This document shows positions 1-64,000 of a stretch of DNA of 64,000 nt, in pieces. Within the stretch, counting starts at the first letter, position 1. Every line of letters begins with the position of its first letter. The translations under genes were made by a program, and so were the position numbers. This DNA comes from Amycolatopsis sp. WQ 127309 (GTDB taxonomy: Bacteria > Actinomycetota > Actinomycetes > Mycobacteriales > Pseudonocardiaceae), in the NCBI RefSeq assembly GCF_023023025.1, contig NZ_CP095481.1, forward strand, positions 5,469,001 through 5,533,000, read 5' to 3'. A model generated the notes under the pieces. That model saw only the letters and a program-made list of their open reading frames with translations. It had not been told where the DNA came from and ran no database searches.

Positions 1-111
1 CAGCGTCAGCACCGCGACCACCACGAACAGGATCCGGACCAGCGGCCGGGAGCGTTCGAGGGGCGACGGCGGGTCGAGCTCCAGCGCGGCGAACTCAGAG
101 GCCGAACGCAT
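1..111 (-). CDS. N-terminal fragment of a membrane or exported protein
   Basis: The gene runs off the left edge, so only the first 37 codons are visible. ATG at 111 is preceded by GGAGG with good spacing and overlaps the end of the upstream lipoprotein gene by 17 bp, so the two are probably translated together. The fragment is a polar stretch of about 20 residues followed by the start of a hydrophobic helix (LFVVVAVLTL), that is, a signal anchor or signal peptide. In other actinobacteria COG4315 lipoproteins are often followed by a class F sortase, and such an N-terminus would fit, but that is a guess from context. Confidence 0.6.
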   Translation of the reverse strand, partial: MRSASEFAALELDPPSPLERSRPLVRILFVVVAVLTL

Positions 112-688
112 TTTGCCTCCACTCGTCCTGGGTGAGCGTGATCTTCTTGCCGTCCGGCGCGATGGGGTACCACGCCTGCTCGGCGCCCTGGCCGGACGTG
201 TCGGCCGGTTCGCTGTCGCCGGTGAAGTGGTAGAGCGGCCAGCCGGCGAGCGTGAGCTGCTGGCTGCCGTCGTCGCGGGTGAGCTGCCCGATCAGGGACG
301 GGTCGACGTCGATCGGCGCGGGGCCGCCGACGTTGACCGGGATCCACTTGGTCGCGCAGGCGCCGGTGCAGTTCGACCGGGACGGGTCGGACGAGTCCCG
401 GTCGTAGCGGTAGATCGTGTAGCCGGTTCCGTCGACGAGCATGAGCCCGAGGTCGAAGGTCTTGGCGGCGCGGATCTGGCTCTTCGCGGGGTCGTTCGGG
501 TTGGCCGTGATCGGCTGCGGCATGGCGAGGGTCATCGGGGCCTGCTGGCCGGGCATCTGCATGCCGGCGCCCCCACCTGCGGCGTAACCGCCGGAAGTGG
601 TCGCGGCGCCGGCGGTGCAGGCGGTGAGCAGAGCGAGTGCGGTGAGGCACACGGCGGCGGGGACCACCGGTCGGGGAATGCGGATCAC
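95..688 (-). CDS. COG4315-type secreted lipoprotein
   Basis: A 197-residue lipoprotein of the PF03640/COG4315 'secreted repeat' family. GTG at 688 is preferred because GGAGGAG lies just upstream; longer starts lack a ribosome site. A short signal peptide ends in the lipobox LLTAC, so it should be lipidated and anchored outside the membrane. The mature part has one repeat pair with the family signature (GYTIYRYDRDSS, CTGACATKWIPV, then a LAGWPLYHF segment). Function is unknown. A SigL-type promoter (830-857, minus strand) sits upstream, so it is a likely target of the adjacent sigma factor, with a 5' leader of about 135 nt. Confidence 0.85.
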   Translation of the reverse strand: MIRIPRPVVPAAVCLTALALLTACTAGAATTSGGYAAGGGAGMQMPGQQAPMTLAMPQPITANPNDPAKSQIRAAKTFDLGLMLVDGTGYTIYRYDRDSSDPSRSNCTGACATKWIPVNVGGPAPIDVDPSLIGQLTRDDGSQQLTLAGWPLYHFTGDSEPADTSGQGAEQAWYPIAPDGKKITLTQDEWRQNAFGL

Positions 689-752
689 TGCTCCTCCGTG
701 GGGCATGACTACGCGCTGTTGCCGGGGGTGCAACGAAAAAGCGCGCGGAAGA

Positions 753-763
753 TCCACTGTGGA
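753..763. repeat. Iterated palindrome TCCACWGTGGA (first of ten copies)
   Basis: An 11-bp palindrome with a central A/T. Exact copies seen start at 753, 4334, 9004, 19469, 25375, 28791, 29107, 30346, 57854 and 63602; 9-bp cores (CCACWGTGG) also occur near 29319 and 52205. Eight of ten exact copies lie inside coding sequences, in two different reading frames (encoding STVD/E or HSG), so selection appears to act on the DNA rather than on one peptide. Function is unknown. Confidence 0.8.
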
Positions 764-829
764 CGACTGGTCCGGGGTGGATGCGGAGCGTTGCGGGGGA
801 CAACGCCTTGTCGGGGGTCTTCGGTAGGG

Positions 830-857
830 GATACGGACACGGTCCGGAAACGGTTCA
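830..857 (-). promoter_or_regulatory. SigL-type ECF promoter for the lipoprotein gene
   Basis: On the minus strand the sequence reads TGAACC, 16 nt, CGTATC (the -35 is at 857-852, the -10 at 835-830). Both hexamers and the spacer length match the promoter at 2375-2402. They resemble the -35 TGAACC and -10 CGTnTC consensus reported for mycobacterial SigL. It points at the lipoprotein gene starting at 688. Confidence 0.7.
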
Positions 858-966
858 AAAAACTTTCGGGCTCATTTGGTACTGGACGCCGGGGCTCCGG
901 CACACCAGGATGTCCCGCGTGGGACGGCACACTCGAGCGCTGAGACCCGTCGAAGATCAAGAAGGC

Positions 967-1482
967 GTGGTTGTCGAGCCGAACGACGCCTCCGATGATC
1001 TGGCGAAGGCGCTCTACCAGGAGTTCGGTGGGTCCCTCATGGCGTTCGCGCTCCGGCTGACCGGCCACGACCGGCAGTGGGCCGAAGACGTCGTGCAGGA
1101 GACCCTGATCAAGGCGTGGCGGAACGCGGACAAGCTGGACCGCCGGCCGGAGATGCTGCGCGCGTGGTTGTTCACGGTGGCCCGGCGGACCGTCATCGAC
1201 GGCTGGCGCAGCCGCAGCGTCCGTCCCCAGGAGCTCGAAGAGATCGAATCGGACGCGATCACGGTGTCCGACGAGTCGGACCGCACGCTCGCCGCGATGA
1301 TCGTCTACGAGGCGCTGCAGGGGCTTTCGCCCGAGCAGCGGGAGGCCATCCAGCAGACCTACCTGCGCGATCGGACCGTGAACGAGGTCGCCGCGACCCT
1401 CGGCGTGCCCCCGGGCACCATCAAGTCCCGCATCCACCACGCCGTCCGCGCCCTGCGCCGAGCGTTGCGCGAGCGGGGGTGA
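967..1482 (+). CDS. sigL: ECF RNA polymerase sigma factor, SigL type
   Basis: A sigma-70 family ECF factor of 171 residues from GTG 967. An upstream ATG at 910 would add an unconserved N-terminus. Region 2 spans about residues 15-75 (LYQEFGGSLMAFALRLTG, WAEDVVQETLIKAW). Region 4 spans about 115-168 with the helix-turn-helix VNEVAATLGVPPGTIKSRI. It is followed 6 bp later by a zinc anti-sigma gene, the order seen for SigL-RslA in mycobacteria. The flanking secreted proteins behind matching ECF promoters suggest it controls an envelope or extracytoplasmic response. No matching promoter was seen for sigL itself. Confidence 0.9.
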   Translation: MVVEPNDASDDLAKALYQEFGGSLMAFALRLTGHDRQWAEDVVQETLIKAWRNADKLDRRPEMLRAWLFTVARRTVIDGWRSRSVRPQELEEIESDAITVSDESDRTLAAMIVYEALQGLSPEQREAIQQTYLRDRTVNEVAATLGVPPGTIKSRIHHAVRALRRALRERG

Positions 1483-1488
1483 GCTGAG

Positions 1489-2283
1489 GTGGCCGGGTCC
1501 GCACACACCGACGTCGCCGCGTACGTGCTCGGCGTCCTCAGTGAGGCCGAGAACAACCAGTTCGAAGCCCACCTGATGAACTGCCCCGACTGCCAGCTCG
1601 ACCTGATCGAGCTGTACCAGCTGCCGGACGTGCTCGACCTCGTCAAGCGCAGCTGGCCCGAGCCCCCGATGCCCGCCCCCGGCCCGCGCACCCTCGCCCC
1701 CGGGCCCCGCGTGCTGCGCGGCCTGATGGAAGAGGCGTCCGTGAAGCGGCGACGCCGGCGCCGGGCCGGCATCATCGCCGGCACCGCGGCCGCCGCGCTC
1801 GTCATCGCCGGGCCGCTCGTGACGCTCGCCGTCCGGCCCGCCGACGCCGTCCCGCCCGCCTCCCTGTCCGCGCCGAGCGGCAAGCCGGCGTCCGCCGTGA
1901 CGAGCGTCCCCGCGACGTCCACACCACCGCCGTCGGCCGCGTCGACGAGCCGGCCGCCCGGTGGCGGCCAGACCTACGGCCGCGGCAGCGGCGGGTCGGC
2001 CGTCAACGCGCTCGTCACCGTGCTGCCCGTCGAGTGGGGCAGCCGGGTCGAGCTCGAGCTGCGCGGGATCGTCGGGCCGCTCAACTGTCAGCTGGTCGCC
2101 ATCTCCGCCGCGGGCGAAGAGCGCGTCGTCACCGGCTGGTCGGTGCCGCCCAAGGGCTTCGGCATCCCCGGCTCACCCGAACCGCTGCGGCTGCAGGGGT
2201 CCACGTCGATGACGATGGACCAGATCGGCCGGTTCGAGGTCCGTGGCGAGGACGGCACCGTCCTCGTCATGGTGCAGCGTTAA
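1489..2283 (+). CDS. rslA: Zinc-binding transmembrane anti-sigma factor, RslA type
   Basis: A 264-residue anti-sigma factor that should hold the preceding ECF sigma at the membrane. The N-terminal zinc anti-sigma domain has the HxxxCxxC signature (His28, Cys32, Cys35). A cluster of arginines followed by one hydrophobic helix (about residues 93-115) anchors it, leaving a Pro/Ser/Thr-rich linker and a beta-rich C-terminal domain outside the cell. GTG 1489 follows the sigma stop by 6 bp with a GGGGGTGAG ribosome site. In RslA the zinc site is redox-sensitive; the same is likely here because the ligands are present. Confidence 0.88.
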   Translation: MAGSAHTDVAAYVLGVLSEAENNQFEAHLMNCPDCQLDLIELYQLPDVLDLVKRSWPEPPMPAPGPRTLAPGPRVLRGLMEEASVKRRRRRRAGIIAGTAAAALVIAGPLVTLAVRPADAVPPASLSAPSGKPASAVTSVPATSTPPPSAASTSRPPGGGQTYGRGSGGSAVNALVTVLPVEWGSRVELELRGIVGPLNCQLVAISAAGEERVVTGWSVPPKGFGIPGSPEPLRLQGSTSMTMDQIGRFEVRGEDGTVLVMVQR

Positions 2284-2374
2284 ATCATTTTCGCGGTTGA
2301 TCCCCGGTGACCTGGGTGAATGCTGTCCGGTTGCGCGGCGTTAGATAACGAAAAGATAACGGGCTGGTCGCTTT

Positions 2375-2402
2375 TGAACCTCACGCCACCAGCGTCCGTA
2401 TC
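2375..2402 (+). promoter_or_regulatory. SigL-type ECF promoter for the DUF1996 operon
   Basis: TGAACC (2375-2380), 16 nt, CGTATC (2397-2402), identical in both hexamers and spacing to the minus-strand promoter at 830-857. It would transcribe the DUF1996 gene and the lipoprotein gene behind it, leaving a leader of about 200 nt. The rest of 2284-2607 shows no gene or clear hairpin. Confidence 0.7.
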
Positions 2403-2607
2403 CCCCAATGCATCCCCCGATGCACCCGATAGCCCCCGAGCCGGAACCGAGTGGCACCGGGCAGCGGCGCCGGAACGCACGGCGCCAGGCCCCGGTCGGC
2501 ACTCCCCCCGGGTTCCGCACCAATCACGACCTCAATTATCGGTAGTTCTTGCCCGGGCTGCCGCGCTGTTCGGCGCGCCCGGAATAACGAACGAGGTGAA
2601 CTAGTCC

Positions 2608-4104
2608 ATGCCCCGGAATTCTCGGTCCCCCGTGACGGGAAAGCATCGTGTTGCCCGTCGAACCAAGATCGCGATGGGCGCGCTCGGCCTGGCGATCGCC
2701 GTCGGCGCACTCGCCGTCGCGGTCTCGACGGGCCGCACGGGCGAGGCCAGCGCGGACCCCGCAGACCCGTCGTTCTTCATCGACATCAACAAGGTTCCCG
2801 CCGGCAACAACGTCAACGCGGCCTTGAAGAAGAAGGGTGCGCAGGGCTCCTTCACCGTCGACTGTGGAACGAACGCCGACGGCGCCCACCACAACCCGGA
2901 CAACTTCATCGCCCAGCCCGGGATCAAGAACGGCGCGCAGCACCTGCACGACTACGTCGGCAACGTGACCACCGACGCCGACTCGAGCCTCAAGAGCCTG
3001 CTCGCCGGTGACACCACCTGCAAGAACGGCGACCAGTCCGCCTACTTCTGGCCGGTCATCCGGATCGACCGCGAGGATAACGCGGCGAACGAGAGCGAGA
3101 ACCAGCAGGCCGAGCAGGAGCAGCAGGGCAAGACCGGCGACGTCCAGCAGGACCAGAGCGCGGCGGACGCCCAGGCGGCCGACGCTGCCGGAGAGGGCCA
3201 GGACGCGCAGGACCAGGCGGCGGCGGACCCCAACGCCGCAGACCCCAACGCCGCCGACCCGAACGCGGACCCCGACGCTCAGGACCAGAACGCTCAGGAC
3301 CAGAACGGTCAGCAGAAGAAAAAGAACACCGGTGGCGGCGCGACGCGCGGTGACCAGAACGCCCAGCAGCAGGACGGTCAGAACCAGCAGCAGGGCCAGG
3401 ACCGCCGGCGCGGCGGCCAGAACGGTGGCCAGAACAACGGCGGCCAGAACAACAACGGCGGCGGCAAGAACCAGGGCGGCCAGAACGGCAACCAGAGCAG
3501 CACCGTCGCGGCACCGCCGGCCGACGGCGAGCTCGGTGGCCCCGAGGGTGCGAACGAAGAGGTCGGCGACAACGACGGCGAGATCGTCGAGCCGGAGTCC
3601 GCGACCCTGAAGTTCATCGGCGGTGGCGCGAGGAACGTCGTCGCGATGCCGCTCGGCCTGAAGATCCTCTACGGTGACGCCAAGCAGAGCACCAACGGTC
3701 CGGCCAACGCCCGGCCCAGCTGGACCTGCACCGGGTTCGAGGACCGGCTGACCGACCTCTACCCGATCTGCCCGGCGGGCAGCAAGGTCGAGCGCATCCA
3801 CGCCTTCCCGAACTGCTGGGACGGCAAGAACACCGACAGCGCGAACCACCGCACCCACGTGGTGTTCGCCGACCAGCAGGGCAAGTGCCCGCAGGGGTTC
3901 AAGAACATCCCGCAGCTGCAGGTGACGCTGGTCTACGACGTCCCGCAGGACGTCCAGCAGAACGGTCAGTACAAAGTGGACGCGTTCGCGCAGGAGAAGC
4001 ACAACCCGCGCTCCGACCACGACGACTTCGGCAACGTGATGAGCAAGAAGATCATGAACCGCCTCGTCAACTGCGTCAACTCGGGCAAGGCCTGCGCGGA
4101 ATAA
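2608..4104 (+). CDS. Secreted DUF1996 protein with a disordered insert
   Basis: A 498-residue exported protein of the DUF1996 (PF09362) family, of unknown function. ATG 2608 follows GAGGTGA. It has a basic N-terminus, a hydrophobic signal segment (about residues 24-45) and the family motif HLHDYVGN near residue 113. Residues about 155-325 are a low-complexity insert rich in Gln, Asn, Asp, Ala and Gly, with repeats such as DPNAADPNAA and QNNGG. The DUF1996 fold then resumes (SWTCTGFEDRLTDLYPICP, HAFPNCWDG). The insert therefore splits the domain, which is unusual. Cysteines lie on both sides and may form disulfides. It is co-transcribed with the next lipoprotein gene (47 bp gap) from the SigL-type promoter. 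Confidence 0.85.
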   Translation: MPRNSRSPVTGKHRVARRTKIAMGALGLAIAVGALAVAVSTGRTGEASADPADPSFFIDINKVPAGNNVNAALKKKGAQGSFTVDCGTNADGAHHNPDNFIAQPGIKNGAQHLHDYVGNVTTDADSSLKSLLAGDTTCKNGDQSAYFWPVIRIDREDNAANESENQQAEQEQQGKTGDVQQDQSAADAQAADAAGEGQDAQDQAAADPNAADPNAADPNADPDAQDQNAQDQNGQQKKKNTGGGATRGDQNAQQQDGQNQQQGQDRRRGGQNGGQNNGGQNNNGGGKNQGGQNGNQSSTVAAPPADGELGGPEGANEEVGDNDGEIVEPESATLKFIGGGARNVVAMPLGLKILYGDAKQSTNGPANARPSWTCTGFEDRLTDLYPICPAGSKVERIHAFPNCWDGKNTDSANHRTHVVFADQQGKCPQGFKNIPQLQVTLVYDVPQDVQQNGQYKVDAFAQEKHNPRSDHDDFGNVMSKKIMNRLVNCVNSGKACAE

Positions 4105-4150
4105 CGCTCCACCGCCTGCACCGGTCATCGCTCCAGGAAGGGTGAACGTC

Positions 4151-5113
4151 GTGAACCGTGCTCGCCCGGTCGCTGCCGCTCTGCTCGCCGTCGCCGGCCT
4201 CGCGCTGGTCACGGCCTGCGGGACCAATCCGTACGCCACGTCCGGCAACGTTCAGCCGGCCGCACTCGGTCTTCAGCAGCAGCAACCGGCGAGCACGGTT
4301 CCGGCCGGTGCCGGCCAAGTACAGCTCGTTACGTCCACAGTGGAGGGTCTCGGCACGGTCCTGGCCGACGCCGAAGGCCACACGCTCTACCGGTACGCGA
4401 AGGACAGCGCCAAGCCCCCGAAGGCCGTCTGCGACGGCGCTTGCGCGGAAACGTGGCCCCCGCTGGTCTCCGACGCCCCGGCGCTCGCCGCCGGAGTGGA
4501 CGCGCAGCTCGTCGGCGAGGTCACCCGACCCGACGGGCAGCGGCAGGTGACCGTCGGCGGCTGGCCGGTCTACCGGTACGCCAAGGACACCGGCCGGGGC
4601 ATCGCGCTCGGCCAGAACGTCAGCGCGGACTGGGCGGCGATCACCCCGACCGGCGGGAAAGCAGCCGGCCAGAGCGGCTCCCCGGCCACCGGACCCGCCA
4701 AGCCGACGACGATCGGCACCACCGACGTCGGCGGCCTCGGTCCGGTGCTCACCGACCAGGCGGGCAACACGCTCTACCTGTTCACCAAGGACGGCAAGGA
4801 CTCCGGTGAGTCCACTTGCGACGGTGCCTGCGCGAAGACGTGGCCGCCGGTGCGGGTGGACGGCCGGATCACCGTCGCCGAGAGCGTCGACACCGGCCTC
4901 ATCGGCCGGATCCGGCGGCCGGACGGCACCATGCAGGTGACCGTCGGCGGCTGGCCGGTCTACACCTACAGCAAGGACGGCGCGCCCGGCGAAGCCACCG
5001 GGCACGGAGTCGGGAACACCTGGTACGCCGTGGAACCCAGCGGCTGCAAGGTCGACCCGGCCCGCAGACCCGACGCCCAGCAGGCAGTCGCGACGTCACC
5101 CGGCGGGTACTGA
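4151..5113 (+). CDS. COG4315 lipoprotein with tandem repeat pair
   Basis: A 320-residue lipoprotein. GTG 4151 is chosen over GTG 4142 because AGGAAGG abuts the earlier codon. The signal peptide ends in the lipobox LVTAC. Two PF03640-type modules follow (about residues 60-160 and 190-300). Each has a TLYRY/TLYLF strand, a CDGACAxxWPP motif and a VTVGGWPVY motif. This is a duplicated version of the single-module lipoprotein at 95-688 and lies in an operon with the DUF1996 gene. Role unknown; the genes probably form one SigL-controlled envelope regulon. Confidence 0.85.
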   Translation: MNRARPVAAALLAVAGLALVTACGTNPYATSGNVQPAALGLQQQQPASTVPAGAGQVQLVTSTVEGLGTVLADAEGHTLYRYAKDSAKPPKAVCDGACAETWPPLVSDAPALAAGVDAQLVGEVTRPDGQRQVTVGGWPVYRYAKDTGRGIALGQNVSADWAAITPTGGKAAGQSGSPATGPAKPTTIGTTDVGGLGPVLTDQAGNTLYLFTKDGKDSGESTCDGACAKTWPPVRVDGRITVAESVDTGLIGRIRRPDGTMQVTVGGWPVYTYSKDGAPGEATGHGVGNTWYAVEPSGCKVDPARRPDAQQAVATSPGGY

Positions 5114-5127
5114 CCGCCCCACGATCC

Positions 5128-5819
5128 CCGGCCCGGCGAACACTTCCCTCCACCTCACCCCCCCGTTCGCCGGGCCGGTAGCAGTACCCGGGACCACGGT
5201 CCCGGTCGTGAGTTCCGGCCCGGTGGGTGTTTCCCCTCCACCTCACCCCCCTTGCCCACCAGGCCGGTGCGGTAACGCGAGACCCGGTCCCGGCGGACGC
5301 TTCCTCCACCTCACCCCCCCCCAAAGTCCGCCGGGCCAGGTCCGCACCACCACCCCCTGAAATACGCGGGACCCCCCGGTCCCGCCCCCGAGCCCCGGCC
5401 GGGTGGACGTCTTCCCTCCACCTCACCCCCCCCACGTCCACCGGGCCGGGATTCCTTACCCCACAACGATCCCCGCGGGATCAAACGAAGGAGGAAACGG
5501 CGGGCACAGACCCCGCCCCTCAGGTCCCGGCCCGGCAGGCGACTTCCCTCCACCTCACCCCCCAACCTGCCGGCCCGGACCCCTCAACCCGACCCCCCAA
5601 TCACACGAGATCCCCCTCTGGACACGCGACTTACGTCTTCCATCACGCGAGTCACGTCCCCAGTCACGCGAGATCCGCTTCCGGTCACGCGCATCCGGCG
5701 TCGGAACTTCCACGCTCCGCCCGGATCCGGCCCCGGCGACCGCCCCCTCGCTCGCCGGCCCCGAAATCCCCGGTCCGGTGGATGCTTCCCTCCACCTCAC
5801 CCCCCATCCTCCGGACCGG
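5128..5819. repeat. Cluster of six stem-loops with a constant polypyrimidine loop
   Basis: Six inverted repeats share the loop core CCTCCACCTCACC and have different, self-complementary stems. Arms: (1) 5128-5141 / 5165-5178, 14 bp perfect; (2) 5215-5227 / 5255-5267, one mismatch; (3) 5289-5298 / 5326-5335, perfect 10 bp core that continues imperfectly; (4) 5394-5410 / 5434-5450, one mismatch; (5) 5532-5539 / 5566-5573 core, continuing with one mismatch; (6) 5770-5783 / 5806-5819, one mismatch. Loops are about 22-27 nt. The inner stem bases vary (GAAC, TGGG, GGAC, ACGT, CAGG, GGAT) while the partner arm changes to match. Smaller hairpins lie between copies (near 5187-5204, 5376-5395, 5480-5494). 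The block separates convergent genes; no protein is expected here. Confidence 0.88.
5602..5706. repeat. 21-bp periodic array (five units)
   Basis: CACGCGA-type heads begin at 5602, 5623, 5644, 5665 and 5686, an exact 21-bp period. The head is close to RTCACGCGAG; the following 11 bp vary (for example ATCCGCTTCCG). The array lies between stem-loops 5 and 6 of the hairpin block. All units point the same way, unlike the mirror-symmetric arrays at 32347, 32743 and 62560. Confidence 0.85.
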
Positions 5820-5820
5820 C

Positions 5821-6867
5821 TCAGCTGCGGTCCCCGTGCTCCGGCACGGGGACCGCGGCCCAGAAGTCCAGCGGGACGCGGCCGACGCCCCGGCCGGCGG
5901 AGTCGAGCAGCCGGCCCATCAGCTTGACGCTCCGGAGCGTGACGGCCCGCCCGGCGATCTCCAGCCACGGCAGCTTCGCGGCCATCAGGCTCTCCAGCGC
6001 CACCGTGTCGTGCTGCGTCGGCAGCCACACCACCAGCATCAGGTTCGCCTCGCCGGACACCGCCGCGCACATCCGGACCTCCGGCAGCATCGCCAGCGAC
6101 CGGGCCGTCGTCTCCAGCTTGTCCGGCGGGACCCGCAGCCACAGCGTCACGGTGACCGGCGCGGGCGACGCCGATCGCGCGATCTCGCACCGGACGCGGA
6201 TCGCGCCCCGGGCCAGCAGCGCGTCCAGCCGGCGCCGCACGGTCGTCGCCCCGACGCCGAGCTCGGCCGCCAGCGCCGCCGCCGACACCCGCGCGTCCAC
6301 CCCGAGCGCCAGGATCAGCGCCCGGTCGGCGTCGTCGAAGCGCAGCGGGGCGCGGTGGCGCACCGGCTTCGGCGTCAGCGCTTCCCGTTGCCCGGGCGAG
6401 ATCGCCCGCACCCGCCACCGGCTGCCCTCGGTGAACATCCGCGGTGACAGCACCGTCCGCACGCGCGTCACGCCGGGCACCGCCGTCACCCGGTCCAGGA
6501 CGTGCGCGCCCAGCTCCCGCAACGTCGGCGCGACGACGTGGGCGAGCAGGTCGAACGGCCCCGCGAGGTACTCGACGGTGACGACGTGCACGTCGGCGGC
6601 CAGCACGTCGGCGACGCGCAGCGCCGCGCCGGGCGCGCAGTCGATCTCGACGAACGCCAGCGCGAGCTGCGCGGTGAGCTCCCCGCCCGCGTAGGCGGTG
6701 AGCCACGCGTCCCCGCGCTCGACGAGGCCGTCCCAGCGCCGGGCGGCGGTCACCGCGCCCAGCCCGAGCGCGTTCCCGAGCGTCGACCAGGACGCCCGCG
6801 GCGCCGCCTGCAGCGCGTCGACCAGTTTGAGGTCCTGCTCGTCCAACATGGCGGATTCTTCGCTCAT
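5821..6867 (-). CDS. Double-module AsnC/Lrp family regulator
   Basis: A 348-residue transcription factor built from two Lrp/AsnC modules in tandem. Each has an N-terminal helix-turn-helix (about residues 8-55 and 175-225; the second contains VSAAALAAELGVGATTVRRRL) and a RAM-type ligand domain. Start 6867 has GAGGG upstream. It is divergent from the M20 hydrolase operon with 68 bp between, and an inverted repeat there (6872-6893) is a good operator candidate. By family logic it should sense an amino acid or derivative handled by that operon; the ligand is unknown. Confidence 0.88.
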   Translation of the reverse strand: MSEESAMLDEQDLKLVDALQAAPRASWSTLGNALGLGAVTAARRWDGLVERGDAWLTAYAGGELTAQLALAFVEIDCAPGAALRVADVLAADVHVVTVEYLAGPFDLLAHVVAPTLRELGAHVLDRVTAVPGVTRVRTVLSPRMFTEGSRWRVRAISPGQREALTPKPVRHRAPLRFDDADRALILALGVDARVSAAALAAELGVGATTVRRRLDALLARGAIRVRCEIARSASPAPVTVTLWLRVPPDKLETTARSLAMLPEVRMCAAVSGEANLMLVVWLPTQHDTVALESLMAAKLPWLEIAGRAVTLRSVKLMGRLLDSAGRGVGRVPLDFWAAVPVPEHGDRS

Positions 6868-6871
6868 CAGC

Positions 6872-6893
6872 CCTCGAAACGGTGGTTTTGAGG
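6872..6893. promoter_or_regulatory. Inverted repeat, likely AsnC-family operator
   Basis: CCTCGAAAC and GTTTTGAGG, 9-bp arms separated by 4 bp with a single mismatch, placed between the divergent regulator and the M20 hydrolase gene. Lrp/AsnC proteins bind such short palindromes. The assignment is by position. Confidence 0.5.
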
Positions 6894-6935
6894 ATTTTCT
6901 CCCGCCATTGTGCTCGACTCTCGCATGATCGGCGG

Positions 6936-8129
6936 ATGACCCTGCGCTCCGACGCCGCCGTCCTGCTCGACGATCTGGTCGCTCTGCGCCGTGACCTGCA
7001 CCGCATTCCCGAGATCGGCCTGCACCTGCCGCGCACGCAGGAGCGCGTCCTCGCCGCGCTCGACGGCCTCGACCTCGAACTGAGCGTCGGCAAGAACCTC
7101 TCGTCGATCACCGGCGTCCTGCGCGGCGGCAAGCCGGGCGGGACCGTCCTGCTGCGCGGCGACATGGACGCGCTCCCGGTGACCGAGGCGACCGGCGAGG
7201 AGTTCAGCTCGACGCTCGACGGCGCCATGCACGCCTGCGGCCACGACCTCCACACCGCGGGCCTGGTCGGCGCGGCCCGGCTGCTCTGCGCCCGCAAAGC
7301 CGACCTGCCCGGCGACGTTGTGTTCATGTTCCAGCCCGGCGAAGAGGGCTGGGACGGCGCCGGTCACATGATCGAGGAAGGCGTCCTGACGGCGTCCGGC
7401 AAGCACGTCGACGCCGCGTACGGCCTGCACGTCTCGGCCGCCAGCTACGCGAAGGGCCAGTTCACCGCCCGGCCCGGCACGCTCATGGCGGCCTCCGGCG
7501 CGCTCGCCGTCCGGGTGCGGGGCGAGGGCGGCCACGGCTCGTCCCCGCACGACGCGCGCGACCCGATCCCGGCCGCCTGCGAGATGGTGACCGCGCTGCA
7601 GACGATGGTGACGCGGGCCTTCGACGTCTTCGACCCGGTCGTCGTCACCGTCGGGACGTTCCACGCCGGCACCCGGCGCAACATCATCCCGGACGACGCG
7701 GTGTTCGAGGCGACGCTGCGGTCGTTCTCGCCGGAGACGGCGGCGCGCGTCGGCGACCGCGCCGTCCAGGTCTGCCGCGGCATCGCCGCCGCGCACGGCC
7801 TCGACATCGACGTCACGTTCGAGCCCGAGTACCCGGCCACGGTCAACGACGCCGGCGCGTACGACTTCGTCGCGGCCACCATCCGCGACGTCTTCGGCGC
7901 GGAGCGGTTCACCGAGATGGCCGAACCGATCACCGGGTCGGAGGACTTCTCCCGCGTCCTCGAGCGCGTGCCCGGCGCGTACCTGTTCCTCGGCGCGTGC
8001 CCGACGGACCCGGCGACCGCGCCGGACAACCACTCGCCGCGCGCGCGGTTCGACGACAGCGTGCTCGGCGACGGCGCCGCGCTGCTGGCCGAGCTCGCGA
8101 TCCGCCGGCTCGCGCTCCTGGCCGGGTGA
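6936..8129 (+). CDS. M20 family amidohydrolase
   Basis: A 397-residue M20/M40-type metallohydrolase (hippurate hydrolase/IAA-amino acid hydrolase group) that should cleave an N-acyl amino acid or peptide amide bond. Metal-binding motifs are visible (RGDMDALPV, MHACGHDLHTA, QPGEEGWDGA, GSEDFS). ATG 6936 lacks a clear ribosome site but has CATGAT exactly 6 nt upstream, fitting a leaderless transcript. It opens a tightly coupled operon with DUF3311, an SSS permease and a second amidohydrolase, pointing to import and breakdown of one class of compound. Confidence 0.9.
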   Translation: MTLRSDAAVLLDDLVALRRDLHRIPEIGLHLPRTQERVLAALDGLDLELSVGKNLSSITGVLRGGKPGGTVLLRGDMDALPVTEATGEEFSSTLDGAMHACGHDLHTAGLVGAARLLCARKADLPGDVVFMFQPGEEGWDGAGHMIEEGVLTASGKHVDAAYGLHVSAASYAKGQFTARPGTLMAASGALAVRVRGEGGHGSSPHDARDPIPAACEMVTALQTMVTRAFDVFDPVVVTVGTFHAGTRRNIIPDDAVFEATLRSFSPETAARVGDRAVQVCRGIAAAHGLDIDVTFEPEYPATVNDAGAYDFVAATIRDVFGAERFTEMAEPITGSEDFSRVLERVPGAYLFLGACPTDPATAPDNHSPRARFDDSVLGDGAALLAELAIRRLALLAG

Positions 8130-8133
8130 CGCC

Positions 8134-8337
8134 GTGCGCCGCTACCACTGGCCGCCGTTGCTCCCGGTGCTCGCGCTGGTCCTGATGCCGTTCCTGCCGT
8201 TCGTCAACACGACCGGGCTGTGGCTCGGGCTGCCGCGGATGGTCGTGTGGGGCGCGTTCTGGTGCCTGATGTTCACCCCGGCGCTGCTGCTGTCGGAACG
8301 CCTGCTGCGCGCGGCGGGGGAGGAGGACGACGCGTGA
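8134..8337 (+). CDS. DUF3311 small membrane protein, permease partner
   Basis: A 67-residue protein with two transmembrane helices (about residues 8-28 and 33-55). DUF3311 proteins are typically encoded directly before SSS-family symporters, as here, and are thought to be a small subunit of the transporter. GTG 8134 starts 4 bp after the M20 gene stop; its own stop overlaps the next GTG start (GTGA). Confidence 0.88.
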   Translation: MRRYHWPPLLPVLALVLMPFLPFVNTTGLWLGLPRMVVWGAFWCLMFTPALLLSERLLRAAGEEDDA

Positions 8338-9746
8338 TCCTCACCTTCACCCTGGTGGGCATCGTCCTGATCGGCGTGCTCGGCTTCGTCGGCCGCCGCA
8401 GGCCCGTCGCCGACCTGGCGGAGTGGACCGTCGGCGGCCGCCGCTTCGGCGCCATGACCATGTGGTTCCTGCAGGCGGGCGAGGTGTTCACCACCTTCAC
8501 CTTCCTCGGCATGGCCGGGCTCGCGTTCTCCGGCGGGGTGGCCGCGATGTACGCGCTGCCGTACGTGCCGATCGCCTACGTCGTGCTGTTCTTCCTCGCG
8601 AAGCGACTCTGGACGATGGGGAAGGACCGCGGCTACCTCACGCAGGGCGACTTCCTCGAGGACCGCTACTCCAGCCGGGCGCTCGGCACGCTGTCGGCGG
8701 TGCTCGGCGTCGTGTTCGTGCTGCCCTACCTGCAGCTGCAGATCACCGGGCTCGGCCTGATCGTGCGGCTGGTCACCGGCGACAACGCGTCCGGCACGCT
8801 CAGCATGGTGACCGGCAGCGTGCTGATCGTCGCGTTCGTGCTGTGGGCCGGGCTGCGCGGCGTCGCGGCGACGTCCTACTTCAAGGACGGCATCATGCTG
8901 GTCGCGCTGGTGGTGCTCATCATCGCCGTGCCGACGCACTTCGCCGGCGGGATCGCGGGCGTGTTCCACAAGATCGAGCAGCTGCACCCCGAGAAGCTGA
9001 TCGTCCACAGTGGAGCGAACGATCATGTCTGGTTCATCACGAGCATGCTGGTCAGCGCCATCGGCGTCGGCCTGATGACGCTGCCGCACTCGTGGCCGGC
9101 GCTGATGTCGGCGCGCGACCCGAAGGTGCTGCGGCGCAACTACGCCTGGATGCCGGTGTACGAGCTGTGCCTGCTGCTGCCGATGGTCATCGGGTTCGCC
9201 GCGATCCTCGTGGTGCCCAAGGGGAGTGACCCGAACGGCGTACTGCTGACGCTGTCGAAGGACGCGTTGCCGGGCTGGGTGACGGGCGTCGTCGTGGTCG
9301 CCGCGACGGCCACCGCGATGGTCCCGGCGGCCGGGATCCTGATCGGCATCTCGTCGCTGGTGGCGCGCAACATAGTCCGTGTCCGCAGTGGCCGCAAGCA
9401 GTTCTGGATCAACCACGGCACGGTTGTGGTCGCGAGTACTCTTGCCCTCGTGCTCGGCATCTTCCGGCCGGATCTGCTGGCCAACCTGCTGCTGCTCACC
9501 TATTCGGGGTCGGTCCAGCTGGCCCCGGCCAACCTGCTGGGCTTCTTCCGGCGCGTGCCGGTCGGCAAGGGCCCGGTGCTCGCCGGGCTGATCGCCGGCG
9601 AGCTCGTGGTCAGCTGGCTGACCTTTGTGGACACTCACCTGGTCGGCACCGTCAACGTGGGCTTGGTCGGGCTCGGCGCGAACGTCGTCGTCCTCGCCCT
9701 GGCCGCTCTGGTCCAACGACAGGCTTCTCCCCAGGAGGCGGCGTGA
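8334..9746 (+). CDS. Sodium:solute symporter (SSS family)
   Basis: A 470-residue inner-membrane symporter of the PF00474 family with about 13 hydrophobic helices. GTG 8334 overlaps the DUF3311 stop by 4 bp. The motif SGGVAAMYALPYVP and the GLRGVAATSYFKDGIM region fit the family. It probably uses a sodium or proton gradient to import the substrate of the flanking hydrolases. Substrate cannot be told from sequence; amino-acid derivatives or peptides are likely given the M20 enzyme. A copy of TCCACWGTGGA lies inside the gene at 9004. Confidence 0.9.
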   Translation: MILTFTLVGIVLIGVLGFVGRRRPVADLAEWTVGGRRFGAMTMWFLQAGEVFTTFTFLGMAGLAFSGGVAAMYALPYVPIAYVVLFFLAKRLWTMGKDRGYLTQGDFLEDRYSSRALGTLSAVLGVVFVLPYLQLQITGLGLIVRLVTGDNASGTLSMVTGSVLIVAFVLWAGLRGVAATSYFKDGIMLVALVVLIIAVPTHFAGGIAGVFHKIEQLHPEKLIVHSGANDHVWFITSMLVSAIGVGLMTLPHSWPALMSARDPKVLRRNYAWMPVYELCLLLPMVIGFAAILVVPKGSDPNGVLLTLSKDALPGWVTGVVVVAATATAMVPAAGILIGISSLVARNIVRVRSGRKQFWINHGTVVVASTLALVLGIFRPDLLANLLLLTYSGSVQLAPANLLGFFRRVPVGKGPVLAGLIAGELVVSWLTFVDTHLVGTVNVGLVGLGANVVVLALAALVQRQASPQEAA

Positions 9747-10945
9747 CTCGCACGGTGTTCACCGGCGGTTCGGTGTTCGACGGCACCGGCTCGGACCCGG
9801 CGGCGGCCGACGTCGCCGTCGAGCACGGCCGGATCGTCGAAGTCGGGACGGACCTGGACGGCGACGAGGGTGTCGACTGCGCCGGCGCGGTGCTGCTGCC
9901 GGGGCTGTTCGACTGCCACGTGCACGTCACGGTGTCGGACATCGGGCTGCTGGCGCGGGTGCAGAAACCGTTTTCCTACCAGTTCTACGAGGCCGCGCGG
10001 AACCTGTGGGCGACGCTCGGGCTGGGCATCACGACGGTCCGCGACGCGTCCGGCGCGGACCTCGGCATCAAGCAGGCGGTGGACGACGGCCTGATCCCGG
10101 GCCCGCGGCTGCAGATCTCGATCGGGCTGATCAGCCAGACCGGCGGCCACGGCGACGCGTGGAGCCCGTCCGGGATGTGCGTCCCGCTGCTGGTGCCGCA
10201 CCCGGGCCGCCCGGACGCGACGGCCGACGGCCCCGACGAGATGCGCCGCGTCGCCCGCACCCTGCTGCGCGCGGGCGCGGACGTGCTGAAGGTGTGCACG
10301 ACCGGCGGGGTGCTCTCGCCGCGTGACGACCCGCGGCACTCGCAGTTCACGCCGGAGGAGCTGGAGGTCCTGGTCGCCGAGGCGGCGATGCAGGGCCGGC
10401 CGGTGATGGCGCACGCCCAGGGGTCGGCGGGCATCAAGAACGCGGTCCGCGCGGGCGTGCGGTCGATCGAGCACGGCATCTACCTGGACGACGAGGCGAT
10501 CGAGCTGATGCTCGGCCACGGCACGTGGCTGGTCCCGACGCTGATCGCCCCGGTGAACGTGGTCCGCGCCGCCGACGCGGGCGTCGACCTGCCCGCGGCG
10601 GTCGTCTCGAAGGCCCGCGAGGTGGTGGAGGCCCACCGCGACTCGGTGCGCCGCGCGTACGCGGCGGGCGTCCGCATCGCGATGGGCACCGACAGTGGCG
10701 TCGGCCCGCACGGCACGAACCTGGAGGAACTGGCCCTGATGGCGGCGTGCGGCATGACCCCGGGCGACGTCCTGGAGGCGACGACATCGTCGGCCGCGCG
10801 CCTCATGGGCCTGGACGGCGAGCTGGGCCGCATCGAGGCGGGCATGCGGGCGGACCTGGTGGTGGTGTCGGGGGACCCGTACGACTTCCCGGGGCTGGCT
10901 TCGAACATCCGTGAAGTCTGGAAGGACGGCACCCGGGTGGTCTGA
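9743..10945 (+). CDS. Metal-dependent amidohydrolase (imidazolonepropionase-like)
   Basis: A 400-residue amidohydrolase-superfamily enzyme. Metal ligands are recognisable: HVH in FDCHVHV (about residue 55), the Lys of the ADVLKVCTTGG strand, His in MAHAQ, His in IEHGIYL, and Asp in GTDSGVG. Related proteins are annotated as Xaa-Pro dipeptidases or imidazolonepropionase-like. GTG 9743 overlaps the permease stop by 4 bp, making it the last gene of a four-gene coupled operon. Confidence 0.88.
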   Translation: MTRTVFTGGSVFDGTGSDPAAADVAVEHGRIVEVGTDLDGDEGVDCAGAVLLPGLFDCHVHVTVSDIGLLARVQKPFSYQFYEAARNLWATLGLGITTVRDASGADLGIKQAVDDGLIPGPRLQISIGLISQTGGHGDAWSPSGMCVPLLVPHPGRPDATADGPDEMRRVARTLLRAGADVLKVCTTGGVLSPRDDPRHSQFTPEELEVLVAEAAMQGRPVMAHAQGSAGIKNAVRAGVRSIEHGIYLDDEAIELMLGHGTWLVPTLIAPVNVVRAADAGVDLPAAVVSKAREVVEAHRDSVRRAYAAGVRIAMGTDSGVGPHGTNLEELALMAACGMTPGDVLEATTSSAARLMGLDGELGRIEAGMRADLVVVSGDPYDFPGLASNIREVWKDGTRVV

Positions 10946-10950
10946 CGCCG

Positions 10951-11055
10951 TGTCGTCCGTCTGGTCACGTGTGTCGTCTGTACAAGCACGCGTGTCGTCC
11001 GTCTGGTCACGCGTGTCGTCCGTACAAACACGTGTGTCGTCCGTCTGGGCACGGC
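10951..11055. repeat. 21-bp periodic array (five units) beside DnaA-box element A
   Basis: TGTCGT begins at 10951, 10972, 10993, 11014 and 11035, an exact 21-bp period. Rotated, the unit is a RTCACGYGTG-like head plus a tail close to TCGTCCGTCTG; two units carry a TGTACAA-type variant tail. It starts immediately after the amidohydrolase stop and is followed at 11079 by the dispersed DnaA-box element. No gene is expected in 10946-11245. Confidence 0.85.
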
Positions 11056-11078
11056 CGATGCTCGGTCGCCGTGCGGCG

Positions 11079-11199
11079 TCGTCCACAGGCCGGGGCAGAT
11101 GTGGACAACTCCGGCCGTGGAGGCCACGCGCGGCCGGATTGTCGTGCTCCGCCGATAGACTGGACCTGGGGACGCCCCCCAAGGGAAGGGCGGGGGGCT
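11079..11199 (+). repeat. Dispersed DnaA-box-pair element, copy A
   Basis: TCGTCCACA (11079-11087), 12 bp, TGTGGACAA (11100-11108), 43 bp, CCGATA (11152-11157), 15 bp, then a CGCCCCCC...GGGGGGC hairpin block. The same plan occurs inverted at 39656-39773 (copy B) and 52238-52353 (copy C), with the same 12- and 43-bp gaps although the gap sequence differs. TTGTCCACA is the usual actinobacterial DnaA box. A -10-like hexamer (TAGACT) follows CCGA. Function unknown. Confidence 0.85.
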
Positions 11200-11245
11200 G
11201 TTGAGCGCCGGCTCGCGTGATTGACGCGACGACACGGCGTACGAG

Positions 11246-12046
11246 TCAGGCCGCGTCCGGGGCCAGCAGGTCCCGCAACGCCGCCGCGAACTTCGCCGGG
11301 TTTCGTTGCGGTGCCAGGTGTGCCCCGGGCGTCTCCGTGAACGGCAAGCCCAGTTCCAGCGCCAGGATCTTCGCCGGCTGGTAGTGGTACCGGCCTCGAC
11401 TGCCTTCGCCCGCCACCGGCAGGATCTCCGTGCTCGCCCGGCGCAGGGCGCGCAGGTCCGGCAGGTAGTCGAAGAACGGTGTCAGCTCGCGGTCGAACAG
11501 CCGGATCCAGTCGGCCTCGTGGGGCAGCCGGATGTTGGGCAGGTTCGGGAGCGCCGCCCCGGCGATCGCGTCCGCGAACCGGGTCACCGCGCCGATCAGG
11601 TCACCCGAACGGGCCAACCGGACCTGCTCGGCCGCCGCGTCGAGCCAGCCGCTCGCGTCCGGCATCAGGTGGACCGCCGGGGGCTCGTGCGCGACCAGCG
11701 TCGTGACGCTGTCCGGGTGGCGGGCCACCAGGTCGAGGCCGATCAGCGCGCCCGCGCTGGAGCCGAACACCTGGGCCGGCGCGGCCGTCACGTGGTTCAG
11801 CACCGCCAGCGCGTCGTCGGCCTGCAGCGACACCGGGACCGGGCCCGTCGTGGTGTCCGTGCTGGCGAAGTGGCCGCGCCGGTCGTACGTGACGACCGTG
11901 AAGTGCTCGTACAGGTGCTTCGCCAGCGCCCGGTAGGCGTCACCCGATCCGGTACCGCCCGCGATCAGCAGCAGCACCGGCCCCTCACCGCCGCGGCGGA
12001 CCTGGAGCTCACCGTCCTCCACCGGGCAACGGCTTTCCGAGATCAT
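11246..12046 (-). CDS. Alpha/beta hydrolase
   Basis: A 266-residue alpha/beta-hydrolase-fold enzyme. The nucleophile elbow is GSSAG, an oxyanion-region motif is LLIAGGTGSG, and the late catalytic His is probably in PGAHLAPQRNP. It lies 9 bp downstream of ipdC in the same direction and could be the last gene of that operon, but no homologue in the canonical ring-degradation pathway is known to me, so substrate is open (esterase, epoxide hydrolase or haloperoxidase-like). Confidence 0.8.
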   Translation of the reverse strand: MISESRCPVEDGELQVRRGGEGPVLLLIAGGTGSGDAYRALAKHLYEHFTVVTYDRRGHFASTDTTTGPVPVSLQADDALAVLNHVTAAPAQVFGSSAGALIGLDLVARHPDSVTTLVAHEPPAVHLMPDASGWLDAAAEQVRLARSGDLIGAVTRFADAIAGAALPNLPNIRLPHEADWIRLFDRELTPFFDYLPDLRALRRASTEILPVAGEGSRGRYHYQPAKILALELGLPFTETPGAHLAPQRNPAKFAAALRDLLAPDAA

Positions 12047-12055
12047 GCCGGAAAG

Positions 12056-13099
12056 TCAAGCACACAGCCCGCGCAGGATTCCGTCGGCGTCGGCCACGAT
12101 CCGTTCGATCAGGTCACCCACCCGGGGGAGATCTGCGAGCAGCCCGACGACCTGCCCGGACGCCAGCACGCCGGCCCCGAGGTCGCCGTCGACGAGCCCC
12201 GCGCGCAGCAGCATCGGCGTGTTCGCGGCCATCAGCACCTGCGCCCACGTCCGCTGCCCGCTTCGTTTCATCCGGACGCCTTCGCGCAGCAGCGACGTCC
12301 ACGAGAGCCCGCTCAGCCGCCGGAACCGGACGGCGTTCGCCGCGGCCCGGCCGAGCCCGCCGAGCGTCCCGGCCGCCTCCAGCCCGTCGACCAGGCCCGT
12401 CCGCAACACACGGTGAGGGAGGCCGTCCACCTTCCGGGTGACGATGGTGCCGTTCAGGTCCCGCGCCAGGTAGGCCTGCTTGACGGCGTCCGGCACGGTG
12501 CTCTCCCGCGTCAGCAGGAACCGCGTGCCCATGCCGATCCCGGCCGCGCCGTACGCCAGCGCCGCGGCCAGCCCGCGGCCGTCGAAGAACCCGCCCGCCG
12601 CGACCACCGGGATGTCGACGGCGTCCAGCACCGACGGCAGCAGCAGCGTCGTGGCCACCCCGCCGGTGTGCCCGCCGCCCTCGCCGCCCTGGACGACGAC
12701 GGCGTCCGCGCCCCACGACGCCACCTTCTCGGCGTGCCGCGCCGCGCCCACCGACGGCACGACGACGACGCCGTGGTCCTTCAGCTTCGCGATCATGTCC
12801 TTCTTGGGCGCCAAGGCGAACGACGCGACCCGGACGTTCTCGCGGATCAGCAGGTCGACGCGGCGGCCGGCGTCGTCGGCGTCCGCGCGCAGGTTGACCC
12901 CGAACGGCGCGGACGTCCGGCTCTTCACCTCCTTGACGGCGGTTTCGAGCTCGTCGAACGTCATCGTCGCGGACCCGAGGATGCCGAGCCCGCCGCCCTC
13001 GGCGGTCGCCGACACCAGCCGCGGCCCGGCCACCCAGCCCATCCCGGTCTGGACGACCGGGTGCCGGACGCCGGTCAGCTCGGTCAGCCGCGTCTTCAT
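12056..13099 (-). CDS. ipdC: IpdC-like flavin-dependent reductase (steroid C/D ring)
   Basis: A 347-residue protein of the nitronate monooxygenase/2-nitropropane dioxygenase fold (TIM barrel binding FMN; motifs QTGMGWVAGP, QGGEGGGHTGG, AAGGFFDGRG, GIGMGTRFL). Its place as last of echA20-ipdA-ipdB-ipdC matches Rv3550-Rv3553 of M. tuberculosis, where IpdC takes part in breaking the last two steroid rings (the HIP-CoA branch). Start ATG 13099 overlaps the ipdB stop (ATGA). Synteny is the main reason for the specific name. Confidence 0.87.
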   Translation of the reverse strand: MKTRLTELTGVRHPVVQTGMGWVAGPRLVSATAEGGGLGILGSATMTFDELETAVKEVKSRTSAPFGVNLRADADDAGRRVDLLIRENVRVASFALAPKKDMIAKLKDHGVVVVPSVGAARHAEKVASWGADAVVVQGGEGGGHTGGVATTLLLPSVLDAVDIPVVAAGGFFDGRGLAAALAYGAAGIGMGTRFLLTRESTVPDAVKQAYLARDLNGTIVTRKVDGLPHRVLRTGLVDGLEAAGTLGGLGRAAANAVRFRRLSGLSWTSLLREGVRMKRSGQRTWAQVLMAANTPMLLRAGLVDGDLGAGVLASGQVVGLLADLPRVGDLIERIVADADGILRGLCA

Positions 13100-13818
13100 T
13101 CGGGAACTTCCTTCTCCCGCAACGACTTCGGGTCCAGCCGGGCGATCAGCTCCAGCTCCTCGCCGGTCGGCTCCCTCGACACCGCGACGCCCTCGGTGAC
13201 CAGCGGGAACCCGGTCGCCGCGACGACCTCCCCGACCGTGACGCCGGGGTGCGCCGACACGAGCCGCGCCGCGTGGTCCGGCCCGCCGAAGTCGAGGACG
13301 CCGAGGTTCGTCACCACGCGGTGGACGTCGTGGTAGCGCAACCCCGCCGCACGTGCCCGCGCGTACCCGACGCCGGACACGACATCGACGTCTTCGACGA
13401 ACACCCGGGTGCTGTGCCGCGGCACCCAGTAGCTGGTGCGGTGGTTGGCCGTGTTGCCCGGCCCGCCGCGCACGCCGAGCAGCTGCTTCTTCGGCTTCTC
13501 GTGGTCGCCGATGGCGGAGATGTTCTGGTTGCCGTGCCGGTCGACCTGGTTGGCGCCCATCACGACGTGCCGCTTCCCGTGCGGCACCACGGTGTCCAGG
13601 ACCTTCCGGAACGGCTGCCAGCCCTCGATCACCGGCTCGCCGACGGGGCTTTCGAGCAGGTAGGCCTCGCCGTCCGACAGCAGCAGGTCGGGCTCGAACG
13701 TCAGCCGCGCGAGCCGCGCGCCGAGCGCCGGGACGTAGCCCATCGGGCTGATCAGGATCTCGCCGTCGCCGCGGAACAGCTCCGCGCACGCGACGACCGC
13801 GACGTCCGCGCGCGTCAT
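13096..13818 (-). CDS. ipdB: COCHEA-CoA hydrolase subunit beta
   Basis: A 240-residue CoA-transferase-family beta subunit. With IpdA it forms the enzyme that opens steroid ring C in the cholesterol pathway by hydrolysing a cyclic diketone CoA ester rather than moving CoA. The gene overlaps its neighbours by 4 bp on both sides (ATGA), showing translational coupling in the order echA20-ipdA-ipdB-ipdC. Sequence fits the family (PMGYVPALGARLARLTFEPD, MGANQVDRHGNQNIS). Confidence 0.9.
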   Translation of the reverse strand: MTRADVAVVACAELFRGDGEILISPMGYVPALGARLARLTFEPDLLLSDGEAYLLESPVGEPVIEGWQPFRKVLDTVVPHGKRHVVMGANQVDRHGNQNISAIGDHEKPKKQLLGVRGGPGNTANHRTSYWVPRHSTRVFVEDVDVVSGVGYARARAAGLRYHDVHRVVTNLGVLDFGGPDHAARLVSAHPGVTVGEVVAATGFPLVTEGVAVSREPTGEELELIARLDPKSLREKEVPE

Positions 13819-14678
13819 GCCGCCTCCTCCGCGAACCGCGTGACGGCCCGCTGGTAGTCCGTCTCGTCGCCGGCCAGGAACCGGTCCGCGAACGCCGGCC
13901 AGGCGTCCGGATCCTTCGCCGCGGCCGCGTAGTGCCGCTGGAAGCGTTCGTCCCGGCCGTAATCCGGTGCGGCGGACGTGAAGTGCGCGCCGCGCGGGGT
14001 TTCGACGACGCCGTGCACGCTCGCGCGGTTGAGCAGCAGGCTCTGCACGGGTGCCGTCGCCGTCAACTCGCTGGTGGGAATGACTTTTTCCGTTGACACG
14101 TAACACTTGTCGGCGGCGAGCGCGAACAGCTCGTCGAAGTACGGGTCCGGGCCGAGGTACTGCGCGTTGCCGCGGGCGTCCGCGCGGTTGAGGTGCACGA
14201 GCGCCGCGTCGAGCCGCAGCGCGGGCACGGCCAGCAGCTCCTCGCCGTCCGCGTACGGCGAGCGGACGGTCTTCAGCGACGGCGAGAACGTCATGACGTC
14301 GGAGCCGAGCCCGGCGCGCGTCGGCAGGAACGGAAGCCGTTGCGCCGCCGCGGAAAGCCCGGTGCCGAGAATGCCTTCGTCGTACTCGGTGACCTCGATC
14401 GACCCGGCTTCGCGCACCCGGTTGAACCACGGGTCGAACGGCACCGAATCGAGCGTCACGAACCCGAAGACCAGCCTTTTCAGCTTACCCGCGGAGGCCA
14501 GCAGCCCGACGTCCGGGCCGCCGTACGAGACGACCGTGAGCTCCTTCAACGGCGACCGCAGGATCGCCCGGATCAGCGCCATCGGCTTGCGCCGCGAGCC
14601 CCAGCCGCCGATGCCGAGCGTCATGCCGTCGCGCAGTTCGCCGACGACGTCGTCGACGCTCATCCGCTTGTCGCTCAA
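13815..14678 (-). CDS. ipdA: COCHEA-CoA hydrolase subunit alpha
   Basis: A 287-residue alpha subunit of the IpdAB ring-opening hydrolase (CoA-transferase fold; GIGGWGSRRKPMALIRAI, SYGGPDVGLLASAGK, HLNRADARGNAQ). The TTG at 14678 is chosen as start because AAGGG lies 6 nt before it and it overlaps the echA20 stop as TTGA; the internal ATG at 14663 would lose that coupling. Located between echA20 and ipdB as in mycobacteria. Confidence 0.88.
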   Translation of the reverse strand: MSDKRMSVDDVVGELRDGMTLGIGGWGSRRKPMALIRAILRSPLKELTVVSYGGPDVGLLASAGKLKRLVFGFVTLDSVPFDPWFNRVREAGSIEVTEYDEGILGTGLSAAAQRLPFLPTRAGLGSDVMTFSPSLKTVRSPYADGEELLAVPALRLDAALVHLNRADARGNAQYLGPDPYFDELFALAADKCYVSTEKVIPTSELTATAPVQSLLLNRASVHGVVETPRGAHFTSAAPDYGRDERFQRHYAAAAKDPDAWPAFADRFLAGDETDYQRAVTRFAEEAA

Positions 14679-15424
14679 GGCTTTCCCTTCTCCAAGAATT
14701 CCTGCCGGGCGCCGTCGGAGACACCGGCGAGGTTGAGCTGGAACGTGAACCCCTGCTCGAACCGGTAGCTGCGGTGCACGGGCTGGACGTCGATGCCGTT
14801 GATGGCCTGCTTCGCCGCGCGGATCACGCGCGTGTCCTTCGCGGCGATCTGCCGGGCGACGCCGAGCGCGGTTGCGTCGAGTTCTTCGCGCGGCACGACC
14901 GCGTACACCGAACCGTGGTGGTGCAGCTGCTGCGCGCTGATCTTCGACGCCGTGTAGTACAGGGCGCGCATGAGGTGCTGCGGCACGAGCCGCGCCAGGT
15001 GCGTCGCCGCGCCGAGCGCGCCACGGTCCACTTCGGGCAGCCCGAATTCGGCGTCGTCGGCCGCGATGACGATGTCCGCGTTCCCGACCAGCCCGACGCC
15101 GCCGCCGAGGCAGAATCCTTGCACCGCAACGATCACCGGCACGAGGCAGTCGTACACCGCCGAGAACGCCGCCGCGCAGCCCTCGTTCGCGCCGATCAGC
15201 GCGTCGTACCCCGGGTCGCGCTGGATCTCCTTGATGTCGACGCCCGCGTTGAACCCGCGGCCCTCCGCGCGCAGCACGACGACGTGCACGGCCGGGTCGC
15301 GGCCCGCTTTCTCGATGGCCTCGGCGAGGTCGAACCAGCCGCGCACGGTCAGCGCGTTCACCGGGGGAGCGGTCACGGTGACCACGGCGATCCCGGGCTC
15401 CGGGGTGTGCGTCGAAACCGTCAT
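14675..15424 (-). CDS. echA20: EchA20-type ring D opening hydrolase
   Basis: A 249-residue crotonase-superfamily protein. In M. tuberculosis EchA20 hydrolyses the last carbocycle of the steroid nucleus to give COCHEA-CoA, which IpdAB then opens. Crotonase oxyanion-hole motifs are present (RGFNAGVDIKEI; VQGFCLGGGVGLVG). ATG 15424 is chosen because GAGAGG precedes it by 5 nt; a GTG two codons earlier lacks spacing. First gene of the operon and divergent from two SDR genes across a KstR2-like operator. Confidence 0.9.
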   Translation of the reverse strand: MTVSTHTPEPGIAVVTVTAPPVNALTVRGWFDLAEAIEKAGRDPAVHVVVLRAEGRGFNAGVDIKEIQRDPGYDALIGANEGCAAAFSAVYDCLVPVIVAVQGFCLGGGVGLVGNADIVIAADDAEFGLPEVDRGALGAATHLARLVPQHLMRALYYTASKISAQQLHHHGSVYAVVPREELDATALGVARQIAAKDTRVIRAAKQAINGIDVQPVHRSYRFEQGFTFQLNLAGVSDGARQEFLEKGKP

Positions 15425-15445
15425 CGGCACCTCTCGCGGTTAACA

Positions 15446-15459
15446 ACCTAGCACTTGCT
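15446..15459. promoter_or_regulatory. KstR2-like operator
   Basis: ACCTAGCACTTGCT matches nine of the ten fixed positions of the published KstR2 motif AnCAAGnnCTTGnT. It lies in the 76-bp gap between echA20 (minus) and the SDR gene (plus), so one site could silence both operons until HIP-CoA accumulates. KstR2 itself is not encoded in this window. Confidence 0.75.
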
Positions 15460-15500
15460 TGGTACGTTAGCATCGGGACGACGAAAGCGGGAGGTCGCAG

Positions 15501-16256
15501 GTGACACTCGAACTCGGCCTGGACGGCGCGGTCGTCCTGGTGACCGGTGGCGTCCGCGGGGTCGGCCTCGGCATCTCGCACGCCTTCGAACAGGCCGGCG
15601 CGCGGGTCGTGACCTGCGCACGGCGTACGCCGGAATCGTCGCCCGGGGAGGCGTTCTTCCCTTGTGACATCCGGGATCCGGACGCCGTCGACGCCCTGGT
15701 CGCGGAGATCGTGGCGCGCTTCGGGCGGCTGGACGTCCTGGTGAACAACGCGGGCGGCGCGCCGTTCGCGGACACGTCGACGGCGTCGCCGCGCTTCCAC
15801 GAGAAGGTCCTCGGGCTGAACCTCCTGGCGCCGCTGATCGTCTCGCGCGCCGCGAACGCCGTGATGCAGCACCAGGACCGGGGCGGCGCGATCGTCAACA
15901 TCAGCAGCGTGAGCGCGCTGCGGCCCTCGCCGGGGACCGCGTCCTACGGCGCGGCGAAGGCGGGGCTCGACAACCTGACCAGCACCCTCGCCGTCGAATG
16001 GGCGCCGAAGGTGCGGGTCAACGCGCTCGACGTCGGCATGGTGCGCACGGACGACGGGTACGGCGACCCCGCGGCGCTCGGCGCGACCGTGCCGCTCGGC
16101 CGGCTCGCCGAACCGGCCGAAGTCGGTGCGTGCGCGGTGTTCCTGGCGTCACCGCTGGCGTCCTACGTCAGCGGCGCGCGGCTCGTGGTGCACGGCGGCG
16201 GCGAGCGTCCGGCGTTTCTCGGTGCCATGGAAGACGCGATGGAGGAGAAGGAATGA
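15501..16256 (+). CDS. Short-chain dehydrogenase (Rv3549c-like)
   Basis: A 251-residue NAD(P)-dependent SDR. Nucleotide motif TGGVRGVGLG, VNNAGG, and the catalytic YxxxK (SYGAAKAG near residue 153) are all present. GTG 15501 has GGGAGG upstream. Its position divergent from echA20-ipdABC and followed by a second SDR matches Rv3549c-Rv3548c in the KstR2 regulon of mycobacteria. The exact substrate is not established; a hydroxy- or ketoacid CoA from steroid rings C/D is likely. Confidence 0.85.
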   Translation: MTLELGLDGAVVLVTGGVRGVGLGISHAFEQAGARVVTCARRTPESSPGEAFFPCDIRDPDAVDALVAEIVARFGRLDVLVNNAGGAPFADTSTASPRFHEKVLGLNLLAPLIVSRAANAVMQHQDRGGAIVNISSVSALRPSPGTASYGAAKAGLDNLTSTLAVEWAPKVRVNALDVGMVRTDDGYGDPAALGATVPLGRLAEPAEVGACAVFLASPLASYVSGARLVVHGGGERPAFLGAMEDAMEEKE

Positions 16257-17152
16257 AGCTGGTCGAAGGACGCGTCGTGGTCGTCACCGGCGCCGGGCGC
16301 GGGATCGGCCGGGCGCACGCGCTCGCGTTCGCCGCCGAGGGCGCGCGGGTGGTCGTCAACGACCTGGGCGCGGCGCTGGACGGCCGCGGCGGCGAAGCGG
16401 GCCCGGCGCAGGACGTGGTCGACGAGATCCGCGCGGCGGGCGGGGAATCGGTGGCGAACACCGACGACGTCGCTTCCTGGGACGGCGCGGCTTCGCTGAT
16501 CCGGGCGGCTCTGGATGCCTTCGGCGGCCTCGACGTCCTGGTCAACAACGCGGGCTTCCTGCGTGACCGGATGCTGGTCAACCTGGCCGAGGACGAGTGG
16601 GACGCGGTCGTCCGCGTGCACCTCAAAGGCCATTTCGCGCCCCTGCGGCACGCGGCGGAGTACTGGCGCGCCGAGGCGAAGGCGGGCCGCACGCGGGCCG
16701 CGCGGGTGATCAACACGAGTTCCGGCGCGGGCCTGCTCGGCAGCGTCGGCCAGGGCAACTACTCGGCGGCGAAGGCGGGCATCCTCGGGCTGACCACGGT
16801 CGCGGCCGCGGAGTTCGGCCGCTACGGCGTCACGGTCAACGCGATCGCCCCGGCCGCCCGGACCCGGATGACCGAGACGACGTTCGACATGGCCGCCCCC
16901 GACGACGGCTTCGACGCGATGGCGCCGGAGAACGTCTCCCCGCTGGTGGTCTGGCTGGGCAGCCTGGAATCTTCGTCGGTGACGGGCCGGGTGTTCGAGG
17001 TGGACGGCGGCCGCGTCGGCCTCGCGGACGGCTGGCGCCCCGGCCCGCAACGCGACAAGGGCGCGCGGTGGGCCCCGGTGGAGCTGGGCCCGGTGGTGGC
17101 CGAACTCCTGGCGGAGTCGGCGGACCCGGAACCGGTCTACGGCGCCGGATAA
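16253..17152 (+). CDS. Short-chain dehydrogenase, MFE-2/17beta-HSD4-like (Rv3548c-like)
   Basis: A 299-residue SDR with TGAGRGIGRAHA, NDLG (the NAD-selective acidic loop), VNNAGFLRDRM and the catalytic NYSAAKAG. The FLRDRM motif and overall length are typical of the 3-hydroxyacyl-CoA dehydrogenase part of multifunctional enzyme 2. ATG 16253 overlaps the previous stop as ATGA. Probably oxidises a hydroxyacyl-CoA intermediate in steroid ring degradation. Confidence 0.86.
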   Translation: MKLVEGRVVVVTGAGRGIGRAHALAFAAEGARVVVNDLGAALDGRGGEAGPAQDVVDEIRAAGGESVANTDDVASWDGAASLIRAALDAFGGLDVLVNNAGFLRDRMLVNLAEDEWDAVVRVHLKGHFAPLRHAAEYWRAEAKAGRTRAARVINTSSGAGLLGSVGQGNYSAAKAGILGLTTVAAAEFGRYGVTVNAIAPAARTRMTETTFDMAAPDDGFDAMAPENVSPLVVWLGSLESSSVTGRVFEVDGGRVGLADGWRPGPQRDKGARWAPVELGPVVAELLAESADPEPVYGAG

Positions 17153-17183
17153 TTCGGTTGGCGCGGGCCGCTAACGTGCGCGT

Positions 17184-17567
17184 ATGGCGCGTCAAACCAT
17201 TCTCAGCGGCTCCACCTTCGAGGAACAGATCGGCTACGCCCGCGCGGTCGTCGACGGCGGCCGCGTGTACGTCTCCGGCACCACCGGTTTCGACTACTCG
17301 ACGATGACGATCTCCGACGACGTCGTCGAGCAGGCCGCCCAGTGCCTCCGCACCATCGAAGCGGCGCTGCACGAGGCCGGCTGCACCTTCGCCGACGTCG
17401 TCCGGGTGCGGTACGTGCTGCCGTCGCGGGCGGACTTCGAGCCGTGCTGGCCGGTGCTGCGCAAGGCGTTCGCCGAGGTCCGCCCGGCCGCGACGATGCT
17501 GGAGGCCGGCCTGGCCGACCCGCGCATGAAGATCGAGATCGAGGTCGACGCGCACCTGCCCGGTTAG
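17184..17567 (+). CDS. RidA/YjgF family protein
   Basis: A 127-residue member of the RidA (YjgF/UK114) family, which hydrolyse reactive enamines/imines or act in related chemistry. Family features: YVSGTTGFD, QAAQCLRTIEAAL and the late EIEVDA segment. TAACGT lies exactly 6 nt before ATG 17184, suggesting a leaderless transcript rather than read-through from the SDR operon. Its last 4 bp overlap the convergent asparagine-synthetase-like gene. Confidence 0.85.
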   Translation: MARQTILSGSTFEEQIGYARAVVDGGRVYVSGTTGFDYSTMTISDDVVEQAAQCLRTIEAALHEAGCTFADVVRVRYVLPSRADFEPCWPVLRKAFAEVRPAATMLEAGLADPRMKIEIEVDAHLPG

Positions 17568-19348
17568 CGCGTGAGCCAGAGGTCCAGGTTGAGCGCGAAG
17601 TCGATGCCCGCGCGCGTCGCCCGGTCGGTTTCCGGTCGTGCGAGGCGCTCGCTCAGCCGCGCCGGGTCGAGGTAGGTCCACGCGGGCGCGTTCGGCGTGG
17701 CCAGCAGATCCGCGGCCTGCGCGCGGATCGCGACGTCGTAGCCGGGATCGTGGGTCGCCGGGTAGGGCGCCTTGACCCGCTCGGTGACGCTGCGCGGGAG
17801 CAGGTCGGCCACCGCCGCCCGCAGCAGCGACTTCTCCCGGCCGTCAAAAGTGTGGTGCGACCAGGGCGCGTTGAAGGCGTATTCGACGAGCCGGTGGTCG
17901 CAGAACGGCACCCGGACTTCCAGGCCGACGGCCATGCTGAGCCGGTCCTTGCGGTCGAGCAGGTCCGGCAGCCAGCGCGTCAGGTGCAGGTGGACGACCT
18001 CGCGCATCCGGCGCCGCTCGGCCGTTTCCCCTGGCAGCACCGGAACTTCGGCGAGCGCCTGCCGGTAGTGCGCCTCGCGATGGGCGCCGACGGCGAGTTC
18101 CGCGGCCACGTCGTCGCGCAGCAGCGCGAGGTACGTCCCGCTGCGGCCGGCGAAGTAACGCCACGGGTAGCCGTCGGCGAGCGGCTGGTGGAACCACGGG
18201 TAGCCGCCGAAGACCTCGTCGGCGCTCTCCCCGGACAGCGCCACCGTCGAATGCTCGCGAACCGCCTTGAACAGCAGGAAGAGTGACGTGTCCATGTCCC
18301 CGGTCGCGGGCGCGTCCCGCGCGTGGACGACGGCCCGGCGCACCGCCGGATCGGCCAGCGCCGCCGACCCGAGCACCAGGTCGCGGTGGTCGAGCCCGCA
18401 GTGCGCGACGACATCCCGGACGTAGGGCGCGTCCGGCGTGGCGCGCAGGGCGTCGGGCACGAACTCGCCGGCGAAACCGACGGAGAACGTGCGCAGCGGC
18501 GCGGTCGTGAACCGCTGGCCGAGCGCGGCGAGCGCACTCGAGTCGAGGCCGCCCGACAGCAGCGCGCCGAGCGGGACGTCGGCCCGGACGTGCCGTTCGG
18601 TGATGTCTTCGAGGAGTTCGCGGATCCGCTCGACGGTCATGGCGAGGTCGTCTTCGTGCGGCTGCGCGTCCAGTGACCAGTACCGGCGCTCGCGGACGCC
18701 GTCGGCGTCGACCAGCAGCATCGTGCCCGGCCGGACTTCGTGGACGCCCTGGTGGAGCGTCACCCCAGGGGTGCGGACCGAGGCCAGGAAGTCGCGCAGG
18801 CCGCCATCGTCGACGGCCGGGGCGACCAGGCCGGACGCGAACAGCGCCTTGGGCTCGGAAGCGAACAGGACGCCGTCGCCGCGGCGCGCGTAGCAGAGCG
18901 GTTTGACGCCGAGCCGGTCGCGGACCAGCAGCAACCGGCGGCGCGGCGCGTCCCAGACGGCGAAGGCGAACATGCCGTCGAGCCGTCGCGGGGCGTCGGT
19001 GCCCCACTCCAGGCAGGCGTGCAGCACGACTTCCGTGTCGGTGTGCGTGCGGAACTTGTGCCCCAGCAGCTCCAGTTCGACGCGCAGCTCGCGGTGGTTG
19101 AACACCTCGCCGCTGTAGGACAGGACGGTCGTGGCCTCGTCCTGGTCGTCGTAGGCCACCATCGGCTGCCGGCCGTTCGCGGGGTCGAGCACGGCGAGCC
19201 GGCGGTGCCCGAACGCGACGTGCGCGGCCGCCCAGACACCGGAGTCGTCCGGCCCGCGGGCGGCGAGGGTCTCGGTCATCCGGTGCACGGTCATGCCGCC
19301 GTCCGGGAGCGGGCAGCTGGGGTCGGCCCAGCCCGCGATGCCACACAT
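17564..19348 (-). CDS. asnB: Asparagine synthetase (glutamine-hydrolysing), AsnB type
   Basis: A 594-residue two-domain enzyme. The N-terminal class II glutaminase starts with MCGIAG, so Cys2 is the nucleophile after Met removal. The synthetase domain carries the ATP pyrophosphatase loop LLSGGLDSSALA (about residue 255) and LSGESADEVFGGYPW. ATG 19348 has GGAGGAA upstream. It uses glutamine nitrogen to amidate a carboxylate: aspartate in primary metabolism, but homologues in natural-product clusters (for example OxyD in oxytetracycline) amidate other acids. Divergence from a lone ketosynthase (151 bp apart) makes the latter worth considering. Confidence 0.9.
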   Translation of the reverse strand: MCGIAGWADPSCPLPDGGMTVHRMTETLAARGPDDSGVWAAAHVAFGHRRLAVLDPANGRQPMVAYDDQDEATTVLSYSGEVFNHRELRVELELLGHKFRTHTDTEVVLHACLEWGTDAPRRLDGMFAFAVWDAPRRRLLLVRDRLGVKPLCYARRGDGVLFASEPKALFASGLVAPAVDDGGLRDFLASVRTPGVTLHQGVHEVRPGTMLLVDADGVRERRYWSLDAQPHEDDLAMTVERIRELLEDITERHVRADVPLGALLSGGLDSSALAALGQRFTTAPLRTFSVGFAGEFVPDALRATPDAPYVRDVVAHCGLDHRDLVLGSAALADPAVRRAVVHARDAPATGDMDTSLFLLFKAVREHSTVALSGESADEVFGGYPWFHQPLADGYPWRYFAGRSGTYLALLRDDVAAELAVGAHREAHYRQALAEVPVLPGETAERRRMREVVHLHLTRWLPDLLDRKDRLSMAVGLEVRVPFCDHRLVEYAFNAPWSHHTFDGREKSLLRAAVADLLPRSVTERVKAPYPATHDPGYDVAIRAQAADLLATPNAPAWTYLDPARLSERLARPETDRATRAGIDFALNLDLWLTR

Positions 19349-19499
19349 AACGGGGATTCCTCCGGGGAAGGGGAGATCGCCGAGGCGATCACCCGGGCGG
19401 CCTGAATGATCACATAGGGTGTGCGCGGCCGCGGGAACCCGCGCTGCCACGGACGAGTGAATCCGCCGTCCACAGTGGACGAATTTCGACAGGAGAACG

Positions 19500-20765
19500 A
19501 TGAACGAGCCGATCGCGATCGTCGGCATGGGCTGCCGGTTCCCCGGCGCGGCCGGCCCGGACGCGCTCTGGGAGCTGCTCGACATGCGCGTGGACGCGGT
19601 CGTCGGCGCCGCGCCGCCCGGCCGGTTCGACGCGGCGGAGCTGTACGACCCGGTACCCCGCCGTCGCGGCCGGCTCGTCAGCCTGGCCGGCGGTTTCCTC
19701 GGCTCCGAAGAGTTCGACCCGGGGTTCTTCGGCGTGAGCGAACGGGAAGCGGCGGTGCTCGACCCGCAGCACCGCGTCCTCCTGACGACCACGCGCGACG
19801 CGCTGGCCGACGCCGGGCTCGACGGTATCGAGGGCCGCGAGATCGGCGTCTTCATGGGCCAGAGCACGGGCGAGCACTGGGACGGTCTTCAAGGGACGGC
19901 CGACATGTACGCGATCGCGGGCGCGGCGGCGCGGAGCATGGCGTCCGGGCGGATCAGCTACGCGTGGGACCTGCGCGGCCCGTGCGCCACGGTCGACGCG
20001 GCGTGTTCGTCGGGCACGCTGGCCGTGCACCTCGCGTGCCAGAGCCTGCGCACGGGGGAGTGCGACACGGCGGTGGCGGGCGGCGTCAGCCTGGTCCTGG
20101 GCACCGACCACACGCTCGGCTATTCGGCGGCGGGAATGCTGTCGCCGACCGGACGCTGCCGTTTCGGCGACGAGGACGCGGACGGTTTCGTCCGCAGCGA
20201 CGGCGCGGGCGTCGTCGTCCTCAAGCGCCTGGGCCAGGCCTTGGCCGACGGCGACCGCGTCCACGCGCTGATCCTGGGCAGCGCCCAGGCGAGCAAGGGC
20301 CGCACGGCCAAGGCGATCATCGCGCCGTCGGTGGAGGGCTACCTGCAGGTGATCGCCCGGGCGTGCGCGCAGGCGGGGATCGCGCCCGCGGAGCTCGGTT
20401 ACGTGGAGGCACACGGCAACGCGGCCCCGGCGGGCGACGTCATCGAGCTGCAGGCGATCAGCGAGGCGATCGGCACCGGGCGGCCGCCGGGACAGCCGTG
20501 CTTGGTGGGTTCGGTGAAGTCGAACATCGGCCACCCGGAGGCGGCGGGTGGCATGGCGGGCTTGATCAAGACGGCGATGGTGGTCCGCGAACGGCGGATT
20601 CCGGCCACCCTGCACTGCCCACGTCCGACGTCGGCGGTCGCCTGGGCGGGTCTGGAACTCACGTCGTCACCAGCCGAATGGCCCCACCCGGGGCGGGCGT
20701 TGGCCGGGGTCAGCACCTACGGGCTGTCCGGGACGTTCGTTCACCTGGTCGTGGGTGGGCTCTGA
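19500..20765 (+). CDS. Stand-alone polyketide-type beta-ketoacyl synthase
   Basis: A 421-residue single-domain ketosynthase of the type I PKS/FAS class, not attached to other modules. The Cys-His-His triad is intact: Cys169 in DAACSSG, His305 in VEAHGN, His345 in KSNIGHPEAAGG. The sequence around the first His deviates from the usual EAHGTGT (here EAHGNAAPAGD) and the active-site serine run is DAACSSGT rather than TACSSS, so it is a divergent clade. No acyltransferase, ACP or ketoreductase gene is adjacent. AGGAGAACG precedes ATG 19500. It could condense or hydrolyse an acyl group supplied in trans. Confidence 0.87.
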   Translation: MNEPIAIVGMGCRFPGAAGPDALWELLDMRVDAVVGAAPPGRFDAAELYDPVPRRRGRLVSLAGGFLGSEEFDPGFFGVSEREAAVLDPQHRVLLTTTRDALADAGLDGIEGREIGVFMGQSTGEHWDGLQGTADMYAIAGAAARSMASGRISYAWDLRGPCATVDAACSSGTLAVHLACQSLRTGECDTAVAGGVSLVLGTDHTLGYSAAGMLSPTGRCRFGDEDADGFVRSDGAGVVVLKRLGQALADGDRVHALILGSAQASKGRTAKAIIAPSVEGYLQVIARACAQAGIAPAELGYVEAHGNAAPAGDVIELQAISEAIGTGRPPGQPCLVGSVKSNIGHPEAAGGMAGLIKTAMVVRERRIPATLHCPRPTSAVAWAGLELTSSPAEWPHPGRALAGVSTYGLSGTFVHLVVGGL

Positions 20766-20797
20766 AACTGTCGGTGGTGGGTGGGACGCTGCTGGGC

Positions 20798-21274
20798 ATG
20801 ACGAGTTGGCAGGAGTTCTCGGCGCAGTCACCTTCGCTGGCCTCGCGGGTGCACGCGCGTTTCACGGCGGAGAAGTCGCATGTACTGGCCACAGTGCGCC
20901 GCGACGGCGCACCACGGGTGAGCGGCTCCGAGGTGGACTTCCGCGGTGCGGAGGCCTACATCGGGTCGATGCTGGACGCTCTGAAGGCCCGCGATCTGCG
21001 GCGGGACAACAGGTTCGCGATCCACGCGTACCCGGGCATCGAGGAGGGCGGCGACGCGAAGCTGGCGGGTGTGGTGGCGGAGCTGACGGACAAGGCGGAG
21101 ATCGCGGCACTGCAGGGAAACGACGAGCCGTGCCACCTGTTCCGGCTGGACCTCAGGGAGGTCGTGCTGACCTGGGTGGCCGAGGACACGCTCTTCGTGG
21201 AGAGCTGGAGGGAGGGGCGGGGAACGGTGAAGTTCGCGAGGCCGGGCAACGGTCCCGCGGAGGTGGTGGAGTAA
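20798..21274 (+). CDS. Pyridoxamine 5'-phosphate oxidase family protein
   Basis: A 158-residue split-beta-barrel flavin/F420-binding protein of the PNPOx-like superfamily (EKSHVLATVRRDGAPRVSGSE at the start of the barrel, followed by the DNRFAIHA segment). ATG 20798 is the first plausible start; no strong ribosome site is seen. Probably a small redox enzyme or cofactor-binding protein. It follows the ketosynthase by 32 bp in the same direction and may share its transcript. Confidence 0.78.
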   Translation: MTSWQEFSAQSPSLASRVHARFTAEKSHVLATVRRDGAPRVSGSEVDFRGAEAYIGSMLDALKARDLRRDNRFAIHAYPGIEEGGDAKLAGVVAELTDKAEIAALQGNDEPCHLFRLDLREVVLTWVAEDTLFVESWREGRGTVKFARPGNGPAEVVE

Positions 21275-21413
21275 CGGAGGCCGGGTGCCGGAGGAGGGAT
21301 GCGTTTGGCGGCAAGGCAAAGCTGAGCTGAGCTGAGATGGCGACGTGCGGTCACCTCGGCCGCGCGGGCATCGCCGACTCGGCAACCAGAAGTGCCGGCT
21401 TGGCGACTGGAGC

Positions 21414-21789
21414 GGCCAACACGCTGGCTGGAGTGGTCAACACGCTGGCGGGAGCAGCCAACTTGACAACCGGAGCGGCCAACACGCTGACTGGAGCGGC
21501 CAACACGCTGACTGGAGCGGTCAACTCGCCGACCGCGACGGCCAACACGGTGACCCAGGCGGTCTACACGCCGCCGGGAGCGGTCACCCGGCAACCGGAG
21601 TGGCCAACTCGGCAACCGGAGTGGCCAACTCGGCGACCGCGACGGCCAACATGGTGACCCAAGCGGTCGACACGCCGCCGGGAGCGGTCACCCGGCAACC
21701 GGAACGGCCAACACGCCGACCGCGACGGCCAACACGCCGACCGGAACGGCCGACACGTCAGCGAGAGCGGCCAACTCGGTGGCTGGCTG
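21414..21789. repeat. Long 21-bp periodic array (about 18 units)
   Basis: Units starting with GGCCAAC/GGTCAAC-like heads begin at 21414 and recur every 21 bp to 21769, with two 20-bp steps (to 21602 and 21706). Typical unit halves are GGCCAACACG and CTGACTGGAGC. Most units are intact enough to leave a reading frame (ANTLTGA-like heptads) through the first half, but the 20-bp units break that frame and no ribosome site or codon bias supports a protein. It fills the 526-bp gap between convergent genes. Confidence 0.85.
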
Positions 21790-21800
21790 GGGACCGCGGG

Positions 21801-23120
<1,320 letters not shown>

Positions 23121-23164
23121 CTGAACACCCTTCCGCTTGTTAACACCGTATGCTTAAATCCGCT

Positions 23165-23178
23165 TAGAACGTGTTTCA
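23165..23178. promoter_or_regulatory. KstR operator upstream of cyp125
   Basis: TAGAACGTGTTTCA fits the KstR consensus TnnAACnnGTTnnA at every fixed position and ends 23 bp before the cyp125 start. KstR is the TetR repressor of sterol side-chain and upper-ring genes in mycobacteria and rhodococci. No kstR gene is in this window. Confidence 0.85.
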
Positions 23179-23201
23179 CAAGGCGAACCGTGGGAGGCAA
23201 C

Positions 23202-24428
23202 GTGGCCGCTCCGCTCATCCCCGCCGGTTTCGACTTCACGGACCCGGACCTCTACGCCCATCGGCTGCCCCTGGCCGAGTTCGCCGAGCTCCGGCGGACC
23301 GCCCCCGTGTGGTGGAACCCCCAGAAGAACAACACCGCGGGCTTCGGTGACGACGGCTATTGGGTCGTCTCGCGGCACGCGGACGTCAAGGAGGTCTCCC
23401 GCGACAGCACGCTCTACTCGTCGAGCGAGAAGACCGCGATCATCCGCTTCGACGAGAGCATGACCGAGGACCGCCTCAACGCGAACCGGCTGGTCCTGCT
23501 CAACATGGACGCGCCCCAGCACACCAAGCTGCGGCGGATCGTTTCGAAGGGCTTCACCCCGCGCTCGATCGCCAAGCTCGAGGACACGCTGCGGGACCGC
23601 GCCGCGAAGATCGTCTTCGAGGCGAAGAAGAAGGGCACGGGCGACTTCGTCACCGACGTCGCTTGCGAACTGCCGTTGCAGGCGATCGCCGAACTGATCG
23701 GCGTCCCGCAGGAGGACCGGCTCAAGATCTTCGACTGGTCCAACCAGATGGTCGCCTACGACGATCCCGAGTACCAGCTCGAACCCCTCGAAGCGTCGAC
23801 CCAGCTCATCGGCTACGCCTGGAACATGGCCGAGGACCGCCGCAAGTGCCCGATGGACGACATCGTCACCAAGCTGATCGAGGCCGACGTCGACGGCGAG
23901 GCGCTGGGCTCCGACGAGTTCGGCTTCTTCGTCATCCTGCTCGCGGTGGCCGGCAATGAGACCACGCGCAACGCGATCACGCACGGCATGAAGGCGTTCC
24001 TGGACCACCCGGCCCAGTGGGAGCTGTTCAAGGAGCAGCGCCCGAAGACCGCGCCCGACGAGATCGTCCGCTGGGCCACCCCGGTGGTCGCCTTCCAGCG
24101 CACCGCCACCCGCGACACCGAGCTGGGCGGCGCGCAGATCAAGCGGGGCGACCGCGTCGGGATGTTCTACAGCTCCGCCAACTTCGACCCCGACGTGTTC
24201 GAGGACGCGGAGAAGTTCGACATCCTGCGGGAGGACAACCCGCACGTCGGCTTCGGCGGCACCGGTTCGCACTACTGCATCGGCGCCAACCTCGCCCGGC
24301 TGGAGATCGACCTGATCTTCAACGCCATCGCCGACGTGATGCCGGACATCACCGAAGCGGAACCCCCGGTGCGCCTGCGGTCCAGCTGGCTCAACGGCAT
24401 CAAGCACTACCCGGTCCGCTACGCCTGA
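23202..24428 (+). CDS. cyp125: Cytochrome P450 CYP125, steroid C26 monooxygenase
   Basis: A 408-residue P450 that starts sterol side-chain degradation by oxidising the terminal methyl (C26/27) to alcohol and acid. Heme ligand Cys359 lies in FGGTGSHYCIGANLAR; the I-helix is AGNETTRN; the ExxR region contains DEIVRWATPV downstream. GTG 23202 is preferred over GTG 23190 because GGGAGG lies 4 nt before it. Unlike M. tuberculosis, the igr genes (fadE28-fadE29-chsH1-chsH2-ltp2) do not follow; a convergent hydrolase gene does, overlapping by 10 bp. Confidence 0.93.
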   Translation: MAAPLIPAGFDFTDPDLYAHRLPLAEFAELRRTAPVWWNPQKNNTAGFGDDGYWVVSRHADVKEVSRDSTLYSSSEKTAIIRFDESMTEDRLNANRLVLLNMDAPQHTKLRRIVSKGFTPRSIAKLEDTLRDRAAKIVFEAKKKGTGDFVTDVACELPLQAIAELIGVPQEDRLKIFDWSNQMVAYDDPEYQLEPLEASTQLIGYAWNMAEDRRKCPMDDIVTKLIEADVDGEALGSDEFGFFVILLAVAGNETTRNAITHGMKAFLDHPAQWELFKEQRPKTAPDEIVRWATPVVAFQRTATRDTELGGAQIKRGDRVGMFYSSANFDPDVFEDAEKFDILREDNPHVGFGGTGSHYCIGANLARLEIDLIFNAIADVMPDITEAEPPVRLRSSWLNGIKHYPVRYA

Positions 24429-24982
24429 GGCAGCGTCCGGAGGAAGCCGAGCACCCGCTGCCAGGTGAGGGCGGACGCGGCTTCGTCGTGGTCGGGACCC
24501 TCGGCGTCGGTGTAGAAGTGGCCGGCGCCGGGGTAGGTGAACACCGCGGCCGCAGGGTTGACCGCTCGCCAGGCGGCGACCTCGGCCGGCGGTGCGATCG
24601 GGTCCGGGTCGGCGACGTGCACCTGCACCGGCAGGCCGGCGCGCGCCGACGCCGGGATGGCCCCCAACGCGTGCAGCAGCAGGACTCCCGCCGCGACGGG
24701 ACGGTCCGGGAGGACGCCCTGGACCACGCCGCAGCCCATCGACACCCCCAGCAGCACGGTGGCGGGCGGCAGGTCGCGCACCGCGTCGGACGCGCGACCG
24801 CTGATCGTCGTCCAGCCGACGTGGTCCATCAGGGCGAAGCCCTCCTCGAGCGTGGGCGCGGTCGAGCCGGCGTAGAGGTCCGGCGTGACGACGTCGTGCC
24901 CGGCCGCCCGCAGCCGTTCGGCCGCGCCGAGCTCGACCGGCCGGAGCCCCAGCACCGAATGGAAGACCACGATGTTCACCAC
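24419..24982 (-). CDS. Dienelactone hydrolase family protein
   Basis: A 187-residue alpha/beta hydrolase of the dienelactone hydrolase family. The nucleophile motif is GVSMGCG (Ser rather than the Cys of true dienelactone hydrolases), followed by Asp in VADPDP and His in GAGHFYTD. The start is one of two consecutive GTG codons (24982 or 24979). It converges on cyp125. Role unknown; small soluble esterase or thioesterase activity is plausible. Confidence 0.8.
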   Translation of the reverse strand: MVNIVVFHSVLGLRPVELGAAERLRAAGHDVVTPDLYAGSTAPTLEEGFALMDHVGWTTISGRASDAVRDLPPATVLLGVSMGCGVVQGVLPDRPVAAGVLLLHALGAIPASARAGLPVQVHVADPDPIAPPAEVAAWRAVNPAAAVFTYPGAGHFYTDAEGPDHDEAASALTWQRVLGFLRTLPQA

Positions 24983-25023
24983 GGCGTGATGGTCACACGC
25001 GGCCCGGCTGTCATCATGGCGCG

Positions 25024-25815
25024 ATGGCCCCGCGAGCGAGTGTCGACGTCGAGTTCACCATCCGTGTCACCGAACCCGGGCGGGCGGCGATCTCGGTCGC
25101 GGCGGCGAACGCCGACACCGAGGACCTGACCGTCTCCTGGGACGGCGGGAGCGAAGCCGTCCTGTTCGAGCACGGTACCCGGGCCGACGTCTTCGACCTG
25201 CCGCTCGGGGAGCACCGCGTCACCTACCACGCCGAGCGCGACCTGGCCGCGGCCGAGCCCGAGCCCGTCACCCTCGCCGACATCGCCGTGTTCACCCGGC
25301 CGAGCCGGTACTGCCCGTCCGACCGGATCGGCGGCCTGGCGACGCCGGAGATGTACGGCCGCCCCGACGCGCGGTCCACTGTGGACGCGATCGTCCGGAA
25401 CGTCAACGACCGGCTGCTCTACACCGTCGGCGCCACCCGGCCGACCGACGACGCGATCGACACCCTCCTGGCCGGCGAAGGCGTCTGCCGCGACTTCGCG
25501 CACGTGTGCGTCACCTTCTGCCGGTTCTTCGACATCCCGGCCCGCTACGTCGGCGTCTACGCGCCCGGGCTGTCGCCGATGGACTTCCACGCCGTGTTCG
25601 AGGCCGCGATCGACGGCCACTGGTACGTCTTCGACGCCACGCACCTCGCGCCGCGCCAGACGATGCTCCGCATCTCCACCGGCCGCGACGCCGCGGACAC
25701 GTCGTTCCTGGCCACCCTCGGCTGCAGCCTGGACTTCCTGGGCAGCTCGGTGTTCGCGACGACGGACGCCGAGCTGCCCCAGGACGACTGGTCCGAGCTG
25801 GTCGCGCTCAGCTGA
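25024..25815 (+). CDS. Transglutaminase-like cysteine hydrolase
   Basis: A 263-residue protein with an N-terminal beta domain (about residues 1-95) and a transglutaminase/protease core whose triad is visible: Cys in GEGVCRDFAHV (about residue 157), His in DFHAVFEA, Asp in VFDATHLAP. It lacks a signal peptide, so it acts in the cytoplasm. CATCAT stands exactly 6 nt before ATG 25024, suggesting a leaderless transcript. A TCCACWGTGGA palindrome lies within it at 25375. Confidence 0.85.
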   Translation: MAPRASVDVEFTIRVTEPGRAAISVAAANADTEDLTVSWDGGSEAVLFEHGTRADVFDLPLGEHRVTYHAERDLAAAEPEPVTLADIAVFTRPSRYCPSDRIGGLATPEMYGRPDARSTVDAIVRNVNDRLLYTVGATRPTDDAIDTLLAGEGVCRDFAHVCVTFCRFFDIPARYVGVYAPGLSPMDFHAVFEAAIDGHWYVFDATHLAPRQTMLRISTGRDAADTSFLATLGCSLDFLGSSVFATTDAELPQDDWSELVALS

Positions 25816-25922
25816 CGCCCCTGGCCGAGGTCACTCCGAGGCCCCCGCACGTCCGGCGAGCGGGTGATGGGGTGGCAAGAGTGCGTGTTGGGTGCGCGAG
25901 GAGGGTCTCCGCTGGGTAGACA

Positions 25923-26948
25923 GTGTCCGTGAAGAGTTCCCCCAAGGCCCCGAGCCCCTGGGCGCGGGCCCGTGCCCGGTACCGGTGGCTGGACCACATC
26001 GCCCGCGCGACCAACCGCTACGTCGACACCGGCGGCTACCACTACGTCGCGTCGATCACCTACTTCAGCCTGCTGTCGCTGGTGCCGCTGCTGATGGTGG
26101 CGTCGTCGGTGGCCGGGTTCGTGCTGGCCAGCCAGCCGCACCTGCTCGACACGATGGTGCGCGCGATCGTCAGCACGCTGCCCGGCGGGCTGGGGGACAA
26201 GGCCACCGACCTGCTCACCGGCTTCGTCGACCAGCGGACGAGCGTCGGTGCGTTCGGCCTGGTGATCGGCCTCTACTCGGGCTGGAACTGGATGAACGCG
26301 CTGCGGGACTCGCTCACCGCGCTGTGGGGGCAGAACCGGTCGGACCAGTCGCTGCCGCGGCTGATCGCCGTCGACCTGCTCGCGCTGCTCGGCCTGACGG
26401 CGGCGCTGCTGGTGTCGTTCACGATCACCATCTCCGGCACCGCGCTCGGCAGCTACCTGCTCCGGCTGGCCGGCCTCGACGACACGAGCTGGGGTCACCA
26501 GCTCGTGTCCGCGTCCTCGGTGCCGCTCTCGCTGGCCGCCGACTGGCTGGTGTTCCTCTGGGTGCTGACCCGGCTGCCGCGCCAGCCGGTGGGCGTGCGC
26601 AGCGCGGTGCGCGGCGCGATCGCCCTGGCCCTCGGCTTCGAGGCGCTCAAGCTGGCCGGTGGCTTCTACCTGCGGCTGATCGGCAGCTCGCCGACGGGGA
26701 TCGCGTTCGGCTCGGTGATCGGCCTGATCTTCTTCATCTCGCTGATCGCGCGGATGCTCGTCTACGTCACGGCCTGGACGGCCACCGGTTCGGACGCGCC
26801 GCCCAAGCCGGTGCAGCCGCCGGCGCCGGTGGAGCTGAAGCCGGTGATCGTGGTGGACCCGCCGGTCGCGGTGCCGGCCGCGGTCGGCGTCGTGACCGGG
26901 GTGCTCGGGACGCTGCTCGCGCTCAAGTGGCGACGTTCGAGAGACTGA
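25923..26948 (+). CDS. YihY/BrkB family inner-membrane protein
   Basis: A 341-residue protein with six hydrophobic helices in the YihY/virulence factor BrkB pattern (SITYFSLLSLVPLLMV, GLYSGWNWMNALRDSLTALW, GSVIGLIFFISLIARM), then a Pro/Val-rich tail with a final hydrophobic segment. Function of the family is unsettled. The start is GTG 25923 or GTG 25929; no clear ribosome site separates them. The 3' end overlaps the convergent TetR gene by 26 bp. Confidence 0.85.
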   Translation: MSVKSSPKAPSPWARARARYRWLDHIARATNRYVDTGGYHYVASITYFSLLSLVPLLMVASSVAGFVLASQPHLLDTMVRAIVSTLPGGLGDKATDLLTGFVDQRTSVGAFGLVIGLYSGWNWMNALRDSLTALWGQNRSDQSLPRLIAVDLLALLGLTAALLVSFTITISGTALGSYLLRLAGLDDTSWGHQLVSASSVPLSLAADWLVFLWVLTRLPRQPVGVRSAVRGAIALALGFEALKLAGGFYLRLIGSSPTGIAFGSVIGLIFFISLIARMLVYVTAWTATGSDAPPKPVQPPAPVELKPVIVVDPPVAVPAAVGVVTGVLGTLLALKWRRSRD

Positions 26949-27534
26949 ACAGCCGTTCCAACTGGTGGTCGATCAGCGCGAACACGGCCTCGGGGGTGCG
27001 CTGGCCCAGGATGATGCTGGTCTGCAGGCCGTCGACGCTCGAAAGGAGCAGCTCCGCCTCCGGCATCAGGTCGAGGTCCGGCGGCACCTCACCGCGTTGC
27101 TGCCCCCAGGCCAGCAGGTCCGCGGTCAGCCGTTCCAGCTCCGGCGGCGCGGCGCTGAACGCCGTCGCGAGGTCGGGGTCGGTCAGCGAGCGGACGAAGT
27201 AGGCCAGGTGCACGAGGTAACGCGTGCGGCGCTCGTCGTCCAGCGGGAGCATCCCGACCAGCATCGTGCGCAGGACCTGGCGCGGTGTCGCGTCGGCCTC
27301 CGGCCCGACCTCGGCGCGGGTGTGTTCCTCGGCGACCTTGTTGAGGATCTCGAGCGCGCCGAGCAGCAGGTCGTTGCGCGTGCCGAAGTAGTACTGGACG
27401 AGCCGCAGCGAGACGCCGGCCTCGGCCGCGACCTTGCGCAGCGACACGTCTTCCAGCCCGCGCGCGCTGGCGATCCGCCAGACGGCTTCGGCGATCTGGC
27501 GACGGCGTTGTTCGTGGTCCGCGAGTCTCGGCAT
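26923..27534 (-). CDS. TetR family transcriptional regulator
   Basis: A 203-residue regulator with an N-terminal TetR helix-turn-helix (about residues 10-55; ISLRKV-like helix SLRKVAAEAGVSLRLVQYYFGTR). The C-terminal domain resembles BetI-type regulators. It lies 15 bp downstream of ltp3 and appears to be the last gene of the DUF35-ltp4-ltp3 operon. It does not resemble KstR or KstR2 in the DNA-binding helix. Ligand unknown; it may tune C24-branched sterol genes or itself. Confidence 0.83.
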   Translation of the reverse strand: MPRLADHEQRRRQIAEAVWRIASARGLEDVSLRKVAAEAGVSLRLVQYYFGTRNDLLLGALEILNKVAEEHTRAEVGPEADATPRQVLRTMLVGMLPLDDERRTRYLVHLAYFVRSLTDPDLATAFSAAPPELERLTADLLAWGQQRGEVPPDLDLMPEAELLLSSVDGLQTSIILGQRTPEAVFALIDHQLERLFSLSNVAT

Positions 27535-27549
27535 GGTGGGTCGAGCGTA

Positions 27550-28713
27550 TCAACGCGGCTTGTCGGAGCCGACCACCCACATCGAGAAGTACTGCGACCC
27601 GCCGCCGTAGGCGTGCCCGAGCGCGACGCGCGCGCCGTCCACCTGGTAGTCCCCGGCCCGGCCCATGACCTGCTTCGCGGCTTCGGAGAAGCGAAGCATG
27701 CCGGACGCGCCGATCGGGTTGGACGAGAGCACCCCGCCCGACGGGTTGACCGGCAGCCGCCCGCCGATCGCCGTCTCACCCGCTTCGGTGACCTTCCAGC
27801 CCTCGCCTTCCGCGGCGAACCCGAGGTTCTCCAGCCACATCGGCTCGAACCACGAGAACGGCACGTAGATCTCGGCGACGTCCACTTCGGACATCGGGTC
27901 CTTGATCCCGGCCTCGGCCCACAACGCGGCCGCGGCGTCGCGCCCGGCCTGCGGGTTGACCTGGTCGCGGCCGGCGAACGTGGTCGGCTCGGTGCGCATC
28001 GCCGTCGCGTGGATCCAGGCGGCGCCACCCTCGACGGCGTCCCCGGCGGCTTCGTCGCCGAGCACCATCGCGCACGCGCCGTCCGACGACGGGCACGTCT
28101 CGTCGTAGCGGATCGGGTCCCACAGCATCTGCGACGCCTGCACCGACTCGACGGTGATGTCCGCCTGGCGCAGGTGCGCGTACGGGTTCAGCGAGCCGTT
28201 GCGGCGGTCCTTCGCCGCGACGATCGCGCCGATGTGCTCGGGCGCGCCGGAGCGGCGGATGTAGGACCGGACGTGCGGCGCGAAGTAGCCGCCCGCGCCG
28301 GCGCCGACCGGCATCTGGAACGGCGGCAGGATCGACAGGCCCCACATCGCGTTCGACTCGGACTGCTTCTCGAACGCCACCGTGAGCACCCGGCGGTGCA
28401 CGCCGGACTGCACGAGCGACGCCGCGACCAGCGCCGTCGACCCGCCGACCGAGCCCGCGGTGTGCACGCGCAGCAACGGTTTCCCGTTCGCGCCGAGGGA
28501 GTCGGCGAGGAACAGCTCGGGCATCATGACGCCTTCGAACAGGTCCGGCGCCTTGCCGAGCACGACGGCGTCGATGTCGGCCCACCCGACCTGGGCGTCG
28601 ATCATCGCGCGGTCGATCGCCTCGCGCAGCAGGCCCGGCATCGAGACGTCGGTGCGCTTGGCGCGGTGGTGCGTCTGGCCGGTGCCGAGCACGGCCGTGA
28701 GCTGCTTGGTCAT
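27550..28713 (-). CDS. ltp3: Ltp3-type thiolase-fold steroid aldolase
   Basis: A 387-residue SCP-x thiolase-like protein. Cys is absent at the usual nucleophile position (HTAGSVGGS) and the catalytic His region reads SNPIGASG instead of GHPIGASG, so it cannot act as a thiolase. Such Ltp proteins act as retro-aldolases on steroid side chains with a DUF35 partner. The order DUF35-ltp4-ltp3 matches Rv3521-Rv3522-Rv3523; in Rhodococcus ltp3 and ltp4 are needed for C24-branched (plant sterol) side chains. ATG 28713 overlaps the ltp4 stop (ATGA). Confidence 0.88.
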   Translation of the reverse strand: MTKQLTAVLGTGQTHHRAKRTDVSMPGLLREAIDRAMIDAQVGWADIDAVVLGKAPDLFEGVMMPELFLADSLGANGKPLLRVHTAGSVGGSTALVAASLVQSGVHRRVLTVAFEKQSESNAMWGLSILPPFQMPVGAGAGGYFAPHVRSYIRRSGAPEHIGAIVAAKDRRNGSLNPYAHLRQADITVESVQASQMLWDPIRYDETCPSSDGACAMVLGDEAAGDAVEGGAAWIHATAMRTEPTTFAGRDQVNPQAGRDAAAALWAEAGIKDPMSEVDVAEIYVPFSWFEPMWLENLGFAAEGEGWKVTEAGETAIGGRLPVNPSGGVLSSNPIGASGMLRFSEAAKQVMGRAGDYQVDGARVALGHAYGGGSQYFSMWVVGSDKPR

Positions 28714-29723
28714 CGTGCCTCCAGCACGGCCAGGAGGTTCTGCTGCAGGGCGGGGCCGCTCGTCGCGTGCGCCACGGCCTTGCGGGACTCTCCACTGTGG
28801 ATCCGCCGCGCCGCTTCGCCGATGCGGGCGAGCCCGGCGGAGAACATCGGGTTGGCGGCGAGCGCGCCGCCCGAGGGGTTGATGGTCACGTTGTCCTCGA
28901 GGCCGAGGGCGGTGCGCAGGATGATCTCCTGGTGCGTGAACGGCGCGTGCAGCTCGGCGAGGTCGACGCCGTCGAGGTCGAGGGCCTTCGCTGCGATCTC
29001 GGTCGACGGCGACCGCGTCAGGTCGCGGGCGCCGAGCACGGGGGAGTCGACGCGGTGCTCGATCCCGGCGATCACCGCCGGGCGCTCGACGATGTCCCTC
29101 GCGCGTTCCACTGTGGACAGGACGATCACAGCGGCGCCGTCGGTGATCGGGGCGATGTCGTGCGCGCGCAACGGGTCCGCGACGTACGGGGTGTCCAGCA
29201 GGTCGGCGGCGTCGAGGTCCCGGTTGCGGGCCGCGACCTCGGCGAGGTCCTTTTCGGACCACAGTCCGGCGTCGAGGCCGAGCCGCGCCTGGATGCCGGC
29301 GATCGAGATCGAGTCCGGCCACAGTGGAGTGACGACGTACGGGTCCAGCTGCAGCGCGAGCACCCGGCGCAGCTGCCCGGCGCTGGACTTGCCGAAGCCG
29401 TAGACGAGCGCCGTCTCGACCTCGCCCATCCGGATCTTCAGCCAGGCCTCGTAGAGCGCCCAGGCGGCGTCCATCTCGACGTGCGACTCGTGGATCGGCG
29501 GGAACGCGCCGATCGCGTCGACCGCGGCGATGAACGAGAACGCGCGCCCGGCCAGGTAGTCCGAGGAGCCGGAGCACCAGAACCCGATGTCCTGCTTGGA
29601 CAGTCCGGTCTGCGCGAAGACCTCGGCGAAGATGGGGACGAGCATCTCCACGCCGTTGGTGGTGCCCGCGGTCTCGCGGACGTTCGGCGCGTGGGCGAAG
29701 CCCGCGATCGCGACGTCTGGCAT
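28710..29723 (-). CDS. ltp4: Ltp4-type thiolase-fold steroid aldolase partner
   Basis: A 337-residue thiolase-superfamily protein that also lacks the catalytic Cys (IHESHVEMDAAWALYEAW at that strand) and has ANPMFSAG in place of the His loop. It probably pairs with Ltp3 and the DUF35 protein in aldol cleavage of C24-branched side chains. The start is 7 bp after the DUF35 gene and the end overlaps ltp3. Two TCCACWGTGGA palindromes lie inside it (28791 and 29107). Confidence 0.88.
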   Translation of the reverse strand: MPDVAIAGFAHAPNVRETAGTTNGVEMLVPIFAEVFAQTGLSKQDIGFWCSGSSDYLAGRAFSFIAAVDAIGAFPPIHESHVEMDAAWALYEAWLKIRMGEVETALVYGFGKSSAGQLRRVLALQLDPYVVTPLWPDSISIAGIQARLGLDAGLWSEKDLAEVAARNRDLDAADLLDTPYVADPLRAHDIAPITDGAAVIVLSTVERARDIVERPAVIAGIEHRVDSPVLGARDLTRSPSTEIAAKALDLDGVDLAELHAPFTHQEIILRTALGLEDNVTINPSGGALAANPMFSAGLARIGEAARRIHSGESRKAVAHATSGPALQQNLLAVLEAR

Positions 29724-29730
29724 CAGGACC

Positions 29731-30708
29731 TCACAGGTGGTGGGCGAAGGTTTCGTAAGCCGCGTCCGGCTCGCCGGTCGGCTCGAAGTGGTCGATGTTC
29801 TCCAGCGACGTCCACCACTCGTCGCGGGGTTTCCACGCGGCGCGCACGCGCAGGCCCATCCGGACGTCCTTGGCGTCGCAGCCGAGCACGAGGTGCAGGA
29901 ACGCGATGTCGGCGCCGTCCAGGAGGATGTACGCGGCGACGTAGGGCGGCTTGAGCCGCTGGCCCAGGAACGGGACGTTGACGATGCAGAACGTCGTCAC
30001 GATGCCGGTGTCGGGGAGCTCGACCTCGTCGGTGGTCGGCACGCCGTCGGTCGGGCAGGAGCCGCGGGGCGGGATGTAGACCTTCTGACACGCCGGGCAG
30101 CGCTGGCCGATCAGTTTGCCTTCGGCCAGGCCGCGCAGGTAGCGGCTCTCCTCGGGCGACGCGGAGTGCTGATAGCGCAGGTGCACCGGCGTGATGACGA
30201 TGCTGACCGGCGCGCCCTCTTCGCGTTCGGCGACCGGGGGCGCGAGCTCGGTCGGTGTCGTGTCCGCGGCGTCGGCGGGGAGGAAGTAGGCGATGTCGCG
30301 GATGTGCCCGACGGTGTCGTCGGCCCAGCGGACGCGGACGCGCTGTCCACTGTGGATCTTGTCGGGCGAGCCGGCGTCGACGGCGTGCAGCATCGCGGTG
30401 TCGGCGCCGTCGAGCTTGACCAGGGCCCAGGCGAACGGGCGGCTCAGCGGCTGGCCGTCGAGCGGGCGCGGGCACCACGACCAGGAGACGACGGTGCCCT
30501 CTTCGGCGACCGGGACGAACTCGCTGAGCGGGTCGGCCGTCACCGGGTCGTACTCCACCGGCGGGACGTGCACCCGGCCGTCGCTGCCGCGGATGCCTTC
30601 GATGCGGCGCTCACGCAGCGCGTTCACGAACCGCCCGACCACCGGCCCGGTCGAGCGCGTGTAGTCGAAGCCGATGTTGAGAGGTGCCGCCAGCGGTGTC
30701 TCGGTCAC
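29731..30708 (-). CDS. Double DUF35 zinc-ribbon/OB-fold protein (Rv3521-like)
   Basis: A 325-residue protein with two DUF35 modules. The second (about residues 190-310) keeps a zinc ribbon (CPACQKVYIPPRGSC) and OB fold; the first (about 25-150) has the same layout (RGSDGRVHVPPVEYDP) but no cysteines, so it has lost its zinc site. DUF35 proteins are obligate partners of Ltp aldolases (compare ChsH2-Ltp2). GTG 30708 begins just after a KstR-like operator with no ribosome site, so the mRNA may have little or no leader. First gene of the ltp operon. Confidence 0.85.
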   Translation of the reverse strand: MTETPLAAPLNIGFDYTRSTGPVVGRFVNALRERRIEGIRGSDGRVHVPPVEYDPVTADPLSEFVPVAEEGTVVSWSWCPRPLDGQPLSRPFAWALVKLDGADTAMLHAVDAGSPDKIHSGQRVRVRWADDTVGHIRDIAYFLPADAADTTPTELAPPVAEREEGAPVSIVITPVHLRYQHSASPEESRYLRGLAEGKLIGQRCPACQKVYIPPRGSCPTDGVPTTDEVELPDTGIVTTFCIVNVPFLGQRLKPPYVAAYILLDGADIAFLHLVLGCDAKDVRMGLRVRAAWKPRDEWWTSLENIDHFEPTGEPDAAYETFAHHL

Positions 30709-30716
30709 GGCTTGAG

Positions 30717-30730
30717 TGAAACACGTTCTC
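30717..30730. promoter_or_regulatory. KstR-like operator, DUF35-ltp side
   Basis: TGAAACACGTTCTC matches TnnAACnnGTTnnA except at the last position. It lies 8 bp upstream of the DUF35 gene start, where it would block transcription of the ltp operon. Confidence 0.65.
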
Positions 30731-30771
30731 GATTCGTCGGCAAGATTCACCGCCGGACGGTTGCCTGTAGG

Positions 30772-30785
30772 TGGAACGCGTTCTA
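30772..30785. promoter_or_regulatory. KstR operator, acyl-CoA ligase side
   Basis: TGGAACGCGTTCTA fits the KstR consensus at every fixed position and ends 10 bp before the acyl-CoA ligase start at 30796. With the site at 30717 it makes a paired operator in the divergent promoter. Confidence 0.85.
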
Positions 30786-30795
30786 GATTTGCGGT

Positions 30796-32343
30796 ATGAC
30801 GACGACTGCCGCGAAGACGCTGGGCCTGTGGAACATCGCCGCGGAAGAGCCCGAGAAGACGGCTCTGGTCGACCCGGACGGCCGCGGCGTGTCCTACGGC
30901 GAGCTGGCCGCGAAGGCCAACCGGTACTCCCGGGGGCTGCAGGAGCTGGGCCTCGACGTCGGCGACGTCGTCGTGCTGCTCCAGCCGAACGGCGACGAGC
31001 TGGTGGCGGCCTACTTCGCCGCGATCCAGGCCGGGCTGTACGTCGTGGTCGTCAACTGGCACCTGATCGGCCCGGAGGTCGCGTACATCATCGGCGACAG
31101 CGGCGCGAAGGCGTTCCTCGCGCACGAGCGCTTCGCCGACGTCGCCATCGCCGCGGCCGACGAAGCCGGGTTGCCCGCTTCGGCGCGCTTCGCGGTCGGC
31201 AACGTCCCGGGCTTCCGCCGGATCGAGGAGCTGGGCGCCGGCGAAGGCGACGGACGTCCCGCCCGGCGTACGGCGGGCTCGCCGATGCTGTACACATCCG
31301 GCACGACGGGCCGCCCGAAAGGCGTCCGGCGCCCGCTGACGGGCACCGACCCGGACGAGGTGCCGGCGGCGTCGACGTGGTTCTTCGGCGTGTTCGGCCT
31401 CGGCCCGCACGACGACCACGTCCACCTGTGCGGCTCACCGCTGTACCACACGGCGGTGCTGAACTTCGTGGCGATTTCGCTGCAGCTGGGGCATTCCGCG
31501 GTGCTGATGGACCGCTGGGACGCCGAGGACATGCTGCGCCTGATCGAGCGCCACCACGTCACGCACAGCCACATGGTCCCGACCCAGTTCCGCCGCTTGC
31601 TGGGCCTGTCTGCCTCAGTGCGTTCCCAGTACGACCTTTCGTCGCTGCGGGTGATGATCCACGGCGCGGCGCCGTGCCCGCTGGAGGTCAAGCGCCAGAT
31701 GCTGGCGTGGTGGGGCCCGGTGGTCACGGAGTACTACGCGGCCACGGAGGGCGGCGGCACGGTGATCTCGGGCGAGGACTGGCTGCGCAAGCCGGGCTCG
31801 GTGGGGTTGCCCTGGCCGGGCTCGACGATCAAGGTCCTGGACGACGCTGGTGTTTCCCTGCCGCCCGGGGAGACGGGCACGGTCTACATGCAGATGGGCT
31901 CATCGGAGTTCTCGTACCACAACGACCCGGACAAGACGGCCGCCGCACGCGTCGGCAAACTGTTCACCCTGGGCGACATGGGCCACCTGGATTCCGACGG
32001 GTACTTGTTCCTGCACGACCGCAAGGCGGATCTGATCATCTCGGGCGGGGTGAACATCTACCCGGCGGAGATCGAGGGCGAGCTGGTGATGCACCCATCG
32101 GTCGCGGACGTCGCGGTCTTCGGCCTCCCGCACGAGGACTGGGGCGAGGAGATCAAGGCCGTCGTCCAGCCGGCTCCCGGAGTCACACCGTCTCCCGAGC
32201 TGACCTCGGAACTCCTGGCGTACGCGGCGACGCGACTGGCGAAGTTCAAGCTCCCGAAGTCGATCGACTACCTGGAAGAGCTGCCGCGAGACCCGAACGG
32301 CAAGCTGTACAAGCGCCACCTGCGAGCCAAGTACGTGTCGTAA
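30796..32343 (+). CDS. Acyl-CoA synthetase of the KstR regulon
   Basis: A 515-residue ANL-superfamily CoA ligase. The P-loop is YTSGTTGRPKGV (about residue 170), the adenine motif is YYAATEGGG, the hinge is DRKADLIISGGVNIYPAEIEG and the C-terminal catalytic Lys is in PNGKLYK. It is distinct from FadD19 (encoded 3 kb away) and from HIP-CoA synthetase FadD3. A perfect KstR site lies upstream, so it most likely activates a sterol side-chain acid; FadD17 is one candidate counterpart. No ribosome site is evident before ATG 30796. Confidence 0.87.
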   Translation: MTTTAAKTLGLWNIAAEEPEKTALVDPDGRGVSYGELAAKANRYSRGLQELGLDVGDVVVLLQPNGDELVAAYFAAIQAGLYVVVVNWHLIGPEVAYIIGDSGAKAFLAHERFADVAIAAADEAGLPASARFAVGNVPGFRRIEELGAGEGDGRPARRTAGSPMLYTSGTTGRPKGVRRPLTGTDPDEVPAASTWFFGVFGLGPHDDHVHLCGSPLYHTAVLNFVAISLQLGHSAVLMDRWDAEDMLRLIERHHVTHSHMVPTQFRRLLGLSASVRSQYDLSSLRVMIHGAAPCPLEVKRQMLAWWGPVVTEYYAATEGGGTVISGEDWLRKPGSVGLPWPGSTIKVLDDAGVSLPPGETGTVYMQMGSSEFSYHNDPDKTAAARVGKLFTLGDMGHLDSDGYLFLHDRKADLIISGGVNIYPAEIEGELVMHPSVADVAVFGLPHEDWGEEIKAVVQPAPGVTPSPELTSELLAYAATRLAKFKLPKSIDYLEELPRDPNGKLYKRHLRAKYVS

Positions 32344-32346
32344 CCC

Positions 32347-32474
32347 GTAACTCGTGTGATTGGGGCCGTAACTTACGTGTTTGGGGCCGGAACTCGCAAG
32401 TTCCGGCCCCAATCACGTTGCTTACGTCTTCGATCACGCGAGTGACGTGCTCAGTCACGCGAGTTCCGGCAGGA
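32347..32474. repeat. Mirror-symmetric 21-bp array with central hairpin
   Basis: GTAAC/GGAAC heads start at 32347, 32368 and 32389. After a perfect 14-bp stem (32381-32394 / 32399-32412, loop CGCA) the units turn round: ATCACG/GTCACG heads start at 32412, 32433 and 32454. Both sides keep the 21-bp step exactly. Consensus head in the right-hand orientation is RTCACGCGAG, tail close to TTCCGGCCCCA. It sits directly behind the acyl-CoA ligase stop, so the hairpin may also end that transcript. Confidence 0.88.
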
Positions 32475-32482
32475 TCGTTCGC

Positions 32483-32716
32483 ATGGACACGGACCTGCCC
32501 ACCGTCACCGTGCGTTTGTGGCGTGCCGATGCCGTCGTGCTGTTCGATTGGCTGATGAGCACCGACCTCGACGCGGTGCCGATCACACACCCGGCGCAGA
32601 AGCAGGCGCTGACCGACCTGCTGTCCCGGCTGGAACAAGACACCGGCATCACCGGTGCGACAACCGAGGAAATCGCGGCAGCGCAAGAGGAAGTCGCCAA
32701 GGACATGGGCTGGTAG
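32483..32716 (+). CDS. Small hypothetical protein
   Basis: A 77-residue acidic protein from ATG 32483 with AGGA 8 nt upstream. It has no signal peptide or membrane helix; the second half is a predicted helix rich in Glu/Ala/Gln. I recognise it only as a type of small conserved actinobacterial protein; function unknown. It is enclosed by two 21-bp repeat arrays, one on each side. Confidence 0.7.
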   Translation: MDTDLPTVTVRLWRADAVVLFDWLMSTDLDAVPITHPAQKQALTDLLSRLEQDTGITGATTEEIAAAQEEVAKDMGW

Positions 32717-32742
32717 ACGGCGTCCCGTCGGCCTTCGGTGCG

Positions 32743-32882
32743 CGTGATTGAGCGGGCATCATTCGTGACTGGAGGGGCATCACCGCGATGCCCCGCCAAT
32801 CACACGTGATGCCCGCTCAATCACGGGTGATGCCCCTCGGATCACGGGTGAAGCCCGTCGGGTCACGCGTGATACCGGCTCA
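32743..32882. repeat. Mirror-symmetric 21-bp array reaching the echA19 stop
   Basis: CGTGA heads start at 32743 and 32764. A short hairpin follows (32774-32781 / 32787-32794). Then ATCAC/GTCAC heads run at 32799, 32820, 32841 and 32862, all with 21-bp steps. Here the head is ATCACGSGTGA-like and the tail carries TGCCC(C/G)CTC. The last unit ends at the echA19 stop codon (32880-32882), so the array occupies the whole gap between convergent genes. Confidence 0.88.
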
Positions 32883-33668
32883 GCGGTTGTGGAAGTCCGG
32901 CTTCCGCTTCTCCGAGAAGGCCCGTGGCCCTTCCTTCGCGTCCTCCGAGGCGAAAACCTCGATGCCGTACTGCGAGTCCAGCTTGAAGGCCTCCTCCTCG
33001 TGGAGACCCTCGGTGTCCCGGATCGTCCGCAGGATCGCCCGGACCGCGACCGGCCCGTTGGCGTTCACCAGTGCGGCCAGCTCCAGGGCGCGAGACAGAG
33101 CCTGGCCGTCCGGGACCACGTGACCGATCAAGCCGATCGCCAAGGCTTCCGCCGCGGACAGGTGACGGCCGGTCAGCAGGATGTCCGCCGCCACCGTGTA
33201 CGGGATCTGGCGTGGCAGCCGGACCGCCGAGCCGCCCATCGGGAACAGGCCCCAGCGTGCCTCCGACACCCCGAAGCGGGCCGACGTGCCCGCCACCCGG
33301 ATGTCCGTTCCCTGCAGGATCTCCGTGCCGCCCGCGATCGCCGGGCCCTCGACCGCCGCGATCAGCGGCTTGGTCAGGCGCCGGCCCTTCAAGAGACCTG
33401 GGATGCGCGAAGGATCAAAGCGACCTGACGAGAACGACTCGGACGGCGAGTTCCGCGACATCGACTTCAGGTCGGCGCCGGCGCAGAACGCGCCCCCGGT
33501 GCCCGTCAGGACGCAGCTGCGGATCGAGTCGTCCGAATCCACCCGGTCCCAGGCGTCGACCATGATCGACATCATCTCGCCCGTGATCGCGTTGCGGGCC
33601 TCCGGGCGGTTCATCGTGACGATCAGCGTCGGCCCGTCCTGCGAAACCAGCGCGTGCGGTTCACCCAC
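32880..33668 (-). CDS. echA19: EchA19-type enoyl-CoA hydratase
   Basis: A 262-residue crotonase that hydrates the steroid-22/24-enoyl-CoA side-chain intermediate. Motifs: [13 protein letters not shown] and [20 protein letters not shown] (oxyanion hole), followed by the catalytic-Glu region [15 protein letters not shown] 33668 has GGAGGAGG upstream. It is divergent from fadD19 as in M. tuberculosis (Rv3516/Rv3515c), with a KstR-like site between. Confidence 0.9.
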
Positions 33669-33707
33669 CGAAACCTCCTCCAACAACGCGGTGCCATTGC
33701 CCAGAAC

Positions 33708-33721
33708 GATAACATGTTCTA
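33708..33721. promoter_or_regulatory. KstR-like operator between echA19 and fadD19
   Basis: GATAACATGTTCTA matches TnnAACnnGTTnnA except at the first position. It lies between the divergent echA19 (start 33668) and fadD19 (start 33732) genes and overlaps the alternative ATG at 33714, which argues against that start. Confidence 0.7.
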
Positions 33722-33731
33722 CTTTGAGGGC

Positions 33732-35348
33732 GTGGCACTCAACATCGCGGATCTTCTGGAGCACGCCGTCGACGCCGTGCCGGAGCGCGTCGCGGTCGTG
33801 TGCGGCGACCGGCGAGTCACCTTCGCCGAACTGGAGGCGCGGGCCAACCGGCTCGCCCACCACCTCGCCGCGCACGGCGTGGGACGCGGATCCCACATCG
33901 GGGTCTACTCCCGCAACTCGATCGAGGCCCTCGAGGCGATGATCGCCGCGTACAAGCTGCGCGCGATCGCCGTCAACGTCAATTACCGCTACGTGCACGG
34001 CGAGCTCGCGTACCTCTTCACGGACGCCGATCTCGTCGCGCTCGTGCACGAGAGAAGCTACTCCGACAAAGTCCGGGCCGTCCTGCCCGAGGCGCCGAAA
34101 CTGAAACACGTTGTCGTCGTCGAAGACGGCAGCGACGGTGACTTCGGGAGCTACGGCGGCGTCGAGTACGAAGCAGCGCTGAAGGAACAGTCCCCGGACC
34201 GCGACTTCGAAGAGCGCAGCAACGACGACCTGTACATCCTCTACACCGGCGGCACCACCGGCTACCCGAAGGGCGTCCTCTGGCGCCACGAGGACATCTG
34301 GCGCGCGCTCGGCGGCGGCATCAACTTCGTCACCGGCGAGTACGTCCCCGACGAGTGGACGCTCGCCGAGCAGGGCAAGTCCGGCAGCCTGACGCGCCTG
34401 CCCGCCGCGCCGCTGATCCACGGCGCCGCGCAGTGGGCCGCCTTCGGCGCGCTGTTCACCGGCAGCCCGGTGGTGTTCGTGCCGCGCTTCGACGCGCACG
34501 AGGTGTGGAAAGCCGTGCAAGAGCACAAGGTCCAGGTGCTCACGATCGTCGGGGACGCCATGGCGCGCCCGCTCATCGAGGCCTTCCGCGAGGGCGACTA
34601 CGACGCGTCGTCGCTCGTCGCGGTCTCGAGCCACGCCGCGCTGTTCTCGCAGTCGGTCAAGCAGGAGTTCGTCGCGCTCGTGCCGAACGCCGTCATCACC
34701 GACGCGATCGGCTCGTCCGAAAGCGGTTTCACCGGGATCGGCATGGTGGGCAAGGACTCCGACCACAGCGCCGGCCCGCGCGTCAGCTTCGGCAAGGACG
34801 CCATCCTGCTCGACGACGACGGCCACCTCGTCGAGCCGAAGGCCGGCGCGATCGGGCTGATCGGCCGCCGCGGGCACGTTCCGCTCGGCTACTACGGCGA
34901 CCCCGAGAAGAGCAAGACGATCTTCGTCGACATCGGCGACGTCCGGTACGTCGTCCCCGGCGACTACGCGCGCTACGAAGAGGACGGCACGGTCACGCTG
35001 CTCGGCCGCGGCTCCCAGTGCGTCAACACCGGCGGCGAAAAGGTCTACCCCGAAGAGGTCGAAGGGGCGCTGAAGTCCCATCCCGACGTCTTCGACGCGC
35101 TGGTCATCGGCATCCCCGACGAGCGGACCGGCCAGCGCGTCGCCGCCGTCATCCAGCTCCGGGAGGGCGCCGAGCCGGACCTCGCCGGGATCGACGAGCA
35201 CGTCCGCCACGAGGTCGCCGGGTACAAGGTGCCGCGCACCGTGTGGCTGACGGCCGAGATCGGCCGCTCGCCGAGCGGCAAACCGGACTACCCGTGGGCC
35301 CAGCGCTACGCGGCCGAGCACGACCCGGCCACGACCCAGCCCGTCTGA
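33732..35348 (+). CDS. fadD19: Steroid-CoA ligase FadD19
   Basis: A 538-residue CoA ligase that activates C26/C27 sterol side-chain acids; in Rhodococcus FadD19 is needed for C24-branched sterols. P-loop [32 protein letters not shown] and the C-terminal SPSGKPDY are present, and the N-terminus [21 protein letters not shown] agrees with the mycobacterial protein as I recall it. GTG 33732 follows GAGGG closely. The gene is followed 12 bp later by a nitronate-monooxygenase-like gene. Confidence 0.9.
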
Positions 35349-35360
35349 GGAGGAACACGA

Positions 35361-36461
35361 GTGCGGACATCGCTGTGCGACCGGCTCGGCATCGACCTGC
35401 CGATCGTCGGGTTCACGCCCTCGGAGCACGTCGCCGCGGCGCTGAGCCGCGCCGGCGGGCTCGGGGTGCTCGGCTGCGTCCGGTTCAACGACGCGGCCGA
35501 GCTCGACCGGGTGCTCACCTGGATGGACGAGAACACCGGCGGCAAGCCCTACGGCGTCGACATCGTCATGCCGGCGAAGATCCCCGCCGAGGGCACGCAG
35601 GTCGACCTCGCCAAGATGATCCCGGACGGCCACCGCGAGTTCGTCGACCGCGTGCTGCGCGACCTCGCGGTGCCGCCGCTGCCGGACGACACCGACGAAC
35701 GCGCGGGCGTGCTGGGCTGGCTGCACTCGGTCGCCCGGTCGCACGTCGAGGTCGCGCTCGACCACCCGATCAAGCTGATCGCGAACGCGCTGGGCTCGCC
35801 GCCACCCGACGTCATCGCCCAGTGCCACGACCGCGGCATCCCGGTCGCCGCGCTCGCCGGGAAGGCCCAGCACGCGGTCCGGCACGTCGAGAACGGCGTC
35901 GACTTCGTGGTCGCGCAGGGTTACGAAGCCGGCGGGCACACCGGCGAGATCGCGTCGATGGTGCTGGTGCCGGAGATCGTCGACGCCGTCGACGTGCCGG
36001 TGCTCGCCGCCGGCGGGATCGGGTCCGGCCGCCAGGTCGCCGCGGCGCTCGCGCTCGGCGCGTCCGGCGTCTGGATGGGCTCGTACTGGCTCGCCACCGA
36101 GGAGTACCTGCAGACGATGGGCGAGTCGGCGGCGATGCAGCAGGCACTGGTCGCGGCGACGTCGTCCGACACCGTCCGCACGCGGATCTACACCGGCAAG
36201 CCGGCGCGGCTGCTGAAGACGCGCTGGACGGAGGCGTGGGCCGCGGCGGACGCGCCCGAGCCGTTGCCGATGCCGTTGCAGAACCTGCTGGTCTCCCACG
36301 CGCACAACCGGATCCACGCGGCGAGCGACCCGACGGTGGTGTCGATGCCGGTCGGCCAGATCGTCGGCCGGATGAACGGCGTCCGCCCGGTCGCCGACGT
36401 CGTCGCGGACCTGGTGACCGGCTACGAAGCCGCACTGTCCCGTTTGGACAAGACCCGCTGA
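35361..36461 (+). CDS. Nitronate monooxygenase-like flavoprotein
   Basis: A 366-residue FMN-dependent TIM-barrel protein of the nitronate monooxygenase/2-nitropropane dioxygenase family ([39 protein letters not shown]). GTG 35361 has GAGGAGGAACACGA upstream. Probably co-transcribed with fadD19 and so part of the KstR regulon. A role as an enoate reductase or dehydrogenase on steroid-like CoA esters is possible, by analogy to IpdC, but not shown. Confidence 0.83.
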
Positions 36462-36519
36462 AAGCCGTGAAGGCCTCCTTACCGGCCATAAGAGCCGGTA
36501 AGGAGGCCTTCACGGCTTT
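36461..36519. terminator. Perfect 26-bp hairpin, bidirectional terminator (copy 1)
   Basis: Arms 36461-36486 and 36494-36519 are exact complements with loop CATAAGA; the ends are AAAGCC...GGCTTT, so each strand ends in a short T run. It fills the gap between convergent genes; the first base is the A of the upstream TGA stop. A second copy with the same loop is at 46112-46172. Confidence 0.9.
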
Positions 36520-36522
36520 GGA

Positions 36523-37386
<864 letters not shown>

Positions 37387-37454
37387 CTACACCAGGTGTC
37401 CGCACACCCGGACAACCGACTTTCTTCGGATGTTTCGGGCGGTTGGGTGATTTC

Positions 37455-38669
37455 TCACCGGCGGATCCGGCGAACGCCGTAGGCCGACGCGCCCAGCACC
37501 AGCACGCCACCGCCGATCAGCACCGACTTCCAGGGCAGGCTGAAGGCCAGCACCACGCACCCGACCAGGCCGACGACAGCGACCCAGCGTGACGAACGCA
37601 GCGTCAGCGCCGCCGCGTTCGCGACCGCGTAGTAGCTCAAGACGGCGAAGGACGAGAAGCCGATCGCGGCGCGCAGGTCGAGCGTCGCCGCGAGCACGGC
37701 GACGACCAGGCCGACGGCCAGTTCGGCCCGGTGCGGCACGCCGTAGCGCGGGTGCACGGCGGCGAGGAACCGGGGGAGGTGGCCGTCGCGGCTCATCGCG
37801 AGGGTCGTGCGCGAGACGCCGAGGACGAGCGCGAGCAGCGAACCGAGCGCCGCCAGCGTCGCGCCGACGCGGACGACCGGCGCGAACCAGCCCGGGACGG
37901 CGGCCGCGATCGGGTCCGGACTCGCGGCGAGCGCGGCCGGGCCGAGCCGGACGAGCAGCAGCACCGCGAGCGCCGCGTAGACGACCAGGGTGACGCCCAG
38001 GGCGATCGGGATGGCGCGCGGAATGGTGCGAGCGGGGTCGCGGACCTCCTCACCGAGCGTCGCGAGCCGCGCGTAGCCCGCGAAGGCGAAGAAGAGCAGC
38101 CCGGCCGCTTCGAGGATCCCGCCGGTGCCGGGCCAGGCGACGAGCGGCCCGCCCGCGTGCGGCCCGGCACCCATCGTCACCGCCGCGACGGTGAGCACGA
38201 GCAGCGTGCCCGTCACGATCACCCGCGTCGCCAGCGCCGAGCGGTGGACGCCGAAGTAGTTGACGGCGGTGAGCGCGGCGACCACCGCGACGGCGAGGAG
38301 GCTCCGCCACGGTTGCCCGAGCCCGGGTGCGGCGTACGCGACGACGGTCAGCGCCATCGCCGCGCAACTGGCCGTCTTGCCGGTGACGAATCCCCAGCCG
38401 GCGAGGTAGCCCCAGAATTCACCGAGCCTTTCCCGGCCGTATACGTAGGTTCCGCCGGATTCCGGATGAATCGCCGCGAGCCGCGCCGAAGACGTCGCAT
38501 TGCAGTACGCCACGACGGCCGCGACGACCAGCGCGGGCAGCAACCCGGCCCCCGCGGCGTGCGCCGCCGGCGCGAACGCGGCGAACACGCCGGCGCCGAT
38601 CATCGAGCCCAGGCCCAGGAAAACGGCGTCGGCGAGGCCGAGCCGGCGAGTCAGTGGTGCCGGGCGCAT
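37455..38669 (-). CDS. APC family amino acid permease
   Basis: A 404-residue amino acid-polyamine-organocation transporter with about 12 helices. The conserved first-helix motif GLGSMIGAGVFAAFAPAA and the PESGGTYVYGRERLG segment are clear. ATG 38669 has GGAGGA 8 nt upstream, better than the more upstream ATG. Substrate not predictable. It is divergent from the GntR regulator at 38750 across 80 bp. Confidence 0.88.
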   Translation of the reverse strand: MRPAPLTRRLGLADAVFLGLGSMIGAGVFAAFAPAAHAAGAGLLPALVVAAVVAYCNATSSARLAAIHPESGGTYVYGRERLGEFWGYLAGWGFVTGKTASCAAMALTVVAYAAPGLGQPWRSLLAVAVVAALTAVNYFGVHRSALATRVIVTGTLLVLTVAAVTMGAGPHAGGPLVAWPGTGGILEAAGLLFFAFAGYARLATLGEEVRDPARTIPRAIPIALGVTLVVYAALAVLLLVRLGPAALAASPDPIAAAVPGWFAPVVRVGATLAALGSLLALVLGVSRTTLAMSRDGHLPRFLAAVHPRYGVPHRAELAVGLVVAVLAATLDLRAAIGFSSFAVLSYYAVANAAALTLRSSRWVAVVGLVGCVVLAFSLPWKSVLIGGGVLVLGASAYGVRRIRR

Positions 38670-38749
38670 CCGGGTGATCCTCCGTGTGTCGGCCGTGTTA
38701 CGCGCCACAGCCAACCACGGCGTCGGCGTGAGGCAATAGGGTCGATTCC

Positions 38750-39526
38750 GTGCCTGCCCCTTCGCGTTATTCCCGCCTGTCCGCCGACGGTCCCGTGCTC
38801 GACGGGATTCCCGAGCACGGCCGTGTCCCGCGTTACTACGCGGTCAAAGTCGAACTGCTGGCGGTGATCGCGGAACTCGGCGAAGGCTCGGTGCTGCCCA
38901 CGGAACGGGAGCTGTGCGAGCGGTTCGAGGTGTCGCGGGCGACGGTGCGGCAGGCGGTCAGCGAGCTGGTTCTCGAAGGCAAGCTCAGCCGGCGGCAGGG
39001 GAGCGGCACGTACGTCGCCGGCCCGAAGCTCATCCAGCCGCTGGCCCTGGTCAGCTACACCGAGGGCCTGCGGCGCCAGGGCATCCGCCCCGGCCGCAAC
39101 GTGGTGACGCTGGAGCGGCGCGTCGCCGGCAGCGCGCTGGCGGCCGACCTGCAGGTCACGTCGGACGCCGAGGTGATCCACATCGAGCGCGTCCTGCTGG
39201 CCGACGAGGAACGCGTCGGCCTGGAGTCGACATATCTCCTCGCGTCCCGGTTTCCGACGCTCATGGACGTCTTCGACCCGGAGCAGTCCCTGTACGCGTG
39301 CTTGAGCCAGCGGCTCGGCGTGGTCTTCGACGGCGCCGAGGAGCGCGTCGAGACGGTGCTCGCCACCCCGCGCGAGGCGCTGCTGATCGGGACGAACCCG
39401 GCCCTGCCGATGCTGCTGATGCACCGCGTGTCGTGGGGCCCGGACGGCGCCCCGTTCGAGCGGGTCCGCTCGCTGTACCGCGGCGACCGGCTGAGCTTCA
39501 TGACCCGCCTGGGCCGCGTGGACTGA
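38750..39526 (+). CDS. GntR/UTRA family regulator, probable phosphonate regulator
   Basis: A 258-residue HutC-type regulator: N-terminal winged helix (about residues 30-95; GSVLPTERELCERFEVSRATVRQAV) and a C-terminal UTRA ligand domain. GTG 38750 has TAGGGT 7 nt upstream, consistent with a leaderless mRNA. It precedes the 2-aminoethylphosphonate operon in the same direction, separated by 541 bp of repeats, and resembles PhnF/PhnR-type regulators, so it most likely controls phosphonate use; control of the divergent APC permease is an alternative. Confidence 0.82.
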   Translation: MPAPSRYSRLSADGPVLDGIPEHGRVPRYYAVKVELLAVIAELGEGSVLPTERELCERFEVSRATVRQAVSELVLEGKLSRRQGSGTYVAGPKLIQPLALVSYTEGLRRQGIRPGRNVVTLERRVAGSALAADLQVTSDAEVIHIERVLLADEERVGLESTYLLASRFPTLMDVFDPEQSLYACLSQRLGVVFDGAEERVETVLATPREALLIGTNPALPMLLMHRVSWGPDGAPFERVRSLYRGDRLSFMTRLGRVD

Positions 39527-39568
39527 CCTGCCGCGTGGACTGACCTGCTGCGCGGACTGACCTGCTGC
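39518..39568. repeat. 17-bp triplication over the GntR stop codon
   Basis: Three 17-bp units (39518-39534, 39535-39551, 39552-39568), near-identical copies of GTGGACTGACCTGCYGC. The first contains the regulator's TGA stop, so the gene end has been copied downstream, a mark of recent slippage-type duplication. Confidence 0.85.
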
Positions 39569-39655
39569 GTCGCTCGGGCGGCTGTCCTGCGCGGAGGTCT
39601 ACCGATCGAAGTCGGCCGCACCCACGCGAGTTCGCGGCCGCCGCGCCCCCCTAAA

Positions 39656-39773
39656 CGTCCCCCACCCTCTCCGGGGGGCGTCCCCAGTCCATCGTATCGG
39701 GGGCATCCGACGAGAAGCCGGAAATGTGTGCTGCCGGGCCTCGTTGTCCACATCACGGCCTGGCTGTGGACAA
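39656..39773 (-). repeat. Dispersed DnaA-box-pair element, copy B
   Basis: In minus-strand reading order: TTGTCCACA (39773-39765), 12 bp, TGTGGACAA (39752-39744), 43 bp, CCGATA (39700-39695), 14 bp, CGCCCCCC and a G-rich block. Both 9-mers are perfect actinobacterial DnaA boxes in inverted orientation. The -10-like hexamer after CCGA is TACGAT. The tandem array at 39832-39957 lies on the DnaA-box side, as in copies A and C. Confidence 0.87.
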
Positions 39774-39831
39774 CCGGCTCGAGTGATGTTCTGTCCGGTG
39801 AGCCTGACGCGGCTGCTCGACATCTCCCGGC

Positions 39832-39957
39832 GCTCGCTGGGCTCGCTGGGCTCGCTGGGCTCGCTGGGCTCGCTGGGCTCGCTGGGCTCGCTGGGCTCGC
39901 CGGGCTCGCCGGGCTCGCTGGGCTCGCCGGGCTCGCCGGGCTCGCCGGGCTCGCCGG
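39832..39957. repeat. 9-bp tandem array, 14 units
   Basis: Fourteen consecutive copies of GCTCGCTGG or GCTCGCCGG. Because the unit is three codons, frames stay open on both strands (Leu-Ala-Gly or Ser-Leu-Gly repeats), but there is no start signal or continuation into a domain, so it is judged non-coding. It stands 58 bp from DnaA-box element B. Length polymorphism between strains is likely. Confidence 0.88.
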
Positions 39958-39963
39958 CGTGAT

Positions 39964-39980
39964 GGTAACAGAACGGTAAC
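39964..39980 (+). promoter_or_regulatory. Direct repeat GGTAAC, 11-bp step, upstream of phosphonate operon
   Basis: GGTAAC occurs at 39964-39969 and 39975-39980, an 11-bp step as used by PhoB/PhoP-type response regulators, about 90 bp before the phosphonate operon. The hexamer is not the standard PHO box, so this is only a candidate operator for phosphate control. Confidence 0.3.
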
Positions 39981-40067
39981 TCATCCGGTCCAATATTCGG
40001 TGGCGCTTCACGCTGTGTTCGCCGTCGGGACAGTCGCCGTTGGCGCGTGGCCGCGAGCGTGTGCGGC

Positions 40068-41186
40068 GTGCGAATCCTCATCGTGGGCGGTGGCGTGCTC
40101 GGCACGCTGCACGCCTGGCAGGCCGTCGAACGCGGCCACGACGTCGTCCAGCTCGAACGTGAACCCGAGGCCCGGGGCGCGTCCGTGCGCAACTTCGGCC
40201 TGGTCTGGGTCGGGGGCCGGGCCACCGGCGCCGAACTGGGCACCGCGCTGCGGGCGCGGGCGCTGTGGGAGCGGATCGGCGAGCGTGTCCCGGGGCTCGG
40301 CTTCCGTGCGAACGGCTCGCTGACCGTCGTCCGGACCGCGGCCGAGCTCGCGGTGGCGCGGGAGGTGGCCGCGGGTGCGGAAGCCGCCGATCGCGGGTAC
40401 AAGCTGCTCGACGCCGCCGAGACCAAGGCGCTGAATCCGGCGCTGCGCGGGGACTTCCTCGGCGCGCTCTGGTGCGATCGCGACGCCGCCGTCGAACCCC
40501 GCGTCGCCCAGCCCGCCCTGCGCGCCGAACTCACCCGCAGTGGCCGCTACACCTGGCGACCCGGCCGCGAGGTCCGGCACCTGACCGCGTCCGGCGTCGT
40601 CGACGACCGGGGTGAGCGGCACGACGGGGACGTCGTCGTGTTCTGCACCGGCGCGTGGACCGGCGGGCTCGTGCGCGAGCTCGCCGGGGAGCCGCCGGTG
40701 CGCAAGGTGCGGCTGCAGATGGCGCAGACCGAGCCGTTCGGCGAGGAGCTGACCACCAGCGTCGCCGACGGTGACAGCTTCCGCTACTACCCCGCCTACC
40801 GCGGTCCGGCCCTCGACACGCTGGCGGCCACGCAGCCGCAGGGGGACGTCGCGGCGGAACACCGCATGCAGCTGCTGCTCGTCCAGCGGCTCGACGGCTC
40901 CCTGACCATCGGCGACACCCACGAGTACGACGAGCCGTTCGCCTTCGACGTCACCGAAGACCCGTACGAGCACCTCACCGACGTCGCATCCGCGCTGCTC
41001 GGGCGGCCGCTGCCGCGCATCCGGCGCCGCTGGGCCGGCGTCTACGCGCAGACCACCGACACCGGCCGGATCGTGCACCGGGAGCGTGTCGCGGACAACG
41101 CCTTCCTCGTCACCGGGCCGGGCGGCCGCGGCATGACCTGCGCGCCCGCCATCGCCGAGGACACCGCCGAGGAGCTGAACCTGTGA
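40068..41186 (+). CDS. FAD-dependent oxidoreductase, TIGR03364-type (phosphonate catabolism)
   Basis: A 372-residue DAO-family flavoprotein. The FAD-binding motif VGGGVLG is at the N-terminus, with ASVRNFGLVW after it and a late GPGGRGMT motif. Proteins of this TIGR03364 group cluster with phosphonatase genes and are thought to oxidise 2-aminoethylphosphonate or its N-methyl form to phosphonoacetaldehyde, replacing the transaminase PhnW, which is absent here. GTG 40068 is preferred; GTG 40047 and 40059 are possible. The next gene overlaps its stop by 4 bp. Confidence 0.83.
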   Translation: MRILIVGGGVLGTLHAWQAVERGHDVVQLEREPEARGASVRNFGLVWVGGRATGAELGTALRARALWERIGERVPGLGFRANGSLTVVRTAAELAVAREVAAGAEAADRGYKLLDAAETKALNPALRGDFLGALWCDRDAAVEPRVAQPALRAELTRSGRYTWRPGREVRHLTASGVVDDRGERHDGDVVVFCTGAWTGGLVRELAGEPPVRKVRLQMAQTEPFGEELTTSVADGDSFRYYPAYRGPALDTLAATQPQGDVAAEHRMQLLLVQRLDGSLTIGDTHEYDEPFAFDVTEDPYEHLTDVASALLGRPLPRIRRRWAGVYAQTTDTGRIVHRERVADNAFLVTGPGGRGMTCAPAIAEDTAEELNL

Positions 41187-41848
41187 CCACCGAACTCGTC
41201 GTCCTGGACATGGCCGGCACGACCGTCGCGGACGACGGCCTCGTCGTCCGCGCCTTCACCGAAGCGATCCGCGCCATCGGCGTGCCGGACGAGCGCTACC
41301 CGGGCATGCTCGAGTACGTCGTCGACACCATGGGCCAGTCGAAGATCACCGTCTTCCGCGCCCTGCTCGACGACGAAACCCTTGCGCAGCAAGCCAACGC
41401 GGCGTTCGAAGACGCGTACGGCGACCTCGTGCGCGGCGGCGCGTGCACCCCGATCGACGGCGCCGAAGACGTCGTCCGCGGCCTGCGCGAGGACGGCGTC
41501 AAGGTCGCCTTCACCACCGGCTTCGCCCCGGCGACCCAGCTGGCCATCCTCGACGCGCTCGGCTGGCGCGACCTGGCCGACCTCGCGCTCGCCCCCGGCG
41601 ACGGCGTGCGCGGCCGCCCGTTCCCCGACCTCGTCCTCACCGCCGCGCTGCGGCTCGAAGTCACCGACGTACGCCACATCGCCGTCGTCGGCGACACGGC
41701 TTCTGACGTCCTGTGCGGCCGCCGCGCGGGCGCGTCGGTCGTCGCCGGTGTCCTCACCGGCGCGGGCCGCCGCGAAGACCTCCTCGAAGCCACCCACGTC
41801 CTCGATTCCGTTCGCGAACTTCCCGCCGTGCTAGGAGAAAACCGATGA
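41183..41848 (+). CDS. Phosphonoacetaldehyde hydrolase-like HAD enzyme
   Basis: A 221-residue HAD-superfamily hydrolase of the PhnX-like (TIGR03351) group. The nucleophile Asp9 is in DMAGTT. The cap contains MGQSK, whose Lys54 corresponds by motif (MGxxK) to the Schiff-base lysine of true phosphonatase, and motif IV is VGDTASD. It should split phosphonoacetaldehyde into acetaldehyde and phosphate. GTGA overlap with the oxidoreductase and ATGA overlap with the binding protein show tight coupling. Confidence 0.83.
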   Translation: MTTELVVLDMAGTTVADDGLVVRAFTEAIRAIGVPDERYPGMLEYVVDTMGQSKITVFRALLDDETLAQQANAAFEDAYGDLVRGGACTPIDGAEDVVRGLREDGVKVAFTTGFAPATQLAILDALGWRDLADLALAPGDGVRGRPFPDLVLTAALRLEVTDVRHIAVVGDTASDVLCGRRAGASVVAGVLTGAGRREDLLEATHVLDSVRELPAVLGENR

Positions 41849-42849
41849 GAAAGACCATCGCCGTGCTCGCCGTGGCGCTGACCGGCCTGCTCGCCGCCTG
41901 CGGTGGCACCGGCGCCGCGTCCGCCGGCGGCAAGACCGTCACCGTGTACACAGTGGACGGACTGGAAGACTGGTACACCGCCCGGTTCGCGGAGTTCAAG
42001 CAGCAGACCGGCATCACCGTGGAGGCCGTGACGGCCGGCTCCGGCGAGGTCGCCTCGCGCGTCGAAAAGGAGAAGGCCAACACCAAGGCCGACGTCCTCG
42101 TCACGCTGCCGCCGTTCATCCAGCGCGTCGCCGGTCTCCTGCAGCCGTACACCCCGGCGGGCGGGGACAAGGTGGCGGACAAGGACCCGCAGGGCCGCTA
42201 CTTCGCGGTGATGAACAACTACCTCAGCTTCATCCACAACCCGGGCGCCACCCCGAAGACCTGGGACGACCTGCTCGACCCGAAGCTCAAGGGCAAGGTC
42301 CAGTACTCGACGCCCGGTGAGGCCGGCGACGGCACCGCGGTGCTGCTGCAGCTCCAGCACGTCCTCGGCGACCAGGGCGCGCTCGGCTACCTCGGCAAGC
42401 TGGAGGCGAACAACGCCGGGCCGTCGTCGTCCACCGGCAAGCTGCAGCCGAAGGTGGCCAAGGGCGAGCTGCTGGTGGCCAACGGCGACGTCCAGATGAA
42501 CCTCGCCGAGATCGCCAAGAGCGGCGGCTTCAACGTCTTCTTCCCGGCCGACGCCCAGGGCAAGCGCTCGACGTTCGCGCTGCCCTACTACGCCGGGCTC
42601 GTCACGAACGCGCCGCACGCGGACGAGGCGAAGAAGCTGCTCGACTTCCTGCTCTCACCCGCGGTCCAGGCCAAGACCGCCGACGCGTTCGGCATCCCCG
42701 CCCGCGCCGACGTCACGGCGACCGGCGCCAACGCCGGCAAGATCACGGCCGCGCTGCAGGGCGTCGACATCTGGCAGCCGGACTGGACCACCGTGCTCGG
42801 CAAGCTCGACGCCGACATCGCCGCGTACAAGAAGGCCGTCGGCCGATGA
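41845..42849 (+). CDS. phnS: 2-Aminoethylphosphonate ABC transporter, binding lipoprotein
   Basis: A 334-residue extracellular solute-binding lipoprotein (lipobox LLAAC, Cys19 or near). The body is of the iron(III)/AEP-binding type (family 1/6) with TVYTVDGLEDWY at the start and PGATPKTWDDLLDPKLKG in the hinge. AGGAGA precedes ATG 41845. Together with the following ATPase and two permeases it forms a PhnSTUV-type importer; the neighbouring phosphonatase-type genes give the substrate. Confidence 0.86.
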   Translation: MRKTIAVLAVALTGLLAACGGTGAASAGGKTVTVYTVDGLEDWYTARFAEFKQQTGITVEAVTAGSGEVASRVEKEKANTKADVLVTLPPFIQRVAGLLQPYTPAGGDKVADKDPQGRYFAVMNNYLSFIHNPGATPKTWDDLLDPKLKGKVQYSTPGEAGDGTAVLLQLQHVLGDQGALGYLGKLEANNAGPSSSTGKLQPKVAKGELLVANGDVQMNLAEIAKSGGFNVFFPADAQGKRSTFALPYYAGLVTNAPHADEAKKLLDFLLSPAVQAKTADAFGIPARADVTATGANAGKITAALQGVDIWQPDWTTVLGKLDADIAAYKKAVGR

Positions 42850-43907
42850 CCCCGGCGGTCGAGTTCCGCGACGTATCCGTCCACTTCGGACGGACGACGG
42901 CGCTGGACTCGCTGAACCTCGCCGTGGCCCGCGGCGAGACGCTGGCCCTGCTCGGGCCGTCCGGCTCGGGCAAGTCGACGGCGCTCAAGGCGCTGGCCGG
43001 GTTCGTGCGGCCCAGCTCGGGCCGGGTGTTCCTGGCCGGGCAGGACGTCACCGACCTGCCGCCGCACCGGCGCGGCCTCGGCGTCGTCGTGCAGAGCTAC
43101 GCGCTGTTCCCCCACATGCGCGTCGCCGCGAACGTCGCCTTCGGACTCGACGCGCGCCGGGCCCCGCGCGCCGAGGTAGCCGCGCGCGTCGCCGAGGTCC
43201 TCGACCTCGTCGGCATGGGCGCCTACGCCCGGCGGTACCCGCGCGAGCTGTCGGGCGGGCAGCAGCAGCGGGTCGCGCTCGCCAGGGCGCTGGCCATCCG
43301 GCCGGACGTCCTGCTGCTCGACGAGCCACTGTCCGCGTTGGACGCCGCGCTGCGCGAGGACATGATCGCGGAGCTGCTGCGGCTGCGCGCCGAACTGCCG
43401 GACACGACGCTGGTCTACGTCACCCACGACCAGGGCGAGGCCCTCGCGCTGGCCGACCGGATCGCCGTCATGCGCGACTCCCGGCTGGTCGAGACCGGCC
43501 CGTGCGAACAGCTCTACCGGCGCCCGGCCGACGGCTTCACCGCGAGCTTCCTCGGCGCGGCCAACCTCATCCCGGTCGAGGTGATCCACGCCGGGACGCC
43601 GTCGACCGTCCGGCTCGGCGAACGGGTGCTGACCGCCGAGCCGACCGGCGCGCTGAGCCCCGGGCAGCCGGTGGCGCTCGGGGTGCGCCCGCACCGCGTC
43701 GGCGTCGGCGAACCCGGCGCGGACACGCTCCCGGCGCTGGTCCGCGCGGTCCAGTGGCGCGGCACGGGCTACCGCCTGGACCTGGAACTGGCGGCGACCG
43801 GCGGCACGATCCGCGCGGAGGTCCCGGACGTCGCCGGGCTGGCGGTGGGCACCCCGGTGGGAGTGTCCATTCCGGACGGCTGCCCGCTGGTCGGAGTCGG
43901 CTCATGA
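42846..43907 (+). CDS. phnT: 2-Aminoethylphosphonate ABC transporter ATPase
   Basis: A 353-residue ABC ATPase. Walker A GPSGSGKST (about residue 38), Q-loop VVVQSYALFPHM, signature LSGGQQQRVALARALA, Walker B VLLLDEPLSALD, H-loop YVTHDQGEA, then a C-terminal TOBE domain (about 245-350). It overlaps the binding-protein stop by 4 bp. Energises uptake through the two permease subunits downstream. Confidence 0.9.
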   Translation: MTPAVEFRDVSVHFGRTTALDSLNLAVARGETLALLGPSGSGKSTALKALAGFVRPSSGRVFLAGQDVTDLPPHRRGLGVVVQSYALFPHMRVAANVAFGLDARRAPRAEVAARVAEVLDLVGMGAYARRYPRELSGGQQQRVALARALAIRPDVLLLDEPLSALDAALREDMIAELLRLRAELPDTTLVYVTHDQGEALALADRIAVMRDSRLVETGPCEQLYRRPADGFTASFLGAANLIPVEVIHAGTPSTVRLGERVLTAEPTGALSPGQPVALGVRPHRVGVGEPGADTLPALVRAVQWRGTGYRLDLELAATGGTIRAEVPDVAGLAVGTPVGVSIPDGCPLVGVGS

Positions 43908-44755
43908 CCGGGCTCGCGCTCGAAGCCACCGTCGCGCCGATGCCGCGGCGGGCGTCCGGGCGGCGCGGCCGCGGGCTCTGGCTGCTGCCGCCGCTGGTGG
44001 TCGTGGCCGTGTTCTTCGGGTATCCGCTGGTCCTGGTGGCCGGCCAGTCGCTCACCACGGACAACGGCTTCGGCCTGGCGAAGTGGGCCGAGGTGCTCGG
44101 CTCGGCGGAGTTCCGGGACGCGGCGTGGCAGACGGTGCTGCTGGCGCTGGGCGCGACCACCGGTTGCGTGCTGCTCGGTACGTTCTTCGCCCTCGTCGTC
44201 GCGTTCGTCCCGTTCCCCGGGGCGCGGACGCTGTCGCGGCTGGTCGACACCGTGCTGGCGTTCCCGTCGTTCCTCATCGCGCTGGCGTTCACGTTCCTCT
44301 ACGGCAGCGCGGGCGTCTTCGGCGCCGGCGGGTTCCTGTACTCGCCGTGGGGGGTGCTGCTGGCCGAGATCACGTTCTACACGCCGTTCGTGATGCGGCC
44401 GGCGCTCGCGGCGTTCAGCCAGGTCCCGGGCGTGCAGCTGGACGTCGCGGCGGCGCTGGGCGCGCGTCCCGGCCGGGTGCTGTGGCGGGTGGTGCTGCCC
44501 GCGGCGCTGCCGTCGCTGGCCTCGGGCGCGTGCCTGACGCTGCTGCTGGCGCTGAACGAGTTCGGGATCGTGCTGTTCCTCGGCGCGAAGGGCGTCACGA
44601 CGTTGCCGATGCTGGTGTACGGCAAGGGGATCGTCACGTTCGACTTCCCGGCGGCGAGCGTCGTCGCGCTGGTCGACGTCGCGATCTCCCTGCTGCTGTA
44701 CGGGAGTTACCGGGTGCTGGGAAGGAGTCGCGGTGCTGCTGTGGACGCGGCGTAG
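43904..44755 (+). CDS. phnU: 2-Aminoethylphosphonate ABC transporter permease 1
   Basis: A 283-residue BPD-type permease with six helices; the cytoplasmic coupling motif is AAALGARPGRVLWRVVLPAALP. The start overlaps phnT by 4 bp (ATGA). Forms the membrane channel with the next gene product. Confidence 0.87.
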   Translation: MTGLALEATVAPMPRRASGRRGRGLWLLPPLVVVAVFFGYPLVLVAGQSLTTDNGFGLAKWAEVLGSAEFRDAAWQTVLLALGATTGCVLLGTFFALVVAFVPFPGARTLSRLVDTVLAFPSFLIALAFTFLYGSAGVFGAGGFLYSPWGVLLAEITFYTPFVMRPALAAFSQVPGVQLDVAAALGARPGRVLWRVVLPAALPSLASGACLTLLLALNEFGIVLFLGAKGVTTLPMLVYGKGIVTFDFPAASVVALVDVAISLLLYGSYRVLGRSRGAAVDAA

Positions 44756-45530
44756 CAAGGCGCTGCTGTGGCTGGTGTTCGGCGTGCTGTTCGCGGTGGT
44801 CGTCGCGGCGCCGCTGGTGATGATCGTGCTCGCGTCGTTCGCGGGGCACTGGACCGGTGTGCTGCCGGGCGGGTTCACCCTCGGCCACTACACGGAGGCG
44901 TTGTCGGGGGAGACGTTCGCGAGCCTGGCGGTGAGCGTCCAGACGGGCGTGCTCGCGGGCGCGGCGGCGGTGTTGCTCGGCACGTGGGCCGCGCTGGCGG
45001 CGGAGACCGCGCCGCGGCGGCTGCGGCGGCTCACCGACACGGTGTTCCACCTGCCGATCGCGGTGCCGTCGGTGGTGCTCGGCCTGGCGCTGCTGGTCGC
45101 GTTCAGCCGGCCGCCGCTGGCGTTCAACGGGACGCGGTGGATCGTGCTGCTCGGGCACCTGCTGATCCTGCTGCCGTTCGCCTACAGCACGGTCTCCGCG
45201 GCGCTCGCCCGCGTCGACCCGCAGCTCGCGCAGGCCGCGGCGTCGCTCGGCGCGTCGCCGGCGCGGGTGCTGCTGCGGGTGCGCGTCCCGGTGCTGCTGC
45301 CGGCGATGACGGCGTCGGCGAGCCTCGCGCTGGCGATGTCGATGGGGGAGCTGGGCGCGACGATGATGCTGTACCCGCCGGACTGGCGCACGCTCCCGGC
45401 GAGCATCTTCGCACTCACCGACCGCGGCCAGGTGTTCCTCGCCTCGGCGGCGACGGTGCTGCTGCTGGTGGTGACGCTCGTGGGCGTCAGCCTGCTGGGC
45501 CTGGTCCGGGGACGAGCCGCCCATCGGTGA
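44733..45530 (+). CDS. phnV: 2-Aminoethylphosphonate ABC transporter permease 2
   Basis: A 265-residue permease with six helices and the coupling motif AAASLGASPARVLLRVRVPVLLP. GTG 44733 lies inside the end of phnU (23-bp overlap) with its own GGAAGGAG ribosome site. Last gene of the operon; no terminator hairpin with a T run is obvious before the next promoter. Confidence 0.87.
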   Translation: MLLWTRRSKALLWLVFGVLFAVVVAAPLVMIVLASFAGHWTGVLPGGFTLGHYTEALSGETFASLAVSVQTGVLAGAAAVLLGTWAALAAETAPRRLRRLTDTVFHLPIAVPSVVLGLALLVAFSRPPLAFNGTRWIVLLGHLLILLPFAYSTVSAALARVDPQLAQAAASLGASPARVLLRVRVPVLLPAMTASASLALAMSMGELGATMMLYPPDWRTLPASIFALTDRGQVFLASAATVLLLVVTLVGVSLLGLVRGRAAHR

Positions 45531-45545
45531 CGTTCCGGGCGCGGT

Positions 45546-45573
45546 GCAACCAGGCGGGCCCGCGTTCCGTCCT
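45546..45573 (+). promoter_or_regulatory. ECF-type promoter, leaderless, for lipoprotein 1
   Basis: GCAACC (45546-45551), 16 nt, CGTCCT (45568-45573), then exactly 6 nt to ATG 45580, so transcription should begin at or next to the start codon. The same pattern precedes the paralogous lipoprotein gene (47123-47151, 17-nt spacer). AAC in the -35 and CGTC in the -10 are typical of ECF sigma factors; it is not the SigL-type sequence. Confidence 0.65.
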
Positions 45574-45579
45574 GGGGGT

Positions 45580-46098
45580 ATGCGCAACGCGGTGAAACTG
45601 CTGGGGACGGGCCTGCTGCTGGTCACGATGACGGCGTGCGGGGCTTCTTCGACCGGGGCCGGGGCGCCTGGCAGCTCCGGGCCCGCGACGACGCCGACCT
45701 CCGTGCCGGTGCCCTCGACGACGGTGCCCGGGACGGTCACGCCGACGTTCGACCCGCCACCTCCGGGCACGGTCGGCCGTCCGACGCAGGGCATCGCCCC
45801 GGGTGACGACGTCATCGCCGAGACCCAGGTCGACGCGCGCGGGCTGCCGGAAGGCTACCCGCGCACGCTGACCCGCAGCCTCGACGGCAAAACGGTGCTG
45901 CTGGGCGCCGAGGAGGGCGGCTGCCGCCGCGTCTCGGCCCACGTCGGCGAGCAGAGCGCGGCGCAGGTGGTCGTGCTGATCGCGGTGACGACCGGGACGA
46001 AGGGCCAGATGTGCCCGGACTACATCAGGGAGATCAGCATCCCGCTGACGCTGGCCGCACCCCTCGGCACCCGCACGGTCGTCCTCCGCCAAGGCTGA
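45580..46098 (+). CDS. Secreted lipoprotein, paralogue 1
   Basis: A 172-residue lipoprotein: signal peptide with lipobox MTAC, a Pro/Thr/Ser-rich linker (about residues 22-65) and a small beta domain (about 70-172) with two cysteines (EEGGCRR and GQMCPDY) likely joined. It is a paralogue of the 169-residue lipoprotein encoded at 47158-47667 (shared AxxLPxxYP, EGGC, GQMC, RTVVL). The family is unknown to me. It is probably on its own leaderless transcript. Confidence 0.83.
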   Translation: MRNAVKLLGTGLLLVTMTACGASSTGAGAPGSSGPATTPTSVPVPSTTVPGTVTPTFDPPPPGTVGRPTQGIAPGDDVIAETQVDARGLPEGYPRTLTRSLDGKTVLLGAEEGGCRRVSAHVGEQSAAQVVVLIAVTTGTKGQMCPDYIREISIPLTLAAPLGTRTVVLRQG

Positions 46099-46111
46099 CG
46101 CCCGCGTACTC

Positions 46112-46172
46112 GAAAGCCGTGAAGGCCTCCTTCCCGGCCATAAGAGCCGGGAAGGAGGCCTTCACGGCTTTC
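46112..46172. terminator. Perfect hairpin, bidirectional terminator (copy 2)
   Basis: Arms 46113-46138 and 46146-46171 are exact complements (27 bp with the flanking G-C pair), loop CATAAGA. Compared with the copy at 36461 the stem differs at one base pair (A-T there, C-G here), changed on both arms. It lies between convergent genes and overlaps the stop codon of the SnoaL-like gene. Confidence 0.9.
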
Positions 46173-46533
46173 ACCGAGCGGCGGCCGCGGCCATGATCGG
46201 GTGCCAGCGGGTGGCGTCGAAGATCAGCGTGATCGACTCGATCCGGTCGTCCTGGAGGCGGAAGTGCTCCGCCGTGCGTTGCGTGCCTACCGGGGTCGCG
46301 GTGTGGACGTCGTAGACGAGCGTGGCCTCCGATTCGCCGTACAGCTCGCTGATCATCTCCACGCCCGAGACCACCTGGAGGAAGCCGACGAGCCCGGCCA
46401 GGTGACCGTCGGCGTCGGCGCTGAGCAGGGGGCTTTCGAAGGTGAACGCGTCGGCGAGGCGGGCGGCCGCGGCGGGCACGTCGCCGGCGAACCTCGCCCG
46501 GTGGTAGGCCTGCACAGTCTCGCGGGTCGTCAT
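46171..46533 (-). CDS. SnoaL-like/nuclear transport factor 2 fold protein
   Basis: A 120-residue protein of the NTF2-like superfamily (VQAYHRARFAGDVPAAAARLADAF at the N-terminal helix, a cone-shaped beta sheet after it). ATG 46533 has GGAGGAACGGAA upstream and overlaps the MarR stop (ATGA). These folds bind or isomerise small molecules. Coupling to a MarR gene suggests response to an organic toxin or signal. Confidence 0.78.
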   Translation of the reverse strand: MTTRETVQAYHRARFAGDVPAAAARLADAFTFESPLLSADADGHLAGLVGFLQVVSGVEMISELYGESEATLVYDVHTATPVGTQRTAEHFRLQDDRIESITLIFDATRWHPIMAAAAAR

Positions 46534-47072
46534 TTCCGTTCCTCCAGGTAGCGGGCCAAGTGGTGCTGGTTTTCCACGACACGCAGGCACAAGTGCCGCA
46601 GCAGCGCGGTTTCGCCGGGGGTGAAGCCGCGGAAGACGGCCGCCATGGCCGCCTGGGACGGGCGCCGGAACTCCTCGAGCCACGTCCGCCCGGCCGGGGT
46701 GATCCGGGCGAGCACGGACCGCCGGTCCGCCGGGGCGGGGACGCGCTCGGCGAGCCCGCCCCGCTCGAGCGTGTCGACCAGGCCGGTCACGTTCCGCGAG
46801 CTCACCCCGGCGGCGCCGGCCAGGTCCTTGATGCTGATCCCGGCCTCGCTCCCGCCGATCCGGATCAGGACGTCGAGGGCGCCCGGGCTCAGCCCGCGGC
46901 TGTCCGTCCCGTGCGAGCGCAGCCAGTCCAGGCCGCGCGCGGCGGTCCGGACGGCTGCGGCCGCTTCCAGCGGGCCGAGGTCGTCGTCGACGGCGAAGTC
47001 GCCGAGCGCGGCCCGGACCCGGGGGTCGAACAGCCGGTCTTCAAGGTCACGAGCGAAATCTACGTCCTTCAT
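46530..47072 (-). CDS. MarR family transcriptional regulator
   Basis: A 180-residue regulator; winged helix-turn-helix about residues 80-145 (ISIKDLAGAAGVSSRNVTGLVDTLERGGLAERVPAPADRR, shown as the recognition helix and wing). ATG 47072 is preceded by an inverted repeat GAAGTAC-N11-GTACTTC that starts 3 bp upstream, a likely autoregulatory operator. It may also act on the MFS exporter gene at 48204. Confidence 0.85.
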   Translation of the reverse strand: MKDVDFARDLEDRLFDPRVRAALGDFAVDDDLGPLEAAAAVRTAARGLDWLRSHGTDSRGLSPGALDVLIRIGGSEAGISIKDLAGAAGVSSRNVTGLVDTLERGGLAERVPAPADRRSVLARITPAGRTWLEEFRRPSQAAMAAVFRGFTPGETALLRHLCLRVVENQHHLARYLEERK

Positions 47073-47075
47073 GAT

Positions 47076-47100
47076 GAAGTACTACATTAGTACGTACTTC
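47076..47100. promoter_or_regulatory. Inverted repeat, likely MarR operator
   Basis: GAAGTAC (47076-47082) and GTACTTC (47094-47100) are perfect 7-bp arms 11 bp apart directly upstream of the marR start, in an AT-rich patch that also holds the promoter. MarR proteins bind such sites to repress themselves. Confidence 0.6.
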
Positions 47101-47122
47101 CGTATTTGTCATCGATCTTCGT

Positions 47123-47151
47123 GCAACCCCGTGCGGCACCCGTTCCGTCCT
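47123..47151 (+). promoter_or_regulatory. ECF-type promoter, leaderless, for lipoprotein 2
   Basis: GCAACC (47123-47128), 17 nt, CGTCCT (47146-47151), then 6 nt to ATG 47158. The block CGTTCCGTCCTGG is shared with the promoter of the paralogue at 45580, although the surrounding sequence differs. Confidence 0.65.
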
Positions 47152-47157
47152 GGACGC

Positions 47158-47667
47158 ATGAGGTACTCAGCGAAGGTGGTCGGGACAGGCGCACTCCTCT
47201 TGATGGTGACGGCCTGCGCCGGCCAGGACATGCCCACCAGTCAGCCCGCTTCCGGCGGTGACTCCGCAGCCCCCTCCGGCAGCGTTTCGACGTCGCCGAG
47301 CGAGTCGGTGCTGCCGACGGCGCCCTCGGCGAACCCGCCGGGCAAACCCCGGCTCACCGTGCCCGAAGGCAGTACCCCGGTGCCGCCGGACAAGGTCGAC
47401 GCGGCGGCGCTGCCCGCCAGCTACCCGCACGAGGTGTGGACGGCCAACGGCGGCACGATCCTCAACATCCGCGCCCAGGAGGGCGGCTGCGGCCACGCCC
47501 TCGGCGAGGCGACCGAGCAGGCCGGCGACCGCGTCGTCGTCAACCTGAGCGAGACGAAGGCGCAGACCGGCCAGATGTGCACGATGGACATCCGGTTCCC
47601 GGTGATCTCCGTCGCGCTGGCCGCGCCGCTGGACCAGCGCACGGTCGTACTCAAGACGACCAAGTGA
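47158..47667 (+). CDS. Secreted lipoprotein, paralogue 2
   Basis: A 169-residue lipoprotein with lipobox VTAC, a Ser/Pro-rich linker (about residues 22-70) and a C-terminal beta domain with two cysteines (QEGGCGH, GQMCTMD). Clearly homologous to the product of 45580-46098; the two genes are separated by the MarR-SnoaL pair, suggesting duplication followed by insertion or rearrangement. Function unknown. Confidence 0.83.
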   Translation: MRYSAKVVGTGALLLMVTACAGQDMPTSQPASGGDSAAPSGSVSTSPSESVLPTAPSANPPGKPRLTVPEGSTPVPPDKVDAAALPASYPHEVWTANGGTILNIRAQEGGCGHALGEATEQAGDRVVVNLSETKAQTGQMCTMDIRFPVISVALAAPLDQRTVVLKTTK

Positions 47668-47681
47668 TCTAGGCTCGGGTG

Positions 47682-48119
47682 ATGGGAAGCCGTCAGGTCT
47701 CACGCACCACGATCGTCGCCACGACCCCGGAGAAGATCTTCGGGCTCTTGGCCGATCCGGCCCAGCACCCGCTCATCGACGGATCGGGCACGGTCCGGGC
47801 GCCCCAGCCGGGGGGCCCGGACCGGCTCGCACTCGGCACGAAGTTCGGCATGGACATGAAGATGGGCGCGTCCTACAAGGTCCTCAACACCGTGGTCGAG
47901 TACGAAGAAGGCCGCCTGATCGCGTGGCGCCACTTCAACGGCCACCGCTGGCGCTGGCGCCTCGAACCCCTCGACGGCGGCCGCACCGAGGTCACCGAGA
48001 CGTTCGACTGGTCGACGGCGAAGTTCCCGCTCGCGATCAGCCTCAGCCCGTTCCCGCGCAAGAACGCCCAGGGCATCGAGAAGACGCTGGCCCGGCTCAC
48101 GGAGCTGTTCCCGGCCTGA
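47682..48119 (+). CDS. SRPBCC (START-like) family protein
   Basis: A 145-residue polyketide-cyclase/dehydrase-type lipid-binding fold (SRTTIVATTPEKIFGLLADPAQHPLIDG at the N-terminus; VTETFDWSTAKFP in the barrel, with the long C-terminal helix GIEKTLARLTELF). ATG 47682 has TAGGCT exactly 6 nt upstream, fitting a leaderless mRNA. Ligand unknown. Confidence 0.8.
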   Translation: MGSRQVSRTTIVATTPEKIFGLLADPAQHPLIDGSGTVRAPQPGGPDRLALGTKFGMDMKMGASYKVLNTVVEYEEGRLIAWRHFNGHRWRWRLEPLDGGRTEVTETFDWSTAKFPLAISLSPFPRKNAQGIEKTLARLTELFPA

Positions 48120-48154
48120 CCGGGTGGTCCGCGTCACCCGGGCCGGCCGGTAAT

Positions 48155-48190
48155 TAGTTGTACAGTGCTTAATATTGCCACTTGCAACTA
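48155..48190. promoter_or_regulatory. AT-rich promoter with inverted repeat before the MFS gene
   Basis: TAGTTG (48155-48160) and CAACTA (48185-48190) form inverted 6-bp arms around an unusually AT-rich stretch containing TACAGT and TAATAT. A repressor of the MarR or TetR type could bind here; the MarR gene 1.1 kb upstream is a candidate. Confidence 0.45.
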
Positions 48191-48203
48191 GTTTGGGGGC
48201 GTA

Positions 48204-49628
48204 GTGCCTCAGCCGGTCCGGCGGCGGGTGGTCCTCGCCGTCTGCTGCATGAGCCTGTTCATCGTCGGGCTCGACAACACGATCGTGAACCTCGCGCTGC
48301 CGTCGATCCGCCGCGAACTGGGCGCGTCGGTGTCCAGTCTGCAGTGGACGATCGACGCCTACACGCTCGTGCTGGCCAGCCTGCTCATGCTCTCGGGCTC
48401 GACGGCGGACCGCATCGGCCGTCGCCGGACGTTCCAGACCGGCCTGGCCCTGTTCAGCCTCGGCTCGCTGCTGTGCGGGATCGCGCCGAACATCGGCTCG
48501 CTCGTCGCGTTCCGCGCGCTGCAGGCGATCGGCGGCTCGATGCTCAACCCGGTCGCGCTGTCCATCGTCACCAACATCTTCACCGAACCCCGCGAACGCG
48601 CCCGCGCGATCGGCGTCTGGGCCGGGGTCGTCGGGCTGAGCATGGCCGTCGGGCCGGTGCTCGGCGGCGCGCTCGTCGACTGGGCGGGCTGGCGCTCGAT
48701 CTTCTGGATCAACGTCCCGGTCGGGGTGGCCGCGATCGTGCTCACGGCGGTGTTCGTCCCCGAGTCGCGGTCCCCGTACCCGCGCCGGCTCGACCCGGTG
48801 GGGCAGCTGCTGGTCATCGTCCTGCTGGCGTCGGTCACCTACGGGATCATCGAAGGGCGCGGCGCCGGCTGGGGTTCGCCGGAGATCGTCGGCTGTTTCG
48901 TGCTCGCCGCGGTGGCGCTGACCGTATTGCTGCCCTACGAACGCCGTCGCCGGGATCCGTTGCTGGACCTGAAGTTCTTCCGCAGCGTGCCGTTCTCCGG
49001 CGCGACGCTGACCGCCGTCACGGGGCTCGCGGCGCTGTCGGGGTTCCTGTTCCTCAACTCGCTCTACCTGCAGGACGCCCGCGGGCTGTCCGCGCTGGAC
49101 GCGGGCCTGCTGACGCTGCCGATGGCGGCGGTGACGGCGGTGTTCGCCCCGCTGTCCGGCCGGCTGGTCGGCGCGCGCGGGCCGCGGCTGCCGCTGCTCG
49201 TCGCCGGGGCGGGAATCGCGGCGTCGGGGATCGTGCTCTCCGGGATCAGCCCGACGACCCCGATTCCCGTGCTGATGCTGGGTTACGTGTGCTTCGGCGC
49301 CGGGTTCGGCATGCTCAACGCGCCGATCACGAACGCCGCGGTGTCCGGCATGCCGCGGGAGCGCGCCGGGCTCGCCGCGGCCGTCGCCTCGACCAGCCGC
49401 CAGATCGGGATCTCCCTCGGCGTGGCCGTGATCGGCGTGGTCGTGGCCTCGAGCGACGGGCTGCCGCCGGGGACGGGCCGCACCGGCTGGGTGATCATCG
49501 CCGGCTGCGGAGTGGTGGTGTTCGCGCTGGGGCTGATCACCACCGGCCGGTGGGCGCGGGCGACCGCCGCGCGCGTCAGTGGTCCGGACCACCTCGGCGA
49601 GCCCGTGACCTCGGCTTCGGGCAACTAG
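48204..49628 (+). CDS. MFS drug efflux transporter (DHA2/EmrB-QacA type)
   Basis: A 474-residue proton-driven exporter with 14 predicted helices. Motif A appears as GSTADRIGRRRTFQ, motif C-like as GPVLGGALVDWAGWRSIFWINVPVG. GTG 48204 follows TTTGGGGGCGTA. DHA2 pumps export dyes, antibiotics and quaternary ammonium compounds. The operator-like repeat upstream and the nearby MarR gene suggest induction by its substrate. Confidence 0.9.
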   Translation: MPQPVRRRVVLAVCCMSLFIVGLDNTIVNLALPSIRRELGASVSSLQWTIDAYTLVLASLLMLSGSTADRIGRRRTFQTGLALFSLGSLLCGIAPNIGSLVAFRALQAIGGSMLNPVALSIVTNIFTEPRERARAIGVWAGVVGLSMAVGPVLGGALVDWAGWRSIFWINVPVGVAAIVLTAVFVPESRSPYPRRLDPVGQLLVIVLLASVTYGIIEGRGAGWGSPEIVGCFVLAAVALTVLLPYERRRRDPLLDLKFFRSVPFSGATLTAVTGLAALSGFLFLNSLYLQDARGLSALDAGLLTLPMAAVTAVFAPLSGRLVGARGPRLPLLVAGAGIAASGIVLSGISPTTPIPVLMLGYVCFGAGFGMLNAPITNAAVSGMPRERAGLAAAVASTSRQIGISLGVAVIGVVVASSDGLPPGTGRTGWVIIAGCGVVVFALGLITTGRWARATAARVSGPDHLGEPVTSASGN

Positions 49629-49713
49629 GGCGAAAAAGTCCCGCATCTCGGTGAACCACCTTCGTTACCGGGCCGTATTCCCGGATGAGGTGGTGATCAG
49701 AGAGGAACGGAAC

Positions 49714-50397
49714 ATGCCCCGGTTGAGTAGTGGTCGGCACCGCAAGCGAGCGACCATCGGACTGGCCGCGCTGCTGGGCGTTTCCGGCGTCACCGCGGCC
49801 GCGATCGCGCTGAGCAGCCCCGCGAGCAACGCGGCCGAGGCACCCAAGGAGAACTGCGGGGGACTCGACACCGCGCTGCAGAACAACCTGAACTTCATCG
49901 CCGGCCAGCAGGCGAACCCGGACGCGCAGTCGGCCGCGAGGATCGCCAACCGCCAAGCGGTGGTGGACCTCATCCAGCAACGGCGGGTGGTCGCGGAGTG
50001 CACCGCGAACGTCGTCGCGAACAACGGCCAGGCGGCCCCGGCGCAACAGGCTCCGGCTCAGCAGGCGCCCGTGCAGCAGGCTCCGGCGCAACAGGCGCCC
50101 GCACAGCAGGCTCCGGCGCAACAGCAGAACCAGAACGGTGCCGCGACGGGCGACGTGGTGTGCGCCGGCTCGACCGTGACGCTCTCGGGCGAGGCCGGTG
50201 CGCCGGCGGCGTCGAGCAACCAGTTCCCCGCGGGGACCAAGCTGAAGGTGACGAACCTCGACAACTCGAAGTCCACCACCGTGACGGTGACGTCGGTGTC
50301 GGGCAGCTGCGCGCTGCTCAACAACGCGGCCTTCGAGCAGGTTCGGGAACCCGGAAAGTTCCTCATCCGGCGCGCGCGGATCGAGCGCGTCGGCTGA
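49714..50397 (+). CDS. Secreted protein with RlpA-like double-psi beta-barrel
   Basis: A 227-residue exported protein. After a signal peptide (about residues 1-41) come a helical segment with one cysteine (ENCGGLDTALQNNLN, about 45-100), a Gln/Ala/Pro linker made of QQAPA-type repeats (about 108-142) and a C-terminal barrel (about 147-227) resembling RlpA/expansin domains (FPAGTKLKVTNLDNSKSTTV). The catalytic Asp typical of lytic RlpA is not obvious, so it may bind rather than cut cell wall. GAGAGGAACGGAAC precedes ATG 49714. Confidence 0.78.
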   Translation: MPRLSSGRHRKRATIGLAALLGVSGVTAAAIALSSPASNAAEAPKENCGGLDTALQNNLNFIAGQQANPDAQSAARIANRQAVVDLIQQRRVVAECTANVVANNGQAAPAQQAPAQQAPVQQAPAQQAPAQQAPAQQQNQNGAATGDVVCAGSTVTLSGEAGAPAASSNQFPAGTKLKVTNLDNSKSTTVTVTSVSGSCALLNNAAFEQVREPGKFLIRRARIERVG

Positions 50398-50404
50398 GGG
50401 AGCA

Positions 50405-50447
50405 GGGAAGGAGGGGAGCACTGGCGGCGGGCTGGTGCTCCCTTCCC
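50405..50447. terminator. Hairpin between convergent genes
   Basis: GGGAGCAC (50414-50421) pairs with GTGCTCCC (50435-50442), extended by GGAAGG-like and TTCCC flanks and followed by TTTCCCC. It lies between the RlpA-like gene and the fumarase gene and could stop both transcripts. Confidence 0.65.
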
Positions 50448-50467
50448 TTTCCCCTGAACAGCTCTGG

Positions 50468-52129
50468 TCAGCGGAAGCTGATCTGCAGCACCGGATCGCC
50501 GGTGCTGGCGAAGAAGTCGTTGCCCTTGTCGTCGATCACGATGAACGCGGGGAAGTCCTCGACCTCGATCTTCCAGACGGCTTCCATGCCGAGCTCGGCG
50601 TACTCGAGGACGTCGACCTTCTTGATGCAGTCCTGCGCCAGCCGCGCGGCCGGGCCGCCGATCGAACCGAGGTAGAAACCGCCGTGCGCCTCGCACGCCG
50701 ACGTCACCTGCTTCGAGCGGTTTCCCTTGGCCAGCATGACGAGTGAGCCGCCCGCGGCCTGGAACTGCGCGACGTAGGAGTCCATCCGCCCGGCCGTCGT
50801 CGGCCCGAACGAGCCGGACGCGTACCCCTCCGGCGTCTTCGCCGGGCCCGCGTAGTACACCGGGTGGTTCTTGAGGTACTCCGGCATCTCCTCGCCGGCG
50901 TCGAGGCGCTCGGCGATCTTCGCGTGCGCGATGTCGCGGGCGACGACCAGCGGCCCGGAGAGCGAAAGCCGCGTCTTGACGGGCAGCTGCGAGAGCTGCG
51001 CGCGGATCTCGGCCATCGGCCGGTTGAGGTCGACGGACACGACGTCGTCCGACAGGTCCTCTTCGGTGACCTCGGGCAGGAACCGCGCCGGGTCGCGCTC
51101 GAGCTGCTCGATGAACACGCCGTCCGCGGTGATCTTGGCCTTGGCCTGCCGGTCGGCCGAGCACGAGACGGCGATGCCGACCGGGCACGAGGCGCCGTGG
51201 CGGGGGAGCCGGATGACACGGACGTCGTGGCAGAAGTACTTCCCGCCGAACTGCGCGCCGATGCCGAACTGGCGCGTCATCTCCAGGACCTGCTGCTCGA
51301 GGCTCGGGTCGCGGAAGGCGTGGCCGAGCTCGGAGCCCTCCTGCGGGAGGGTGTCGAGGTAGCGCGCGGAGGCGAGCTTCGCGACCTTCAGGTTGAACTC
51401 GGCGGACATGCCGCCGACGACGATCGCGAGGTGGTACGGCGGGCAGGCCGCGGTGCCGAGGCCGCGCAGCTTCTCGTCGAGGAAGCGGGCGAGCCGCTTC
51501 GGGTTCAGGACGGCTTTCGTTTCCTGGTAGAGGAACGTCTTGTTGGCGCTGCCGCCGCCCTTGGCCATGAAGAGGAACTCGTAGGCCGGGTCGTCCTGGC
51601 CGTCCTTGTGGTAGAGCTCGACCTGCGCCGGCAGGTTCGTGCCGGTGTTGCGCTCGTCCCAGAAGTTGACCGGCGCCATCTGCGAGTACCGCAGGTTGAG
51701 CTGCTGGTAGGCGTCGAAGATGCCCTGCGAGAGCGCGCGCTCGTCGTCACCGCCGGTGAGGACGCCTTCGCCGCGCTTGCCGATGACGATCGCGGTGCCG
51801 GTGTCCTGGCACATGGGCAGCACGCCGCCGGCCGAGATGGCGGCGTTGCGGAGCAGGTCCATGGCGACGAAGCGGTCGTTGCCGCTCGCCTCGGGGTCGT
51901 CGACGATCGCGCGCAGCTGCGCCAGGTGTGACGTGCGCAACAGGTGCTGGATGTCGGTGATGGCCGTGCGCGCCAGGGTGGTCAGCACCGCGGGGTCGAC
52001 CTTCAGGAACTTCCGCCCGGCGGCTTCGAAGGTCTCGACGCCCTCGGCGGTGACCAGCCGGTACTCGGTGGTGGTGTCCTTGCCCAGCGGGAGGACTTCG
52101 GTGTGCTGAAAAGTGGTGGTGGACGGCAC
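50468..52129 (-). CDS. Class I fumarate hydratase
   Basis: A 553-residue iron-sulfur (class I) fumarase catalysing fumarate to malate in the TCA cycle. It has the fused alpha and beta domains of the single-chain form; cluster-ligand cysteines include [10 protein letters not shown] (about residue 115) and candidates in CHDVR and SCPVG. The catalytic region [25 protein letters not shown] is near the C-terminus. GTG 52129 has AAAGGAG 7 nt upstream. A class I enzyme is common in Pseudonocardiaceae, sometimes alongside class II. Confidence 0.93.
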
Positions 52130-52237
52130 TGCCAGGCTCCTTTGCCAGCTCCGGGATCGGTCCACCCTACGCAGGTGCGACGGCCACGCCCCAGAGGCAT
52201 CCGGCCACTGTGGGCCACCCCACGGCCCGCACTCGCG

Positions 52238-52353
52238 CCCCCACCCTCCCTGGGGGGCGTGCCCTTGTCCAGTTTATCGGGAGCGCCCGACGAAACCCGG
52301 GGAAAGCGGCGGCCGGGGCTTGGTTGTCCACATCACGGCAGGGCTGTGGAAAG
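52238..52353 (-). repeat. Dispersed DnaA-box-pair element, copy C
   Basis: Minus-strand order: a degraded box (52353-52345, CTTTCCACA), 12 bp, TGTGGACAA (52332-52324), 43 bp, CCGATA (52280-52275), 15 bp, CGCCCCCC and GGGAGGGTGGGGG. The -10-like hexamer after CCGA is TAAACT. Gaps equal those of copies A and B. The 21-bp array at 52379 adjoins on the box side. Confidence 0.85.
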
Positions 52354-52378
52354 CCCGGTCCGGCGCGGAGGGAGCCGA

Positions 52379-52530
52379 GCGAGCCGACGGTCTGGGTACG
52401 CGAGGCGACCGTGTGGCACGCGAGCCGACTGGCTGGGTGCGCGAGGCGACGGTCCGGGTACGCGAGGCGACCGTCTGGGTACGTGAGCCGATCATCTGGG
52501 TACGTGAGCCGACCGAGCAAGCGAGCCGAC
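52379..52530. repeat. 21-bp periodic array beside DnaA-box element C
   Basis: GCGAG/GTGAG heads start at 52379, 52400, 52420, 52441, 52462, 52483, 52504 and 52521, mostly 21-bp steps with one of 20 and a final 17. A typical unit reads GGTACGCGAG plus GCGACCGTCTG. The remaining part of this 777-bp gap (52531-52815) shows no gene or clear repeat; it should hold the region downstream of sigB. Confidence 0.83.
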
Positions 52531-52815
52531 TGCGCGGGCGCCTGGGGTTTGGGTCGGGAGGCCGGGTCCACCCCGACGGACCCGACCTCCCGGGGAAAGC
52601 GCCCGGATGCGTGCACATCCAGTCGCGAGGCTTGTCGCCGTACCCCACCGGCCTTCACCCGACAGTGGCGTGACGTAGGTCATAAGTCAATCCGGCCGAA
52701 CGGGTGTTGCGAAGGTTTGCTACCCGCGTCATGTAGGGCCGAAACCTCATTTTGGTGGCTTATTTTCCGATCGCGCCCCTGAACTGCGGGAACAATCGCG
52801 GGTTCGGGCACGAAA

Positions 52816-52853
52816 ACGGGGCGGGCACGCACAGTGTGCGCGGCCCGCCCCGT
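52816..52853 (-). terminator. Hairpin downstream of sigB
   Basis: ACGGGGCGGGC (52816-52826) pairs exactly with GCCCGCCCCGT (52843-52853); minus-strand reading ends in TTTTCGTG. Placed 54 bp after the sigB stop, it is a likely terminator for that gene. Confidence 0.7.
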
Positions 52854-52906
52854 CCGAGGTGGATCACCGTAAGTGGATCACCGAAGGTGGATGACCAGAG
52901 CGTGGA

Positions 52907-53935
52907 TCAGCTGGCGTAGGCGCGGAGCCGGTCCGCGCGTTCGCCCTGGCGGAGCTTGGACATGACCTCGCGCTCGATCTGGCGGACGCGCTCGCGGGAG
53001 AGCCCGAAGTGCTTGCCGATCTGGTCGAGCGTGCGGGGCTGGCCGTCGTCCAGGCCGTAGCGCAGCCGGATGACGTGCTGCTCGCGGTCGTCCAGCGTCG
53101 CGAGCACGCGGCGCAGGTCGTCCTGCAGCAGGCCCGAGATCACGGCGCTCTCGGCGTCGGTCGCCTCGGAGTCCTCGATGAAGTCACCGAGCGGGGCGTC
53201 CTCTTCCGCGCCCACCGGCATGTCCAGGCTTACCGGGTCACGCGAGTGGTCGAGCAGGTCGGAGATCTTGTGGGCCGGGATGCCGGACTCCGCGGCCAGC
53301 TCTTCGTGCGTGGCGTCGCGCCCGAGCTGCTGGTGCAGGTCGCGCTTGATGCGGGCGAGCTTGTTGACCTGTTCCACCAGGTGGACCGGGAGGCGGATGG
53401 TGCGGCCCTGGTCGGCCATGCCCCGGGTGATGGCCTGCCGGATCCACCAGGTGGCGTAGGTCGAGAACTTGAACCCCTTGGAGTAGTCGAACTTCTCCAC
53501 CGCGCGGATCAGGCCCAGGTTCCCCTCCTGGATCAGGTCCAGCAGCGGCATCCCCCGGCCGGTGTACCGCTTGGCCAGCGAGACGACCAGGCGCAGGTTG
53601 GCCTCGAGCAGGTGGTTCTTCGCCACGTGCCCATCGCGCACCAGGGCGGACATCTCCGTGCGGCGCTTGGACGTGAGGTTTTCACCGGTGTCCAGCATGT
53701 GCTGGGCGAAAACGCCGGCTTCGATGCGCTTCGCGAGCTCCACCTCGTCGGCGGCCGACAGCAGCGCCGTCTTGCCGATACCGTTGAGGTAGACGCGGAC
53801 CAGGTCGGCGGCCGGGCTCGGGGCGTCGAGGTCGCCGTCGGCGAGCGCCCCCGCGCTCGGCGGCTCCTCGGAGAACTGGCTCGGAATACGTTCGCGAATC
53901 CCGCGCGACTCGCGTTCGAGAGTCTGGACTGACAT
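52907..53935 (-). CDS. sigB: Principal-like (group 2) sigma factor SigB
   Basis: A 342-residue sigma-70 family factor with regions 1.2 ([17 protein letters not shown]), 2 ([40 protein letters not shown]), 3 and 4 ([20 protein letters not shown]). It lacks the long N-terminal extension of the housekeeping HrdB/SigA, so it corresponds to SigB, the general stress and stationary-phase sigma of mycobacteria and relatives. GGGGAGGCAGA precedes ATG 53935. A SigE/SigH-type promoter lies about 120 bp upstream. Confidence 0.92.
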
Positions 53936-54053
53936 TCTGCCTCCCCGGTCACGGGCTGAACGTGCTGCGGTGGGTCACGCCGGGTGCGTACCCGCGGACC
54001 GAGGCCTGTGGAACCCGGTACGCCGGTCCGGCCGGCTTGGCTGGACATCTGGC

Positions 54054-54082
54054 ACAACGCTCCGGGTTCCCGAAACGTTCCC
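54054..54082 (-). promoter_or_regulatory. SigE/SigH-type ECF promoter of sigB
   Basis: Minus strand: GGGAAC (54082-54077), 17 nt, CGTTGT (54059-54054). GGAAC and GTT with this spacing is the pattern used by SigE/SigH/SigR-class sigma factors, and mycobacterial sigB is transcribed this way. The leader would be about 110 nt. The rest of 53936-54221 shows no gene. Confidence 0.72.
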
Positions 54083-54221
54083 GGCTCGCTGAAAAGGAGA
54101 CGGCTGCCGGAGCCCTCCGGTTGCTCCACCAATGCTGAGCTTTTCCTGAGAAGGATCAGGGTCCGGGAAACCTGAGAAGACCTTGAGAATTCGGTCAGGA
54201 AGTGAACCGCTCCAGAGTGGT

Positions 54222-54647
54222 CTAGACCTCTACGAGAACGGTGAACGGACCGTCGTTCACGCTCGAGACCGCCATCATCGCCCCGAAACGCCCCGTTTCG
54301 ACGTGCGCGCCGCGCTCGCGCAGGTCAGCGACCACGGCGTCCACCAACGGCTCGGCGACCTCGGGCCGGGCGGCCTGCGTCCACGACGGCCGGCGCCCTT
54401 TCTTCGTGTCGCCGTAGAGCGTGAACTGGCTCACCACGAGCAACGGCGCATTCACCGTGGCGCATGATTCCTCGTCGCGCAGGATGCGCAACTCGTGCAA
54501 TTTGCGCGCCATCGTCACGGCCTTCGCCGCGTCGTCGCCGACGTGGATTCCCAGCAGCACAAGCAAACCCGGTTCGGTGATGGCGCCGACCACCGCGCCG
54601 TCGACCGTCACGTCCGCCCGGGTGACGCGGGCCGCGACCGCCCTCAT
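54222..54647 (-). CDS. dtd: D-aminoacyl-tRNA deacylase
   Basis: A 141-residue Dtd enzyme that removes D-amino acids wrongly attached to tRNA. The SQFTLYGDTKKGRRPSW motif is intact; the second signature, usually NxGPVT, reads NDGPFT, a small deviation. ATG 54647 overlaps the stop of the upstream methyltransferase gene (ATGA), so the two are co-translated. Confidence 0.9.
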   Translation of the reverse strand: MRAVAARVTRADVTVDGAVVGAITEPGLLVLLGIHVGDDAAKAVTMARKLHELRILRDEESCATVNAPLLVVSQFTLYGDTKKGRRPSWTQAARPEVAEPLVDAVVADLRERGAHVETGRFGAMMAVSSVNDGPFTVLVEV

Positions 54648-56143
54648 CGCCCCGCCGGCACGAGCATCCCGTGCCGCACGAGCTCCCGGACGACGGGCAG
54701 CGCGGCGGCGGCCAGCTCGTCCGCTTCGAGGCCCTGAGCGGCCGCGAGCAGCTCGATGAGGTCCTCCAGCGGCAGGGCGCCGCGGCAGCCCGCGAGCAGC
54801 CGTGCGGCCAGGTCGTCGACCTCGTGCTGCCAGCCGGGGCCGTCGGTGCGGTGCAGCCGCCGGATCGACGTCGTCCAGCCCTCGTCGCCCGGTTCTTCGA
54901 CGCTTTCCAGCAAAACGGTGTCGGGTACGACAAATCGGACATCAAGTAGGGAACCGGAATTGCGCAGCCATTCGACGCGGTCCAGCCAGCCCGCCGCTTC
55001 CGGGCCCAGCGGGTCGTCGTAGGCCTGCCGCAGGTCCTCGCACACCACGGTCGGTGTGCGCCCGGCCGCACGGCGCAGCGTCACGAAGCCGAAGCCGATG
55101 CCCCGGACGTCGTTGGCCGCGAACCAGTCGAGCCACGCCGCCGCCTTCACCCGGCCTTCGGGCGAGCGCGGGTCGATGCCCGCGTCCCGCAGCCACGTGC
55201 CGACGTAGAGCGCCGGGTCGGCGACGTCGCGCTGGACGAACCAGGCGTCGGTCTCGGCGGGCAGCCAGCGGCTCACCCGGTCGGCCCAGTCCTCGGTGCC
55301 GGTGTGCAGCCAGGAAGCCAGCAGCTGGCCGACGCCGTCGTCGTTCAGGAACCCCGGCAGCTGCCGGATGACGAGCGCGCTCGCGTCGTCGCCCGCCAGC
55401 CCGGAGTCGCGGTAGGTGTAGTCGACGCGCGCCGGCCCGACCACGAACGGCGGGTTGCAGACGACCTGGTCGAACTTCTGCCGCGCGACCGGCGCGAACC
55501 ACTCGCCGCGCACCAGTTCGACGTCCAGCTCGTTGAGCCGGAACGTCGCCGCGGCCAGCGCGAGGGCCCGCGCGGAGACGTCGGTGGCGGTGACGCGCCG
55601 GGCGTGCCGGGTCGCGTGCAGCGCCTGGACGCCGTTGCCGGTGCCCAGGTCGAGCAGGGTGCCGACCGGCCGGCGGGTGGTCGCGCGGATCAGCGACAGC
55701 GACGCGTGCCCGACGCCGAGGACGTGGTCCTCGGGCACGGTCGCGCCGAGGACGTCGGCGTCGAGATCGGAGACGACCCACCAGGAGCCCTCCTCGTCGC
55801 CGTGCGGGCGGACGTCGAGGGCGGCGCGGTAGCCGCCGGCGACGGCGTCGAGCAGGCCCGTGGCCACGGCGTCTTCGGGCGTCAGCGGCGCGAACGCGGC
55901 CTTGACGGCGGTCTCCGGTTCCGTCCCGCCCAGCAGGAACAGCCGGATCAGCGTGCCGAGGTCACCCGCGTCCCGGCTCGCCCGGTCCGCCGGTTCCGGC
56001 TCGCCGCGGCCCAGCGCCGCGTGTGCGGCGCCGCCGAGGGCGGCCACCACGCCGTCGGCGTCGTAGGAGGTGCGCCGGAAGGCCTCGCGCAGCCGCGCGC
56101 AGACGTCGTCGGACAGGTCGGGCAGTACGCTTCGCGTGCTCAC
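54644..56143 (-). CDS. SAM-dependent methyltransferase (MTS domain, RNA or protein target)
   Basis: A 499-residue actinobacterial protein with an N-terminal helical domain (about residues 10-90), a class I methyltransferase core (motif I DLGTGNGVQALHA about 165; NPPFVVG about 235) and a C-terminal region of unknown fold. The NPPF motif marks N-methyltransferases acting on bases or glutamine, as in RsmC/PrmC groups. GTG 56143 is the likely start. It is divergent from the M20 hydrolase gene by 19 bp. Confidence 0.83.
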   Translation of the reverse strand: MSTRSVLPDLSDDVCARLREAFRRTSYDADGVVAALGGAAHAALGRGEPEPADRASRDAGDLGTLIRLFLLGGTEPETAVKAAFAPLTPEDAVATGLLDAVAGGYRAALDVRPHGDEEGSWWVVSDLDADVLGATVPEDHVLGVGHASLSLIRATTRRPVGTLLDLGTGNGVQALHATRHARRVTATDVSARALALAAATFRLNELDVELVRGEWFAPVARQKFDQVVCNPPFVVGPARVDYTYRDSGLAGDDASALVIRQLPGFLNDDGVGQLLASWLHTGTEDWADRVSRWLPAETDAWFVQRDVADPALYVGTWLRDAGIDPRSPEGRVKAAAWLDWFAANDVRGIGFGFVTLRRAAGRTPTVVCEDLRQAYDDPLGPEAAGWLDRVEWLRNSGSLLDVRFVVPDTVLLESVEEPGDEGWTTSIRRLHRTDGPGWQHEVDDLAARLLAGCRGALPLEDLIELLAAAQGLEADELAAAALPVVRELVRHGMLVPAGR

Positions 56144-56162
56144 GGTGGGTAATGCTGCCACG

Positions 56163-57437
56163 ATGGCTCCTGTGACCCTCGAAGACGTCCTCACCCCGCT
56201 CGACGCGGCGCTGCCCGAACTCGAAGCGCTGTACATCGACCTCCACCGCCACCCCGAGCTCTCCTTCGCCGAGACGCGCACGGCCGCGGAGCTGGCCCGG
56301 CGGCTGGAGCACGACGGCTACGAGGTGCACACTGGCATCGCCGGCACCGGGGTGCTGGGTGTGCTGCGCAACGGCGAGGGCCCCACGGTGCAGTTGCGCG
56401 CCGACATCGACGCGCTGCCGGTCGAGGAGAAGACCGGGCTGTCGTACGCGAGCACCGAGCGCGGCACCGACGAGCACGGCACGGACGTCCCGGTCATGCA
56501 CGCCTGCGGGCACGACATGCACGCCACCTGGCTGTCCGGGGCCGCGACGCTGCTCGCGCGCGGGCGCGACGCCTGGTCCGGCACGCTGCTCGTGGTGTTC
56601 CAGCCGGGGGAGGAGAGCGCGGGCGGCGCGTCGGCGATGGTCCGCGACGGCCTGTTCGACATCGCCGGGAAGCCCGACGTCGTGTTCGGCCAGCACCTCG
56701 TGCCCGGCCCGGCGGGCTGGGTGCTCACCCGTCCCGGCGTGATCATGGCCGCCACCGACACGCTGCGGATCACCCTGCACGGCCGCGGCGGCCACGGCTC
56801 GCGCCCCGAGACGACCGTCGACCCGGCCGTGCTGGCCGCGTCCGTCGTGCTCAAGCTGCAGACGATCGTCTCGCGCGAGATCGCCGCGACCGACTCGGCC
56901 GTCGTCACCGTCGGCTCGCTGCACGTGGGCACCGCGAGCAACGTGATCGCCGACGACGCCGTCCTGGAGGTCAACGTCCGGTCGTTCGACCAGGCGGTCC
57001 GCGAGCGCGTGCTGGCCGCGGTCGAACGGATCGTCAACGGCGAGGCCGCCACGGCCGGCGCGCCGAAGCCGCCCGAGATCGTCCGGTCCGGCTCCTACCC
57101 GATCACGGAGAACGACGAAGCGGCCAACAACGCGCTCGCCGAGGTCTTCCTCGCCCACTTCGGCCCCGAGGTGACCATGCCGGCGCCGCTGATCACCGGC
57201 AGTGAGGACTTCAGCGAGTTCGGCCGCGCGGCCGGCGCGCCGTCGGTGTTCTGGCTGGTCGGCGGGTTCGACCCGGAGACGGTGATCACGGCGATGACCG
57301 AAGGCCGCTTCGAACGCGACATCCCGTCCAACCACTCGCCGCGGTTCGCCCCGGTGCTGCACCCGACCCTGCGCACCGGCATCGAGACGCTCGTCACCGC
57401 GGCGTTGAGCCGGTTGGCCCACCCCGGTGTCGCCTGA
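56163..57437 (+). CDS. M20 family amidohydrolase, AmiA-like
   Basis: A 424-residue M20 metallohydrolase. Metal and catalytic motifs: LRADIDALPVEEKTGL, MHACGHDMHA, FQPGEESAGG, GSEDFSEFG. It is a distant paralogue of the enzyme encoded at 6936-8129. ATG 56163 has TAATGC 7 nt upstream, consistent with a nearly leaderless message. Substrate unknown; an N-acyl amino acid or aminobenzoyl-glutamate type amide is likely. Confidence 0.88.
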   Translation: MAPVTLEDVLTPLDAALPELEALYIDLHRHPELSFAETRTAAELARRLEHDGYEVHTGIAGTGVLGVLRNGEGPTVQLRADIDALPVEEKTGLSYASTERGTDEHGTDVPVMHACGHDMHATWLSGAATLLARGRDAWSGTLLVVFQPGEESAGGASAMVRDGLFDIAGKPDVVFGQHLVPGPAGWVLTRPGVIMAATDTLRITLHGRGGHGSRPETTVDPAVLAASVVLKLQTIVSREIAATDSAVVTVGSLHVGTASNVIADDAVLEVNVRSFDQAVRERVLAAVERIVNGEAATAGAPKPPEIVRSGSYPITENDEAANNALAEVFLAHFGPEVTMPAPLITGSEDFSEFGRAAGAPSVFWLVGGFDPETVITAMTEGRFERDIPSNHSPRFAPVLHPTLRTGIETLVTAALSRLAHPGVA

Positions 57438-57475
57438 GCCGCACCGGTGAGACGATGGACGGCGGAGGTGGTGCA

Positions 57476-57790
57476 GTGACCATGCCCGCCAACGACTCGG
57501 ACCCGGTGCTGATCACCGGGGCGGCCCCGTCGTACGAAGAGCAGTTCAGGGCTCGCAAGCGCAAGTACGTCATCATGATGGCGTGCCGCATCCCGTGTCT
57601 GATCCTCGCCGGGCTGACCTACCACGTGTGGTGGCTGGCGCTCGGGTTCCTCGCGATCTCGGTGCCGCTGCCGTGGATCGCGGTGCTGATCGCCAACGAC
57701 AGCCCGCCGCGCAAGACCGAGAAGGTCAACCGCTTCCAGGCCGAGCCGACGGCGATCGAGCACACCACCCACCGCGTCATCGACGGCTAG
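57476..57790 (+). CDS. DUF3099 small membrane protein
   Basis: A 104-residue actinobacterial protein with two adjacent transmembrane helices (about residues 31-51 and 52-72) and polar ends. GTG 57476 has GGAGGTGG upstream. DUF3099 has no known function. The last 4 bp overlap the convergent kinase gene. Confidence 0.85.
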   Translation: MTMPANDSDPVLITGAAPSYEEQFRARKRKYVIMMACRIPCLILAGLTYHVWWLALGFLAISVPLPWIAVLIANDSPPRKTEKVNRFQAEPTAIEHTTHRVIDG

Positions 57791-58659
57791 CCGGGCTGCG
57801 GGCCGACCTTCCCGACGGCCAGCGCGCCCAGCCGCACGCCGTGGCGCAGGACGTCCACTGTGGACTCTCCGGCCAGCCAGCCGGTGAGCACGCCGGCGTC
57901 GAACGCGTCGCCCGCGCCCGTCGAGTCCACGCAGTCGGCCTCGATCGCGGGCACGCTCGTGACGCCGCCGCCGTCGACCCAGCTCGCGCCGTTCAGGCCG
58001 GCGGTGACCACCACCGCGCCGACCGCCCCGAGCAGCTCTTTGGCCGACGCCGGGTCCGCCGAGCCGGTCAGCGCGACCAGCTCCTCGGTGTTCGGCATCA
58101 GCAGGTCGACGCCGCGGACGTCGTCGAGGAAGGCCGCCGGGTCGGTGATGTGCGCCGCCGCCTGCGGGTCGACCGACGTCGTCAGGCCCAGCTCGCGGGC
58201 GAGCGCCAGCGACGCGAGACCCGCGGCCCGCGACGGCGGGTCGAGCAGCACGTACCCGGACAGGTGCAGGTGCCCCGCCCCGGCCAGCGCCTCCGGCGTG
58301 ACGTCCTCGGGCGCGAAGCGCTGGTTGGCGCCGCGGTCGGCGAGCATGCTCCGCTGCCCGGTGGCGTCGACCATCACCACGACGCAGCACGTCGGCGCCT
58401 CGGCGTCGACCGCGAACGCGCAGCGCACGCCCGCGGCCTCCAGTTCGGCCTTGATCAGCCGGCCGCCCGGGTCGTCGCCGATGCGCGCGAGCAGCGTCGT
58501 GTCCGCGTCCAGCGAACGCAGCCACAGCGCCGTGTTGGCACCCGAGCCGCCGCCGGTGAACCGGATCTTCGCGCGGGCGTCGCCGCCGTGCGGCAACGGC
58601 TTGTCGTGCCGGGCGATCACGTCGAGGGCCGCGTCGCCGACCACCACGATCCCGGTCAT
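57787..58659 (-). CDS. psuK: PfkB-type kinase, probable pseudouridine kinase
   Basis: A 290-residue ribokinase-family enzyme: N-terminal GGGSGANTALWL and the catalytic DSTGAGDAFDAGV near the C-terminus (base Asp in GAGD). It is the second gene after psuG, overlapping by 4 bp, which supports the role of phosphorylating pseudouridine before PsuG splits it. A TCCACWGTGGA palindrome occurs inside at 57854. Confidence 0.87.
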   Translation of the reverse strand: MTGIVVVGDAALDVIARHDKPLPHGGDARAKIRFTGGGSGANTALWLRSLDADTTLLARIGDDPGGRLIKAELEAAGVRCAFAVDAEAPTCCVVVMVDATGQRSMLADRGANQRFAPEDVTPEALAGAGHLHLSGYVLLDPPSRAAGLASLALARELGLTTSVDPQAAAHITDPAAFLDDVRGVDLLMPNTEELVALTGSADPASAKELLGAVGAVVVTAGLNGASWVDGGGVTSVPAIEADCVDSTGAGDAFDAGVLTGWLAGESTVDVLRHGVRLGALAVGKVGPQPG

Positions 58660-59561
58660 GCCAGCGCCACCGCGACCTCGGTCGCCAGCTTCACGTTGTC
58701 GAGCACCAGTGCCTCGTTGGCGTCGATGCTCACCCCGCCGCTCGCGGTGTGGAAGTGCTCCAGCAGCACCGGGGTGACGTCGGAGCCGTGCACGCCCCGC
58801 TCGGCCACCAGCGCCAGGCCCCCGGCGAGCAGCCGGTCGTGCAGCTCTTTGTCCATTTCGGACACTTCGGGGATCGGGTTCGCCAGCAGGACACCGGAAC
58901 CCGCGTACGCGCGGTGCGCGGTGACCACGGCGGCGACCTGCGCCGGGTCGTCGACCCGCTGGCCCACGGCGTGCCCGGACGAGCGGAGGTAGAACGCCGG
59001 GAAGTCGTCGGTGCGGTAGCCCAGCACCGGCACCGAGTGCGTCTCCAGCACCTCGAGGGTGGCCGGGATGTCGAGCACCGACTTCACGCCGGAGCAGACC
59101 ACGACGGTCGGCACCTTCGCGAGCACGCCGAGGTCCGCCGAGACGTCCCAGCTCTGCGACGCGCCGACGTGCACCCCACCGAGGCCGCCGGTGCCGAACA
59201 CCCCGATCCCGGCCGCGGCGGCCAGCGCCGACGTGCTCGCCACGGTCGTCGCGCCCGAGCGGCCGAGGCCGACGGCCGGGCCGATGTCGCGCAGCGAAAG
59301 CTTGTCCAGCCCGGCGTCCGGCGCGCAGACGCGTTCCAGCTCGGCGGGGGAGAGGCCGACGACGACCCGGCCGTCGAGCACCGCGATGGTGGCCGGGACG
59401 GCACCGCCGTCACGCACCACGCGCTCGAGGCGGCGGCCGACGTCGAGGTTGCGGCCCGGCGGCAGGCCGTGGGACAGGATGGTGCTCTCCAGCGCGACGA
59501 CGGGGTGCCCGTCACGCAGCGCGGAAGCGACCTCTTCGTGCAGGTTGAGTGGGGTGGTCAC
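58656..59561 (-). CDS. psuG: Pseudouridine-5'-phosphate glycosidase
   Basis: A 301-residue enzyme that cleaves pseudouridine 5'-phosphate to uracil and ribose 5-phosphate. Signature stretches VALESTILSHGLPPGRN, GGLGGVHVGA and VVCSGVKSVLDIPATLE are all present. GTG 59561 lacks a clear ribosome site. Forms a pseudouridine salvage pair with psuK. Confidence 0.92.
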   Translation of the reverse strand: MTTPLNLHEEVASALRDGHPVVALESTILSHGLPPGRNLDVGRRLERVVRDGGAVPATIAVLDGRVVVGLSPAELERVCAPDAGLDKLSLRDIGPAVGLGRSGATTVASTSALAAAAGIGVFGTGGLGGVHVGASQSWDVSADLGVLAKVPTVVVCSGVKSVLDIPATLEVLETHSVPVLGYRTDDFPAFYLRSSGHAVGQRVDDPAQVAAVVTAHRAYAGSGVLLANPIPEVSEMDKELHDRLLAGGLALVAERGVHGSDVTPVLLEHFHTASGGVSIDANEALVLDNVKLATEVAVALA

Positions 59562-59570
59562 GAGGAACCA

Positions 59571-60188
59571 TCATCGGTGATCGGGTCGGTCGCGGCGCCA
59601 GCGGGTCAGCTCGGCCGTCAGGTTCTCTTCCGCGGCGCTCGCCCAGCGTGCCCGCGCGGCTTCGCTGCGGTAGAGCGTCCGCGCCAGCATGCCTTCGAGG
59701 ACGGCGATGCGCCCTTCGCGCCAGACGTCGTCGGGGTACTTCGCGTACTCCTCGCGCACGGCCTGGGCGTACCCGGCGTACTGCGCTTCGGGCGCGCCCA
59801 GGATGGCGAGGTCGGCGTCGAGCAGCGCGGTGGCGAGAGGGTCGTCGGCCGGCGCGTCGTGCTTGATCGTGGCCAGGATCAGGCCTTCGACGCGCTCGAC
59901 GTGCGCTTCGGCGACCCCGGTCAGCGCTTCCCGGGCCCAGGCCGCGCTCGCGCGCTCGTCTTCGCCGGGGTTCGCGTCGTAGACGACGTCGTGCGTCCAC
60001 GCGGCGACGGCGACGACGGCCCGGTCGGTCTCCCCGAGACCGCCGGCCAGCCAGGCGGAGTCACGCGCGACGGCGGCCGCGTGGGTGAGCGTGTGGTAAC
60101 GGCGATGGGGCTCTCCGTAACAGCTTTCGAGTCGGGGCCAGGCGTCCGGCGTGCCGCCGAGCGCGGCGATCGCTCCGGCCCACTTCAC
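59571..60188 (-). CDS. HD-domain metal-dependent phosphohydrolase-like protein
   Basis: A 205-residue HD-superfamily protein with YHTLTHA and the metal motif AWTHDVVYD near residues 35-70. Database entries of this family often carry the misleading label 'NMDA receptor subunit'. GTG 60188 is chosen because it overlaps, as GTGA, the stop codon of the decayed gene upstream, indicating former translational coupling. Function unknown. Confidence 0.8.
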   Translation of the reverse strand: MKWAGAIAALGGTPDAWPRLESCYGEPHRRYHTLTHAAAVARDSAWLAGGLGETDRAVVAVAAWTHDVVYDANPGEDERASAAWAREALTGVAEAHVERVEGLILATIKHDAPADDPLATALLDADLAILGAPEAQYAGYAQAVREEYAKYPDDVWREGRIAVLEGMLARTLYRSEAARARWASAAEENLTAELTRWRRDRPDHR

Positions 60189-60437
60189 GGGAACGTCCAG
60201 CGCGTCGGGGTGTTCGTGAAGTCCTTCTCTCGCAACCCGATCACCTTCTCCGGCCGCAGCCGCATCGACGCGTTGGCGGCCGGTTCGAGGAAGTCGTCCT
60301 CGTACGACGTCCGGCTCGTACGGGTCGTCCGTCGCGATCGACACCGCCGAGCCCGCGGCGACGTCGCGGGCCTTCATCGACCGCGGCGACGCGGGCGCGA
60401 TCCCGTACCCGGGCATGTACGGACGGTGCGTCTCCAC
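60185..60437 (-). pseudogene. Decayed PNPOx-family gene with internal deletions
   Basis: The frame opens at GTG 60437 with METHRPYMPGYGI-like sequence, the usual N-terminus of an actinobacterial pyridoxamine-phosphate-oxidase-like family, then jumps to SMKARDVAAG and IATDDPYEP, which belong about 50 residues later in intact members. After that the frame shifts, and the correct C-terminus is found in another frame (MRLRPEKVIGLREKDFTNTP then TRWTF, stop 60187-60185). So two internal segments are lost and the frame is broken. The remaining stop still overlaps the start of the HD gene. Confidence 0.75.
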
Positions 60438-60439
60438 GG

Positions 60440-61228
60440 CTAGTCGAAGATCCCGCGCGGCCGCGCCACCTGGTCGAACCAGTCGTCGAGCTGCTTCTCC
60501 CAGTTCACATCCGGTTTCATCGTGAACAGGCCGAGGAACTCCTGGCCGCGGCCGCCGAAGCCGCCGGTCTTGCTCACCCGGACCCGCTTGGTGACCTCCA
60601 GGACGACGTCGGTGCGCTCCGACGACGTCAGGAACGTGACCGCGACCTGGGAAAAGACACTCGCGAAGCGCGGTGAAGGCGCGAAGCGGATCTCCTGGAA
60701 GAAGGCGAGCTGCTGGTTCGCGCCGTTGATCCGGCCCTGCTCCAGGATCGCCTCGTGGTAGACGAAACCGATCCGGCCCAGCGCGTCGAGGACCCGCTTC
60801 TGCGCCGGGAGCGGCTCGATCGCGACGGCGTCGGCGTCGAACGGGTCGGAGACGGCCGCCGCGAGATCCAGCTCGGCGCGCACGCCGACCGCCGTCCCCG
60901 CCAGGGGCTTGCCGAAGACGCTCGTGACCGGCGTCTCCCAGGGCAGCGGGATCTCGAACGGCACGCGCACCTGCTGGCCGGCGCGGATGGTCTCGCGGCC
61001 GACGAGCTGCTGCGCGCCGAACGGGAGGTCTTCGGTCTTGTCCTCGCCGGGGACCTGGACGCGGGCCAGCAGCGTCACGCCCAGCGCGTTGATCTCCTGG
61101 TCGACCTCGCCGCCGAGCAGCAGGACCTCGCCGTGCACCGGGCGGCCGGGGGCGGCCGTGCGGTCGAGCAGGCGGGCGTCGATCTTCGCTCCGCCCGAGC
61201 CGAACGTCGCGAGCACCTTCTGGAACAT
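60440..61228 (-). CDS. Spo0M-like arrestin-fold protein
   Basis: A 262-residue protein of the sporulation-control protein Spo0M family (PF07070): MFQKVLATFG start, PGRPVHGEVLLLGGEVDQEI and IPLPWETPVTS strands of an arrestin-like fold. Cytoplasmic. In Bacillus Spo0M affects sporulation and cell division; in actinobacteria the role is unclear. ATG 61228 has AGGA 8 nt upstream. It ends 3 bp before the start of the PNPOx pseudogene. Confidence 0.87.
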   Translation of the reverse strand: MFQKVLATFGSGGAKIDARLLDRTAAPGRPVHGEVLLLGGEVDQEINALGVTLLARVQVPGEDKTEDLPFGAQQLVGRETIRAGQQVRVPFEIPLPWETPVTSVFGKPLAGTAVGVRAELDLAAAVSDPFDADAVAIEPLPAQKRVLDALGRIGFVYHEAILEQGRINGANQQLAFFQEIRFAPSPRFASVFSQVAVTFLTSSERTDVVLEVTKRVRVSKTGGFGGRGQEFLGLFTMKPDVNWEKQLDDWFDQVARPRGIFD

Positions 61229-61295
61229 GCCGCCGATCCTGCCAGGCCGAGGGGCTTTCGTACGAGCTTCGGCGGGACTGGGGCACAATGGCCGG

Positions 61296-61538
61296 GTGAG
61301 CACCGAGACGCTGACGAAGCCGGAAACCACGCCCGAGGGCACGGAGACCACCGACGACGACACACCGAAGATGTTCCACTACGTGAAGAAGGCCAAGATC
61401 GCCGAGAGCGCGGTCATGGGCAATCACGTGGTGGCGCTGTGCGGTGAGGTCTTCCCGGTGACGAAGTCGCCGAAGCCCGGTTCGCCGGTCTGCCCGGCCT
61501 GCAAGGAGATCTTCGACGGGCTGCGCAAGGGGGAGTGA
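61296..61538 (+). CDS. DUF3039 zinc-ribbon protein
   Basis: An 80-residue actinobacterial protein with a disordered acidic N-terminus (about 1-25) and a zinc-ribbon-like end (ALCGEVFPV, CPACKEIFDGL: three cysteines). CACAAT lies exactly 6 nt before GTG 61296, indicating a leaderless transcript. Function unknown; broadly conserved in actinobacteria. Divergent from the Spo0M-like gene. Confidence 0.87.
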   Translation: MSTETLTKPETTPEGTETTDDDTPKMFHYVKKAKIAESAVMGNHVVALCGEVFPVTKSPKPGSPVCPACKEIFDGLRKGE

Positions 61539-61549
61539 CCCCGCGCCCG

Positions 61550-61580
61550 GAACCCCGGCTGACGTCGTCCGCCGGGGTTC
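61550..61580 (+). terminator. Hairpin after the DUF3039 gene
   Basis: GAACCCCGGC (61550-61559) and GCCGGGGTTC (61571-61580) are perfect 10-bp arms with an 11-nt loop, 11 bp after the stop codon. No long T run follows. Confidence 0.7.
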
Positions 61581-61720
61581 AGCCATGTCCGACTGCGGTT
61601 TGTCCAAAAGAGGACAAGTCTCGGGGTCAAACGTGAAAACCCTTCATTAGACGGGTGCGCGACGCCCGGGAGTGCTGGTAGATCGGGTTCGCCAGGTTTC
61701 CCACTCCCACCGGAGGCGTC

Positions 61721-62557
61721 ATGCGCAGAACCGGGATCGTCGTCGCCGTAGCCGCCCTGCTCACCGTGTTCGCGCCCGCGCTGGCGCAGGCCGTCACCGG
61801 CTGGACCGAGGTCGGCAAGGACCAGGCCCGCGCCCTCGACGAGAGCCAGGGGCTCGCGACGATCGTGCGGCCGTCGGGCACCACCATCCGCTACACCGGG
61901 CTCAGCACCATCCCGGCCGACCTGAACGCCCAGGGCTGGAACCACATCGGCGACCCCGGGTCGGCGCAGGGCTGGTACGTCGAGCCCTACCAGCGCGACG
62001 ACCGGGGCGGGAAGCTCTACCGCGTCCAGGCGCCGGACGGCTCGTGGGCGAACTACAAGCACAGCCTCGAGTCGTGGGAGGCGAACAACAACTCGTTCGC
62101 CGCCGTCTCGCCCGACGCGCGCTGGCTGGTCGAGGGCGAGTACGGCACCATGGACCGGCTCCTGGTCCACCCGATGCCCGGCGCGGTGTTCACGACCCCC
62201 GCGCAGAACCTGCCGATGGCGGGGACGATCCGGCTCGACCACCCGGTCCGCGACGTCCAGGGCTGCGACTTCCAGACCGCGACCCGGCTGCTCTGCTCGT
62301 CCGACGACCCGGACGGCAGCCTCTTCGGCACGACCAAGCCGCTGCTGCAGGTGGACCTCGCCGGCGGCCTCAACGGCTCCGACGTCGCCGGCCACGTCAC
62401 CTCGCTCGGCCAGCTGCCGCTGCGCAGCGGCTGCAGCGGGACCTTCGAGGTCGAAGGCCTCGACTTCGACGAGCGGGACAACACCCTGCGGGTCATTGTG
62501 ATGTCGCCGAGCATCTGCATCGTCTTCGACAGCATGACCTACCGCTTCAAGCAGTAG
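61721..62557 (+). CDS. Secreted protein of unknown function
   Basis: A 278-residue exported protein: signal peptide about residues 1-24 (cleavage after AQA), then a beta-rich domain with pairs of cysteines (GCDFQT, LLCSS; SGCSG, SICIVF), likely disulfides. CGGAGGCGTC precedes ATG 61721. I do not recognise the family. It is monocistronic and followed by a mirror-symmetric 21-bp array. Confidence 0.78.
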   Translation: MRRTGIVVAVAALLTVFAPALAQAVTGWTEVGKDQARALDESQGLATIVRPSGTTIRYTGLSTIPADLNAQGWNHIGDPGSAQGWYVEPYQRDDRGGKLYRVQAPDGSWANYKHSLESWEANNNSFAAVSPDARWLVEGEYGTMDRLLVHPMPGAVFTTPAQNLPMAGTIRLDHPVRDVQGCDFQTATRLLCSSDDPDGSLFGTTKPLLQVDLAGGLNGSDVAGHVTSLGQLPLRSGCSGTFEVEGLDFDERDNTLRVIVMSPSICIVFDSMTYRFKQ

Positions 62558-62559
62558 CC

Positions 62560-62760
62560 GTAACCCGCGTGATCAAACCCGCGACTCACGTGATCAAACC
62601 CGTAACTCGCGTGATCAGACCCGTGACTCACGTGATTGGGGCCGTAACTCGCGAGTCACGGCCCCAATCACGCGAGATCCGGCTCTGATCACGCGAGATC
62701 CGGTTTGGATCACGCGGGTTCCGGCTCTGATCACGTGAATTCCGGCTTGGAGCTGTGTGA
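62560..62760. repeat. Mirror-symmetric 21-bp array (5 + 5 units) with central hairpin
   Basis: Left units start at 62560, 62581, 62602, 62623 and 62644 (GTRACYCRCGTGAT heads). A perfect 15-bp stem (62631-62645 / 62658-62672) forms the centre. Right units start at 62667, 62688, 62709 and 62730 (ATCACGCGAG-type heads), with a decayed one at 62751. All steps are 21 bp. The reverse complement of a left unit is a right unit with a few changes, so the array is a true mirror. Right-hand tail is close to ATCCGGCTCTG. Confidence 0.9.
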
Positions 62761-62784
62761 CCGGAAGGTCGACTCGCGTGATCC

Positions 62785-62833
62785 GACGGACGACACGCCG
62801 CACCCGCGAGCCGGGTGCGGCGTGTCGTCCGTC
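62785..62833. terminator. Perfect 22-bp hairpin between convergent genes
   Basis: Arms 62785-62806 and 62812-62833 are exact complements with loop CGAGC. The outer part contains CGTGTCGTCCGTC, the unit tail of the 21-bp array at 10951, linking the terminator to that repeat family. It lies just before the 3' end of the RND gene. Confidence 0.85.
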
Positions 62834-62844
62834 TGTGTACGCGG

Positions 62845-64000
62845 TCAGGCGGTGGGGGCGGGGTCCAGGGACTCCGACTCCGGGGCCTCGACCGGGTGCC
62901 GGCGCGCTTCGCGGCGTGCGTGGCGGCGTTCCTTGCGGGTCTCGACCATCGTGTAGAGGGTCGGGACCAGCACCAGCGTCAGCAGCGTCGAGCTGACCAG
63001 GCCGCCGATCACCACGATCGCCAGGGGCTGGCCGATGAAGCCGCCCTGGCCGGTGATGCCCAGTGCCATCGGGACGAGCGCGAAGATCGTCGCCGCCGCG
63101 GTCATCAGGATCGGCCGCAGCCGGCGCCGGCCGCCTTCGGTGACGGCGTCGGCGACGCTCATCCCCTCGGCGCGGTACTGGTTGATCAGGTCGATCAGCA
63201 CGATCGCGTTGGTCACGACGATGCCGACGAGCATCAGCATCCCGATCAGCGACGGCAGGCCGAGCGCGGTGCCGGTGGCCAGCAGCAGCCCGATCGCGCC
63301 GGTCGCCGCGAACGGGATCGACACCAGCAGGATCAGCGGCTGGATCAGGCTGCGGAACGTCGCCACCATGATCAGGAACACGATCGCGATGGCCGCGAGC
63401 AGCGCCAGGAAGAGGTTCGAGAACGCCTCCTGCTGGTCCTGGCTCACGCCGCCGAGCGAGTACGACGCGCCGCCGGCGAACGTGATGCCGTCCAGCTTGG
63501 ACTGGATGTCCGCGGTCGTCTTGCTCAGGTTGTCACCGGTGTTCTTCGCCGTCACGGTGGTGCTGAGGTCGCCGCCGGTGCGGTGCACCGACGCCGGGCC
63601 GTCCACAGTGGACACCTTCGCGACCTCGTCCAGCCGGACGACGCCGGTGGGGCCGGGGATCGGCAGGGCCTTGACCTGGTCCACGGACACCGGCGCAGTG
63701 CCGGCGCGGAGCACGACGTCCGTGCGCTGCCCGTCGACCGGGAGCTGCGTCACCGTGCGCCCGGCGATCGCCTGGTTGGCGACCTGGCCGATGGTGCTCG
63801 CCGACAGCCCGCGCGCGGCGGCCGCGGCGGCGTCCACCTCGACCTGCACCCGCGGCGAGCCGACGGACAGGTCGCTGGTCACCTCGGTCAGCCCGGAAAC
63901 CCCTTGCAGCGCCTGCTGCACCTGGTCGGACGCGGGCTTCAGCGCCGCTTCCGACGGCGCGGTCACGGTGACCGAGACCTGGTCGGAGTTGAACCCGGAA
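62845..64000 (-). CDS. RND (AcrB/HAE1-type) efflux transporter, C-terminal part
   Basis: Only the last 385 or so residues are in the window; the gene continues past the right edge. The visible part includes porter-domain strands (VEVDAAAAAARGLSASTIGQ, TQLPVDGQRTDVVLRAG) and the second half of the membrane domain (LFLALLAAIAIVFLIMVATF, GLPSLIGMLMLVGIVVTNAIVLIDLINQ, RRLRPILMTAAATIFALVPMALG). The C-terminal tail is basic then acidic. It belongs to the AcrB/MMPL-related HAE1 family found in actinobacteria. A TCCACWGTGGA copy is inside at 63602. Confidence 0.88.
   Translation of the reverse strand, partial: SGFNSDQVSVTVTAPSEAALKPASDQVQQALQGVSGLTEVTSDLSVGSPRVQVEVDAAAAAARGLSASTIGQVANQAIAGRTVTQLPVDGQRTDVVLRAGTAPVSVDQVKALPIPGPTGVVRLDEVAKVSTVDGPASVHRTGGDLSTTVTAKNTGDNLSKTTADIQSKLDGITFAGGASYSLGGVSQDQQEAFSNLFLALLAAIAIVFLIMVATFRSLIQPLILLVSIPFAATGAIGLLLATGTALGLPSLIGMLMLVGIVVTNAIVLIDLINQYRAEGMSVADAVTEGGRRRLRPILMTAAATIFALVPMALGITGQGGFIGQPLAIVVIGGLVSSTLLTLVLVPTLYTMVETRKERRHARREARRHPVEAPESESLDPAPTA

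Follow-up and report, generated by a model that had tools for sequence, protein, structure and literature searches.

Intergenic arrays of 21-bp units are scattered through the genome of Amycolatopsis sp. WQ 127309, and with modest confidence we favour the reading that they form a composite repeat of the BOX or BIME kind, restricted to the genus, dispersed, quickly turned over and lodged in the niche of terminators between convergent genes. The element is best read as a mosaic of 21-bp units that keep a similar order at several loci and are often mirrored around a hinge. An initial annotation of one 64,000-nt stretch of this genome (hereafter the window) had claimed seven such arrays, and inspection of the sequence together with TRF confirmed every one of them in its place. 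They are listed below with an eighth feature, where S, P, M and G denote unit types and units are divided into a head and a tail.

5602..5706, plus strand: direct array of five units with M/P-type tails, in the convergent gap 5114-5820; fold z -1.25, no hairpin
10947..11060, plus strand: direct array of S-type units (GTGTCGTCCGTCTGGTCACG), in a convergent gap
21405..21789, plus strand: direct array of a second unit, GGCCAACACGGTGACCGGAGT, in about 18 copies, in a convergent gap adjoining a thiolase gene
32344..32474, unstranded: inverted array of left-facing units, a hinge at 32396 and right-facing units
32743..32882, unstranded: inverted array built of P-type units (ATCACGCGTGATGCCC), which folds into a single long hairpin (perfect stem of 19 bp, fold z -6.9)
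52379..52530, plus strand: direct array of g-head S-type units (GTACGCGAGCCGACCGTCTGG)
62558..62760, unstranded: inverted array of four left-facing units, the hinge CTCGCGAG at 62651 and four right-facing units
62765..62844, unstranded: single reverse unit (head at 62773) and a classic hairpin with a 22-bp stem, before a minus-strand gene

A Genome-Wide 21-bp Lattice

Within the window, same-strand heads lie predominantly 21, 42 and 63 bp apart. The claim that this spacing is enriched holds for the whole genome, where 135 of the 139 head pairs spaced 18-22 bp (67 + 72) stand at exactly 21 bp (66 + 69) and the reversed control gave none (0 + 0). An 864-kb sample, made up of the window and 40 evenly spaced 20-kb stretches, holds 44 exact head pairs 10-130 bp apart, with 37 at multiples of 21, six at ±1 and one elsewhere; leaving out the window, the remaining 36 pairs divide into 29, six and one, and the reversed head forms no pair in the 864-kb sample. 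Counted by step, 179 of 188 steps across 61 same-strand runs measure 21 bp. A chance origin of the lattice was rejected on the empty reversed controls, and coding repeats were rejected as well, called genes holding just 14 of the 68 exact heads in the 864-kb sample, some perhaps through calling errors. At one locus (L130) the array lies within a long stretch left open by the gene caller. A known RNA family as the identity of the arrays was likewise rejected, with no Rfam family matching at gathering threshold in the window.

Heads, Tails and Unit Order

Heads are far better conserved than tails, a comparison in which the heads also served as the search key. The initial annotation had proposed shared heads with locally homogenised tails, and this is correct on average, neighbouring tails being more alike than tails of different loci; tails are nevertheless not private to one locus, as it had supposed, for tails of one type turn up at several loci and in more than one species, forming a small library drawn on at many loci and across species. 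The expectation that heads would be kept while tails vary between strains fails for the 5602 array, where tails are conserved together with heads in the sister species (G061). The array at 21414 has the proposed 21-bp period, but it is built of the second unit type, GGCCAACACGGTGACCGGAGT, whose matches are 21-spaced in 17 of 17 cases in the present genome (G000) and in 8 of 9 in G061. Judging from sequence, this unit may be a distant relative of the head unit with compensating indels, a comparison in which 14 of 400 shuffles were equally good.

In crude unit classes, the order start-S-P-M(n)-G-S(m) is found whole or in part at L014, L100, L101 and L134, among others; it is not universal, since L131 carries the reverse order. 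Many elements start and end, by eye, with inverted sequence (CCGTGTCGACC.. or CCCGTAACTCGCG..), which direct arrays do not.

Mirrored Arrays and Hairpins

Many arrays consist of left-facing units, a hinge and right-facing units, an architecture missed by the initial annotation; three of its arrays (32347, 32743 and 62560) are inverted, their two halves facing opposite ways. The array at 62558..62760 gives a 203-nt hairpin of -119.5 kcal/mol (fold z -10.7), and that at 32344..32474 a single hairpin with a 14-bp perfect inner stem (fold z -8.4). Folding of 27 array gaps gave a median z of -7.2, with z < -4 in 17; direct arrays do not reach such values. Both orientations of the strict head occur in just 18 of 39 array gaps, and about half of the arrays have a single orientation. 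Because some single-orientation arrays, such as L103, L117, L134 and the 5602 array of the window, fold no better than chance, the hairpin cannot be the whole story. Inverted arms are mostly in register (24 cases at 0, 1, 19, 20 or 8-10 mod 21).

At the 12 hinges that passed our filter, which did not catch at least three visible ones, the identity of mirrored tails within a locus was 0.736 versus 0.729 after shuffling (p = 0.40). Since the mirrored tails do not covary, the stem shows no evidence of compensatory selection, and an RNA stem maintained by compensatory change was rejected on these 12 hinges. A U-tract (a T-run of at least 5 on either strand) occurs in none of the 39 array gaps. Hairpins with 12-bp arms are present in 15 of 23 convergent array gaps when the entire gap is counted, versus 29 of 44 array-free convergent gaps, and outside the array in just 5 of the 23, partly for lack of room (median 21 bp left). 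In some gaps a classic hairpin and an array stand side by side, and a distinct hairpin of the classic type, read by eye at about 52545-52596, comes after the 52379 array.

Placement at Gene Ends

Among 112 Amycolatopsis loci, 64 are convergent, 31 codirectional and two divergent, and 15 lie at an edge (97 classified). Where the gap is codirectional (31 loci), the array core sits at a median of 27 nt after the upstream stop, and in 30 cases at least 80 nt before the next start. Lag-21 arrays occupy 9/67 convergent, 8/219 codirectional and 0/137 divergent gaps longer than 40 bp, or 5/60, 5/203 and 0/127 with the window excluded, in counts that include second-unit arrays and a few possibly coding arrays and whose codirectional class is inflated by genes missed by the simple gene caller (e.g., the hydratase gene at 32880). 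Stop codons flanking arrays lie inside unit-like sequence in 24 of 114 cases, versus 57 of 1485 other gene ends. In the window, the array at 10947..11060 begins 1 nt after the stop of an amidohydrolase gene, those at 32344..32474 and 62558..62760 lie directly 3′ of a stop codon (of an acyl-CoA synthetase gene, AMP-binding, and TAG 62555-62557, respectively), and that at 32743..32882 runs up to the stop codon of an enoyl-CoA hydratase gene on the minus strand (32880-33668, PF00378). This placement, together with the exchange with unrelated hairpins given below, points to a gene-end or terminator niche and not to a protein bound along one face of the helix.

Dispersal and Turnover

Array copies taken from separate loci give gap-free, end-to-end alignments of 119-189 bp with 79-86% identity, and thus whole elements have been dispersed; the shared tail library and the joint conservation of tails and heads in the 5602 orthologues point to the same process. 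Turnover is visible against G061, in which the 5602 array has the same units and three extra ones (63 bp, by eye), the 21405..21789 array is present but rearranged, the 52379 array is longer and rearranged, and the arrays at 10947..11060, 32344..32474 (orthologous gap) and 32743..32882 are absent. At 62558..62760 the G061 gap is wholly different, yet its flanks are 97.7 and 99.0% identical.

One gene gap could be followed in 29 species (29 of 30 orthologous gaps read), where a mirrored 21-bp array is present in four (G000, G030, G042, and G052) and an unrelated palindrome in 18 others, with a perfect stem of at least 12 bp in 22 of the 29. Hairpins have been exchanged in a second multi-species gap too. 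No clean empty site for a target site duplication was found, as the differences span the entire gap both in the G000/G061 pair and in the two gaps followed across species. The REP-associated Y1 transposase (RAYT; PF01797) has no match in G000 and was found in 5 of 14 control genomes.

Substitutions outnumber net indels 15:1 in orthologous G000/G061 arrays and 17:1 in ordinary intergenic DNA. Comparisons between array loci give 23-35:1, and unalignable tails are equal in length, so that a long-term length constraint is possible. Indels were counted as net shifts, since anchored heads with dissimilar tails between them give rise to gaps that come in compensating pairs; these figures replace direct BLAST counts (13-16:1 for arrays versus 13.7:1).

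The exact pattern occurs in 34 of 72 genomes of the genus, this one included. Absence from close relatives, which the initial annotation had weighed against its own claim, is true of several of them, while many relatives do carry arrays. The distribution within the genus is nearly all-or-none and needs at least five changes on the rpoB tree. Several lineages have neither arrays nor clear relics, relatives of the none type have 30-bp arrays in the same niche, and G021 keeps a variant head, GCACGCGAG, at 21-bp spacing.

Comparison with Known Systems

The BOX element of Streptococcus is described, in the passages of Croucher et al. (2011; PMC3049150) that treat it, as a composite intergenic repeat of ordered modules, boxA-boxB(n)-boxC, with a variable number of tandem middle units, a predicted stem-loop RNA, an excess in convergent gaps, confinement to few species and an unproven mobiliser; BIMEs are mentioned there as well. 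On that description, our arrays resemble BOX in being composite and apparently modular, with variable middle units, stem-loop potential, a convergent excess, a narrow range and a mobiliser equally unproven. They differ in their 21-bp unit on a near-exact lattice, in fixed end modules that are not in all copies, in the mirrored hinge architecture and a stronger convergent-gap bias, and in being GC-rich, of another phylum and unrelated in sequence. In enterobacteria, BIME/REP elements combine units of alternating orientation into mosaics at the ends of genes; they have hairpin potential and many copies. The Amycolatopsis arrays share these traits; however, G000 lacks the REP-associated Y1 transposase, and unit and layout differ. 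The U-tract-poor intrinsic terminators of Actinobacteria place a GC-rich hairpin after stop codons, as mirrored arrays can, but the arrays are multi-unit, up to about 200 nt, dispersed genome-wide and only about half of them mirrored. Dispersed non-coding satellites of prokaryotes are also tandem-repeat families at many intergenic sites of one genome; the relevant passages of Subirana and Messeguer (2019; PMC6749651) present such spread as rare, found in Leptospira interrogans and Methanocella conradii with long repeats, and, where Table 1 gives 23 satellites for A. mediterranei, name no such family. A paper on the 21-bp family was not found among open-licence PMC papers.

Possible Origin and Role

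If the arrays are such a composite repeat, some activity would insert whole elements, by copying or recombination, into the gaps 3′ of genes, and units would be gained and lost through slippage or unequal exchange. For the two convergent transcripts, mirrored copies could serve as termination or insulation hairpins that work in both directions and lack a U-tract, a role that in relatives may fall to other families of palindromes. No generator of the arrays was found, and G000 has no Y1 transposase (PF01797).

A serious though tentative alternative dispenses with function: composite repeats would spread and be replaced through copying, recombination and slippage, persisting only at the least harmful sites, after stop codons, and their hairpins would be incidental to the presence of units in both orientations. 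The arms without covariation, the direct arrays that do not fold, the turnover of whole gaps next to flanks 97.7-99% identical and the near-ordinary ratio of substitutions to net indels in orthologous arrays (15:1 vs. 17:1) all favour it. Tolerance after genes accounts for the placement equally well, and the convergent-gap excess of BOX, RUP and SPRITE is read as parasite tolerance in the corresponding passages of Croucher et al. (2011; PMC3049150). However, one gap holds a palindrome of one sequence or another in 22 of 29 species, which suggests a demand for some palindrome at this site, and the lack of both arrays and clear relics in several lineages is surprising if the arrays are neutral debris.

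Unlikely, taken as a whole, is the proposal that a trans-acting activity writes and maintains arrays in the stop-to-stop gaps of convergent genes, with the 21-bp lattice as the footprint of its machinery. A lineage losing it would clear more than 100 arrays without clear relics and one gaining it would refill its gaps; the machinery, either a filament of protein or an enzyme that copies in steps of two helical turns, would also form a bidirectional transcription barrier.

We doubt still more the model of the initial annotation, in which a sequence-specific protein reads the heads on one helix face and builds a filament or roadblock between convergent genes. The strong conservation of heads (also the search key), the equal length of unalignable tails with net indels somewhat rarer between loci (23-35:1 vs. 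17:1 intergenic), the 21-bp period of the second unit and of the G021 variant head GCACGCGAG, and the 24 cases of arms mostly in register count in its favour. Indels in orthologous arrays nevertheless arise at about the ordinary rate, 30-bp arrays fill the same niche in relatives of the none type, and arms that descend from a shared centre or hinge can owe their register to it; moreover, the model predicts neither the scarcity at promoters nor the swap with unrelated hairpins, and it has no candidate protein. A MITE-like element mobilised by an insertion-sequence transposase is hardly probable, for although many elements have, by eye, inverted termini and copies are dispersed, target duplication is not readable where whole gaps differ, occupancy is mostly of 3′ gaps, the REP-type Y1 transposase is absent, and we know of no insertion sequence with ends CCGTGTCGACC.. 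or CCCGTAACTCGCG... A REP/BIME moved by RAYT was rejected on the lack of PF01797 matches in G000.

Small dispersed repeats after genes are common. Here, one family occupies about one convergent gap of twelve (5/60 longer than 40 bp, window excluded) in an 11-Mb genome, and its near all-or-none presence among close species and wholesale swap for unrelated palindromes make a clean comparative system. Three questions can be addressed with it: what keeps convergent transcripts apart in GC-rich bacteria, by what route composite intergenic repeats arise and disappear, and which activity maintains them. Given the on/off pattern in the genus, the responsible gene can be sought by direct presence/absence comparison.

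Occurrence beyond Amycolatopsis

The head pair is absent from 395 other genomes of the phylum and present in 3 of 189 genomes of other genera of the family, with 1-2 stray matches (reversed control: one stray match in one genome), and a pan-bacterial head was rejected on these counts. Three heads at 21 bp match at least 120 contig rows, and eight among the matches listed lie outside Amycolatopsis: Trueperaceae, Cellulosimicrobium, Deltaproteobacteria, Planctomycetaceae, Myxococcota and Acidobacteriota MAGs, Streptomyces galbus and Tahibacter soli. We take most of these eight as probable chance matches among generic 21-bp arrays. The Cellulosimicrobium MAG carries a repeat family of its own on five contigs.

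The 21-bp arrays across the genome

All seven intergenic arrays described in the initial annotation were found in place in the window (G000:C1:5469001-5533000, where G000 is the genome that holds it, a single contig of 11.13 Mb), and the spacing of same-strand heads there peaks at 21, 42 and 63 bp. The proposed enrichment at 21 bp extends to the whole genome, where 67+72 pairs of TCACGCGWG are spaced 18-22 bp apart and 66+69 sit at exactly 21 bp, with 0+0 in the reversed control. For TCACGYGWG pairs 10-130 bp apart, an 864-kb sample gave 44 pairs, 37 at multiples of 21, 6 at ±1 and 1 other (control 0), and 36 pairs (29, 6 and 1) once the window was left out. Given these counts and the zero controls, the family is neither due to chance nor local. 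Twelve strict two-head array loci lie in the same 864 kb, and 8 of these fall within the 800 kb beyond the window. Scaled to the whole genome, this would make roughly 110-150 loci.

Unit structure and folding

Each unit pairs a 12-bp tail with a head that reads TCACGYGWG or, among other forms, GTACGYGAG; over 179 units, tail positions 17-21 mostly read YYYRR. Tails had been regarded as private to each locus and heads as common; the heads are indeed shared, but the tail types (TTCCG/TCACG/ATACG.., TCGTCC/CCGACC.., ATGCC.. and TTCGC..) turn up again at further loci and in further species, and several loci share one order and polarity of them, the locus L131 being an exception. Many elements are mirrored, either as left-facing units, the hinge CTCGCGAG and right-facing units, or as right-facing units, a centre and left-facing units, and 18 of 39 array gaps carry the strict head in both orientations. 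Three mirrored arrays of the window each fold into one long hairpin:

32344, mirrored array, one long hairpin, fold z -8.4
32743, mirrored array, one long hairpin, fold z -6.9
62558, mirrored array, one long hairpin, fold z -10.7

The array at 5602 showed no hairpin (z -1.25). Over 27 array gaps the median plus-strand z was -7.2, with 17 below -4; medians in array-free gaps were -2.8 (convergent, n=20), -1.1 (divergent, n=30) and -0.65 (codirectional, n=30). In a test for RNA-stem selection, mirrored tails resembled each other no more than did tails taken from separate loci (identity 0.736 vs 0.729, p=0.40, 12 hinges).

Dispersal and turnover

Gap-free end-to-end alignments join array gaps of different loci, for example 62558-62844 with L127 (161 bp, 82.6%) and L113 (189 bp, 79.4%), which marks the arrays as copies of a composite element rather than separate local growths. 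The highest identity between any two array loci over at least 100 bp was 86.1%, so a recent burst is not seen among the 39 gaps compared. In the sister species G061, the 5602 array is shared and has three extra units, a case of local unit gain and loss; those at 21414 and 52379 are rearranged, those at 10951, 32347 and 32743 are absent, and position 62560 holds a different array and hairpin. This last gap differs throughout, beside flanks that are 97.7 and 99.0% identical. By eye, a single gap (L128, 2050-2568) contains a whole array element in duplicate.

The gene-end niche and exchange for other hairpins

With a simple codon-usage gene caller, which missed some genes, lag-21 arrays in gaps >40 bp of G000 occupied 9/67 convergent, 8/219 codirectional and 0/137 divergent gaps (5/60, 5/203 and 0/127 without the window). 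The three-head pattern gave at least 112 named Amycolatopsis loci among the matches listed. Of these, 64 lie between convergent, 31 between codirectional and 2 between divergent genes, and 15 fall at the edge of a contig or locus. In the codirectional set the array core is set back from the upstream stop by a median of 27 nt, and 30 of the 31 have at least 80 nt between it and the next start. Stop codons fall within unit-like sequence (CGTAA, GTGAT., TGATCA) at 24/114 array-flanking vs 57/1485 other gene ends.

Hairpins with 12-bp arms occur in 29/44 array-free and 15/23 array-bearing convergent gaps of G000, in 40/188 codirectional gaps without and 10/12 with an array, and in 13/127 divergent gaps. 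Outside the array itself they occur in just 5/23 convergent array gaps, where little room remains; from these counts the array appears to replace the usual hairpin, the scant space outside it being a caveat.

Two gaps were followed across the genus. The first separates the acyl-CoA synthetase gene from that for enoyl-CoA hydratase (window 32344-32880) and was read at 29 of 30 loci: four genomes (G000, G030, G042, G052) have mirrored 21-bp arrays with stems of 14-28 bp, eight (G006, G008, G015, G016, G031, G045, G048, G120) have the hairpin family GTCCTCTGRATGCGG or variants of it, remnants of which also lie in G007 and G019, two (G014, G018) have the separate family GTCACCTACTTGC, and several of the rest have individual palindromes; a perfect stem of at least 12 bp is present in 22/29, 4 as arrays. 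The second gap, flanked by an RmlD-type and a glycosyltransferase gene, was read at 18 of the 24 genus loci, 2 of which have a codirectional neighbour; arrays occur in G007, G008 and G022, one hairpin family in G006, G014 and G018, another in G002, G015, G016 and G020 with a remnant in G019, and others in G001, G004 and G005, and the gap measures 4 bp in G009 and 22 bp in G017. In related species, two unrelated long-hairpin families (GCATTTCGTCCTCTGAATGCGG and CGCAATTNGTCACCTACTTGC) occupy the site of the array from stop to stop (L070, L077, L080, L081, L082 and L078, L083; L372, L374, L376, L378, L380, L381).

Distribution in and beyond the genus

Occurrence beyond the window and in relatives was borne out in part: the exact pattern is present in 34 of 72 genus genomes, G000 counted, but four close relatives (G063, G005, G003, G036) lack lag-21 arrays in 32 convergent gaps >40 bp and use 30-bp and other palindromes. 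Palindromic arrays of 30-bp period (e.g., CCAAGGTGGCCTTCGGTGCGTCAGACG) were noticed in convergent gaps of array-free close relatives (L061 15509-15634, L054 10208-10362, L388). Allowing up to 2 mismatches (reversed control at most 6 matches in any genome), 35 of 75 genus genomes gave 107-627 matches and 36 gave at most 7; intermediate were G021 (25, mostly the variant GCACGCGAGTTACACGTTCGG with 21-bp spacing kept), G032 (26), G043 (68) and G048 (12). G067, with 7 matches, two of them unit-like with one mismatch, may retain a few relics. A quick rpoB tree (71 rows) requires 8 changes of array state, of which branches with SH-aLRT ≥95 force 5 or more; for the exact pattern the figures are 6 and 4. 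This near all-or-none distribution, together with the fast turnover, suggests a putative activity acting in trans.

The exact pattern was absent from 48 genomes of other families of the order. In further searches outside the genus, 395 phylum genomes gave no match and 3 of 189 family genomes had 1-2 stray matches each. Among the matches listed, the same head forms 21-bp arrays on a few contigs of other phyla. Five contigs of a Cellulosimicrobium MAG (L246, L360, L364) carry a 21-bp family peculiar to it, TCACGCGAGGTAGAGGCCTGG, with the Amycolatopsis head and a different tail, one array lying by eye directly behind a stop codon; in a Deltaproteobacteria MAG (L248, ~400-900), the unit type of a long 21-bp array passes from GTCGCGTTCACCGCTGTTGCG to CTCGCGTGACGGTCCGCCGGA in register.

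Origin and possible role

We lean towards a dispersed composite repeat akin to BOX and BIME that occupies the terminator niche between convergent genes, with mirrored copies that would act as bidirectional hairpins. BOX, RUP and SPRITE are reported to be in excess in convergent gaps and are interpreted as parasitic (Croucher et al., 2011, PMC3049150). A tolerated element without function is a less probable, though serious, alternative. That the arrays present a putative protein with sites on one helix face, as first proposed, seems improbable. In a test for selection on spacing, substitutions outnumber net indels 15:1 in orthologous arrays, 17:1 in ordinary intergenic DNA and 23-35:1 in comparisons of one array locus with another; simulating substitutions with no indels gave zero net shift. 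The inverted arms, at 0, 1, 19, 20 or 8-10 modulo 21 in 24 cases (17 and 7), can owe their register to a common centre. The three readings overlap, so their probabilities do not have to add up to one.

A second type of unit, GGCCAACACGGTGACCGGAGT, is spaced at 21 bp in 17/17 matches in G000 and 8/9 in G061 (17-25 allowed), a variant of it in 3/3 in G013, and ten further genomes have only 1-2 matches each; kinship with the S unit via compensating indels is possible (14 of 400 shuffles score equally well). On these tests a long-term length constraint on the arrays is possible, and one-face binding is a hypothesis. A search of open-licence literature returned no description of this family. Subirana and Messeguer (2019, PMC6749651) regard non-coding satellites spread genome-wide as rare among prokaryotes.

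Other repeats beside the arrays

By eye, window 5114-5820 (also L096 4816-5573) holds six slightly varying copies of CTTCCCTCCACCTCACCCCCC, each between different inverted arms, giving fixed-loop, variable-stem hairpins that also occur in G061. In a further dispersed noncoding element, GATAGACTGGAC.AGGGCACGCCCCCC or a similar sequence comes after arms resembling TTGTCCACA...TGTGGACAA (window ~11080-11215 and 52230-52350; L132, L125, L067). Convergent-gap hairpins with GCACTTTCACGTGAAAGTGC (L054 19040-19103, L099 2680-2715) have a centre resembling the parS core. At window 39832-39954, the 9-bp unit GCTCGCTGG is tandemly repeated in 13.7 copies with 97% matches.
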